Program-made: the position numbers and the translations under genes | In this document: positions 1 to 64,000 of the stretch, in pieces | Numbering within the stretch: the stretch's first letter is position 1 | Layout of the letters: every line of letters starts with the position of its first letter | Assembly: GCF_965363235.1 (NCBI RefSeq) | Contig: NC_134845.1 | Coordinates: 26,476,524-26,540,523, forward strand | Reading direction: 5' to 3' | Source: Mytilus galloprovincialis | Taxonomy: Eukaryota; Mollusca; Bivalvia; Mytilida; Mytilidae | DNA: 64,000 nt | Notes under the pieces: generated by a model | Told to the model about the DNA's origin: nothing | The model's input: only the letters and a program-made list of their open reading frames with translations | Databases searched by the model: none

Positions 1-874
1 TGCATATGATTTAATTTCGTATTAAATTAAGATTTACTCCCTCTAGTTTTTTGAATCCGCCACTGTGTGTAAGATTTCAACTTAAAATATTGCATATGAT
101 TTCTTTTTAGTATGGCTATTAAAATAACAGGTTGAGAATTACTAATATATACAGTTTATCATAAATATATTATATTCCAGATTTTCTTTATCTTGTATCA
201 CATTGATATGCCCTCCTTGTTGACTTTGCGACATTTTCCAGTGCAATTTCTATTCTTTCAGATAAAATTTGTAGTCATATGATATTTTCGGAATAGGAAA
301 TTTGATAAATTGAAAATTGCGAATATATGATGCATTTTTATAACTTTTGTTCATTATTTGCATAAACCATATCCAAATACATATATGACAAAACTATTTA
401 AAGAATTACAAAAATGTGCAAACCTTGTTCATAACTACTTATAGATTAAAAGTTTATCTCTAATTTTATACAATAAACAAAGATTTAAATTGATATTGTC
501 GAACGATATAAATTTTTGCACACGTACACTTCTTACATTTTTTTCTATTGAGCTGAATACAACTTTATTTTTGCTTTCAATGATGGCGGGTTGTACATTT
601 ACATCATTGTTTCTATCCATTAGTCGAAAACAAAGTTATGGGACAATGTTTTTGTTACAAATGTAAACCAATACGAGTTATGTATACGTCATGATCTTAA
701 GAATAACAAAACAAAAGGCCGTAAAACCCCAAAAATAATCACAAATCTAGTAATATTTAAAAACCTCAGGAGGTTGTCGAGTCTTATATGCCTATATTTG
801 TTATGCCTTTGGTGAATAAAAATTAACATGGTTAAGATAGGTTTATAAGATATCGTCTTTTTAATGTATAATAA

Positions 875-1135
875 ACAAGAATGTGTCCCCTGTACACGGA
901 TGCCCCATCCGCTCTATCATTTTCTATGTTTAATGGACCGTGAAAATGGGGGGAAATCTCTAATTTGGCATTAAAATGAGAAATATCATAGCATAGGGAA
1001 CTTGTGTACTAAGTTTAAAGTTGATTGGACTTCAACGTCATCAAAAAACTTCCTCGACGAAAAACTTAAACCTGAAGTGGGACGAACAGACGCACAGACT
1101 AGAAAACATAATGCCCATACATGGGGCATTAGAAT
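875..1135 (-). repeat. Bivalve dispersed repeat, TGCCCC family
   Basis: It reads from 'acaagaatgtgtcccctg' to 'catacatggggcatt' and is the inverse of the better preserved member at 20683-20969. Further members lie at 9757-10090 and 21866-22020. I recognise the family as very common in mussel genomes, where it is non-coding. Members in this window differ by many substitutions and small indels, so they are old compared with the transposon copies. Confidence 0.75.
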
Positions 1136-1466
1136 AAATAAAATATTAGCGATTTATCCATAAAAAGAACTAATGTGCTTTAGAGGCATTGCATTGCTTT
1201 CAGAGTAAACGTTCCTATAACAGGTACATAATGTAGTTACGACTTATCAGCTTGGCAAGGCTTTGTACGAGTATATGTAATATTTTGTTGTGTTATTTTA
1301 AAAGCAATATTGCTAACTGTTTACAGTACAATGCAAATATCATAGAGGACATCGTATAGTTAAATCCGTTATTCGTTAATACTTGATACAATGGCTAAGT
1401 TATGTGCATGTAAACAATACATTGCAATGCTAATACATGGTAAATGCGCATCAAGTGCAGACACAT

Positions 1467-2160
1467 TTGTATCGTTTCATGATATTACTACCACTGAGTC
1501 GATGCTTCTGCTGGTGAACTGATCGTCCTAGAGGGTAACAACAGTCCAGTAGCCAGTACTTCGGTACTGACATAAACATACGAATTTTGTGTTTTTTAAT
1601 TAGATTTTCCAAAATTTGGGAATTATCCAAAATTAAGGAATGTATCTCCCTCATTCAAAACGCTGATTCCTTGCCCGTTTTTGCCTATAACTGTTTGTCC
1701 TTTTTGGTTAACAGCTCTTCATCTTATGATAAGCTTTGGATTTTCAAATATTGTGGCCTCGAGCATCACTGAAGAGACAATGCGCTTCTGGTGCAGAAAA
1801 TTGGAAACGTTTATGTTATAACTACCACTGGGTCGATGCATCTGCTGCTGAACTGATAATCCCCGAGGGTATCACCATCTCAGTAACCAATACGTCGGTA
1901 CTGGCATGAAATTACGGATAATGTGTTATTAGAATTTGCTGTTACAAAATTTTGGAAATTTAAAATTAAGGAATGATTCTCCTTCATGCAAAGCTCTGAC
2001 TCCTTGACAGGTTTGGCTCTACTTTTTTTGTCTTTTTTGGTTACTACCTCTTCATCTTTTAAAAAAGCTTCCACATAGTTTGCATCGAGCATCACTGAAG
2101 ACAAATTCATTGTCAAAATGCGCATCTGGTGCAGGAAAATTGATACCGTTTATGTTATTA
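1467..2160. repeat. Two tandem units of a bivalve repeat, about 345 bp each
   Basis: Unit 1 (about 1467-1808) and unit 2 (about 1809-2160) both carry 'actaccactg(a/g)gtcgatgc', 'cggtactg(a/g)cat', 'aattaaggaatg' and 'catcactgaag' in the same order, and end with 'ctggtgcag(g)aaaattg'. The divergence between units is high, roughly a quarter of positions by eye. The family is known to me from bivalve genomes as a tandem non-coding repeat. Short open frames on both strands here are by-products. Confidence 0.7.
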
Positions 2161-4387
2161 GAGATTTCAAATAATATGACATACGTACGTAACTCGTAAA
2201 GGTAGACGTGTTATTGCCAACCCTTTGAATTGGATTAAATACGTTGCTCAAGTTCTAAAAAAGTATTACAAGACTTTCAAAGTCACACACTGGAATTTGC
2301 GACCATATAGAATAATTTTATCATGACAAGACTTGTTAGAAATCTAGCATTGTTATTTATCACGAGGTTTTCTAGAATCTAACCTTTATTTTCACTAACA
2401 TATGATAACGTTTAAACACACGTACGATTTGAGTTATCTTTTAGGTTTCAAATATATGACAATAATTTTTTGATATACTTTGCAGGTTTACGCCAAATTA
2501 TACTTTTTTCTGTCTTTCCTTATATTCTATCTTCTTTTTATTCTATAGTTGCAGTGAAAATATTTAGAAGGATATTTCTCAGGCTATTTACGAAAAATCG
2601 AATAAAAAGTTTGTCAGAAAGTTGAAAATTGAAATAAAACAATCTCTAAATTTTTAAACAAAAGTATTTTTCATTTATTATAAAATGTATTGACAAAAAA
2701 TCCCTTTATATGCTGCTTTTTTTTTATTAACGTAAGTGTGTTCGATCAGGGATTGTTCTGTATCCCTTGAAGTAAACTAACATTTTGTATTTTATTCATT
2801 AAATAAATTGATAAACAAATAGAGAGGAGGGGGTGGTCATCGAATTCTTTGTACCAAATAAATCAAATAGGTAAGGTAAGGAACATTTAAGAACATAATA
2901 TAATTAGATATCGTTACCAAATGCTTTTCTAACGTATTGAGTATGAATTAGGATAAAACTGAAAACCATGACTATAATACATGTATGTGCACATATGACA
3001 ACTTATATAAAAAAAAAAAATCGAACTTCGATGAAAATTCAAAACGGAAAGTATATAATCAAATGGCATACTCCCACCGTTTAACTCGACTAAAAGAAAT
3101 CTAATACCAAAACCGTACATTTCTTTAGCCATAATTAATTAATACATCTTATCTCTTATTTTACATAAGAAATTCTTTTCATTTTTATAATGCATATTAC
3201 ATAACTAGCCTCTAGCGTTTCTGCATTGAATTTTTTCACAATATAAATGTCAGTTGTTAACAATGTACACCTTTTACAATACAGTTGTAATTAAATTGGA
3301 TTTTATCAAATTTGTTATACGCATGTGATGTATAGTACTCTTTTGGACTTTCAATATTCTCTTCAAAATATGATGTAGAGTTTCAATATTGAAAAATATC
3401 AAAATACCCCCACATTTCTCTTCCATTTGTCACGTTGCTTAAAACATACGTGTATTCAATTTGCACATAATCAATCTTATTCACAAAACTGTAATTTGTA
3501 TTTGAGTGAATGGTCTATGTATTACAATTGAATGGCCATTGTGGACACAAACTGTAGGAAACTCTGTGAAAATGTTACCGAAATACCAATTTTCTATAGA
3601 GACTTTAAAGCTTCATTTTTAATTTATAAAAACATTTGGCAAATTGTTTGAATATTTAACTATAAAAAAGGGGGACACAAATTCAGCTTTCAAGAATAAC
3701 CGTTTGAATTGATGAAAAACTATCATTTACAGATTTATTTATAATTGAAACAGTGTCGATGCGCTATTTCTTTAAAAACATAAATCTGAATGGGACCAAA
3801 AAGATGAATTTTTCTACAATACTAAATATGGATGTCAACAAGAATACCATAAAGACAAAGTTTTCTACAATACTATATAGCATGAAAATTTAATGTCCAA
3901 AATACAAAGCATTCAAAATTTTCGCCATTTACAACATTTAGGTTTAAATTTTAGATATAATTTTGACATGCTTTGAATTCATACAAGCTCCGACTGTCAG
4001 CTTTTAATAAAAGAGAGGAAAACCGAAGTTACTGTCCTACGATATAACAAACTCTCATGTAAAAGATGCATAAATCTATACATTAAAAACATATCCTCCT
4101 TTTTTTAATAGGAAAAAAAAACCTGTTCCACCCAAAACAACACAAGGAAATTCGCATTCACACATGAATGAGTAATATTATAAGTCCAATGATATCAAGA
4201 AGACATAGTTGGCACAGAGACCGGTAATATCGATCAGGTAGTAAATTTCACTAGATTTGTCCTAATATTACGTTGCAGTTACATTCATGGAAGGTTCGAG
4301 TGACACAGGAGAACATTACTATCATATATCGAATTCTTATTCTAAAGTGAAGTTCCTTCTGACTCAAATATGAATAGAGATTCACGA

Positions 4388-4436
4388 GAAAGTGTGTGTG
4401 TGTGTGGAGGGGGGGGGGGGGTAAAGGGGGGGGGGC
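4388..4436. repeat. GT microsatellite followed by G-rich tract
   Basis: A run of GT dinucleotides passes into two long G tracts separated by 'taaa'. It could form a G-quadruplex on the plus strand. The proline-rich open frames on the opposite strand are artefacts of the C-rich complement. Confidence 0.8.
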
Positions 4437-4819
4437 TAAATACTGTCCAGTTAACATGTTTAATTATTTCTTTGACAACATATTGTAACTCCTTACGGAC
4501 TGATTTTTGAAATTTCTGGATTTGTATAGTAACCAACCGTGCTCAACTTCTGTCCGACTTTTTCATTTATTCTTACGAAGAAGGAGTTATTCAGGCAAAT
4601 TAAAAAAAACTATATATATATAATCGTTGTGTCTGTCTTGAAATTAAGCTTCCTCATGATAGACAATGTTCTTTCACAAATTGATTCACATTAGAAAATG
4701 TTGTTTTTTTTACTTGAAATAAATAAACAAACAGATACACATAAGTTTGCTTCCTATTTAGATGCATGAAGTAATTGTCCAGTGTTGGGTAAGGTCTAAA
4801 CTTTACAACAAAGAGACAA

Positions 4820-5085
4820 TTTCTTTATTCTCCTGACGTCAAGCCTGTAATTCAGTGATTTTCGTCGTTTGCCATGTGTTATATTTATTTCTCCTTGACT
4901 TTGTAGCCGTTCATTTTTATTTTTGTAATGTTTTGGTCTTTTATAGCTTGCTATGTGGTATGGGGTTTTGGTCCTTGTTGAAAGCCATACAATGACCTAT
5001 AGTTGTTTTTGCAAGCCTACTCCCTTGGTCCTTTGTGGATAAGTTTTATATTGACAATTATACTTATCTTGTACATATAAGAGTG
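4820..5085 (+). repeat. Bivalve dispersed repeat ('gctatgtggtatgggg' family)
   Basis: It contains 'tttatagcttgctatgtggtatgggg', 'ccttgttgaa' and 'acctatagttg'. A related member lies at 20980-21135, and an inverse member at 23870-24120 carries the complement ('gaccttcaacaacaagcaaagcccatacc'). It is non-coding and very common in mussel-type genomes as far as I recognise it. Confidence 0.65.
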
Positions 5086-6139
5086 ACGTTGATATAAATA
5101 TAAGTTCAATGCAATATAACTATATAGACTATTTGTTATATTTGTTTATAGAATTGTAAGTGGAATGTTCTAATCTCAAACCAGATACAAAAAAAATATT
5201 TCAAAAGCAATCTGAACTACTCTAATTTATATAGAACTTAATTTGATGTTGATACAAAAACACGCAGAAATGAATAGTTACACGAAATCTCTGTTCCCTT
5301 CCTCCCCTTTAAACGAAGTGTTATAATCTTAGGTTAAACGCAATATTTCTAAATATAGATATTTGTTTTCCAAATCTATTTTTAATATTAAAAGTTACGT
5401 ATCATTTAACGAGTTGATTTGTTGATAAAAAAACATACAGTTGATGTTCATTATAGGACACATGATTAACTACCTAGAATAGATCACAATTAATATCGTA
5501 ATTTTACAGGTAGTAAAATACAAAAATCATAGTAATATAATTTGACAAAAGGGCTCAGATTTTCCTATATCAATGATTCAAAATGACGTCAGAAAATTCT
5601 TTATTTATTTTCGAATCAAGATATTATTAGATTTTGCAGCAAAACCTGTTTATAAACTCATCATATAATTGCAATGTTGTAAGTCAGAAGCGTGTTTAAA
5701 AAAATGTTAAATGGGCCACATATATAAATGTACGAAGTTGAAGATCATTGAGGACTCAACATTCACAACTGTAACTAAGTTTTATATTTTAGATAAAATT
5801 ATACTGTTTATTTTTATCATTCATGTTGATATTTAATGTAAACGCATGTTGTGTTAGTTGTTATCGTCTCTGATAGATCTGTACAGATTGGCTTATGAAT
5901 ACAAAATGAATCTTTAATGATTGCATTATATAAATATATGCTTAAGAATTAAATTGTGTATGTTTCACTCACCGGACAAGAATCAGGAAGTTATTTTTGT
6001 AAAATTGTATCTAAAAGGGCATCACCTGAAAGTTATTATATATATAAGAAGTGATAAAATCACAAAAATGGAAAGTCACTAATCAAATTGCAATATCAAG
6101 ATCTCAAACACATATAATAACTTCTAATAGATTTAAGAA

Positions 6140-6235
6140 TAGGCTTCATTTTCTAGATACACACTAAATATAAGGGATATGTTCCTAATGTCGTAGCGAC
6201 AACCCGTCCCCTTTTGACGAATGTGACTACAGCTT
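6140..6235. repeat. Probable dispersed repeat interrupted by the transposon
   Basis: The stretch around 'ggatatgttcctaatgtcgta' to 'atgtgactacag' resembles a repeat I recall from bivalve genomes. In that repeat the sequence would continue into something like the 'tagacttgtcagctg' found right of the transposon at 35025. This suggests the element inserted into an older repeat copy. The recollection is approximate, so confidence is modest. Confidence 0.4.
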
Positions 6236-6237
6236 TA

Positions 6238-6260
6238 CACAGGCAATTTTTTCCAACGTG
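6238..6260 (+). repeat. Left terminal inverted repeat, copy 1
   Basis: A 23-bp repeat that matches the right terminus at 35002-35024 perfectly in inverse orientation, including the run of six T. It is bordered outside by TA. The match ends where the left end reads ATTTTAAC and the inverted right end reads TGTTTCAC. Confidence 0.92.
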
Positions 6261-6478
6261 ATTTTAACATGAGAATCACGTGATATTCACGTTGTCCACA
6301 CCACGTGAGTAGAACGTGAAACGAGCAGAAACGTAATAATCACGTTGTGAGCACAAACGTGACAAAACGTTGTTCACACGTGATATTCACGTTGTGTATA
6401 ATGCCACATGATATCAACGTGATAATACAACGTGATATTCACGTTTAATATATACCACGTGATATAAACGTGATAATA
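6253..6478. repeat. Left subterminal array of AACGTGAT/ATCACGTT half-sites
   Basis: This stretch is packed with variants of the palindrome AACGTGATAATCACGTT, complete or as half-sites. Examples are 'atcacgtgatattcacgtt' near 6276, 'aacgtaataatcacgtt' near 6329, 'cacgtgatattcacgtt' near 6377, and 'aacgtgatattcacgttt' near 6429. Subterminal arrays of a short motif in both orientations are a hallmark of CACTA-type elements, where the transposon-encoded DNA-binding protein occupies them. That role here is inferred. Confidence 0.85.
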
Positions 6479-7031
6479 CAACAGGACATTTATGTGAAGC
6501 AGCCATTGGAAAATATGAAATATTGTCTTTGTTGTACTTATTGACATATCATTTTTTTTCTTGGACATCTCTATTTGAAGATGATTCTCTGGTTCTTTGG
6601 TTCTTTATCTTAAAAGTAGGGTAAAAGTGATGTAAACATCAATAAATTGTCTTGTAGGTTATAACTGATTATCAGCTACCTCATATGCATGTTTAATGTA
6701 CCTGTTATCATCCTGAATATGTATGTAATATTTGCAGCTGGATGTTAAGCATACATCAAAACTTAACTATAATTACAATATATTTTAATCCAAATCACGT
6801 TGTGTATAATGCCACTTGATATCAACGTGATAATACAACGTAAAATTTATGAAGACACATGGAACAATTGAAATATTGTCTGTTGCACTCATTGACGTCA
6901 TTTTGTTCTTCGTCATTTTATTTTGGTTCTCAATTGAATTATTGTTAAACAGTTTTAAACCATCTTTTGATAATAAATGATTATTAGCTACCTTATATAT
7001 GACACTGTGTGTGCAATATTTGCAGCTGGAT
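6388..7031 (+). repeat. Direct duplication of the left subterminal region
   Basis: Block a (about 6388-6744) and block b (about 6796-7031) share, in order, 'cacgttgtgtataatgcca', 'gatatcaacgtgataatacaacg', 'gaaatattgtct', 'attatcagctacct' / 'attattagctacct', and 'gtaatatttgcagctgg' / 'gcaatatttgcagctgg'. Block b has lost most of the cacgt sites. The element's left end was thus internally duplicated, and the inner copy has since decayed. Confidence 0.75.
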
Positions 7032-7119
7032 CATCCATCAATGTATTGTACTTCAAATTATATTTTCTGGTTGTATTCAATGAAGTCCCATTAGTGGCTC
7101 TAATTATAGTTGTGTTCAT

Positions 7120-7180
7120 GCTCTTTGGTCAGGTTGTTGTCTCTTTGACACATTCCCTATTTCCATTCTCAATTTAAGGA
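7120..7180 (-). repeat. Short dispersed repeat fragment
   Basis: The segment 'ctttggtcaggttgttgtctctttgacacattccc...' is the inverse of 32909-32970 ('ggggaatgtgtcaaagagacaacaacccgacc'). Both are pieces of a very common bivalve repeat. It gives rise to a hydrophobic open frame at 6977-7177 that I do not regard as a gene. Confidence 0.6.
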
Positions 7181-7624
7181 AACATTTCACACCTTTCTGG
7201 GTTTTTTTCATGATAAAGTCAAGTCATTTCAAATGACAGTTGCAACAAATATATAAAAAACAAATGTATATAAAACCACAATTCAAAATAGTCAAGCTAA
7301 TTTTCAATTCAGACTCTGCAAGAGTTGTGTCCCTTTCAAGTTTATCAATAATCAATCTTTAAAATAACTAACCAAATCTGTTGGTGGATTAAATAAAATG
7401 TTTTAGCTCAAAATTGAAAAATGGTATATTTTTCCCTATAAAAGACATGCATTATAGAATAAAAGAAAAAAAACAACACTTTCCAGTATGACATTAAATG
7501 TATTCAAAATTAAGTGTCATATGATCGCAATATCTTTCTCTCTGTGTGTCTAAATCATCAAGTTTCTTCATCTGAAAAGAGAAATAAAGAAGTTCATTTA
7601 CTATTTTAGTTTATCATTCAATTA

Positions 7625-8045
7625 AGCTGTATTGTATATGAAGCATACAGTTATCTCTATTATAATGCAAAACAAGTTCATAATTAAATTTCAATCATTA
7701 TTTCGGTGTAAAATCTTCATTAAAGAAAATTCAGAGAAAAGATGTTATCTTCTTTGGTCCCTACACTAGGTGACGTATTAGGTATGCTTTTGGCTTCAAA
7801 CATAAACACCGGGTATTTTCTGGCTTCTGTGCCGCTTTAGATGATGTAATAAAGTTTGATAAAAAGTAGAAAGTTAGGTGCAACATTTGAGTTTTTTTGC
7901 TTATTATTGTGAAAATTACATGTCAATGAATTCAGCAATTCAAAATGTCGGCTTCCTTAGTTACAGAAAAGGAGATTGAGAATTTTCTGCTAGCTGTCAT
8001 CCAATCAGAATCATTGATACAAAATAATTGCATTAGAAATATCTA
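7625..8045 (+). repeat. Internal repeat A, related to 22600-23010
   Basis: It is colinear and strongly similar by eye with the second member at 22600-23010, sharing for example 'ttctttggtccctacactaggtgacgt', 'aacaccgggt', 'ttctgtgccgctt', 'caattcaaaatgtcggcttcctta' and 'gatacaaaataattgcattagaa'. A stub of the hairpin seen complete at 22460-22621 precedes it ('tgtattgtat...atacagttatct'). It is a non-autonomous element present twice inside each transposon copy. Confidence 0.75.
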
Positions 8046-8847
8046 TTTATTATAAAAATAACAGGTATGCAAATACATTTTTGCTTTGTTTGTACTTAAA
8101 TTAATATACAAAAAAGCCATTTGTTACCCGACTTCCATGTTAAGCAAGCGGTAATATGAATATTTATATTTCCTAACCAGTTTAATTATGTTTTCTTTGC
8201 TGTCCCCGTTCCAACAACTTACATCTTTTTAGACTTTTATAAATTAGAGACAATGATAAAAGATTTAAATAAACTAAAATTTCTTTAAACATTTTTTTAA
8301 AACCACCTTTTTTTATCTTTTTTTTCATTGTTCAAAATCAATAATATTATAAAAAACATACTTGTAAACTTTATCACTATGTTTAAACTATATAACTTAA
8401 TTTGAAAGAATACCTCGAATAGTCCATTGGCCAATTACCGATTTCATTCTGTTATTTCACACTTTTTAAACAAATTAATTCCCTTTGTCAATCTTGGACT
8501 CAGATTCTATGCAAAGTATAATAAATCAAAAATAATTTCTGATGTCGTAAGTATTTACATTTGAAGCTAAACAACAAATAAATGTATTATTAAAAAAATT
8601 CAAAAGCTTTTAAATTACTTACAGTAAGCACAGGTAAATTTGCTCTTTCTGCTAGCTCTACATTGTCAATGAAAATTATTGTCCCTCCTAAGTGAGACAA
8701 CTTAAAAAGAAAGTTTCTACTACAGGATCAATTATGGGAATTGGCAAATGGACTATTGTAATAAAAAAGTTTTGTAGGAATAATCCAAATAAAAGTTTTG
8801 TGTAATTTTCATATTGGACCCATAAAATATCCATTTTGTAATCTTAC

Positions 8848-11800
8848 CTATGCTAATATGGCCCGGTATCTAACAATCCTCTTTTCCTCACGGTCTTTAA
8901 GAGTTAGGTCTTTTTGGGGCTCTTGGTTGCTATTATAACGGTTTTCGTAGTCTTTAAATTCTTTAAAAAACCTGCAACCAAGAGACCCTTTCTGTTCAGC
9001 AGGAATTTTCCGTAACAACTTCCTTTCATGTGCGAAACATCTCTACAAAACAAATTACACATATTAAAGTCAAAGTTTAAACAAAGTGTTGTAAAAATTG
9101 TACCAACTCTTTTGATATTCATGATGACTTATACAGTACTTAATTAGTACTAGAAATTTAGGTACTACAGATTTTTGGTTACTATCGTTATATTTTCAGC
9201 ATTTTGAAAGTTTTTCTATTTCAAATCTCTTAAAATAATGATTTTCAAACATGGAATATTGTATCTTGACCTATGATGGTTTACTTTTATAAATTGTTAC
9301 TTTGGCGGAAGTGTTGCATTGGCACTCATACCACATCTTCCTATTTCTATACGCAAGTTTTATATAATTAAAACTAGTCATTTTGTTATAAACAAAAACA
9401 TTTGCCTCATTTTGTCAAGCCTTAGGTTTCGGTTGAAAAAGCAAGACAGAGTGATCCTTCATTTCATCAGTGGTGGCGCCAGGGTCCACAAATGTTCACT
9501 ATGTGGTTAAAGTTTTTGAAATTTTAATAATTTTCTTCAACTCTCCTGGATTTCTACAAAACTTGAACAGAAGCTAATGTTGATGATCATAATTTAAGAC
9601 AGTATTCGGAAATAAATTTTGAAAAGATAAAATCAAGTTTTTCCTTATTTAAATTTAATAGTGAGTAAATAGTTTTCTTTTCATATGGAAACATTACAAT
9701 TACTCTGTTGTTAAAGTTTGTCAAACATTCTTTCTTATAAAACTATCCTAAATTTGTAGCAACAAGAATGTGTCCATAGTACAAGGATGCCCCACTCACA
9801 CTATCATTTTCTATGTTCAGTGGACCGTGAAAATCGGGGTCAAAACTTTAATTTGGAATAAAAATTAGAAAAATCATATCATAGGGAACATGTGTACTAA
9901 GTTTCAATTTGATGTAACTTTAACTTCATCAAAAACTACCTTGACCAAAAACTTTAACCTGAACTTCGCACTATCAGTTTCTATGTTCAGTGGACCATGA
10001 AATTGGAGTCAAAACTATTATTTGGCATTAAAATTAGAAAGATCATATCATGGGGAAAATGTGTACTAAGTTTCAAGTTGATTGTTAAAATTTTGTACTT
10101 TTTCTTCTGTATTGTACTTATAAATAGATTTAGTTTTTCTGCCAGCTAACATTTATGCATACAGTCTGCAGTTAAATTTTTAAAGCATTTGTTAGATTCA
10201 TAAACTATCCGATTCTATGGATTTACAGCAAAAGTAGGCAAGTCTCTAGGTTCCGCAGAACCCTTACAATACATTTTATTTTTTTTTAATTTGAAATTTC
10301 ATATGACTTCAAGTTAATTTATGCTTAATTTTTTTTAGTTAACAAATTGTTTATATACATAAACTTACTAGATGAGCTGTTAGTAGAATTGTGTCTCTTC
10401 CCAGGTCTGGCTTGAAACGTCCAAATAGGTGTCTTGCCAACCTGGGAAGGTCCATTTCTCCAGGGTCTTCTCCTGTTTCACTGAGTAGCTGTAAAAAGTT
10501 ATAAATTGTATTATGCTCCATAACAAGATTTCAGAGAGCAATTTAAAAAAAAAACATAATTCAAATAGAATGGTGAATGTGTCGGTGGGAAACAGCTATA
10601 GATATTGCCCCAGCTTGCATATCATATAAAGTTATTAAGTGACACAAATGAAGAACATAAAAGTGACTCTACCCAAATTTGTACTTGGAACTTTGTTGTC
10701 ATATTAATTAGTCTTGTGTGTAAGTTTCATAGAATTTGCTTAATGTAAACTTAATTTAGAATACAGAAACGAAAAAGTCAGTATTTTTTCATTTGTCAGG
10801 GGACATAACTCTAGAAAATCAAACTTGATCTGTATTTTGTGGTAATTAGCATTGTGTACAAGTTTTTACCAGTTTGTCAGGATTTCTTGATGAGTTCTTT
10901 TTTAACAAATGTAAATTTAAGAAGTTACTTTATTATCTTCTTATAAATTTTTGTGCATTATTATTTTACCTTGATCTTGACTTGGTTCCTGAAATCTACA
11001 AATTTCCTATATGCAAAGGAGAAACAAGATTTCAGGACCAAGTCAGAATCTTGTTTTACATCATAGGTCCTCCTGTACTGTAGGATCTTTCTCTGAAAAA
11101 AAAATATAACATTTCATAGCTTGCATCTTTTATTAGCAAACTGGTTCCATAATATTTTTTGTTTTGTTATACCCTTAACATTAATGTTTAAAGTGCCTTA
11201 CTGACCAAAAGTTTCCTGTATTCTAATTACTAAATTAATAGTTCACTGTAATATGAATTATAATGCAATTTGCATGTAACATGGCTACGCGTCGCCAGTA
11301 AAACTGCATTTGCGACCGTCAAATCTACAATTGACGGTGGCAACTCTTCAACTACAGTACTGTTATTCCTTAAATATATTGTACTTAGTTATATAGATTT
11401 ACCTTCAATTCGTCGTCTGTTTCCCTGACAAACAGCTCTGTGGAAAACATTTTCCTAAGGTATGCCAAGAAAGGTTTCTACAAAAACCAACATATAATTA
11501 TAATGTGTATTTTAGAAGATGTCACAACAAAATCATGAATTATAAAAGTGAGACCTAATCACCTCAACACTTTAAACATAATCTTCAAAGCAGTGTAAGG
11601 GAGGTAATTTAAATTATGAGGTAATTCAAATAATGTTTCCTCCCTTACAGTACTATGCTTTTAAATTATGTTTTGAACTTAAATGAGTATCTATTAACCA
11701 GAACACCCTTGTTTTCCCCCTATATCTAAATCATCATAACCTCAAAGCCAATTTTTACCATCCTTTTGCACAGTATGGAAACTTTTCAGAGTGATCCATA

Positions 11801-14800
11801 TATTAACACCCTTCCACAAGTTATTATCTGGAAAACTATAAAATGCTTATTTGGGCACCTTATTGGCACTTATTTCCAAATCTGTTAGGAACATAAACCC
11901 CAAAATCAATCCTACACTTTCTTTTCAAGTCATAAATCTTGTGTTTAATTTCTTTGATTTCCATTTACTTATACTAAAGTTATTGTCCGTACGCTTGTGT
12001 ATCAGTCTTGCATGAATAGAAGTAGTTCCAGAAACATGGTTTATCGAAGTGTAAACTAAGAGAAAATTTCTAATTGACCAATCCAATTCAAGTATTTATA
12101 GATATATATGCAAATTATATCAGAATTATTGTCAGTTAATCAACATTTTAAAATTTTATAGTATAAGAAAAACAGACCAAAACACAAAAACTTAAATATA
12201 ACCACTGAACCATGAAAATGAAGTCAAGGTCAGATGACACCTGTCAGCTAGACATGTACGCCTTACAATCATTCCATACACCAATTATAGTAGACCTATT
12301 GCATATAGTATAAGAAAAATAGACCGAAACGCAAAAACTTAACTATAACCAATGAAGCATGAAAATGAGGTCAAGGTCAGATGACACCTGCCAGTTGGAC
12401 ATGTACACCTTACAGTCCTTCCATACACCGAATATACAACACCTATTGCTTATGGTATCTGAGATATGGACTTGACCACGAAAACTTAACCTTGTTCACT
12501 GATCCATGAAATGAGGTCGAGGTCAAGTGAAAACTGTCTGACAGGCATGAGGACCTTGCAAGGTACGCACATACCAAATATAGTTATCCAATTACTTATA
12601 ATAAGAGAGAATTTAACATTACAAAAAATCTTAACTTTTTTTTCAAGTAGTCACTGAACCATGAAGATGAGGTCAAGGACATTGGACATGTGACTGATGG
12701 AAAGTTTGTAACATGAGGCATCTATATACAAAGTATGAAGCATCCAGGTCTTCTACCTTCTAAAATATAAAGCTTTTAAGAAGTGAGCTAACACCGCCGC
12801 CGCCGTAGGATCACTATCCCTATGTCGAGCTTTCTGCAACAAAAGTTGCAGGCTCGACAAAAATTGACTATAAAGGGCAATAACTCTTTAAGGGGTAAAC
12901 TGATGATTGTGGTCATGTTGACTTATTATTAGATCTTAATTTGTTGAACATTATTGCCGTTCAAAGTTTGTCTCCATCTATAATAGTATTCCAGAGAATA
13001 ACAAAAAAACAAAAAATTCTTTAAAAAATACCAATTAGGGGGCAGCAACCCAACAACCAGTTGTCCAATTCATCTGAAAATATCAGGACAGATAAATCTT
13101 GACTTGATAATCAATTTTAGCCCGGGCAGATTTTCTCTTAAATGCTTTGGTTTCAGAGTTATAAGCCAAAATCTACTTACATGTATTACCCCTATGTTCT
13201 ATTTTTACCCATGGGGGTCATCTTGGTTGGTTGGCCGGGTCACATTTTCTTAACTAGATACCCAAATGATGATTGAAGCCAAGTTTTATTGAATTTCTAA
13301 CCAGCAGTTTCAGAGGAGAATATTTTTATAAAAATTGACAGATGACAACAACGAACGACAATGAAGGACGCCAAATCATCCTTAAAAATTTCAAAATAAA
13401 CAAAAAAAATAAGTTTAATTTTGGACCCTTTGATCCCCTTATTCTGTTGGGACCAAAACTCCCAAAATCAATACCAACCTTCCTTTTATGGTCATAAACC
13501 TTGTGTTTAAATTTCATAGATTTCTATTTACTTATACTAACGTTATGGTGCGAAAACCAAGAAAAATGCTTATTTGGGTCCCTTTTTGGCCCCTAATTCC
13601 TAAACTGTTGGGACATAAACTCCCAAAATCAATACCAACCTTCCTTTTGTAGTCATTAACATTGTGTTTAAATTTCATTAATTTCTATTTACTTAAACTA
13701 AAGTTATTGTGCGAAAACCAAGAATAATGCTTATTTGGGCCCTTTTTTGGCCCCTAATTCCTAAACTGTTGAAACCAAAACTCCCAAAATCAATCCCAAC
13801 CGTTCTTTTGTGGTCATAAACCTGGTGTCAAAATTTCATAGATTTCTATTAACTTAAACTAAAGTTATAGTGCGAAAACCAAGAAAATGCTTATTTGGGC
13901 CCTTTTTGGCCCCTAATTCCTAAAATGTTGGGACCAAAACTCCCAAAATCAATACCAACCTTCCTTTTGTGGTCATAAACCTTGTGTTAAAATTTCATAG
14001 ATTTCCATTCACTTTTACTAAAGTTAGAGTGCGAAAACTAAAAGTATTCGGACGACGACGACGCCAACGCCAACGTGATAGCAATATACGACGAAAATTT
14101 TTTCAAATTTTGCGGTCGTATAAAAAGTAAACTATTATAGGTCAATGTACGGCCTTCAACATGGAGCCTTGGCTCACATAGAACAACAAGCTATAAAGGG
14201 CCCCAAAATTACAAGTGTAAAACCATTCAAACGGGAAAACCAAAGGTCTAATCTATATAAAAAAAATTAAAAAACGAGAAACAAACGACAACTACTGCAC
14301 ATCAGATTCCTGACTTAGGACAGGTGCAAACATTTGCAGCGGGATTAAATGTTTTAATGGATTCAAACCTTCTCCCTTTTTCTGAAACAATAGCATAACA
14401 TCACAACATAGAAAAACACAAGATAAAATATCATAATAAATGTTAATTTTTGGTCCCGTTTTCAAATTGGTCTACATTAAGGTCCACAGGGTCCAAAATT
14501 AAACTTAGTTTGATTTTAACAAAAATTGAATCCTTGGGGTTCTTTGATATGCTGAATTTAAAAATGTACTTAGATTTTTAATTATTGGCCTAGTTTTCAA
14601 GTTGGTCCAAATGGGGGTCCAAAATTAAACTTTGTTCGATTTCATCAAAAATTGAATAAATGGGTTCTTTGATATGCCAAATCTAACTGTGTATGTAGAT
14701 TCTTAATTTTTGGTCCAGTTTTCAAATTGGTCTACATTATAAGGTCCAAAGGGTCCAAAATTAAACTAAGTTTGATTTTAACAAAAATTAAATTCTTGGG

Positions 14801-17800
14801 CTTATTTGATATGCTTTATCTAAATATGTACTTTGATTTTTGATTATGGGCCCAGTTTTCAAGTTGGTCCAAATCAGGATTCCATATCAAGTATTGTGCA
14901 ATAGCAAGAAATTTTCAATTGCACAGTATTGCACAATAGCAAGAAATATCTAATTGCACAATATTGTGCAATAGCAATTAATTTTCAATTGGAGTTATCT
15001 TTCTTTGTATAGAATAGTAGTTGATAATATATGTTGGAAATTTGCCAGACATGACTATGATGTCATTTTCTATTTTTATTTGCCAATAACTTTATGTAAA
15101 TAACTACATTGGAAATTTGCCAATATAAAATGTTGCTGATGAAGCTTTTTTTCCTTATCTTATCTAAAATGTTTTTAGATAATGTATGTTGGACATTTGC
15201 CAGACATGACTATGATGTCATTTTCTATTTTTATTTGCCAATAACTTTATGTAAATAACTTCATTGGAAATTTGCCAATATAAAATGTTGCGGATGAAGT
15301 TTTTTTTATTGTTTTATACAATAAACAATGTATATTCACTTTTACTACCAACCAATCTTTACCATTCAGTGATAACAAACACTTTATTTTACATTTTAAT
15401 ATTATATGATGTATTTAAAAGAGTAGTTATTGTTGCAAACTCCATTAGAAATTTGAATTGATATCAGTTTTGGAAAAAGGGAAACGGGGATGTGAAAAAA
15501 AAGTGGGGGTTTAAATTTTTCTCATTTCAGATTTCATAAATAAAAAGAAAATTTCTTCAAACATATTTTTGAGAGGATTAATATTCAACAGCATAGTGAA
15601 TTGCTCAAAGGCAAAAAAAAAAAGTTCATTAGACCACATTCATTCTGTGTCAGAAACCTATGCTGTGTCAACTATTTAATTTTAGATTTAAAAAGTTTGA
15701 AGAAGAAATCTTTAATTGATTTGTAAAATCTTGACATTTGTTTTGTGTAAAAAAAAACCATGTAATGTCAAAAATTTGATCACAATCCAAATTCAGAGCT
15801 GTATCACACTTGAATGTTTTGTCCATACTTGCCCCAACTGTTCAGGGTTCGACCTCTGCGGTCGTATAAAGCTGCGCCCTGCGGAGCACCTGGTTTAAAA
15901 TTGTTATTTGGATGGAGAGTTGTCTCATTGGCACTCACACCACATCTTCCTATATCTATGGAGCTTTATACTTTCACTTTACCTCCACAGCAGATCCATC
16001 AACATTAAATGTTGGCACTGGAATTTCTTTAAAATTCACCTGCTCCTTTAATTTGGTAAGCTCTTCCACTGCAATTTTCAAAAGTTATTCTACATTAATA
16101 TAGAAATACTACAATATAGACTCTTGAGTCTTTTCCTGGTTATGATATATATATTATTTTTAGTTCTTTAAATGATAAAATATTATGTATATCATACCTT
16201 CTTGCTTATAATTAGTTAAGGTATGTGTCAGGAAGTGCACTTGTCATATTATATATAAGATACTGTGTAAAGTATATAAGATAATATTATTAATTCGTAT
16301 ATTTTAACAAATTTGATTCGTTTAGGGATAGTCACATGTTAAACTATATTTCCGAAGGTAGAGAGAAAACGGCGGATAGCAAAAAGCATATTGACCTGCA
16401 AAAAGCATATCGCACGGTTATTTTTAGAATATCTAAAAACCGATATACTTTGTGACGTCATGTAATGAATTTCAGGATATTGTTTAACGTTTTGAAACAC
16501 ATGATATCTATGATCGATTATTTGACGGAAAAAATCTTCGAATACATATATAAAAAAAAAAAAAGTAAATGAAATAACAACTAATATGTTGTTATTGTCA
16601 AGCACGGGGGGTGGGGGGGGGGGAGGGTGGGGTGGGGGTGGGGGGTGGGGGTAACTTCAATATTTTTTTGGTAGGGGTGTGCCATTTTTGCCTCAAAAAA
16701 CGTACCCATTTTAATATAACATTCACTGAAATTCAGTACCTATAGTTATATAAATATTTAAGAAAGAATGACCTATACTTATATACAATATTTAAAATAT
16801 ATATGATATTTTTAAATGTCAAATACTTCCATGCAGAAAGGTGCACATTTAATCAGATTTGAAGAAGAATAGATTGAATTTATATATGATATGTAGATCA
16901 TACCCAAATCAATATACAGTTATCAAACGTGAAGGCATTTTGATATAGGATGTCATTAAAAAAGCTCGCAAAATTATGACCCATATTTTTGGCACATCCT
17001 CGTATACCTATTAATAGGAAGTTATCCCCCCCTTCCCCGTGTTGTAAAGGAGACAATGTAATATCTATAAAATTCCAACAAACCTAAATGACGACTTTGA
17101 TACAAATATGGTTGGAAATTAATAATATAACAAATATAGCCTTTGTATGAGGTCAATATACTTCTTTCAGGTCAATATATCCTTGTATCGACCTCATACA
17201 AAGGCTATATTTGTATAATATATATAAGATATATATAGAGAATAATACATGGCAAAATCTGTATCATATGTCGTATCATCCCGAGACATCAATATCAGCC
17301 CAAGGGCCTAAATTAGGGTTTGAAAGAAACTGTTGTATAATGCTGTCTTTATTCTACCTTTATAGCTATAATATATATATATAATATATATGATTCTTTT
17401 TATAGTACATACATATCCTTTTCAGCATTCCATAATTTTGTTTGCAACATTTGCAGTCACATCCATTTTGATTTTCTGTCCCATCATTATCATCCTGTGG
17501 CTGTACCTCTGGCTCTCCTGAATCAAACAGATCATCCTGACTATGGTCAGGTTCAGTTTGCTGACTGTCCTGAAGATAATGATAAATTTCATAATTTCAT
17601 GACATTAAACTGTTACAGAAAATTTCAAAGAGCCAGTGTAGCTCATCTAGGTTTACGTACAGAATTAAATTAATTATATGTGTGAAGAATGGTACTTTCA
17701 TGTAGATTTGTTTGTTAAAATATTGAGGTAGATCTAAAGATATTATTTTTTTTAAAACTATTTTTGTAGCCCACATGGAACATACAGGCGTTATTCAATA

Positions 17801-18162
17801 AAACCGTAAATTTCTTGTTCCGGCCACTTTTGAAAAAAAAAATGTGATTGATCGACAAGCAATTTAAGCAATTGTTTGTGCAGCAGTTTGTGTAGAAACT
17901 TACTATTTTTAGAGGGATTAATAAAATATTGGTTCCTGAATGGTTCTAAATATCCAAAATGGTACGTACATGTTTAGTCAAAATAATTATGACGTCTGGC
18001 AAAAAATGAAATATAGTCTTCCAGACGTTATTTGGACTAGACTAACCCCTGTTCATCATTCGTATATATATATTATATGATATAAATATGCTGCTTTTCA
18101 TATTGCAATGTTATATAATTTCACATTACTAGCAAAGTCGTTATATATTTTACCTCTAGCAT
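8848..18162 (-). CDS. Accessory transposon protein of unknown family, copy 1 (7 coding exons, 254 aa)
   Basis: I do not recognise the family. Minus-strand coding exons: 18162-18154, 17569-17413, 16068-15983, 11477-11403, 11092-10970, 10488-10369, 9042-8848. Every intron begins GT and ends AG, phases fit, and the joined length (765 nt) is an exact open frame. It starts ATG CTA GAG and stops with TAG at 8850-8848. Visible in the protein: a very acidic, Gln/Asp-rich N-terminus (residues 4-38), a cysteine cluster CDCKCC (40-45), a short coiled-coil-like segment (LEELTKLKEQV, 56-66), then basic helical sequence (about 85-190), and a charged C-terminal exon (191-254) rich in Arg/Lys/Glu. It is transcribed divergently from the transposase with 323 bp between start codons, as in a two-gene element. 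Its place suggests a TnpA-like protein that binds the subterminal repeats, but this is only inference. A captured host gene is the alternative. Confidence 0.75.
9307..9360 (+). repeat. SINE-like fragment
   Basis: The sequence 'gcattggcactcataccacatcttcctatttctata' matches the piece at 15920-15960 ('cattggcactcacaccacatcttcctatatctat'). It is a short remnant of a mussel-type dispersed repeat in intron 6 of the minus-strand gene. Confidence 0.6.
9757..10090 (-). repeat. Bivalve dispersed repeat, TGCCCC family, partly duplicated
   Basis: It starts 'gcaacaagaatgtgtccatag' and includes 'gatgccccactcacactatcattttctatg', 'cagtggaccgtgaaaatcgg' and 'gtactaagtttcaa'. The middle part repeats at about 9965-10085 ('gcactatcagtttctatgttcagtggacc...'), so the copy is internally duplicated. 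It lies in intron 6 of the minus-strand gene. Confidence 0.7.
11594..11648. repeat. Short foldback (GTAAGGGAGGTAA)
   Basis: 'gtaagggaggtaat' and 'tttcctcccttac' form inverted arms around about 28 bp of loop in intron 3 of the minus-strand gene. It looks like a small MITE remnant. I see no RNA gene. Confidence 0.5.
12150..12840. repeat. Diverged tandem array, units about 140 bp
   Basis: At least four units carry 'cactga(a/t)ccatgaaa(a)tga(a/g)gtc(a/g)aggtca', followed by 'gacatg(t)ac...ccttaca', 'cataca...aatata' and 'agacctattgc(a/t)tat'. The array ends with 'taacaccgccgccgccgtaggatcac'. This is a tandem family I recognise from bivalves, sitting in the 4.5-kb intron 3 of the minus-strand gene. 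No coding signal. Confidence 0.7.
12841..13320. repeat. Probable repeat body leading into the tandem array
   Basis: This stretch ('aaagggcaataactctttaag' to 'tttcagaggagaat') looks like part of a composite bivalve repeat that commonly precedes the array at 13380. I see no exon in it. Confidence 0.4.
13380..14120. repeat. Tandem array, about 150-bp unit, roughly five units
   Basis: Each unit contains 'gcttatttgggcccttttt', 'ggcccctaattcctaaactgtt', 'accaaaactcccaaaatcaat', 'ccaaccttccttttgtggtc' and 'atttcatagatttctattta'. The array ends with 'gacgacgacgccaacgcc' and 'tttgcggtcgtataaaa'. I recognise it as a widespread bivalve tandem repeat. Units differ from one another moderately, but the whole array is carried unchanged in the second transposon copy at +29,697. 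Confidence 0.8.
14130..14335 (-). repeat. Bivalve dispersed repeat ('gtacggccttcaacatgg' family)
   Basis: It contains 'tcaatgtacggccttcaacatggagccttggctcacatag', 'aaagggccccaaaattacaagtgtaaaaccattcaaacggg' and 'aacgacaactactgcacatcagattcctgacttaggacagg'. The block order matches the member at 23870-24120. It is non-coding. Confidence 0.65.
14440..14890. repeat. Tandem array, about 130-bp unit, three to four units
   Basis: Repeated elements are 'ttttggtc(c)(c/a)gttttcaa(a/g)ttggtc', 'aggtcca(c/a)agggtccaaaattaaact', 'gttTgattttaacaaaaatt' and 'tttgatatgc'. It is a known kind of bivalve tandem repeat, inside intron 3 of the minus-strand gene. Confidence 0.75.
14890..15300. repeat. Short repeats: 'attgtgcaatagcaagaaat' and a duplicated 135-bp block
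   Basis: About three copies of a palindromic 'ttgcacaatattgtgcaatagcaa' motif occupy 14890-14995. Two copies of a block with 'tgttgga(a/c)atttgccagacatgactatgatgtc' and 'ttggaaatttgccaatataaaatgttgc(t/g)gatgaag' follow at about 15025-15145 and 15180-15300. They are non-coding and similar to one another at well over 90% by eye. Confidence 0.75.
15845..15965 (+). repeat. SINE-like element with degenerate tRNA-like head
   Basis: 'ggttcgacctctgcggtcgtataaagctgcgccctgcggagcacctgg' is followed by 'tggagagttgtctcattggcactcacaccacatcttcctata'. I recognise the combination as a frequent mussel repeat. There is no full cloverleaf, so it is not called as a tRNA gene. It abuts coding exon 3 of the minus-strand gene, which ends at 15983. 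Confidence 0.55.
16606..16651 (+). repeat. 46-bp almost pure G tract
   Basis: Runs of 3 to 11 G are separated by single T or A. It lies in intron 2 of the minus-strand gene, so it is C-rich in that transcript. The tract is repeated base for base in the second copy at 46303-46348, including the run of 11 G, which bears on the age or assembly of the duplication. Confidence 0.9.
17130..17214. repeat. Perfect 25-bp inverted repeat (foldback)
   Basis: The arm at 17130-17154 (ACAAATATAGCCTTTGTATG...) and its exact inverse at 17190-17214 flank a 35-bp loop. It looks like the core of a small foldback element in intron 2 of the minus-strand gene. Confidence 0.75.
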
Positions 18163-18485
18163 CTATAAAAGTCAAGTGTTCCTTTTACGCTGTTCGTGTC
18201 AATATCCGTGTCGTCTGCAGTTGCTTGTCGTCAGGAACGCTCATTCTTGTGAACCGTACGGGATAATACTGCGAAAAGCGAAGCACGGTACATTCTAATT
18301 TCAATCACGTTAATCGATATCAAGTCATGATTAAACATATTGTTTTAATACAACATATATTAATCATTAATGATATAGGATGATAATATCTTTGTGTTTC
18401 AAAACTTGTAAATATGGATTCCGAAAATGAATATTGGTTCTCGGTTTTACCCGGGCTTTTTATAGATGGTTGTTTTGATTGAAAA
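18163..18485. promoter_or_regulatory. Divergent promoter region between the two transposon genes, copy 1
   Basis: The 323 bp between the ATG codons of the minus-strand gene (18162) and the transposase (18486) must hold both promoters, unless untranslated first exons lie inside the neighbouring gene. Seen here: a 'tataaa' close to the minus-strand ATG (18163-18169 region, plus-strand sense), an imperfect inverted repeat around 'accgtacgg...gcacggtac', and one AATCACGTT motif (18303-18311) identical to the subterminal half-site. In plant CACTA elements the DNA-binding protein also acts on the promoter, so self-regulation is possible. Confidence 0.55.
18414..18482 (+). other. In-frame upstream ORF, 22 codons
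   Basis: An ATG at 18414 with A at -3 and G at +4 opens 22 codons and ends TGA at 18480-18482. One codon (AAA) then separates it from the transposase ATG at 18486, and the two are in the same frame. It may restrain translation of the transposase; termination so close favours reinitiation or leaky scanning. No function is proven. Confidence 0.5.
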
Positions 18486-21400
18486 ATGGAACGACAAAAG
18501 GTAAATACATCACATTTCTCACAGAAAACTCGATACTCGTGTGATTTCTGCCATTACGAAACTGACAGATTATACAACTTTCAAAGACATTTAGAAAACA
18601 AAAAGCATTTAGTTTCCAAACAATTTGACCAATTTGTCGAACAACATGAACATGTAAACACTCAGTATACTGACAGTGAAAGTGATGATGACGATCGTGT
18701 CAATTGTTCAAGAACTGGTGAAAGTATCAATTCTATTGATGGAAGCCAGGATTCGTCTGATATGGAGATTATAGACAGTTTGAGTAACTCTGAAGAAGAA
18801 ACTGATACCTTCCAACCAGAAATTTCTAGATGCAACACAGACCACAACGACTGGTTTCCCTTCAACAATAAGGTCCATTATTTACTGAGTATACTTGTCA
18901 ACTCACGTACACACAAAGTTGTAAGTTTAATAAGAAATAATTCAATTAAAAAAAATCACATAGCAGTGGGTGTCATTGTTTATTGGAGATTTTGCTAGGT
19001 ACTGGTCGTTTTGGCTCCCCCTTTTTTTCTGTTCACCCTCATGTCAGTGTGTGGAAAAAAGTATGTTTTTTTTAAATTGTAAATTATAAAAGCTATAAAT
19101 CTAATTACACAAAATCCAGTAAATAGTATAATTCTGTAGGTCACATTTATGAAAGGGAAGAGATTGTAGTCACAATTTGTGAATTAAGTACAAAATGTAA
19201 ACCAATACTAGTACATGTATGGGCAAAGTATGGTCTGCAATACAGAGCCTTTTATGTTTATTTATATGCAGTTGTATGAACATATATATATATTTCAACA
19301 CTATTATTCTATTTAAAACCAGTAACTGTTTTAATTTTTTGAGGTCGCTGGGATACAATGTACCTTCATTAATTTTGAGTATTATGCATTTAAATTGAGT
19401 ATTATACATTTAAAAGTATTGCCATTTTAATTTAAAAATATGTAGTTAACCCTTTCCTCAATTAATTTTTTTTTTTGGGATACCTGATTCGCATAGGATT
19501 TTTCAATACAATGCTGAAAATATACTTTAAACTATTAATGCATTGTGAAAAACAAATTTTTCATCAAATAAATGTAAGTCAGATATTCCTATGATATTCC
19601 TTAATTTCATATTGGGTACAAATTTTATTAAGTCTAGTACAGACACTTTGTAAACAAAGCGTTTCAACTGAGGTACTACACAGGCATCAAAAGGCGTCAT
19701 TATGGAGTAAAGGGGGTGGCGTCAAACAGCTTAAAAAAGAGTCATTATGGAGGGAAAGGGTTAAATAATAAAAAAATACCTGAAAGGTAATTGTTTGTTA
19801 TAACTTTTTTTATAAACCTCAAATTGTTTTTTGACAGAGTGATGAAATTGCAGCATATTTCTTGTTTGTTTTGAAAGAGGTTGGAGTGGTTGATGTTCCA
19901 TCATTGAAACAATTAAAGGATTTTAATACTACTGGATTAAATGTGGAAAACATGATTGTAAAGGTAATATTTACATAAAATATTATAATTGTAAACTTTG
20001 GTATTAAAATAATTGTGTAATAAATCATATATTTGAAAAGTAAAAGAAATATCACCTTGTTTATGACGTTGACAATGTGTTTCCGTAGAGTTTTATTTAT
20101 GACGTCAATAAATCATACAGGTTCGCGTAAATTTAGCGTCGTCTGCTTCAAATTAAGAAATGATGTTTTTACCCAAAATACTTCATGTAGAACAGTTCTA
20201 AGAGTTGCAGTATATAAAGAATAACCATACATTGTCTCGAAATATCAATCTGTTATTTGTACTTGGCTTGAAACAGGTAGAAATGCTCGACACATCCTCA
20301 CTTTCTACCTGTTTCTAATCCTTGTACAAATAACATTGATATTTCGAGGCATTATATGGTTATTCTACATGTATGAAGCTAAAAAAAAAAGGAACATCAA
20401 TACTGTGTTAGAAATATTGAATTTATCCTTAATCAGACAGATTTGGATGATTAGTCACAAATTATGCTATACTTTAAAATCAAATATAACTTACTGTTTA
20501 TATTTCATCTAGAATGAAGACAAGGATGGAAATTTGTTCTGGACAGTTAAACCATCAGCTTTAATTGGTCTTGCAGTTGCAAATCCTAATACTGCATGTA
20601 CTTTAAAGAGGTAAATTATTATCAAAAACTAAGATTTCAGTTGTTGTCATGTGTTTCAGTGTTACATATTTAATCGATCTTTTTTATGCCCCACCTACGA
20701 TAATAGAGGGGCATTATGTTTTCTGGTCTGTTCGTTGTCTGTTTGTCTGTTTGTCCGTCTGTCCCGCTTCAGGTTAAAGTTTTTGGTCAAGGTAGTTTTG
20801 GCTGAAGCTGAAGTCCAATTATCTTGAAACTTAGTACACATGTTCCCTAGGGTATGATCTTTCTTAATTTAATGGCAAATTAGATTTTTTACCCAATTTC
20901 ACGGTCCATTGAACATGGAAAATTATAGTGCGATTGAGGCATCCATGTACTTTGGACACATTCTTGTTCTTATATAAATAAGGCCGTTAGTTATCTTGTT
21001 TGGGTTGTATTACATTGTCATTTAGGGGCCTTTTATAGCTGACTATGTGGTATGGGCTCTGATCATTGTTGAAGGTCGTACGGTGACCTAAAGTTGTCAA
21101 TTTTTGTGTCATTTTGGTCTTTTGTGGAGAGCAATATTTCTTCTTTTTTGTATATTAAGTTTCTTGTTATAATAGGATTGATTATGCTACAAATGTCTCA
21201 GTAACTAAGCTGTAAACATATGATTTCTTAAAATGTCTAAATTATTTTTTAAAGATATCCAGAAAAAAACCCAACAAAAGATGCTGGTCATGCAGGTAGC
21301 AGAAAATGGAAAGAAGAGATAGACTTTCATTGGGGAAAGAAAAAAAATGGTGACTGCATATACCTGGGAGAATATGTTAAACATGGCCACCAAATTGGAA

Positions 21401-24400
21401 AAGTGATTAACTTCATATCCATGATATCAGAGGTAAACCAGCTGTTCCATTAAGTTTCAATTAAACAAATTAAAAACCAAAACATTAACTTTAAAACTAT
21501 ATTTTCAATCACAATCCGTATACATGTATATTTAAATACTTGATATTAGATATTGTCACTCACATACTTACAACTACATGTATTCTTCAGTATTGAATCA
21601 ATTGTTACCCCATAGAAGAAGGTAATAGTTGCATCTCATGATGGTAAATTAAATCACTTTTGTTTGGTTCTTGAGCATTTGAACTTGATCACTGTTTAAA
21701 GCTGGATATTATTGATATTTTCTATTTGATATTGATCTTTGAAAAAAAACTTATTTTAAACTGAAACTGTAATAAATTTATTATACTTTACATTAAAATG
21801 ACATTTTTTGAGTGGCTAATAAGAGAGTGTTGATTTACTCTCTCACATGGTTAGCGATTGATATTTATGACCCACCTACGATAGCAGAGGGGCATTATGT
21901 TTTCTGGTCTGTGGGTTCGTTTGTTCGTTCGTCCGTCCATCCTACTTCAGGTTAAAGTTTTTGGTCGAGGTAGTTTCTGATGAAGTTGAGGTTCAATCAA
22001 CTTTAAACTTAGTTCACATGATAAGAAATCCATAGTATTTTAATTTCACTCATATATATATCATTGTTAGTCTTAAAAAGTACATGTATATTAAACATGT
22101 TAAAGTTACTATATTTTTTTAATTTTTCAGGGTCAATCTTGTCTTACTATTGTAATGCAGTTGGTTAAAATTAACCCTCAGGAATTAGATTGTTATAATG
22201 ATGATAGGCAAAATAGTACAGGGTAAGTATTTATCAATTATGGACTATTGACCGGGTTATTTTGTTATTCCCGGAACTGTTCAGATTATATTGGCTGAGG
22301 TCAAAGTCACAGATGTAATATAATACACAGGTCCTTAAACAGATTATTGAAAAAAAATACTTAATTTATAAATTAGGAGATAACTGTATTGTATTTTAAT
22401 CTCTGACGGCATTAATTGGGGATTTAAAAAAGATATAGACTTGATGTTACTTAATAAGGGATAACTGTATTGTATTTGAAGCTTTAAGGACGTCCATCGG
22501 TAGTTTTACTGTCGCAAATTTAGTTTACCTGGCGACGCAGAGCGGAGACAGGTAAACAGGTATTTGCGACAGTAAAACTACCGATGGACGTCCGCAAAGC
22601 TTCAAATACAATACAGTTATCTCTATTGTAATGCAAAACAATTTCATAATTAAATTTCAATCATTATTTCAGTGTAAAATCTTCATTAAAGAAAATTCTG
22701 CGAAAAGGTGTTATCTTCTTTGGTCCCTACACTAGGTGACGTCATTGGTATTCCTCCGGCATCAAACATTAACACCGGGTGTTTTCTTGCTTCTGTGCCG
22801 CTTCAGAATGTAATAAAATTTGATAAAAAGAAGATTTTTAGGTGCAACATGCGAGTTTTTTGGCTTATTATTGTAGAAATTTCATGTCAATATATTCAGC
22901 AATTCAAAATGTCGGCTTCCTTAATTACAGACAAGGAGATAGAGAATTTTACGCTAACTGTCATCCAATCAGAACCATTGATACAAAATAATTGCATTAG
23001 AATTTTTTATACCCCCATTTTAATCATACCACCGCTTTAAATAAGGTGAGCGTATACTAATTTACATCTGTCTGTCCATCCGCCTGTCCTTCCATCACTT
23101 TGTCCTTCCCATTGATATTTTCTTCAGGAATTACAATGCAAAGAATTCTGAAATTGGGTTTGAGGGTTTATCATAGGTCAGCTGTACTGGGTGATGCGTT
23201 TTCAGGTTCATCTCTCAACAACTTCCTGATTACCAAACACTTGTATGATTTTACACATGATAACCAAGTTCAACTTTTCCATCACATTTTTCTACAAAAC
23301 TACACTTGAGGATTTCTGAGATTTGGTTTAAGGGTTTGGACAGCATTGATTGGCAGGCATTAGGTAAAATTCACAACATATAGTGTGAAAGTCATATTAT
23401 AGTGCAATTATAATTGATTACTACAGAAAATAAATTAATGTTGGTTTTTTTTTAAATAGCATTTGTTTGATAACTGGAAATATGGTGGAATATCCAATAG
23501 ATGAATGTGAATTGATGGATCTGGCAATAATTGAAAACATTTCATTCATGAAAAAAATTAATGGAGATTACATAAACTGCACTCAACAGGTAATTAGCAG
23601 TCCCCATTTTTAATCATTTGATATTCTGATAAAAAGCTGCGAGAGAGTTGCTGCCTTATTATTTCTATCTTGTGGCTTGTGGAAAGACAAGCATGACATT
23701 TAGACAATATAAGTATAGTGTCTTGAAATATGAAATTTATTTGTATGAGGCTTAGAAACGGGGAAAATGCGAGGTTCTACCTGAAAATTATACTGAAATC
23801 GATAAAAAATATAAAAAAATTAAATAAAATATGTAAAAAATTCATTGACTACAAAAAAAAAAAGATATGATTGCCATGTTGAGACAACTCTCCACAAGAG
23901 ACCAATATTACACAGATATTAACAACTATTCTATAGTTTACCGTACGACCTTCAACAACAAGCAAAGCCCATACCGCATACTCAGCTTTAAAAGGTCCCG
24001 AACTGACAATGTAAAACAATTCAAACCAGAAAACTAGAGGCCTCATTTATGCCCAAAAAAAATGAACAACAAACAAATATGTAACACATAAACAAACAAC
24101 AACCACTGAATTACAGGCTCCTTACTTGAATGTTCATAACATACTAAATGTATGTTCATATTGAAATTGATAGAAAACCAAAAAATGGGAATATTGTAAA
24201 TAAAGGAAGAGGGATAGAAAAAAAGCATTTTCCTGTCCCCATAAGAGGAGGGATATGACCTTTATCAGGACTCAGGGATCGGGTTTTTTTTAAAATCGGG
24301 ATTTCCCCTTTCAGGATCCGGGATTTCCTTTTTTTTTCAATTTCGGGACCTCAGGATTTCGTTTTTTAACCCCGGAATTTCAGGATTTCATGTTTTAAAG

Positions 24401-27400
24401 CCAGGGAAGGCGGAATTTCTGGATCAGGACCCCTCCTATCCCCCTCCAATAACATGACTTATGATATTTTTGCTGAAATTTTCCAGTCCTTTATGTTTTA
24501 CAAAATTCTTCCAACAACACTTTACATACTTTAAACTACGCTCTGAATGCCTGCGATTTCGTGGGTGTGTTCTAGTTATAATGATAATGAAAACACCAAT
24601 TATGCTTAAATTTTATTCTTTTTTATAAATGTTTTATAGGATAGAGATTTAATGCTAGAGGTTTCGCCATTTAAAATCAGCAATCTTCCAGTTGTTACAG
24701 TACCAATCAACATATTTATTGATGACACATCTGCCAACAAGTCCAGAAGATGGGATGCCTTGCATTGCATACAAACACAGTTAGCAGGAATACCACTTAA
24801 AGATAAACAAAGAAATAGAAATGTTATGGTGCTAGGTACCTCTGACAAGGTTGCTATACTGGATATAGCTAAACCTATTTGTGATGATATCCTGTCTCTA
24901 AAGAGGTATAGAATTTCCAACATCTGGTGTATATCAAAATGATACTTAGGTTACCAGATAAATAAATTATTAAAGTGATCATTTTAAGTAATTAATGTAA
25001 ATCATGATCTAACTTCAGTATTATGTCAAATCAATGTGATAAATGTCAGTTTTTTTAATAGATTAACTATGTTTTACTGTTTAAGAAAGTAAAATATTTT
25101 ATCAAATAATTTGTATATTAACAATAATTAATAGTTTACACAAACTTTTTGTAAAGCAACACATTCTGTGTATTTTATATATAATATTCTGTATAATAAT
25201 TAAATTAGTTGTATAAATAGTTTACATTTGTTTATTAAAAGCTCTGGAATTAGAGGATTTGATGCCATGACCAAAGAGAACATTATGATAACATCAGATG
25301 TAAACTGTATAATTGCTGATTACAACTGTGTCAGTCTTGTTTGCAATCATCTGGGACCATCCGCAAATAAGTTCTGTCCTAAGTGTATGGTAAGATGGTA
25401 TTTTTATGACTAGGAAGAATTATTTTTATGCCTGGATATATATTGTTAGCTTTTTTTTTTAACTTAAGTTTGCCTCAACCAAATGCCATGAAACTTATGA
25501 AAACTTATTATTTACACAAAACACAGATCAATTTGGAATTTTAGAGGCATCACGTAAAAAGTTTTAAAGTTATACGCTTTACAAGTAGAAAAATATATAT
25601 AACATTAATGAAGGAAATAAAAGCTTTATTTTACACTGTTTGAAGATGAAGCAGTTAATTCAAACATGCCTGACATACTTTTTTAGATTTCTACTAGTTT
25701 TTGTTGTTGTTGGGGTTATAGATTCATTTCATATTATGGATATCAAATGAGAGTTTTTAGATTTGCATTGTCTTAATTGTTAGATATTCTTTAAAAGTTT
25801 CATTTCATTTTTCAGGCAGATAGTTCAGATCCTTTGAGTTTTGAATGGGAAAAACGTACCCCAAATAAAACTCAAAGAACAATAGAGCACATAAAAATAG
25901 CAAGAAATAAGGTAGAGATCAGGAAAGAAAATGGAGTGAAAGAACATACTAATTGTTTTTGGGAAATAATCAATTGTCATAAGTAAGTACAGTTTATAAA
26001 CAAAGTTTCTGCTTTGTACCTTAAGGATGTACTTAGATGAGGTTAGGTTAAAATTAATAAATTAAGAAGTTAAAATTGATACTATAAGCTGGTAGAACAC
26101 TCTTTCCGGATAAAAATAAGCTAAAAATATTGATAATCATGGACCTCCTTTTTTAAATATTTTAGATTTGAAATATGGCGGGAAAAGGCTGACTCAGATA
26201 GTATTTGGGTCTCAAAACCAAAGAAAGAAAATCAAGAATCTTCTAAAATTTTGGTGAATGACCTTTCATGAGCTAATAAATCTTATATTAAAAAATAAAT
26301 GGGTGTTATGGGGCAAAATATTTTACATTGTATTGTATGGAAAAACACCAAAAAGTTCGAACTTTTGACGCAAATTCCAAAACCTCACCTAAGTACATCC
26401 TTAAGGGGGCTCGCGGGTCTAAATATTTTTTTTTTTATCTAATACAGGATTTCTCTATATTTTTCTATAAATGAACTTTATCTTATACTTAATAGAAAAA
26501 TGAAATAAAAAAATGGGGTCACCGTTCATTTACGCTCACAATCTGCCTTCGGAAGAAGCATACATTTTTGTTGATGTCCTTTTTTCTGTTGAACTAATAG
26601 GAGAGAAAACGGTAATATCGAAATAAAAAAAGAACTAAATTACAGAAATCGCTCAAATTTTACAGTTATTTAGTTTATGTACAGCTTATTTGAAAACAAC
26701 AATAAAAAATATAGGTCACCGATAACTTAAAAAAGATAATTCAATTTTAATCCCAAAAAATGGCATTTTTGCAACAAAGGGAGATAATTTGAAGCTTTTT
26801 CAATGATATCTACATTTTAAAAGTCACCTAGGGTCAACACAAATTGATTTTTTGGAATGATTTACTCATAAGTAAAAAATAAACTGAAAATGCCATAGCT
26901 TAAAATAAAAAGACACATCCAAAGGTTCATTTTCATTTATCCAACTTTTTAAAATTTTAGGTTGTTAAGGTAAAAAAAAAAAGTTGGATAGATGAGATCA
27001 AAGGTAATCAAGAACAAAGGGTTTTTCAATTAGAGTTTGGGTTGAATGATAGATGAAAAATAAGACTGAAAATTATACCCTAATTTATTTTTCTGTAGTA
27101 TTAATAAGAAAAGCATGTTAAAATGTGCAACTAACATTTAGTTAATGTAATGTTATTCATTTGAAAGTATTTTAAAGTTTTTTAACCATTAATTAAAATG
27201 TGAACTGGATAGAAAAATATCAGTTGCACTTTTATTCATGAAGAGATTTGTCAATGAGATAAAGCTTTTTTGGTGTAATAGATCCTGTTCATTCGTTTTT
27301 TTCTGTTCTTCTGACCAATTGATCCAAATGAGACAAAATATAAGTTGAATACGTTTTACTACACAAAGACTGAACAGAACAAAATTCAAACAATAATATA

Positions 27401-30400
27401 TAGGTACCACTTATAGTCGCATTGACATCCTCTCTTATGATTATTCCGTTTGTGTTATTTTGGGAGAAAAACGAGCTAGCTTCCCTTGGCCAGAGGTCAA
27501 TAAAATTTCTGCAGCAGTACCTAAAGTGTGGGCCAGGTGAGCTAAAAAGTTGGATAAATGAGAAGACGCCCATCCAAACAACATGTTAAGGGGTCATAAA
27601 CCTTAAATATTTAAACAAGGCTTTGGAGATATTAAATAACCTTTGAAACATTGATTGCCATATTCAATAAAAAAACAACCCAGTAGAATGCTATACCCTA
27701 TGTTATATATAATGATGTTCAACTGATTTTTCCATTTGTAGAGACACTCCAACTGGATTACTCCATTTCATGTATTTGGGTTTAGTAAAACATCTCGTGC
27801 AGGTAAATATAAAATAATTGGATGGTATATACAAAACACAACTTGACAAAACTTTTTCACATTTAGCTGTTGGTTTTATATTAATTATTTTTTTTTGTCT
27901 ATGACCACATTTTTTTATGTTTATCTAATCACATGACTAAAGTATGTCTATGGGTTGATAAAAGAAAATAACGTCAGCCGATTAAAAGACGCGCTACATC
28001 CCAAATTAAATTATTAATATATAATAACCATTATTATTATAAGAATTTGAATTTATTTTCCAAAACATTCCAACAAGTGACATATGACAGACAACACATT
28101 TATTCTCAAATCTTTCACATTTCTTTAGTCATTAGTTGAATAAAGTTTGATAAACATCGGTTTTATGTTGTTGTTTTTAAGGTGAAAAAGTTATAGTTTT
28201 AAAATAATTTAATACTTTTATATTTTTTTTGTATGTATAATTCTAAATCTTTTGAGTTACTATACTTCAATAATTATAAGTGTATCTTAGTGAGTGCATT
28301 TACTTCTTTTGCAGTTATGTTTGACAAAACTTTCAGAGCAGCAGAAAGAAAAATTAGAACTGCATCTTAATAGTTTAAACTTGACTTCTTTTCCTTACCC
28401 TGTGAATGGGAAATTCATTAAATATGTTGACAGTCGACAAGGAAAAGATTTTAAAACATATGTAAGAAATATTTGATATACATTGTTATTGATTTTTTTA
28501 TAATGTTTCAACCTTTCACTTTTATAGTTCATTACAGTAAAATTTTGTAAATGCCACTATCAGCCCTCTTTGCTTAATCATGGTAGCCAGCTTATAATTA
28601 TCCAGAACACTGGCAGGACTTATAAATTAAGATGGGAGTCAAATTCACAGAAATTTTTGTGTCATTCCTTTTAAGAAACTATAAATTAGAGTTATTTTAT
28701 ATTTGATAGCAAGTGTTGCTTAATTTTAAGTAACTAAATACTAAGTACTTTATTAGGGAAATAATTTTTGAACTAATTTATTGTCCACAGTTCAACTTCT
28801 TTTGACTTATTGCAGGTGCAGGTGGCATTTTTTAATATGGAGTATGTCCGTCTTCCAATGAAATACCTACAAGCAATATCAGCCTTAGCAATGGTAATTT
28901 TCTATGTAACATGGAAATTATTTTTATAAGGTTTTATGATAAGGAATGAAAATAAGATATCTATTGGGACTGACTACCAACCAATCAAAATGTTGCATTC
29001 TTATATATTTCAGAAAATATTCAGTAGGATATATTTGTTCAATAATCTCAATAACTATCATCATATGTCATATTTAGATAAGCTTGATTTTGCAGCTTGT
29101 ATGTTCATAAATTAAGGAAAAGGGAAGGTTATTGTACAACATAAGGAACATATCCAATATCATCTGTGAAACCCTTATTCCATAACGGTCAAGCAACAAG
29201 TGATGGCCTCGGTAAAATATACGAAGGAATGATTTCAACTTCACCATTTTGAACATAAAATGAAGTAGATGTGGTATGATTGCCAGCGAGACATCTCTCC
29301 ACCATATATCAAATAACATAGAAGTTGACAAAAAATGTATGGACCTCAACAATGAGGAAATTCCACATGACACAGTCCTGTCGAAATTACTGATATGTAT
29401 ACATTTTAAAGGAGATTTCACCAACTTTCTGATATATACATTTATAAAAAAATGAACTTGGTGTATAAATTTTGAATAAGTTTTGATAAAATCATACTTA
29501 CTATAATGTGGTTATAGTCATAAAAAGTATATTGTATGTGTTTGAGTTGCTTTCTTTTTTTTCAGATGTCAAAACACATTCACACTACAGAAGGTACTGA
29601 AACTGTAGATAAAGACATAAAGAACTACATTGCCATAATAAAAGAGAAAATACCAGAGCTTTCCAGTAAAAAAAAGACTCATCTGTGTATGCACTTGGTT
29701 AGTTGAGATAGTATCTATAAATTAATAAAAGTAACTTAGTTGTCCTCAGTGAACAATATTCATTGGGATATGATGGATGGGAAAAAAAAATTTAAATTGT
29801 AATTTTGCCTCATGAATGAAAAGTTTTATTGAGTAATGCAATTGCTTAAGGAATAACATGTGATGTGCAGTTAGCCAATCAGAATTACATATTATAGTGA
29901 AACATACATCTAATGTAATTATTATATTATGTAATTAGACTCTATGTTAAAATTAATACAATTTAATACAGTGTATCATTTAATATCTGTAGATTGATGA
30001 TATTAAAGAACATGGATGTTTATTGGAATACTCTGAAGATGCATTCGAAAAAAACCATGGGCTCATTAGATCAGAAATATTTATACAAAATCAGTTGGCA
30101 AAAAGTAGAGATACAGCAGCACAATTTAGCAGAAATGCCATTCTGGAACACATCATTAGTGGTGGTTATTTCTTAGATAACAACAACTGGTATGTAGAAT
30201 CGTGCGTTAATGCTTTGATTATTTTTTGCCGTATAAGAATTCTAATATGAAACCTGTTTTAAAATGAAGATTAAAATGTGTTTCATGTCTCATTTTTAGG
30301 TATCATCCAAGTCAAATTTCAAGTTTTCATTACATTAGTAAGTTAATGCTTTGGTTTTGCTATGAATTAGACAGTTAAAAAATTTCAACCAATTTTTACA

Positions 30401-33400
30401 TGAACCACAAAAATATGATTTGCCGACTTTTTGAAATGTTCTGGATCCACTACTGGTTGGTAAGTCAATTAGTCCAGTTTTTACAGCAATAAATTTCTTT
30501 AAAAATTGGTCTAATCATGTATCAATTATTATGAACTATCAGAATTATCTCATTTAAGCAAATGACAGTTTTAGTAAACAGCTGAATGAATACAGTTGAA
30601 CTAAGCTGTATAGAATCAAGTGATTAACAAATTAAGAAAAGTATATGTAAGAATTCTTGTCATAGTAGGTTATATAGTAATGGTTTACTGATATAAGAGG
30701 TCGCTAACATGACTATACCAAAATTGCATCTATTTTGACAGTTTTTTCCACCTAAATGTCTTTTTAAGATTCAGACGAAAATTTCCTTTCTTGGTTTGTT
30801 TTGTAGGGAAGACCTTTTTAATTTTATAGGTTCATCAATATGATTTTTAATCAGTATTTTTTCATAGGAAAATGGACTTGATTGGACCTCCGAACTATTC
30901 ATGATTCCATTATGAGGAGTCTCCTGAAATTGAACCAATGCTCTAGTTCACATCATTAAAAATCAAATAACAAATGTTTTATTTTATTTTTTCATATATT
31001 AAGTAGAACCATATTAATAAGGTGTCTTTGTAAGAATTGTTGAATTGTTAAATATATTTTTATTTAAGGATTCAAGCCAGTCAACAAGTCCAAAGTTTTG
31101 GAAGGGTTAATATTGTGGAGAAATTTATGGGAAAAGGGAACGAGACAAAAGGGAAATTCACCCTATCAAAACTTGAAAAGAAAGACAATCTACAGGTAAA
31201 TATACTGCAGCTGTGCTATTTGAGGAGTCAAATTGCATTGACTGTATATTCATATGTCATATACAGTCCATGACAGTATATCACCTTGTTTATGACGTTG
31301 ACAATGGGTTTCCGTAGAGTTTTATTTATGACGTCAATAAAACATACAGGTTCGCGGAAATTTAACGTCGTCCGCTTCAAATTAAGAAATGACGTTTTTT
31401 ACCCAAAATACTTCATTCAGAACATTTTTAAGAGTTGCAGTATATAAAGAATAACCATACATTGTCTTGAAATATCAATTTGTTATTTGTACTCGGCTAG
31501 AAACAGGTAGAAATGCTTGGCACAGCCTCGCTTTCTACCTGTTTCTAAGCCTTGTACAAATAACATTGATATTTTGAGACAATGTACATGGTTATTCTAT
31601 ATATTTATAGTTGGATGATGAAATCACTATTAAAATGGTTTGATAGTCATAAAAGTTAAAATGTCAAAAATTCCTTACAGTGTCAATATGAAGAATAGAA
31701 GATCGAGGCTTGTCAGATTTACATCAAACTGAAATACACTTATTTTCTCAAAATATTTTTGAACATAATTGGTTCCTGATCAACATAAAATGTAACTCTG
31801 CCATTCCACTTTACACAGAAAATTGAAAGTAAATAAATGTGTTCGAACTTCATTATTCATTTATTTGAGGAGTGACTGTAACATTTGTTTCTGTCTAAGG
31901 AGAAATAACATCAAAAATGTGTTGCAAACTGATTAACCCTTGTAGTGAGTTATGTTACAGTATGCATCAATTTTTTTTTATAATTGTAGTTGGAAAAAAT
32001 ATTACAGTCTTTTCCCATAATTAAATTCTAAATTCAATTTTAAACCATAGAAAAAACGTTATTGACAGGACTAAATTACATGTCTATTTGATAAGAAAAC
32101 AACAACAGCCAATCAAAAGATGTTAGATGTCAATTAATTAGAGGCTTATTTTTTATGCATTTTAGTGCAATAGAACACAGAATAGTTCACAGACAATTTC
32201 TTACAATACTGTTTTTTTAAATAATCAGCACATTATATAATCTATAGATATACACATTTAATTCAGTATGAAATGGAGTTTTAAATTATTGAGTTGCATT
32301 AAACAATATATTTTCAGAAACTAAGTGACCTTCAAATTCTGCAAGCCTTTGTCAACTGTGGTCTTTCGATATCATCTTATAATGAGCAGTGTACTGTCAC
32401 ACAATTCTTTGGTAATGCATTAACCAAAAGTGGAGAAAGAGCAACCCTTGGAGGATATGTTTTGTATCTTGAGGAAGAAGAGGTATATTAGTTTGTAAAA
32501 CAAATAAACTCATTGTTTTCATAGGATTGTGAAGATTTTTTTCTCATCTTAACAAAACAACGAATGCCCTTGTTAATTTATGCAAACTTTAATAATTGAT
32601 AATTCATGAGTATTTAGTGTGTATTTTGAAAAAGTGTTTAAACTGAAAGTTTGATATTATTCCTAAGTTGTAGACAGATCTTATACAATTACTGTCTGTT
32701 AATGAGGTAAATATTTCTTATTGACTTTTGAAAAACTGATATTCACTGAAACCACATATTTACTGAAACAAAAGACAGTAATTGTTTTATGGAACAATTT
32801 TTTTCAATGGATAAAAGTTACGGTCAAATCCACATTTGACCATGAGTTGTTACTAAGGATAGACTTTTTCTTTTAATCATTGGATCATCAAATGTCAAAT
32901 AAAATTGAGAATTGAAATGGGGAATGTGTCAAAGAGACAACAACCCGACCACAGAAGAGACAACAATAGAAATAAGCTTATATTGCTATGCAAAAAATAA
33001 TAATTGCACCATAACATTATACTTTTCTTTATTTATTTTTTTAAAGTATATAAACATTCTTGGTCCAGAATTATGACATTTCATAATTTATATTATATTT
33101 TCACTTAACTAAATCAAATTTATATTAGCCTTACAACACTTGATTACTTGTTTAAAACATATTTGAATGTTTACAGGAAAAAATTGGGAGAATTAAACAG
33201 CTAGCTAACATAAAAAGTGGAAAATTGTGTATTGAGATTGCTATAATTGTAACAAGCAGGCCTGTGATATACAGATGTCAGAATATAGAAGCTGTCATGT
33301 TTAGTGCGGAGGAAACTATAGTTCCACTGAAAAACTTAATACAAAATGTGCATCTTATTCATGATTGTATAGGAGGTTTTTGCCCTATAAAAGAAACAAA

Positions 33401-33530
33401 ACAAATTGTCAAAGTAGAACAAGAGATGATAGAGAAAACTATCAAACATTTGCAGCATAACGTTAATCATGATGTTTATTTGATAAATAAATTTAGATTA
33501 ACTCATTTGAAGGACAAATATATTGTATAG
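18486..33530 (+). CDS. Plavaka-like EnSpm/CACTA transposase, copy 1 (18 coding exons, 976 aa)
   Basis: Catalyses excision and insertion of the element in the nucleus. Exons: 18486-18920, 19838-19963, 20513-20610, 21255-21432, 22131-22222, 23460-23589, 24640-24905, 25242-25389, 25816-25982, 27742-27802, 28315-28461, 28816-28893, 29566-29697, 29993-30189, 30300-30337, 31077-31195, 32318-32482, 33177-33530; 2,931 nt, one open frame. Domains: C2H2 finger (C19, C22, H35, H41); acidic Ser-rich linker (about 60-110); WFPFNNKVHYLL block (about 120-187). RNase H-like core: FIDDTSANKSRRW (D381/D382), IADYN (D468) with zinc-binding CNH...CPKC (C476, H478, C487, C490), DTPTGLLH (548-555), GKDF (611-614), and YSEDAFEKNHGLIR (E701/E705). 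C-terminal HDC-x4-C module (921-928) with following H residues. This order matches fungal Plavaka transposases as I know them. Start chosen by good ATG context before the finger. Exon 15/16 is uncertain: the first AG (31068) breaks phase with donor 30338, so I used 31077. Confidence 0.85.
20049..20367. repeat. Foldback element, member 1 of 2
   Basis: It starts 'atatcaccttgtttatgacgttgacaatg' and ends in a hairpin with arms 20218-20289 and 20300-20366 ('agaataaccatacattgtctcgaaatatcaa...' and its inverse). It lies in transposase intron 2. A second member, roughly 90% alike by eye, lies in intron 16 at 31278-31599. It is probably a non-autonomous DNA element. Confidence 0.8.
20683..20969 (+). 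repeat. Bivalve dispersed repeat, TGCCCC family, near complete
   Basis: It runs from 'tttatgccccacctacgataatagaggggc' through 'tctgttcgttgtctgtttgtctg', 'caggttaaagtttttggtcaaggtag' and 'cacggtccattgaacatgg' to 'tttggacacattcttgtt'. It sits in transposase intron 3. This family is what most strongly suggests a mussel-like host. Confidence 0.8.
20980..21135 (+). repeat. Bivalve dispersed repeat ('gctgactatgtggtatggg' family)
   Basis: 'ggccttttatagctgactatgtggtatgggctctgatcattgttgaaggtcgtacggtgacctaaagttg' parallels the member at 4900-5010. It fills the rest of intron 3 of the transposase before exon 4. Confidence 0.65.
21866..22020 (+). repeat. Truncated TGCCCC-family repeat
   Basis: 'gacccacctacgatagcagaggggcattatgttttctggtctgt' to 'aaacttagttcacatg' repeats the first half of the element at 20683. 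It lies in transposase intron 4. Confidence 0.75.
22460..22621. repeat. 162-bp near-perfect hairpin
   Basis: Arms of about 60 bp ('gataactgtattgtatttgaagctttaaggacgtcc...' and its inverse ending 'aagcttcaaatacaatacagttatc') surround 'agtttacctggcgacgcagagcggagacaggtaaac', itself partly palindromic. It forms the left part of the repeat unit that continues to 23010. It lies in transposase intron 5. Confidence 0.85.
22622..23010 (+). repeat. Internal repeat B, related to 7625-8045
   Basis: Second member of the family described at 7625-8045, strongly similar by eye. It contains a 110-codon open frame (22708-23040). The matching frame in member A is interrupted, and the region has no splice or family support, so I treat it as non-coding. 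Confidence 0.75.
23870..24230 (-). repeat. Bivalve dispersed repeat, inverse of the 4820-5085 family
   Basis: 'tgattgccatgttgagacaactctccacaagagacca', 'gtacgaccttcaacaacaagcaaagcccataccgcata' and 'aaacaacaaccactgaattacaggctcctta' identify it. It lies in transposase intron 6. A stretch of imperfect repeats on 'cgggatttc' and 'aggatttc' follows at 24270-24440. Confidence 0.7.
26021..26404. repeat. TTAA-flanked MITE with GGATGTACTTAG ends
   Basis: It begins TTAAGGATGTACTTAGATGA and ends with the inverse 'ctcacctaagtacatccttaa'. The inverted repeats are about 22 bp with one mismatch, and TTAA stands outside both ends, as in piggyBac- or Kolobok-like non-autonomous elements. The interior, about 330 bp, has no coding signal. 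It lies in transposase intron 9, 38 bp after the exon 9 donor. Confidence 0.8.
26405..27741. other. Rest of transposase intron 9, nothing identified
   Basis: AT-rich sequence with 'aaaaagttggata(g/a)atgaga' at about 26982 and again at 27545, and 'atccaactttttaaa' near 26939. These look like fragments of one more dispersed element whose limits I cannot set. Minus-strand open frames at 27189-27573 show no family features. Exon 10 begins at 27742. Confidence 0.4.
29255..29345 (-). repeat. Short dispersed repeat fragment
   Basis: 'aaaatgaagtagatgtggtatgattgccagcgagacatctctccaccatatatcaaa' is a piece of the same bivalve repeat as 23870-23910 (bases 'gattgccatgttgagacaactctccac'). It lies in transposase intron 12 and generates a spurious 116-codon minus-strand frame. 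Confidence 0.6.
30338..31076. other. Transposase intron 15, nothing identified
   Basis: No repeat or exon that I can name. A sound donor (GTAAGT) opens it at 30338. Two candidate acceptors close it, at 31067-31068 and 31075-31076; see the exon 15/16 finding. Confidence 0.5.
31278..31599. repeat. Foldback element, member 2 of 2
   Basis: It is colinear with 20049-20367 over its whole length, including the hairpin arms, and lies in transposase intron 16. Differences by eye are around one base in ten to fifteen, so both members entered or diverged long before the 28.8-kb copies separated. Confidence 0.8.
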
Positions 33531-34650
33531 TTAACAACCAAAATTTGTTTTTGTATTTTTGTTAACTTAAGAAGGGTCGTGAGTTCAAAAAAAATCAGCA
33601 AATATTTAAACATTTTTTTTTCATAACAAATTTTATTCATTACACTATTATTTATAACATTATGATATGGTTAAAAAATGATATTTATTAATTTTTTTGT
33701 AAATGATTTAATTAATTATAAGCTCCAACAAAGATACGGTTATGGGAGTAACATTCAAGAGAACTTTTTTCAAAAAAGAAAAAGGTTTATTCAGATTAAA
33801 AGCACTTTATGTGTATATAAAAAAGAGGGAAATTAAGGGTTTTAATATTTTACCTGTCAACTCACAATTTTGCTTAAAGTATTGTTATCTATATTTTGAT
33901 TATAGAAAGAAAACTTTAAAATGAGGAAATTAAAATGATGATTAAAAATTGTTGTACTGGCATAATTTATATCATAGTACAGGTACTTGTTCTGTTTTAC
34001 CCATAAAATGTGTCTATGTAATTATTAGGAATGAAAAATCTGATCAACAATTATGTTGCTTCAATCTTATAATTTATAACACTTTATGCTTTCCTTTGTC
34101 AATTGAGAATGGTTCTTAATACCTGTAATTAATAGTCAAAACATGATGAGATTTTTAAGGGATATATTAGTGATTGAACTAATTTCTGTAAAAATTAATA
34201 ACTGCTGATATTAAAAGGTTTTCAGTCAACAAAGTTGAATGCATGATATGTGTAGATTAAAATTATGAAAAGGTTTAAATGATTACACATACATTGGTTT
34301 AGTATAACCAAGATAAATTCTCTTTTTACAAGTTTTACAGTGTCAATGAAAATTTGTATCCCACTTAGGGGAGACAATCCAAGAAAATAACTACAGGGCT
34401 GATTTACTGGAACTACAAATAGATTATTGAATATTTACTTCCATATTTCAAATTTCAAACAATGTTGGTATGTTCTTAACTTATATGGTGACTTATTTTG
34501 CAGATTGAGAAAATAATTTTTAGCTATGAGGTTAATCTCTGAAATAAACATCAGAAATGTTTTGTTTTCTTGTTTTCTATATATATTTTAATTGGTAAAA
34601 AAGGTAACTTATAATTAAAGAAACTGCCCCCCCCCCCCAAAAAAAAATAG
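33531..34650. other. 3' region of the transposon between transposase stop and right array
   Basis: Presumed 3' untranslated and spacer sequence. A possible polyadenylation signal AATAAA lies at 34543-34548, followed by a T/GT-rich stretch (34557-34580), but it is about 1 kb from the stop and unproven. A segment at about 34336-34440 resembles 8660-8765. No further gene is seen. Confidence 0.4.
34336..34440. repeat. Segment similar to 8660-8765
   Basis: Shared: 'tgtcaatgaaaat', a 'gt(c/a)(t)c(c)c...' stretch, 'g(a)gagacaa', 'aactac(a/t)...aca(g)gg', and the 'gaactacaaatagattatt' / 'gaattggcaaatggactatt' part. Identity is perhaps 70%, same orientation. It may be a small internal repeat or a diverged dispersed repeat. 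Confidence 0.35.
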
Positions 34651-34651
34651 A

Positions 34652-35001
34652 CGTGAAAGATAACTCAACTTTTACCTCATGTGAAATTAACATTATATTT
34701 ACACGTTAAAATCATATAAAAAAAAAGATATGTGAAATTAACACAATCTTTTCACGTTTAAATCACGTTAAAAAAATGTCATATGATAATAACGTTACAT
34801 TGAAACGTGAATATCACGTTAAAAAAATATCATATGATAATAACGTTACATTGAAACGTGAATATCACGTAAGCAGATAGAAACGTGATTATCACGTGAG
34901 AATATCATGTTTGTAAAATACACGTGATATAAACGTTTATCCCGTGTGATACACACGTGGGAAAAACGTTATTCTCACGTGATGAGCACAAACGTGAAAC
35001 A
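34652..35001. repeat. Right subterminal array of AACGTGAT/ATCACGTT half-sites
   Basis: Many AACGTG, CACGTT and AACGTT sites are present. They include two nearly identical 56-bp blocks with 'catatgataataacgttacattgaaacgtgaatatcacgt' (about 34781-34870), 'aaacgtgattatcacgtgag' near 34883, and 'acgtgatataaacgt' near 34921. The motif equals that of the left end, but the arrangement differs and the two arrays are not copies of each other beyond the 23-bp terminus. Confidence 0.85.
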
Positions 35002-35024
35002 CACGTTGGAAAAAATTGCCTGTG
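35002..35024 (-). repeat. Right terminal inverted repeat, copy 1
   Basis: CACGTTGGAAAAAATTGCC... ending GTG, the perfect inverse of 6238-6260. TA follows at 35025-35026. Confidence 0.92.
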
Positions 35025-35026
35025 TA

Positions 35027-35932
35027 GACTTGTCAGCTGATGACTTGGATGCTTACTCAGCATCTATTCTAATTGAAATACAAATCATTTTCACTATATT
35101 AACTCTGACGTAGAAACGTGCGTTTGACGTCACTATAACACATTAGTAAGATGACAGTACGCAGAATATATACGTCAAGACCATCACGTATCGTTTGTGA
35201 AGTTAATACAGCATATTTATCAACAAGGTATTGGTATCTTCCGATATAACATTGTTAGAAAAAGGACGAGACGTTCTTCGACATACTCCTGGTCCATTAA
35301 CTTTCTGCTCAGACACTGGTGGTCTGAGTAGGAGCTGCCCGCTCTAGAATACCGAATAAGTTAAGACATGTATAACATATATGCAGGTGAAGTTGGTTTC
35401 GCTACTAAGCTGGAGTAAATTGACAATCGTCTCATTTGTTATAGATTCTGGTACTGAGATGACTGTGTATATCTAGATATAAGTTTAAATTAGATGGTGG
35501 AAGTCGGTTTGTTGTTTCCTTAATTTCTAGTTCTAGGGGAAGGATAATCCCATATAAAGCGATTGAATTCAATATATATTTTCACAACAGCACAATAAAC
35601 GTCTAGTAAAATGTAAAACTTGTTAGCAATACTAACGCTATGTGTTATATAAAGTTTCAGAAATGGAAGCTGCTCTTTTCACAAAAGATTTTAAAGAGTA
35701 AAAATACTCGTAAGCCATACACATTTCAGTATAAGTTACGATTGTTTATTCTTTAGTTTTCTATGTTGTGTCGTGTGTACTATTGTTTGTCTGTTTGTCC
35801 TTATCATTTTTAGCCATGACTTTGTCAGTTAATTTTCGATTTATGAGTTTGACTGTCCCTCTGGTATCTGTCGTCCCTCTTTTACTATTCTTTTCTATCC
35901 AGTTTTTCGACCATTTTTATTTGGTTGGTTGC
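35027..35932. other. 906-bp host spacer between the two transposon copies
   Basis: No exon is seen. The right part, about 35735-35905 ('ttctatgttgtgtcgtgtgtactattgtttgtc', 'agccatgactttgtcagttaattttcgatttatgag', 'ccctctggtatctgtcgtcc'), is a common bivalve repeat sequence. The part at 35260-35560 looks like another repeat but I cannot name it. It does not match the 6.2 kb to the left of copy 1. Confidence 0.6.
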
Positions 35933-35934
35933 TA

Positions 35935-35957
35935 CACAGGCAATTTTTTCCAACGTG
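35935..35957 (+). repeat. Left terminal inverted repeat, copy 2
   Basis: Identical to 6238-6260 and preceded by 'ggttggttgcta', which has no similarity to the flank of copy 1 ('gactacagctta' side) apart from the TA. The boundary of homology between the two copies coincides with this terminus. Confidence 0.92.
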
Positions 35958-36175
35958 ATTTTAACATGAGAATCACGTGATATTCACGTTGTCCACACCA
36001 CGTGAGTAGAACGTGAAACGAGCAGAAACGTAATAATCACGTTGTGAGCACAAACGTGACAAAACGTTGTTCACACGTGATATTCACGTTGTGTATAATG
36101 CCACATGATATCAACGTGATAATACAACGTGATATTCACGTTTAATATATACCACGTGATATAAACGTGATAATA
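35950..36175. repeat. Left subterminal half-site array, copy 2
   Basis: Base-for-base repeat of 6253-6478. The internally duplicated block follows at 36085-36728. Confidence 0.85.
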
Positions 36176-37321
36176 CAACAGGACATTTATGTGAAGCAGC
36201 CATTGGAAAATATGAAATATTGTCTTTGTTGTACTTATTGACATATCATTTTTTTTCTTGGACATCTCTATTTGAAGATGATTCTCTGGTTCTTTGGTTC
36301 TTTATCTTAAAAGTAGGGTAAAAGTGATGTAAACATCAATAAATTGTCTTGTAGGTTATAACTGATTATCAGCTACCTCATATGCATGTTTAATGTACCT
36401 GTTATCATCCTGAATATGTATGTAATATTTGCAGCTGGATGTTAAGCATACATCAAAACTTAACTATAATTACAATATATTTTAATCCAAATCACGTTGT
36501 GTATAATGCCACTTGATATCAACGTGATAATACAACGTAAAATTTATGAAGACACATGGAACAATTGAAATATTGTCTGTTGCACTCATTGACGTCATTT
36601 TGTTCTTCGTCATTTTATTTTGGTTCTCAATTGAATTATTGTTAAACAGTTTTAAACCATCTTTTGATAATAAATGATTATTAGCTACCTTATATATGAC
36701 ACTGTGTGTGCAATATTTGCAGCTGGATCATCCATCAATGTATTGTACTTCAAATTATATTTTCTGGTTGTATTCAATGAAGTCCCATTAGTGGCTCTAA
36801 TTATAGTTGTGTTCATGCTCTTTGGTCAGGTTGTTGTCTCTTTGACACATTCCCTATTTCCATTCTCAATTTAAGGAAACATTTCACACCTTTCTGGGTT
36901 TTTTTCATGATAAAGTCAAGTCATTTCAAATGACAGTTGCAACAAATATATAAAAAACAAATGTATATAAAACCACAATTCAAAATAGTCAAGCTAATTT
37001 TCAATTCAGACTCTGCAAGAGTTGTGTCCCTTTCAAGTTTATCAATAATCAATCTTTAAAATAACTAACCAAATCTGTTGGTGGATTAAATAAAATGTTT
37101 TAGCTCAAAATTGAAAAATGGTATATTTTTCCCTATAAAAGACATGCATTATAGAATAAAAGAAAAAAAACAACACTTTCCAGTATGACATTAAATGTAT
37201 TCAAAATTAAGTGTCATATGATCGCAATATCTTTCTCTCTGTGTGTCTAAATCATCAAGTTTCTTCATCTGAAAAGAGAAATAAAGAAGTTCATTTACTA
37301 TTTTAGTTTATCATTCAATTA

Positions 37322-37742
37322 AGCTGTATTGTATATGAAGCATACAGTTATCTCTATTATAATGCAAAACAAGTTCATAATTAAATTTCAATCATTATTT
37401 CGGTGTAAAATCTTCATTAAAGAAAATTCAGAGAAAAGATGTTATCTTCTTTGGTCCCTACACTAGGTGACGTATTAGGTATGCTTTTGGCTTCAAACAT
37501 AAACACCGGGTATTTTCTGGCTTCTGTGCCGCTTTAGATGATGTAATAAAGTTTGATAAAAAGTAGAAAGTTAGGTGCAACATTTGAGTTTTTTTGCTTA
37601 TTATTGTGAAAATTACATGTCAATGAATTCAGCAATTCAAAATGTCGGCTTCCTTAGTTACAGAAAAGGAGATTGAGAATTTTCTGCTAGCTGTCATCCA
37701 ATCAGAATCATTGATACAAAATAATTGCATTAGAAATATCTA
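37322..37742 (+). repeat. Internal repeat A, copy 2
   Basis: Same as 7625-8045 at +29,697. Its partner B in this copy lies at 52319-52707 behind the hairpin at 52157-52318. Confidence 0.75.
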
Positions 37743-38544
37743 TTTATTATAAAAATAACAGGTATGCAAATACATTTTTGCTTTGTTTGTACTTAAATTA
37801 ATATACAAAAAAGCCATTTGTTACCCGACTTCCATGTTAAGCAAGCGGTAATATGAATATTTATATTTCCTAACCAGTTTAATTATGTTTTCTTTGCTGT
37901 CCCCGTTCCAACAACTTACATCTTTTTAGACTTTTATAAATTAGAGACAATGATAAAAGATTTAAATAAACTAAAATTTCTTTAAACATTTTTTTAAAAC
38001 CACCTTTTTTTATCTTTTTTTTCATTGTTCAAAATCAATAATATTATAAAAAACATACTTGTAAACTTTATCACTATGTTTAAACTATATAACTTAATTT
38101 GAAAGAATACCTCGAATAGTCCATTGGCCAATTACCGATTTCATTCTGTTATTTCACACTTTTTAAACAAATTAATTCCCTTTGTCAATCTTGGACTCAG
38201 ATTCTATGCAAAGTATAATAAATCAAAAATAATTTCTGATGTCGTAAGTATTTACATTTGAAGCTAAACAACAAATAAATGTATTATTAAAAAAATTCAA
38301 AAGCTTTTAAATTACTTACAGTAAGCACAGGTAAATTTGCTCTTTCTGCTAGCTCTACATTGTCAATGAAAATTATTGTCCCTCCTAAGTGAGACAACTT
38401 AAAAAGAAAGTTTCTACTACAGGATCAATTATGGGAATTGGCAAATGGACTATTGTAATAAAAAAGTTTTGTAGGAATAATCCAAATAAAAGTTTTGTGT
38501 AATTTTCATATTGGACCCATAAAATATCCATTTTGTAATCTTAC

Positions 38545-41500
38545 CTATGCTAATATGGCCCGGTATCTAACAATCCTCTTTTCCTCACGGTCTTTAAGAG
38601 TTAGGTCTTTTTGGGGCTCTTGGTTGCTATTATAACGGTTTTCGTAGTCTTTAAATTCTTTAAAAAACCTGCAACCAAGAGACCCTTTCTGTTCAGCAGG
38701 AATTTTCCGTAACAACTTCCTTTCATGTGCGAAACATCTCTACAAAACAAATTACACATATTAAAGTCAAAGTTTAAACAAAGTGTTGTAAAAATTGTAC
38801 CAACTCTTTTGATATTCATGATGACTTATACAGTACTTAATTAGTACTAGAAATTTAGGTACTACAGATTTTTGGTTACTATCGTTATATTTTCAGCATT
38901 TTGAAAGTTTTTCTATTTCAAATCTCTTAAAATAATGATTTTCAAACATGGAATATTGTATCTTGACCTATGATGGTTTACTTTTATAAATTGTTACTTT
39001 GGCGGAAGTGTTGCATTGGCACTCATACCACATCTTCCTATTTCTATACGCAAGTTTTATATAATTAAAACTAGTCATTTTGTTATAAACAAAAACATTT
39101 GCCTCATTTTGTCAAGCCTTAGGTTTCGGTTGAAAAAGCAAGACAGAGTGATCCTTCATTTCATCAGTGGTGGCGCCAGGGTCCACAAATGTTCACTATG
39201 TGGTTAAAGTTTTTGAAATTTTAATAATTTTCTTCAACTCTCCTGGATTTCTACAAAACTTGAACAGAAGCTAATGTTGATGATCATAATTTAAGACAGT
39301 ATTCGGAAATAAATTTTGAAAAGATAAAATCAAGTTTTTCCTTATTTAAATTTAATAGTGAGTAAATAGTTTTCTTTTCATATGGAAACATTACAATTAC
39401 TCTGTTGTTAAAGTTTGTCAAACATTCTTTCTTATAAAACTATCCTAAATTTGTAGCAACAAGAATGTGTCCATAGTACAAGGATGCCCCACTCACACTA
39501 TCATTTTCTATGTTCAGTGGACCGTGAAAATCGGGGTCAAAACTTTAATTTGGAATAAAAATTAGAAAAATCATATCATAGGGAACATGTGTACTAAGTT
39601 TCAATTTGATGTAACTTTAACTTCATCAAAAACTACCTTGACCAAAAACTTTAACCTGAACTTCGCACTATCAGTTTCTATGTTCAGTGGACCATGAAAT
39701 TGGAGTCAAAACTATTATTTGGCATTAAAATTAGAAAGATCATATCATGGGGAAAATGTGTACTAAGTTTCAAGTTGATTGTTAAAATTTTGTACTTTTT
39801 CTTCTGTATTGTACTTATAAATAGATTTAGTTTTTCTGCCAGCTAACATTTATGCATACAGTCTGCAGTTAAATTTTTAAAGCATTTGTTAGATTCATAA
39901 ACTATCCGATTCTATGGATTTACAGCAAAAGTAGGCAAGTCTCTAGGTTCCGCAGAACCCTTACAATACATTTTATTTTTTTTTAATTTGAAATTTCATA
40001 TGACTTCAAGTTAATTTATGCTTAATTTTTTTTAGTTAACAAATTGTTTATATACATAAACTTACTAGATGAGCTGTTAGTAGAATTGTGTCTCTTCCCA
40101 GGTCTGGCTTGAAACGTCCAAATAGGTGTCTTGCCAACCTGGGAAGGTCCATTTCTCCAGGGTCTTCTCCTGTTTCACTGAGTAGCTGTAAAAAGTTATA
40201 AATTGTATTATGCTCCATAACAAGATTTCAGAGAGCAATTTAAAAAAAAAACATAATTCAAATAGAATGGTGAATGTGTCGGTGGGAAACAGCTATAGAT
40301 ATTGCCCCAGCTTGCATATCATATAAAGTTATTAAGTGACACAAATGAAGAACATAAAAGTGACTCTACCCAAATTTGTACTTGGAACTTTGTTGTCATA
40401 TTAATTAGTCTTGTGTGTAAGTTTCATAGAATTTGCTTAATGTAAACTTAATTTAGAATACAGAAACGAAAAAGTCAGTATTTTTTCATTTGTCAGGGGA
40501 CATAACTCTAGAAAATCAAACTTGATCTGTATTTTGTGGTAATTAGCATTGTGTACAAGTTTTTACCAGTTTGTCAGGATTTCTTGATGAGTTCTTTTTT
40601 AACAAATGTAAATTTAAGAAGTTACTTTATTATCTTCTTATAAATTTTTGTGCATTATTATTTTACCTTGATCTTGACTTGGTTCCTGAAATCTACAAAT
40701 TTCCTATATGCAAAGGAGAAACAAGATTTCAGGACCAAGTCAGAATCTTGTTTTACATCATAGGTCCTCCTGTACTGTAGGATCTTTCTCTGAAAAAAAA
40801 ATATAACATTTCATAGCTTGCATCTTTTATTAGCAAACTGGTTCCATAATATTTTTTGTTTTGTTATACCCTTAACATTAATGTTTAAAGTGCCTTACTG
40901 ACCAAAAGTTTCCTGTATTCTAATTACTAAATTAATAGTTCACTGTAATATGAATTATAATGCAATTTGCATGTAACATGGCTACGCGTCGCCAGTAAAA
41001 CTGCATTTGCGACCGTCAAATCTACAATTGACGGTGGCAACTCTTCAACTACAGTACTGTTATTCCTTAAATATATTGTACTTAGTTATATAGATTTACC
41101 TTCAATTCGTCGTCTGTTTCCCTGACAAACAGCTCTGTGGAAAACATTTTCCTAAGGTATGCCAAGAAAGGTTTCTACAAAAACCAACATATAATTATAA
41201 TGTGTATTTTAGAAGATGTCACAACAAAATCATGAATTATAAAAGTGAGACCTAATCACCTCAACACTTTAAACATAATCTTCAAAGCAGTGTAAGGGAG
41301 GTAATTTAAATTATGAGGTAATTCAAATAATGTTTCCTCCCTTACAGTACTATGCTTTTAAATTATGTTTTGAACTTAAATGAGTATCTATTAACCAGAA
41401 CACCCTTGTTTTCCCCCTATATCTAAATCATCATAACCTCAAAGCCAATTTTTACCATCCTTTTGCACAGTATGGAAACTTTTCAGAGTGATCCATATAT

Positions 41501-44500
41501 TAACACCCTTCCACAAGTTATTATCTGGAAAACTATAAAATGCTTATTTGGGCACCTTATTGGCACTTATTTCCAAATCTGTTAGGAACATAAACCCCAA
41601 AATCAATCCTACACTTTCTTTTCAAGTCATAAATCTTGTGTTTAATTTCTTTGATTTCCATTTACTTATACTAAAGTTATTGTCCGTACGCTTGTGTATC
41701 AGTCTTGCATGAATAGAAGTAGTTCCAGAAACATGGTTTATCGAAGTGTAAACTAAGAGAAAATTTCTAATTGACCAATCCAATTCAAGTATTTATAGAT
41801 ATATATGCAAATTATATCAGAATTATTGTCAGTTAATCAACATTTTAAAATTTTATAGTATAAGAAAAACAGACCAAAACACAAAAACTTAAATATAACC
41901 ACTGAACCATGAAAATGAAGTCAAGGTCAGATGACACCTGTCAGCTAGACATGTACGCCTTACAATCATTCCATACACCAATTATAGTAGACCTATTGCA
42001 TATAGTATAAGAAAAATAGACCGAAACGCAAAAACTTAACTATAACCAATGAAGCATGAAAATGAGGTCAAGGTCAGATGACACCTGCCAGTTGGACATG
42101 TACACCTTACAGTCCTTCCATACACCGAATATACAACACCTATTGCTTATGGTATCTGAGATATGGACTTGACCACGAAAACTTAACCTTGTTCACTGAT
42201 CCATGAAATGAGGTCGAGGTCAAGTGAAAACTGTCTGACAGGCATGAGGACCTTGCAAGGTACGCACATACCAAATATAGTTATCCAATTACTTATAATA
42301 AGAGAGAATTTAACATTACAAAAAATCTTAACTTTTTTTTCAAGTAGTCACTGAACCATGAAGATGAGGTCAAGGACATTGGACATGTGACTGATGGAAA
42401 GTTTGTAACATGAGGCATCTATATACAAAGTATGAAGCATCCAGGTCTTCTACCTTCTAAAATATAAAGCTTTTAAGAAGTGAGCTAACACCGCCGCCGC
42501 CGTAGGATCACTATCCCTATGTCGAGCTTTCTGCAACAAAAGTTGCAGGCTCGACAAAAATTGACTATAAAGGGCAATAACTCTTTAAGGGGTAAACTGA
42601 TGATTGTGGTCATGTTGACTTATTATTAGATCTTAATTTGTTGAACATTATTGCCGTTCAAAGTTTGTCTCCATCTATAATAGTATTCCAGAGAATAACA
42701 AAAAAACAAAAAATTCTTTAAAAAATACCAATTAGGGGGCAGCAACCCAACAACCAGTTGTCCAATTCATCTGAAAATATCAGGACAGATAAATCTTGAC
42801 TTGATAATCAATTTTAGCCCGGGCAGATTTTCTCTTAAATGCTTTGGTTTCAGAGTTATAAGCCAAAATCTACTTACATGTATTACCCCTATGTTCTATT
42901 TTTACCCATGGGGGTCATCTTGGTTGGTTGGCCGGGTCACATTTTCTTAACTAGATACCCAAATGATGATTGAAGCCAAGTTTTATTGAATTTCTAACCA
43001 GCAGTTTCAGAGGAGAATATTTTTATAAAAATTGACAGATGACAACAACGAACGACAATGAAGGACGCCAAATCATCCTTAAAAATTTCAAAATAAACAA
43101 AAAAAATAAGTTTAATTTTGGACCCTTTGATCCCCTTATTCTGTTGGGACCAAAACTCCCAAAATCAATACCAACCTTCCTTTTATGGTCATAAACCTTG
43201 TGTTTAAATTTCATAGATTTCTATTTACTTATACTAACGTTATGGTGCGAAAACCAAGAAAAATGCTTATTTGGGTCCCTTTTTGGCCCCTAATTCCTAA
43301 ACTGTTGGGACATAAACTCCCAAAATCAATACCAACCTTCCTTTTGTAGTCATTAACATTGTGTTTAAATTTCATTAATTTCTATTTACTTAAACTAAAG
43401 TTATTGTGCGAAAACCAAGAATAATGCTTATTTGGGCCCTTTTTTGGCCCCTAATTCCTAAACTGTTGAAACCAAAACTCCCAAAATCAATCCCAACCGT
43501 TCTTTTGTGGTCATAAACCTGGTGTCAAAATTTCATAGATTTCTATTAACTTAAACTAAAGTTATAGTGCGAAAACCAAGAAAATGCTTATTTGGGCCCT
43601 TTTTGGCCCCTAATTCCTAAAATGTTGGGACCAAAACTCCCAAAATCAATACCAACCTTCCTTTTGTGGTCATAAACCTTGTGTTAAAATTTCATAGATT
43701 TCCATTCACTTTTACTAAAGTTAGAGTGCGAAAACTAAAAGTATTCGGACGACGACGACGCCAACGCCAACGTGATAGCAATATACGACGAAAATTTTTT
43801 CAAATTTTGCGGTCGTATAAAAAGTAAACTATTATAGGTCAATGTACGGCCTTCAACATGGAGCCTTGGCTCACATAGAACAACAAGCTATAAAGGGCCC
43901 CAAAATTACAAGTGTAAAACCATTCAAACGGGAAAACCAAAGGTCTAATCTATATAAAAAAAATTAAAAAACGAGAAACAAACGACAACTACTGCACATC
44001 AGATTCCTGACTTAGGACAGGTGCAAACATTTGCAGCGGGATTAAATGTTTTAATGGATTCAAACCTTCTCCCTTTTTCTGAAACAATAGCATAACATCA
44101 CAACATAGAAAAACACAAGATAAAATATCATAATAAATGTTAATTTTTGGTCCCGTTTTCAAATTGGTCTACATTAAGGTCCACAGGGTCCAAAATTAAA
44201 CTTAGTTTGATTTTAACAAAAATTGAATCCTTGGGGTTCTTTGATATGCTGAATTTAAAAATGTACTTAGATTTTTAATTATTGGCCTAGTTTTCAAGTT
44301 GGTCCAAATGGGGGTCCAAAATTAAACTTTGTTCGATTTCATCAAAAATTGAATAAATGGGTTCTTTGATATGCCAAATCTAACTGTGTATGTAGATTCT
44401 TAATTTTTGGTCCAGTTTTCAAATTGGTCTACATTATAAGGTCCAAAGGGTCCAAAATTAAACTAAGTTTGATTTTAACAAAAATTAAATTCTTGGGCTT

Positions 44501-47500
44501 ATTTGATATGCTTTATCTAAATATGTACTTTGATTTTTGATTATGGGCCCAGTTTTCAAGTTGGTCCAAATCAGGATTCCATATCAAGTATTGTGCAATA
44601 GCAAGAAATTTTCAATTGCACAGTATTGCACAATAGCAAGAAATATCTAATTGCACAATATTGTGCAATAGCAATTAATTTTCAATTGGAGTTATCTTTC
44701 TTTGTATAGAATAGTAGTTGATAATATATGTTGGAAATTTGCCAGACATGACTATGATGTCATTTTCTATTTTTATTTGCCAATAACTTTATGTAAATAA
44801 CTACATTGGAAATTTGCCAATATAAAATGTTGCTGATGAAGCTTTTTTTCCTTATCTTATCTAAAATGTTTTTAGATAATGTATGTTGGACATTTGCCAG
44901 ACATGACTATGATGTCATTTTCTATTTTTATTTGCCAATAACTTTATGTAAATAACTTCATTGGAAATTTGCCAATATAAAATGTTGCGGATGAAGTTTT
45001 TTTTATTGTTTTATACAATAAACAATGTATATTCACTTTTACTACCAACCAATCTTTACCATTCAGTGATAACAAACACTTTATTTTACATTTTAATATT
45101 ATATGATGTATTTAAAAGAGTAGTTATTGTTGCAAACTCCATTAGAAATTTGAATTGATATCAGTTTTGGAAAAAGGGAAACGGGGATGTGAAAAAAAAG
45201 TGGGGGTTTAAATTTTTCTCATTTCAGATTTCATAAATAAAAAGAAAATTTCTTCAAACATATTTTTGAGAGGATTAATATTCAACAGCATAGTGAATTG
45301 CTCAAAGGCAAAAAAAAAAAGTTCATTAGACCACATTCATTCTGTGTCAGAAACCTATGCTGTGTCAACTATTTAATTTTAGATTTAAAAAGTTTGAAGA
45401 AGAAATCTTTAATTGATTTGTAAAATCTTGACATTTGTTTTGTGTAAAAAAAAACCATGTAATGTCAAAAATTTGATCACAATCCAAATTCAGAGCTGTA
45501 TCACACTTGAATGTTTTGTCCATACTTGCCCCAACTGTTCAGGGTTCGACCTCTGCGGTCGTATAAAGCTGCGCCCTGCGGAGCACCTGGTTTAAAATTG
45601 TTATTTGGATGGAGAGTTGTCTCATTGGCACTCACACCACATCTTCCTATATCTATGGAGCTTTATACTTTCACTTTACCTCCACAGCAGATCCATCAAC
45701 ATTAAATGTTGGCACTGGAATTTCTTTAAAATTCACCTGCTCCTTTAATTTGGTAAGCTCTTCCACTGCAATTTTCAAAAGTTATTCTACATTAATATAG
45801 AAATACTACAATATAGACTCTTGAGTCTTTTCCTGGTTATGATATATATATTATTTTTAGTTCTTTAAATGATAAAATATTATGTATATCATACCTTCTT
45901 GCTTATAATTAGTTAAGGTATGTGTCAGGAAGTGCACTTGTCATATTATATATAAGATACTGTGTAAAGTATATAAGATAATATTATTAATTCGTATATT
46001 TTAACAAATTTGATTCGTTTAGGGATAGTCACATGTTAAACTATATTTCCGAAGGTAGAGAGAAAACGGCGGATAGCAAAAAGCATATTGACCTGCAAAA
46101 AGCATATCGCACGGTTATTTTTAGAATATCTAAAAACCGATATACTTTGTGACGTCATGTAATGAATTTCAGGATATTGTTTAACGTTTTGAAACACATG
46201 ATATCTATGATCGATTATTTGACGGAAAAAATCTTCGAATACATATATAAAAAAAAAAAAAGTAAATGAAATAACAACTAATATGTTGTTATTGTCAAGC
46301 ACGGGGGGTGGGGGGGGGGGAGGGTGGGGTGGGGGTGGGGGGTGGGGGTAACTTCAATATTTTTTTGGTAGGGGTGTGCCATTTTTGCCTCAAAAAACGT
46401 ACCCATTTTAATATAACATTCACTGAAATTCAGTACCTATAGTTATATAAATATTTAAGAAAGAATGACCTATACTTATATACAATATTTAAAATATATA
46501 TGATATTTTTAAATGTCAAATACTTCCATGCAGAAAGGTGCACATTTAATCAGATTTGAAGAAGAATAGATTGAATTTATATATGATATGTAGATCATAC
46601 CCAAATCAATATACAGTTATCAAACGTGAAGGCATTTTGATATAGGATGTCATTAAAAAAGCTCGCAAAATTATGACCCATATTTTTGGCACATCCTCGT
46701 ATACCTATTAATAGGAAGTTATCCCCCCCTTCCCCGTGTTGTAAAGGAGACAATGTAATATCTATAAAATTCCAACAAACCTAAATGACGACTTTGATAC
46801 AAATATGGTTGGAAATTAATAATATAACAAATATAGCCTTTGTATGAGGTCAATATACTTCTTTCAGGTCAATATATCCTTGTATCGACCTCATACAAAG
46901 GCTATATTTGTATAATATATATAAGATATATATAGAGAATAATACATGGCAAAATCTGTATCATATGTCGTATCATCCCGAGACATCAATATCAGCCCAA
47001 GGGCCTAAATTAGGGTTTGAAAGAAACTGTTGTATAATGCTGTCTTTATTCTACCTTTATAGCTATAATATATATATATAATATATATGATTCTTTTTAT
47101 AGTACATACATATCCTTTTCAGCATTCCATAATTTTGTTTGCAACATTTGCAGTCACATCCATTTTGATTTTCTGTCCCATCATTATCATCCTGTGGCTG
47201 TACCTCTGGCTCTCCTGAATCAAACAGATCATCCTGACTATGGTCAGGTTCAGTTTGCTGACTGTCCTGAAGATAATGATAAATTTCATAATTTCATGAC
47301 ATTAAACTGTTACAGAAAATTTCAAAGAGCCAGTGTAGCTCATCTAGGTTTACGTACAGAATTAAATTAATTATATGTGTGAAGAATGGTACTTTCATGT
47401 AGATTTGTTTGTTAAAATATTGAGGTAGATCTAAAGATATTATTTTTTTTAAAACTATTTTTGTAGCCCACATGGAACATACAGGCGTTATTCAATAAAA

Positions 47501-47859
47501 CCGTAAATTTCTTGTTCCGGCCACTTTTGAAAAAAAAAATGTGATTGATCGACAAGCAATTTAAGCAATTGTTTGTGCAGCAGTTTGTGTAGAAACTTAC
47601 TATTTTTAGAGGGATTAATAAAATATTGGTTCCTGAATGGTTCTAAATATCCAAAATGGTACGTACATGTTTAGTCAAAATAATTATGACGTCTGGCAAA
47701 AAATGAAATATAGTCTTCCAGACGTTATTTGGACTAGACTAACCCCTGTTCATCATTCGTATATATATATTATATGATATAAATATGCTGCTTTTCATAT
47801 TGCAATGTTATATAATTTCACATTACTAGCAAAGTCGTTATATATTTTACCTCTAGCAT
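38545..47859 (-). CDS. Accessory transposon protein of unknown family, copy 2
   Basis: Same seven coding exons as the gene at 8848-18162: 47859-47851, 47266-47110, 45765-45680, 41174-41100, 40789-40667, 40185-40066, 38739-38545. The 765-nt joined frame is open and encodes the same 254 residues: acidic N-terminus, CDCKCC cluster at 40-45, short coiled-coil-like segment, and basic C-terminal half. Two intact copies without any difference mean this gene has not begun to decay since the elements separated. Function is unknown; a TnpA-like role in binding the subterminal repeats is the working guess. Confidence 0.75.
41847..44997. repeat. Block of tandem arrays in intron 3, copy 2
   Basis: Repeats the arrays of 12150-15300: the 140-bp family (41847-42537), the 150-bp 'gggccctttttggcccc' family (43077-43817), the 130-bp 'gggtccaaaattaaac' family (44137-44587), and the 'gtgcaatagcaagaaat' and 'ggaaatttgcca' blocks (44587-44997). 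Unit number and order are the same as in copy 1. Confidence 0.75.
46303..46348 (+). repeat. 46-bp G tract, copy 2
   Basis: Same run lengths as at 16606-16651. Such tracts normally change length quickly, so identity points to a very recent duplication or an assembly effect. Confidence 0.9.
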
Positions 47860-48182
47860 CTATAAAAGTCAAGTGTTCCTTTTACGCTGTTCGTGTCAAT
47901 ATCCGTGTCGTCTGCAGTTGCTTGTCGTCAGGAACGCTCATTCTTGTGAACCGTACGGGATAATACTGCGAAAAGCGAAGCACGGTACATTCTAATTTCA
48001 ATCACGTTAATCGATATCAAGTCATGATTAAACATATTGTTTTAATACAACATATATTAATCATTAATGATATAGGATGATAATATCTTTGTGTTTCAAA
48101 ACTTGTAAATATGGATTCCGAAAATGAATATTGGTTCTCGGTTTTACCCGGGCTTTTTATAGATGGTTGTTTTGATTGAAAA
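47860..48182. promoter_or_regulatory. Divergent promoter region, copy 2
   Basis: Identical to 18163-18485, including the AATCACGTT motif (48000-48008) and the in-frame upstream ORF (48111-48179). Confidence 0.55.
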
Positions 48183-51100
48183 ATGGAACGACAAAAGGTA
48201 AATACATCACATTTCTCACAGAAAACTCGATACTCGTGTGATTTCTGCCATTACGAAACTGACAGATTATACAACTTTCAAAGACATTTAGAAAACAAAA
48301 AGCATTTAGTTTCCAAACAATTTGACCAATTTGTCGAACAACATGAACATGTAAACACTCAGTATACTGACAGTGAAAGTGATGATGACGATCGTGTCAA
48401 TTGTTCAAGAACTGGTGAAAGTATCAATTCTATTGATGGAAGCCAGGATTCGTCTGATATGGAGATTATAGACAGTTTGAGTAACTCTGAAGAAGAAACT
48501 GATACCTTCCAACCAGAAATTTCTAGATGCAACACAGACCACAACGACTGGTTTCCCTTCAACAATAAGGTCCATTATTTACTGAGTATACTTGTCAACT
48601 CACGTACACACAAAGTTGTAAGTTTAATAAGAAATAATTCAATTAAAAAAAATCACATAGCAGTGGGTGTCATTGTTTATTGGAGATTTTGCTAGGTACT
48701 GGTCGTTTTGGCTCCCCCTTTTTTTCTGTTCACCCTCATGTCAGTGTGTGGAAAAAAGTATGTTTTTTTTAAATTGTAAATTATAAAAGCTATAAATCTA
48801 ATTACACAAAATCCAGTAAATAGTATAATTCTGTAGGTCACATTTATGAAAGGGAAGAGATTGTAGTCACAATTTGTGAATTAAGTACAAAATGTAAACC
48901 AATACTAGTACATGTATGGGCAAAGTATGGTCTGCAATACAGAGCCTTTTATGTTTATTTATATGCAGTTGTATGAACATATATATATATTTCAACACTA
49001 TTATTCTATTTAAAACCAGTAACTGTTTTAATTTTTTGAGGTCGCTGGGATACAATGTACCTTCATTAATTTTGAGTATTATGCATTTAAATTGAGTATT
49101 ATACATTTAAAAGTATTGCCATTTTAATTTAAAAATATGTAGTTAACCCTTTCCTCAATTAATTTTTTTTTTTGGGATACCTGATTCGCATAGGATTTTT
49201 CAATACAATGCTGAAAATATACTTTAAACTATTAATGCATTGTGAAAAACAAATTTTTCATCAAATAAATGTAAGTCAGATATTCCTATGATATTCCTTA
49301 ATTTCATATTGGGTACAAATTTTATTAAGTCTAGTACAGACACTTTGTAAACAAAGCGTTTCAACTGAGGTACTACACAGGCATCAAAAGGCGTCATTAT
49401 GGAGTAAAGGGGGTGGCGTCAAACAGCTTAAAAAAGAGTCATTATGGAGGGAAAGGGTTAAATAATAAAAAAATACCTGAAAGGTAATTGTTTGTTATAA
49501 CTTTTTTTATAAACCTCAAATTGTTTTTTGACAGAGTGATGAAATTGCAGCATATTTCTTGTTTGTTTTGAAAGAGGTTGGAGTGGTTGATGTTCCATCA
49601 TTGAAACAATTAAAGGATTTTAATACTACTGGATTAAATGTGGAAAACATGATTGTAAAGGTAATATTTACATAAAATATTATAATTGTAAACTTTGGTA
49701 TTAAAATAATTGTGTAATAAATCATATATTTGAAAAGTAAAAGAAATATCACCTTGTTTATGACGTTGACAATGTGTTTCCGTAGAGTTTTATTTATGAC
49801 GTCAATAAATCATACAGGTTCGCGTAAATTTAGCGTCGTCTGCTTCAAATTAAGAAATGATGTTTTTACCCAAAATACTTCATGTAGAACAGTTCTAAGA
49901 GTTGCAGTATATAAAGAATAACCATACATTGTCTCGAAATATCAATCTGTTATTTGTACTTGGCTTGAAACAGGTAGAAATGCTCGACACATCCTCACTT
50001 TCTACCTGTTTCTAATCCTTGTACAAATAACATTGATATTTCGAGGCATTATATGGTTATTCTACATGTATGAAGCTAAAAAAAAAAGGAACATCAATAC
50101 TGTGTTAGAAATATTGAATTTATCCTTAATCAGACAGATTTGGATGATTAGTCACAAATTATGCTATACTTTAAAATCAAATATAACTTACTGTTTATAT
50201 TTCATCTAGAATGAAGACAAGGATGGAAATTTGTTCTGGACAGTTAAACCATCAGCTTTAATTGGTCTTGCAGTTGCAAATCCTAATACTGCATGTACTT
50301 TAAAGAGGTAAATTATTATCAAAAACTAAGATTTCAGTTGTTGTCATGTGTTTCAGTGTTACATATTTAATCGATCTTTTTTATGCCCCACCTACGATAA
50401 TAGAGGGGCATTATGTTTTCTGGTCTGTTCGTTGTCTGTTTGTCTGTTTGTCCGTCTGTCCCGCTTCAGGTTAAAGTTTTTGGTCAAGGTAGTTTTGGCT
50501 GAAGCTGAAGTCCAATTATCTTGAAACTTAGTACACATGTTCCCTAGGGTATGATCTTTCTTAATTTAATGGCAAATTAGATTTTTTACCCAATTTCACG
50601 GTCCATTGAACATGGAAAATTATAGTGCGATTGAGGCATCCATGTACTTTGGACACATTCTTGTTCTTATATAAATAAGGCCGTTAGTTATCTTGTTTGG
50701 GTTGTATTACATTGTCATTTAGGGGCCTTTTATAGCTGACTATGTGGTATGGGCTCTGATCATTGTTGAAGGTCGTACGGTGACCTAAAGTTGTCAATTT
50801 TTGTGTCATTTTGGTCTTTTGTGGAGAGCAATATTTCTTCTTTTTTGTATATTAAGTTTCTTGTTATAATAGGATTGATTATGCTACAAATGTCTCAGTA
50901 ACTAAGCTGTAAACATATGATTTCTTAAAATGTCTAAATTATTTTTTAAAGATATCCAGAAAAAAACCCAACAAAAGATGCTGGTCATGCAGGTAGCAGA
51001 AAATGGAAAGAAGAGATAGACTTTCATTGGGGAAAGAAAAAAAATGGTGACTGCATATACCTGGGAGAATATGTTAAACATGGCCACCAAATTGGAAAAG

Positions 51101-54100
51101 TGATTAACTTCATATCCATGATATCAGAGGTAAACCAGCTGTTCCATTAAGTTTCAATTAAACAAATTAAAAACCAAAACATTAACTTTAAAACTATATT
51201 TTCAATCACAATCCGTATACATGTATATTTAAATACTTGATATTAGATATTGTCACTCACATACTTACAACTACATGTATTCTTCAGTATTGAATCAATT
51301 GTTACCCCATAGAAGAAGGTAATAGTTGCATCTCATGATGGTAAATTAAATCACTTTTGTTTGGTTCTTGAGCATTTGAACTTGATCACTGTTTAAAGCT
51401 GGATATTATTGATATTTTCTATTTGATATTGATCTTTGAAAAAAAACTTATTTTAAACTGAAACTGTAATAAATTTATTATACTTTACATTAAAATGACA
51501 TTTTTTGAGTGGCTAATAAGAGAGTGTTGATTTACTCTCTCACATGGTTAGCGATTGATATTTATGACCCACCTACGATAGCAGAGGGGCATTATGTTTT
51601 CTGGTCTGTGGGTTCGTTTGTTCGTTCGTCCGTCCATCCTACTTCAGGTTAAAGTTTTTGGTCGAGGTAGTTTCTGATGAAGTTGAGGTTCAATCAACTT
51701 TAAACTTAGTTCACATGATAAGAAATCCATAGTATTTTAATTTCACTCATATATATATCATTGTTAGTCTTAAAAAGTACATGTATATTAAACATGTTAA
51801 AGTTACTATATTTTTTTAATTTTTCAGGGTCAATCTTGTCTTACTATTGTAATGCAGTTGGTTAAAATTAACCCTCAGGAATTAGATTGTTATAATGATG
51901 ATAGGCAAAATAGTACAGGGTAAGTATTTATCAATTATGGACTATTGACCGGGTTATTTTGTTATTCCCGGAACTGTTCAGATTATATTGGCTGAGGTCA
52001 AAGTCACAGATGTAATATAATACACAGGTCCTTAAACAGATTATTGAAAAAAAATACTTAATTTATAAATTAGGAGATAACTGTATTGTATTTTAATCTC
52101 TGACGGCATTAATTGGGGATTTAAAAAAGATATAGACTTGATGTTACTTAATAAGGGATAACTGTATTGTATTTGAAGCTTTAAGGACGTCCATCGGTAG
52201 TTTTACTGTCGCAAATTTAGTTTACCTGGCGACGCAGAGCGGAGACAGGTAAACAGGTATTTGCGACAGTAAAACTACCGATGGACGTCCGCAAAGCTTC
52301 AAATACAATACAGTTATCTCTATTGTAATGCAAAACAATTTCATAATTAAATTTCAATCATTATTTCAGTGTAAAATCTTCATTAAAGAAAATTCTGCGA
52401 AAAGGTGTTATCTTCTTTGGTCCCTACACTAGGTGACGTCATTGGTATTCCTCCGGCATCAAACATTAACACCGGGTGTTTTCTTGCTTCTGTGCCGCTT
52501 CAGAATGTAATAAAATTTGATAAAAAGAAGATTTTTAGGTGCAACATGCGAGTTTTTTGGCTTATTATTGTAGAAATTTCATGTCAATATATTCAGCAAT
52601 TCAAAATGTCGGCTTCCTTAATTACAGACAAGGAGATAGAGAATTTTACGCTAACTGTCATCCAATCAGAACCATTGATACAAAATAATTGCATTAGAAT
52701 TTTTTATACCCCCATTTTAATCATACCACCGCTTTAAATAAGGTGAGCGTATACTAATTTACATCTGTCTGTCCATCCGCCTGTCCTTCCATCACTTTGT
52801 CCTTCCCATTGATATTTTCTTCAGGAATTACAATGCAAAGAATTCTGAAATTGGGTTTGAGGGTTTATCATAGGTCAGCTGTACTGGGTGATGCGTTTTC
52901 AGGTTCATCTCTCAACAACTTCCTGATTACCAAACACTTGTATGATTTTACACATGATAACCAAGTTCAACTTTTCCATCACATTTTTCTACAAAACTAC
53001 ACTTGAGGATTTCTGAGATTTGGTTTAAGGGTTTGGACAGCATTGATTGGCAGGCATTAGGTAAAATTCACAACATATAGTGTGAAAGTCATATTATAGT
53101 GCAATTATAATTGATTACTACAGAAAATAAATTAATGTTGGTTTTTTTTTAAATAGCATTTGTTTGATAACTGGAAATATGGTGGAATATCCAATAGATG
53201 AATGTGAATTGATGGATCTGGCAATAATTGAAAACATTTCATTCATGAAAAAAATTAATGGAGATTACATAAACTGCACTCAACAGGTAATTAGCAGTCC
53301 CCATTTTTAATCATTTGATATTCTGATAAAAAGCTGCGAGAGAGTTGCTGCCTTATTATTTCTATCTTGTGGCTTGTGGAAAGACAAGCATGACATTTAG
53401 ACAATATAAGTATAGTGTCTTGAAATATGAAATTTATTTGTATGAGGCTTAGAAACGGGGAAAATGCGAGGTTCTACCTGAAAATTATACTGAAATCGAT
53501 AAAAAATATAAAAAAATTAAATAAAATATGTAAAAAATTCATTGACTACAAAAAAAAAAAGATATGATTGCCATGTTGAGACAACTCTCCACAAGAGACC
53601 AATATTACACAGATATTAACAACTATTCTATAGTTTACCGTACGACCTTCAACAACAAGCAAAGCCCATACCGCATACTCAGCTTTAAAAGGTCCCGAAC
53701 TGACAATGTAAAACAATTCAAACCAGAAAACTAGAGGCCTCATTTATGCCCAAAAAAAATGAACAACAAACAAATATGTAACACATAAACAAACAACAAC
53801 CACTGAATTACAGGCTCCTTACTTGAATGTTCATAACATACTAAATGTATGTTCATATTGAAATTGATAGAAAACCAAAAAATGGGAATATTGTAAATAA
53901 AGGAAGAGGGATAGAAAAAAAGCATTTTCCTGTCCCCATAAGAGGAGGGATATGACCTTTATCAGGACTCAGGGATCGGGTTTTTTTTAAAATCGGGATT
54001 TCCCCTTTCAGGATCCGGGATTTCCTTTTTTTTTCAATTTCGGGACCTCAGGATTTCGTTTTTTAACCCCGGAATTTCAGGATTTCATGTTTTAAAGCCA

Positions 54101-57100
54101 GGGAAGGCGGAATTTCTGGATCAGGACCCCTCCTATCCCCCTCCAATAACATGACTTATGATATTTTTGCTGAAATTTTCCAGTCCTTTATGTTTTACAA
54201 AATTCTTCCAACAACACTTTACATACTTTAAACTACGCTCTGAATGCCTGCGATTTCGTGGGTGTGTTCTAGTTATAATGATAATGAAAACACCAATTAT
54301 GCTTAAATTTTATTCTTTTTTATAAATGTTTTATAGGATAGAGATTTAATGCTAGAGGTTTCGCCATTTAAAATCAGCAATCTTCCAGTTGTTACAGTAC
54401 CAATCAACATATTTATTGATGACACATCTGCCAACAAGTCCAGAAGATGGGATGCCTTGCATTGCATACAAACACAGTTAGCAGGAATACCACTTAAAGA
54501 TAAACAAAGAAATAGAAATGTTATGGTGCTAGGTACCTCTGACAAGGTTGCTATACTGGATATAGCTAAACCTATTTGTGATGATATCCTGTCTCTAAAG
54601 AGGTATAGAATTTCCAACATCTGGTGTATATCAAAATGATACTTAGGTTACCAGATAAATAAATTATTAAAGTGATCATTTTAAGTAATTAATGTAAATC
54701 ATGATCTAACTTCAGTATTATGTCAAATCAATGTGATAAATGTCAGTTTTTTTAATAGATTAACTATGTTTTACTGTTTAAGAAAGTAAAATATTTTATC
54801 AAATAATTTGTATATTAACAATAATTAATAGTTTACACAAACTTTTTGTAAAGCAACACATTCTGTGTATTTTATATATAATATTCTGTATAATAATTAA
54901 ATTAGTTGTATAAATAGTTTACATTTGTTTATTAAAAGCTCTGGAATTAGAGGATTTGATGCCATGACCAAAGAGAACATTATGATAACATCAGATGTAA
55001 ACTGTATAATTGCTGATTACAACTGTGTCAGTCTTGTTTGCAATCATCTGGGACCATCCGCAAATAAGTTCTGTCCTAAGTGTATGGTAAGATGGTATTT
55101 TTATGACTAGGAAGAATTATTTTTATGCCTGGATATATATTGTTAGCTTTTTTTTTTAACTTAAGTTTGCCTCAACCAAATGCCATGAAACTTATGAAAA
55201 CTTATTATTTACACAAAACACAGATCAATTTGGAATTTTAGAGGCATCACGTAAAAAGTTTTAAAGTTATACGCTTTACAAGTAGAAAAATATATATAAC
55301 ATTAATGAAGGAAATAAAAGCTTTATTTTACACTGTTTGAAGATGAAGCAGTTAATTCAAACATGCCTGACATACTTTTTTAGATTTCTACTAGTTTTTG
55401 TTGTTGTTGGGGTTATAGATTCATTTCATATTATGGATATCAAATGAGAGTTTTTAGATTTGCATTGTCTTAATTGTTAGATATTCTTTAAAAGTTTCAT
55501 TTCATTTTTCAGGCAGATAGTTCAGATCCTTTGAGTTTTGAATGGGAAAAACGTACCCCAAATAAAACTCAAAGAACAATAGAGCACATAAAAATAGCAA
55601 GAAATAAGGTAGAGATCAGGAAAGAAAATGGAGTGAAAGAACATACTAATTGTTTTTGGGAAATAATCAATTGTCATAAGTAAGTACAGTTTATAAACAA
55701 AGTTTCTGCTTTGTACCTTAAGGATGTACTTAGATGAGGTTAGGTTAAAATTAATAAATTAAGAAGTTAAAATTGATACTATAAGCTGGTAGAACACTCT
55801 TTCCGGATAAAAATAAGCTAAAAATATTGATAATCATGGACCTCCTTTTTTAAATATTTTAGATTTGAAATATGGCGGGAAAAGGCTGACTCAGATAGTA
55901 TTTGGGTCTCAAAACCAAAGAAAGAAAATCAAGAATCTTCTAAAATTTTGGTGAATGACCTTTCATGAGCTAATAAATCTTATATTAAAAAATAAATGGG
56001 TGTTATGGGGCAAAATATTTTACATTGTATTGTATGGAAAAACACCAAAAAGTTCGAACTTTTGACGCAAATTCCAAAACCTCACCTAAGTACATCCTTA
56101 AGGGGGCTCGCGGGTCTAAATATTTTTTTTTTTATCTAATACAGGATTTCTCTATATTTTTCTATAAATGAACTTTATCTTATACTTAATAGAAAAATGA
56201 AATAAAAAAATGGGGTCACCGTTCATTTACGCTCACAATCTGCCTTCGGAAGAAGCATACATTTTTGTTGATGTCCTTTTTTCTGTTGAACTAATAGGAG
56301 AGAAAACGGTAATATCGAAATAAAAAAAGAACTAAATTACAGAAATCGCTCAAATTTTACAGTTATTTAGTTTATGTACAGCTTATTTGAAAACAACAAT
56401 AAAAAATATAGGTCACCGATAACTTAAAAAAGATAATTCAATTTTAATCCCAAAAAATGGCATTTTTGCAACAAAGGGAGATAATTTGAAGCTTTTTCAA
56501 TGATATCTACATTTTAAAAGTCACCTAGGGTCAACACAAATTGATTTTTTGGAATGATTTACTCATAAGTAAAAAATAAACTGAAAATGCCATAGCTTAA
56601 AATAAAAAGACACATCCAAAGGTTCATTTTCATTTATCCAACTTTTTAAAATTTTAGGTTGTTAAGGTAAAAAAAAAAAGTTGGATAGATGAGATCAAAG
56701 GTAATCAAGAACAAAGGGTTTTTCAATTAGAGTTTGGGTTGAATGATAGATGAAAAATAAGACTGAAAATTATACCCTAATTTATTTTTCTGTAGTATTA
56801 ATAAGAAAAGCATGTTAAAATGTGCAACTAACATTTAGTTAATGTAATGTTATTCATTTGAAAGTATTTTAAAGTTTTTTAACCATTAATTAAAATGTGA
56901 ACTGGATAGAAAAATATCAGTTGCACTTTTATTCATGAAGAGATTTGTCAATGAGATAAAGCTTTTTTGGTGTAATAGATCCTGTTCATTCGTTTTTTTC
57001 TGTTCTTCTGACCAATTGATCCAAATGAGACAAAATATAAGTTGAATACGTTTTACTACACAAAGACTGAACAGAACAAAATTCAAACAATAATATATAG

Positions 57101-60100
57101 GTACCACTTATAGTCGCATTGACATCCTCTCTTATGATTATTCCGTTTGTGTTATTTTGGGAGAAAAACGAGCTAGCTTCCCTTGGCCAGAGGTCAATAA
57201 AATTTCTGCAGCAGTACCTAAAGTGTGGGCCAGGTGAGCTAAAAAGTTGGATAAATGAGAAGACGCCCATCCAAACAACATGTTAAGGGGTCATAAACCT
57301 TAAATATTTAAACAAGGCTTTGGAGATATTAAATAACCTTTGAAACATTGATTGCCATATTCAATAAAAAAACAACCCAGTAGAATGCTATACCCTATGT
57401 TATATATAATGATGTTCAACTGATTTTTCCATTTGTAGAGACACTCCAACTGGATTACTCCATTTCATGTATTTGGGTTTAGTAAAACATCTCGTGCAGG
57501 TAAATATAAAATAATTGGATGGTATATACAAAACACAACTTGACAAAACTTTTTCACATTTAGCTGTTGGTTTTATATTAATTATTTTTTTTTGTCTATG
57601 ACCACATTTTTTTATGTTTATCTAATCACATGACTAAAGTATGTCTATGGGTTGATAAAAGAAAATAACGTCAGCCGATTAAAAGACGCGCTACATCCCA
57701 AATTAAATTATTAATATATAATAACCATTATTATTATAAGAATTTGAATTTATTTTCCAAAACATTCCAACAAGTGACATATGACAGACAACACATTTAT
57801 TCTCAAATCTTTCACATTTCTTTAGTCATTAGTTGAATAAAGTTTGATAAACATCGGTTTTATGTTGTTGTTTTTAAGGTGAAAAAGTTATAGTTTTAAA
57901 ATAATTTAATACTTTTATATTTTTTTTGTATGTATAATTCTAAATCTTTTGAGTTACTATACTTCAATAATTATAAGTGTATCTTAGTGAGTGCATTTAC
58001 TTCTTTTGCAGTTATGTTTGACAAAACTTTCAGAGCAGCAGAAAGAAAAATTAGAACTGCATCTTAATAGTTTAAACTTGACTTCTTTTCCTTACCCTGT
58101 GAATGGGAAATTCATTAAATATGTTGACAGTCGACAAGGAAAAGATTTTAAAACATATGTAAGAAATATTTGATATACATTGTTATTGATTTTTTTATAA
58201 TGTTTCAACCTTTCACTTTTATAGTTCATTACAGTAAAATTTTGTAAATGCCACTATCAGCCCTCTTTGCTTAATCATGGTAGCCAGCTTATAATTATCC
58301 AGAACACTGGCAGGACTTATAAATTAAGATGGGAGTCAAATTCACAGAAATTTTTGTGTCATTCCTTTTAAGAAACTATAAATTAGAGTTATTTTATATT
58401 TGATAGCAAGTGTTGCTTAATTTTAAGTAACTAAATACTAAGTACTTTATTAGGGAAATAATTTTTGAACTAATTTATTGTCCACAGTTCAACTTCTTTT
58501 GACTTATTGCAGGTGCAGGTGGCATTTTTTAATATGGAGTATGTCCGTCTTCCAATGAAATACCTACAAGCAATATCAGCCTTAGCAATGGTAATTTTCT
58601 ATGTAACATGGAAATTATTTTTATAAGGTTTTATGATAAGGAATGAAAATAAGATATCTATTGGGACTGACTACCAACCAATCAAAATGTTGCATTCTTA
58701 TATATTTCAGAAAATATTCAGTAGGATATATTTGTTCAATAATCTCAATAACTATCATCATATGTCATATTTAGATAAGCTTGATTTTGCAGCTTGTATG
58801 TTCATAAATTAAGGAAAAGGGAAGGTTATTGTACAACATAAGGAACATATCCAATATCATCTGTGAAACCCTTATTCCATAACGGTCAAGCAACAAGTGA
58901 TGGCCTCGGTAAAATATACGAAGGAATGATTTCAACTTCACCATTTTGAACATAAAATGAAGTAGATGTGGTATGATTGCCAGCGAGACATCTCTCCACC
59001 ATATATCAAATAACATAGAAGTTGACAAAAAATGTATGGACCTCAACAATGAGGAAATTCCACATGACACAGTCCTGTCGAAATTACTGATATGTATACA
59101 TTTTAAAGGAGATTTCACCAACTTTCTGATATATACATTTATAAAAAAATGAACTTGGTGTATAAATTTTGAATAAGTTTTGATAAAATCATACTTACTA
59201 TAATGTGGTTATAGTCATAAAAAGTATATTGTATGTGTTTGAGTTGCTTTCTTTTTTTTCAGATGTCAAAACACATTCACACTACAGAAGGTACTGAAAC
59301 TGTAGATAAAGACATAAAGAACTACATTGCCATAATAAAAGAGAAAATACCAGAGCTTTCCAGTAAAAAAAAGACTCATCTGTGTATGCACTTGGTTAGT
59401 TGAGATAGTATCTATAAATTAATAAAAGTAACTTAGTTGTCCTCAGTGAACAATATTCATTGGGATATGATGGATGGGAAAAAAAAATTTAAATTGTAAT
59501 TTTGCCTCATGAATGAAAAGTTTTATTGAGTAATGCAATTGCTTAAGGAATAACATGTGATGTGCAGTTAGCCAATCAGAATTACATATTATAGTGAAAC
59601 ATACATCTAATGTAATTATTATATTATGTAATTAGACTCTATGTTAAAATTAATACAATTTAATACAGTGTATCATTTAATATCTGTAGATTGATGATAT
59701 TAAAGAACATGGATGTTTATTGGAATACTCTGAAGATGCATTCGAAAAAAACCATGGGCTCATTAGATCAGAAATATTTATACAAAATCAGTTGGCAAAA
59801 AGTAGAGATACAGCAGCACAATTTAGCAGAAATGCCATTCTGGAACACATCATTAGTGGTGGTTATTTCTTAGATAACAACAACTGGTATGTAGAATCGT
59901 GCGTTAATGCTTTGATTATTTTTTGCCGTATAAGAATTCTAATATGAAACCTGTTTTAAAATGAAGATTAAAATGTGTTTCATGTCTCATTTTTAGGTAT
60001 CATCCAAGTCAAATTTCAAGTTTTCATTACATTAGTAAGTTAATGCTTTGGTTTTGCTATGAATTAGACAGTTAAAAAATTTCAACCAATTTTTACATGA

Positions 60101-63100
60101 ACCACAAAAATATGATTTGCCGACTTTTTGAAATGTTCTGGATCCACTACTGGTTGGTAAGTCAATTAGTCCAGTTTTTACAGCAATAAATTTCTTTAAA
60201 AATTGGTCTAATCATGTATCAATTATTATGAACTATCAGAATTATCTCATTTAAGCAAATGACAGTTTTAGTAAACAGCTGAATGAATACAGTTGAACTA
60301 AGCTGTATAGAATCAAGTGATTAACAAATTAAGAAAAGTATATGTAAGAATTCTTGTCATAGTAGGTTATATAGTAATGGTTTACTGATATAAGAGGTCG
60401 CTAACATGACTATACCAAAATTGCATCTATTTTGACAGTTTTTTCCACCTAAATGTCTTTTTAAGATTCAGACGAAAATTTCCTTTCTTGGTTTGTTTTG
60501 TAGGGAAGACCTTTTTAATTTTATAGGTTCATCAATATGATTTTTAATCAGTATTTTTTCATAGGAAAATGGACTTGATTGGACCTCCGAACTATTCATG
60601 ATTCCATTATGAGGAGTCTCCTGAAATTGAACCAATGCTCTAGTTCACATCATTAAAAATCAAATAACAAATGTTTTATTTTATTTTTTCATATATTAAG
60701 TAGAACCATATTAATAAGGTGTCTTTGTAAGAATTGTTGAATTGTTAAATATATTTTTATTTAAGGATTCAAGCCAGTCAACAAGTCCAAAGTTTTGGAA
60801 GGGTTAATATTGTGGAGAAATTTATGGGAAAAGGGAACGAGACAAAAGGGAAATTCACCCTATCAAAACTTGAAAAGAAAGACAATCTACAGGTAAATAT
60901 ACTGCAGCTGTGCTATTTGAGGAGTCAAATTGCATTGACTGTATATTCATATGTCATATACAGTCCATGACAGTATATCACCTTGTTTATGACGTTGACA
61001 ATGGGTTTCCGTAGAGTTTTATTTATGACGTCAATAAAACATACAGGTTCGCGGAAATTTAACGTCGTCCGCTTCAAATTAAGAAATGACGTTTTTTACC
61101 CAAAATACTTCATTCAGAACATTTTTAAGAGTTGCAGTATATAAAGAATAACCATACATTGTCTTGAAATATCAATTTGTTATTTGTACTCGGCTAGAAA
61201 CAGGTAGAAATGCTTGGCACAGCCTCGCTTTCTACCTGTTTCTAAGCCTTGTACAAATAACATTGATATTTTGAGACAATGTACATGGTTATTCTATATA
61301 TTTATAGTTGGATGATGAAATCACTATTAAAATGGTTTGATAGTCATAAAAGTTAAAATGTCAAAAATTCCTTACAGTGTCAATATGAAGAATAGAAGAT
61401 CGAGGCTTGTCAGATTTACATCAAACTGAAATACACTTATTTTCTCAAAATATTTTTGAACATAATTGGTTCCTGATCAACATAAAATGTAACTCTGCCA
61501 TTCCACTTTACACAGAAAATTGAAAGTAAATAAATGTGTTCGAACTTCATTATTCATTTATTTGAGGAGTGACTGTAACATTTGTTTCTGTCTAAGGAGA
61601 AATAACATCAAAAATGTGTTGCAAACTGATTAACCCTTGTAGTGAGTTATGTTACAGTATGCATCAATTTTTTTTTATAATTGTAGTTGGAAAAAATATT
61701 ACAGTCTTTTCCCATAATTAAATTCTAAATTCAATTTTAAACCATAGAAAAAACGTTATTGACAGGACTAAATTACATGTCTATTTGATAAGAAAACAAC
61801 AACAGCCAATCAAAAGATGTTAGATGTCAATTAATTAGAGGCTTATTTTTTATGCATTTTAGTGCAATAGAACACAGAATAGTTCACAGACAATTTCTTA
61901 CAATACTGTTTTTTTAAATAATCAGCACATTATATAATCTATAGATATACACATTTAATTCAGTATGAAATGGAGTTTTAAATTATTGAGTTGCATTAAA
62001 CAATATATTTTCAGAAACTAAGTGACCTTCAAATTCTGCAAGCCTTTGTCAACTGTGGTCTTTCGATATCATCTTATAATGAGCAGTGTACTGTCACACA
62101 ATTCTTTGGTAATGCATTAACCAAAAGTGGAGAAAGAGCAACCCTTGGAGGATATGTTTTGTATCTTGAGGAAGAAGAGGTATATTAGTTTGTAAAACAA
62201 ATAAACTCATTGTTTTCATAGGATTGTGAAGATTTTTTTCTCATCTTAACAAAACAACGAATGCCCTTGTTAATTTATGCAAACTTTAATAATTGATAAT
62301 TCATGAGTATTTAGTGTGTATTTTGAAAAAGTGTTTAAACTGAAAGTTTGATATTATTCCTAAGTTGTAGACAGATCTTATACAATTACTGTCTGTTAAT
62401 GAGGTAAATATTTCTTATTGACTTTTGAAAAACTGATATTCACTGAAACCACATATTTACTGAAACAAAAGACAGTAATTGTTTTATGGAACAATTTTTT
62501 TCAATGGATAAAAGTTACGGTCAAATCCACATTTGACCATGAGTTGTTACTAAGGATAGACTTTTTCTTTTAATCATTGGATCATCAAATGTCAAATAAA
62601 ATTGAGAATTGAAATGGGGAATGTGTCAAAGAGACAACAACCCGACCACAGAAGAGACAACAATAGAAATAAGCTTATATTGCTATGCAAAAAATAATAA
62701 TTGCACCATAACATTATACTTTTCTTTATTTATTTTTTTAAAGTATATAAACATTCTTGGTCCAGAATTATGACATTTCATAATTTATATTATATTTTCA
62801 CTTAACTAAATCAAATTTATATTAGCCTTACAACACTTGATTACTTGTTTAAAACATATTTGAATGTTTACAGGAAAAAATTGGGAGAATTAAACAGCTA
62901 GCTAACATAAAAAGTGGAAAATTGTGTATTGAGATTGCTATAATTGTAACAAGCAGGCCTGTGATATACAGATGTCAGAATATAGAAGCTGTCATGTTTA
63001 GTGCGGAGGAAACTATAGTTCCACTGAAAAACTTAATACAAAATGTGCATCTTATTCATGATTGTATAGGAGGTTTTTGCCCTATAAAAGAAACAAAACA

Positions 63101-63227
63101 AATTGTCAAAGTAGAACAAGAGATGATAGAGAAAACTATCAAACATTTGCAGCATAACGTTAATCATGATGTTTATTTGATAAATAAATTTAGATTAACT
63201 CATTTGAAGGACAAATATATTGTATAG
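48183..63227 (+). CDS. Plavaka-like EnSpm/CACTA transposase, copy 2
   Basis: Same 18-exon structure as copy 1, shifted by 29,697: 48183-48617, 49535-49660, 50210-50307, 50952-51129, 51828-51919, 53157-53286, 54337-54602, 54939-55086, 55513-55679, 57439-57499, 58012-58158, 58513-58590, 59263-59394, 59690-59886, 59997-60034, 60774-60892, 62015-62179, 62874-63227. Encodes the same 976 residues with all catalytic-type positions present (D381/D382, D468, E701/E705) and both zinc-binding segments. The gene is complete within the window although the element's right end is not. With an intact gene in each of two adjacent copies, this locus could supply transposase for itself and for non-autonomous relatives. 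Confidence 0.85.
49746..50064. repeat. Foldback element member 1, copy 2
   Basis: Same as 20049-20367; its partner lies at 60975-61296 in intron 16 of this copy. Confidence 0.8.
50380..50666 (+). repeat. TGCCCC-family repeat, copy 2
   Basis: Same as 20683-20969, in transposase intron 3. The truncated relative of 21866-22020 lies at 51563-51717. Confidence 0.8.
52157..52318. repeat. 162-bp hairpin, copy 2
   Basis: Same as 22460-22621, followed by internal repeat B (52319-52707). Confidence 0.85.
55718..56101. repeat. TTAA-flanked MITE, copy 2
   Basis: Same as 26021-26404, in transposase intron 9. Confidence 0.8.
60975..61296. repeat. Foldback element member 2, copy 2
   Basis: Same as 31278-31599, in transposase intron 16. 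Confidence 0.8.
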
Positions 63228-64000
63228 TTAACAACCAAAATTTGTTTTTGTATTTTTGTTAACTTAAGAAGGGTCGTGAGTTCAAAAAAAATCAGCAAAT
63301 ATTTAAACATTTTTTTTTCATAACAAATTTTATTCATTACACTATTATTTATAACATTATGATATGGTTAAAAAATGATATTTATTAATTTTTTTGTAAA
63401 TGATTTAATTAATTATAAGCTCCAACAAAGATACGGTTATGGGAGTAACATTCAAGAGAACTTTTTTCAAAAAAGAAAAAGGTTTATTCAGATTAAAAGC
63501 ACTTTATGTGTATATAAAAAAGAGGGAAATTAAGGGTTTTAATATTTTACCTGTCAACTCACAATTTTGCTTAAAGTATTGTTATCTATATTTTGATTAT
63601 AGAAAGAAAACTTTAAAATGAGGAAATTAAAATGATGATTAAAAATTGTTGTACTGGCATAATTTATATCATAGTACAGGTACTTGTTCTGTTTTACCCA
63701 TAAAATGTGTCTATGTAATTATTAGGAATGAAAAATCTGATCAACAATTATGTTGCTTCAATCTTATAATTTATAACACTTTATGCTTTCCTTTGTCAAT
63801 TGAGAATGGTTCTTAATACCTGTAATTAATAGTCAAAACATGATGAGATTTTTAAGGGATATATTAGTGATTGAACTAATTTCTGTAAAAATTAATAACT
63901 GCTGATATTAAAAGGTTTTCAGTCAACAAAGTTGAATGCATGATATGTGTAGATTAAAATTATGAAAAGGTTTAAATGATTACACATACATTGGTTTAGT
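63228..64000. other. 3' region of transposon copy 2, cut by the window edge
   Basis: Corresponds to 33531-34303. No further gene. The possible AATAAA, the right half-site array and the right terminus expected for this copy lie beyond the window. Confidence 0.6.

Follow-up and report, generated by a model that had tools for sequence, protein, structure and literature searches.

A very large, probably recently mobile CACTA-like transposon with TA target sites in Mytilus galloprovincialis

Plant CACTA elements carry arrays of short motifs in their subterminal regions, and cut-and-paste transposons in general are usually thought to be less mobile as their length grows. Among animals and fungi, the TRC elements, exemplified by SmTRC1 of Schistosoma, are described as about 4.5-9.2 kb in length with 2-bp target-site duplications, and CCC-initial ends have been put forward for this group as a suggestion only (PMC1636069, in extract). 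For bivalves, a curated library lists two CMC elements (PMC10294476, in extract). Here we describe a new, very large and recently mobile form of the CACTA-like type, a complete 28,787-bp cut-and-paste DNA transposon, in a stretch of 64,000 nucleotides of M. galloprovincialis (C8:26476524-26540523, hereafter the window), which we compared with the whole genome (1.385 Gb, 331 contigs). Neither this element nor an animal CACTA-like element of similar size was reported among the open-access literature matches listed. Our main reading, to which we assign a probability of about 0.8, is that of an autonomous, very recently mobile CACTA/EnSpm-like (CMCT) cut-and-paste transposon with a TA target, in which two proteins would share the work of transposition, a local hop would have produced a neighboring copy, and relatives devoid of genes would be mobilized in trans.

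The first copy of the element occupies 6238-35024 (+) and is delimited by 23-bp terminal inverted repeats at 6238-6260 (+) and 35002-35024 (-), with CACAGGCAATTTTTTCCAACGTG reading inward from 6238 and its reverse complement finishing at 35024, to give the form CACAGG...CCTGTG; the match between the two ends is perfect across these 23 bp and no further. A TA target-site duplication is found on either side (6236-6237 and 35025-35026). Both ends harbor subterminal arrays of the half-sites AACGTG/CACGTT/CACGTG, with 14 in the first 300 bp (6255-6472) and 12 in the last 300 bp (34753-35007), and the arrays contain 51-bp tandem units. When only AACGTG was counted on both strands, there were 10 in the first and 8 in the last 300 bp vs. 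0.04 on average, and never more than 1, across 597 other 300-bp segments of the window. We surmise that these AACGTG/CACGTG arrays are likely binding sites. A previous sequence-only reading had claimed a complete 28.8-kb DNA transposon with perfect 23-bp inverted ends, TA on both sides and half-site arrays at both termini, and all of this was borne out by the ends, the TAs, the arrays and an identical second copy, which that reading had overlooked and which is described below.

A genome search with TA plus the 23-bp end yielded 25 sites at two or fewer mismatches (11 perfect), compared with 0 for a reversed control pattern, and 12 of the 25 sites formed six inward-facing pairs, the two copies in the window included. 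The other pairs at this threshold delimit elements of 20,793, 11,785, 3,110 and 347 bp, and a seventh pair, with 3 mismatches at one end, delimits an element of 1,192 bp; TA was present on both sides in all seven paired copies. Only two loci, copies 1 and 2 of the window, had ends exactly 28,787 bp apart. The anticipation that several loci would carry both ends about 29 kb apart, each bounded by TA, thus held for the recurrence of the pairs, for their TAs and for these two loci, while the remaining five span 0.35-20.8 kb. These five match the window copies at 73-95% identity over ~560 bp at most on the left and over ~150-345 bp on the right, in addition to scattered repeats, and four of the five share more with one another, the two largest over about 9 kb. 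Draft proteins of genes 1 and 2 matched nothing convincingly in the five copies, the best hit having E 1.2 in the 20.8-kb element; in the 11.8-kb one, no coding signal or long conserved frame was apparent by eye. The five look like non-autonomous relatives.

Apart from these pairs, searches with each end yielded at least 38 matches for the left and at least 18 for the right, many of them partial or single ends. Two candidate pairs were dropped, an 18-kb one on C10 without a left terminus and with no TA at its right end, and one on C14 (C14a) comprising two right ends whose flanking DNA also forms inverted repeats. At C14:3814452-3825279, two outward-facing copies of the right end are separated by 10.8 kb and bordered on the outside by DNA that is itself an inverted repeat; this has the look of an end duplicated in inverted orientation together with its flank. 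Elsewhere on this contig (62.9-66.0 Mb) are five left ends that share one strand, two of which (62976868 and 64787727) lie within 1.5-kb stretches that are 99.7% identical and perhaps represent a segmental duplication. At C9:79262991-79264069, the left subterminal region recurs as six partial matches in a row, as if a small tandem array had formed.

The element harbors two genes. Gene 1, the candidate transposase gene (18486-33530, +), was modeled from the genomic sequence, by joining exons on splice signals and phase with hand-written splice matrices, as 16 exons (18486-18920, 19838-19963, 20513-20610, 21255-21443, 23460-23589, 24640-24905, 25242-25389, 25816-25982, 27742-27802, 28315-28461, 28816-28893, 29566-29697, 29993-30189, 31081-31243, 32318-32482 and 33177-33530) encoding 951 residues with no internal stop. 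Protein-level matches in relatives, in order, were obtained for 13 of the 16 exons, with an 83%-type copy on C11 as the support for exon 5; exons 14 and 15 had no counterpart in relatives, and exon 14, which partly overlaps a repeat (59 of 163 bp), is the weakest of the model. The predicted protein opens with a C2H2-like finger; it includes the stretches FIDDTSANKSRRW, IIADYN, CPKC, HLCMH and YSEDAFEKNH, and we assigned by eye D354/D355, D441, C460/C463, H654/H658 and E674/E678 as its motif residues. This order, in which C(2)C and H(3)H follow the second D and precede E, agrees with the description of the CMCT group (PMC12730594, in extract). Our first model had 13 exons and lacked the exon with the last E, which was added after this motif order had been consulted and was then checked; it has 7 matches in all, comprising the 2 window copies, the relatives on C7, C8 and C10 at 55% identity without stops, and 2 others with stops.

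Conservation of gene 1 in relatives was also evident at the level of the exon row. The frame at 24640-24939 has 20 genome matches, 2 of which are the window copies and the others 38-89% identical over parts, while the frame of the last exon (33156-33527) has 8, including one of 97% that adjoins a right end on C7 and others of 31-35% on C8, C12 and C7, on the same chromosomes and strands as the relatives of the former frame. Between the window and the C12 and C7 relatives, the exons are conserved in order and the introns align at repeats only. The C7 relative retains C(2)C and H(3)H plus both E residues; the C12 relative is probably dead because of a stop at the second cysteine. Related multi-exon copies of gene 1 were located at C8:1541233-1551414, C7:18196.8-18213.0 kb, C12:27809911-27816133 and C10:4294063-4301189, at about 31-57% identity per exon, with the C8 and C7 exons free of stops where seen and the C12 copy bearing a stop. 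Compared with Pfam, the whole gene 1 protein reached E 0.0043 for Transposase_21 (16.7 bits, under the cut-off of 28.6); in two relatives, this domain (PF02992) was not reported at E up to 1. An exon-by-exon genome search, which handicaps a split gene, listed 49 Transposase_21 places; gene 1 was not one of them, and many are single frames of 500-1,000 codons. A search of solved structures gave 5 hits up to E 10 with no transposase among them, and Pfam scans of the separate exons gave nothing meaningful. Gene 1 looks like a divergent, intron-rich lineage alongside canonical relatives.

Gene 2 (8848-17569, -), encoding a probable accessory protein, is a partial model with exons at about 17569-17413, 16045-15983, 11477-11403, 11092-10970, 10515-10369 and 9042-8848 (stop), and these are supported piecewise, less well than those of gene 1. 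For the first of these exons, a sequence on C10 matches at 77%, and its counterpart on C7 is weak (25-30%) and stands head-to-head with gene 1 in a related element; the next two match C7 at 43% over 23 residues and 31% over 29 residues, and the C7 counterpart of the fourth was recognized by eye only. The last four exons are readable in one phase, and of these the one at ~10515-10369 has a weak acceptor and lacks a counterpart in relatives. Over its second half, the last exon shares 75% identity with a sequence on C5 near a related left end, with stops further up in the C5 copy. Neither a start exon nor a Pfam match was obtained for gene 2. A 51-residue open reading frame at 11236-11388 (-) was dropped as a candidate for this gene, a near-same peptide being present inside an intron of a related element. 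In the largest gap between the first two modeled exons, there is a G-rich tract on the + strand (16606-16651). By analogy with two-protein CACTA elements (PMC1636069 and PMC4158355, both in extract), we surmise that gene 2 probably encodes an accessory DNA-binding or end-bridging protein. The earlier description of two intact multi-exon genes therefore applies to gene 1, with its open 951-residue frame, while gene 2 is pieced together and its start was not found.

The five other paired copies showed neither gene (the gene drafts, not the final model, having been searched) and Transposase_21 genes in single long frames are numerous in the genome, so another transposase might drive the ends, with the interior and both genes being passenger DNA or a nested older element. 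We consider this unlikely, as the last exon of gene 2 lies near the diverged left end on C5 (DNA 73-81%, end 95%) and the last exons of gene 1 adjoin a right end on C7 (about 98%); these two neighborhoods suggest that ends and genes have stayed together. Since neither gene was seen in the five other paired copies, the action of gene 1 on the ends is nevertheless something we infer.

Further evidence for a mobile unit came from its neighbor. Copy 2 (35935-64721, +), preceded by TA at 35933-35934, starts 906 bp downstream of copy 1 across a spacer at 35027-35932, passes the window edge (64000) and has its right end at C8:26541244 (window 64721), followed by TA. In a self-comparison of the window, 6236-34303 recurs at 35933-64000 without a single difference and, with the DNA beyond the window added, there are 0 differences across 28,791 bp, both TAs included. 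Identity starts and stops exactly at TA, and the three flanks (left, spacer and right) are mutually different. Genome-wide, a single full-length match to the spacer was listed among the best 40 of 5,596 candidates, the remaining 39 being copies, at 75-79%, of a dispersed repeat covering part of it. Because the identity starts at TA and the full-length match of the spacer is single, we read the two copies as two same-orientation insertions and not as a duplicated stretch of chromosome. If a mutation rate of 1e-8 per site per generation is assumed for this animal, a single difference should arise about every 1,700 generations, and our upper guess for the age of the copies is a few thousand generations at most. 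These data suggest that such a bulky element moved very recently.

An identity this complete also invites the suspicion that there is a single copy only, the second being an assembly error or a plain tandem duplication. At 28.8 kb, the element exceeds many reads and zero differences would fit a collapsed repeat used twice; even with two real copies, the figure of 100% could come partly from collapsed reads and hence be possibly overstated. However, a tandem duplication would bring flanking DNA along with it, whereas here the repeat stops at TA and the flanks differ, and the single full-length match of the spacer also argues for two insertions, so that we hold the single-copy explanation to be improbable. 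A variant of this concern, which we judge to be quite unlikely, is that one chromosome carries the insertion at the first site and the other chromosome that at the second, with the two haplotypes joined by the assembly. Insertions this recent should often be heterozygous, and there is no second version of the spacer in the assembly; however, merged haplotypes would still require two very recent insertions 906 bp apart, and long reads should easily span a 906-bp spacer.

The sequence-only reading had conceded that, should the termini never pair elsewhere and no empty site exist, the ends could belong to separate short elements (MITEs) around ordinary host DNA. Short elements with the same ends do exist (347, 1,192 and 3,110 bp); nevertheless, the whole 28.8 kb with its ends is repeated exactly from TA to TA, the rightmost 5.7 kb, terminus included, occurs a third time on C7 at about 98% identity, and six pairs plus a seventh were found together with empty sites of relatives. 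We rejected the idea of separate short elements as highly improbable on account of the second copy, with its ends paired at 28,787 bp.

For empty sites, we searched the joined flanks of all seven copies, looking at the best 40 of 2,004 candidates, so absences weigh little here. Of the 41 rows listed, 34 fell on the join of the 11.8-kb copy and 3 spanned that of the 3.1-kb copy. All five loci fetched (2 for the 3.1-kb and 3 for the 11.8-kb copy) were gapless at the junction, with a single TA in four and TT in the remaining one, and paralogous empty sites therefore exist for these two relatives. The 11.8-kb relative sits in a repeat of which 34 copies were listed, 15 of them within C8:93.7-95.9 Mb. 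With respect to copy 1, its left flank belongs to a dispersed repeat, and four aligned repeat copies all continue past the junction into the start of the spacer in short, imperfect and gapped alignments, with TA kept in three of the four (in two as TTA|GACT); these alignments weakly support an empty site for copy 1. For copy 2, the joined flanks found only its own two halves and no empty site. An allelic empty site from the other haplotype was likewise not found in the assembly, given the single full-length match of the spacer among the best 40 of 5,596 candidates. Matching empty sites, as proposed earlier, were thus obtained in paralogous form for two relatives, weakly for copy 1, and neither for copy 2 nor in allelic form.

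As for the class of the element, terminal inverted repeats with a target-site duplication at several unrelated places identify a cut-and-paste DNA transposon. The CA..TG termini and 2-5 bp duplication of the CMCT group are represented here by CACAGG...CCTGTG and a 2-bp TA; in place of the CACTA ends and 3-bp duplication of the plant type there are CACAG ends and TA, and in place of the CCC-initial ends of TRC the ends begin with CAC. The element probably belongs to CACTA/EnSpm (CMCT), judging by the motif order of gene 1, the ends and the duplication taken together; its Transposase_21 score stays under the Pfam cut-off. A Tc1/mariner-type element, which the TA duplication by itself might suggest, was rejected as scarcely credible on the basis of C(2)C and H(3)H of the CMCT group in the gene 1 model, Pfam scans of gene 1 without a Tc1/mariner domain, and ends that begin with CAC.

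Returning to our main reading, we propose that the DDE transposase of gene 1 would pair both ends and cut at CACAGG...CCTGTG, probably assisted in end pairing by the gene 2 protein bound to the half-sites, and that insertion would take place into TA, which would be duplicated upon repair. Local hopping is familiar from other transposons, and the simplest account of two identical copies 906 bp apart would be that the element hopped over a short range after replication, leaving a replicated site for one that had yet to be replicated. Elements with the same ends but without genes are probably mobilized in trans by the proteins of gene 1 and gene 2.

Introns and intergenic DNA, in part older repeats, account for most of the length of the element. 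Coding exons make up 2,856 bp of the 15,045-bp span of gene 1, with introns of 295 to 2,016 bp, and of the 24,694 interior bases outside exons, at least 6,842 (28%) have a match within 193 kb of other loci, a lower bound obtained from loci of which some overlap mutually and some are distant relatives of the element. Five tandem arrays are found at 12157-15307. The earlier proposal that the size comes from introns filled with repeats is supported accordingly, with the repeat share given as a lower bound. The element is ~29 kb long and mostly intronic or non-coding; its transposase model is open, its ends are clean, and an identical neighbor lies 906 bp away. It offers a natural case for the maximum end separation that a CACTA-like transposase can pair, for the possibility that host splicing lets a transposon bear nested repeats harmlessly, and for the question of whether half-site arrays and a second protein enable great length. 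It also reveals an escape route from annotation, with a gene split into 16 short exons and scoring under the Pfam cut-off.

We surmise that the element represents an animal CMCT lineage apart from the canonical Transposase_21 elements of this genome, intron-rich, with a 28.8-kb autonomous form that has grown partly by intron repeats, still pairs ends 29 kb apart, inserted twice very recently and moves gene-less relatives of up to 21 kb; for this fuller picture we see the chances as evenly balanced. TRC elements resemble it as animal CACTA-related transposons with terminal inverted repeats and a 2-bp duplication, and are reported with a Transposase_21 region and spliced transcripts; they are set apart, by description, by their length of about 4.5-9.2 kb and CCC ends vs. 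28.8 kb, CACAGG and TA in 7 of 7 copies here (PMC1636069, in extract). The EnSpm-like ESTA elements of rust fungi share TA duplications as well as C(2)C and H(3-4)H between the second D and the last E but, again compared by description only, are fungal and comprise three families with a TET/JBP gene (PMC12730594, in extract), for which no match was found in the proteins of our element that were scanned. Plant CACTA/En-Spm elements share CAC ends and subterminal arrays. They also have a second protein that supports transposition; in contrast to the 2-bp TA here, they have a 3-bp duplication, and their putative ancestral transposase has four exons and no transposable elements identified in its introns vs. 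16 modeled exons and repeat-bearing introns in gene 1 (PMC4158355, in extract). Finally, the En/Spm elements of the red alga Chondrus are likewise oversized (16-20 kb, with 4-5 open reading frames), with additional reading frames accompanying their size (PMC6431247, in extract), whereas the element described here is larger still, with introns and repeats.
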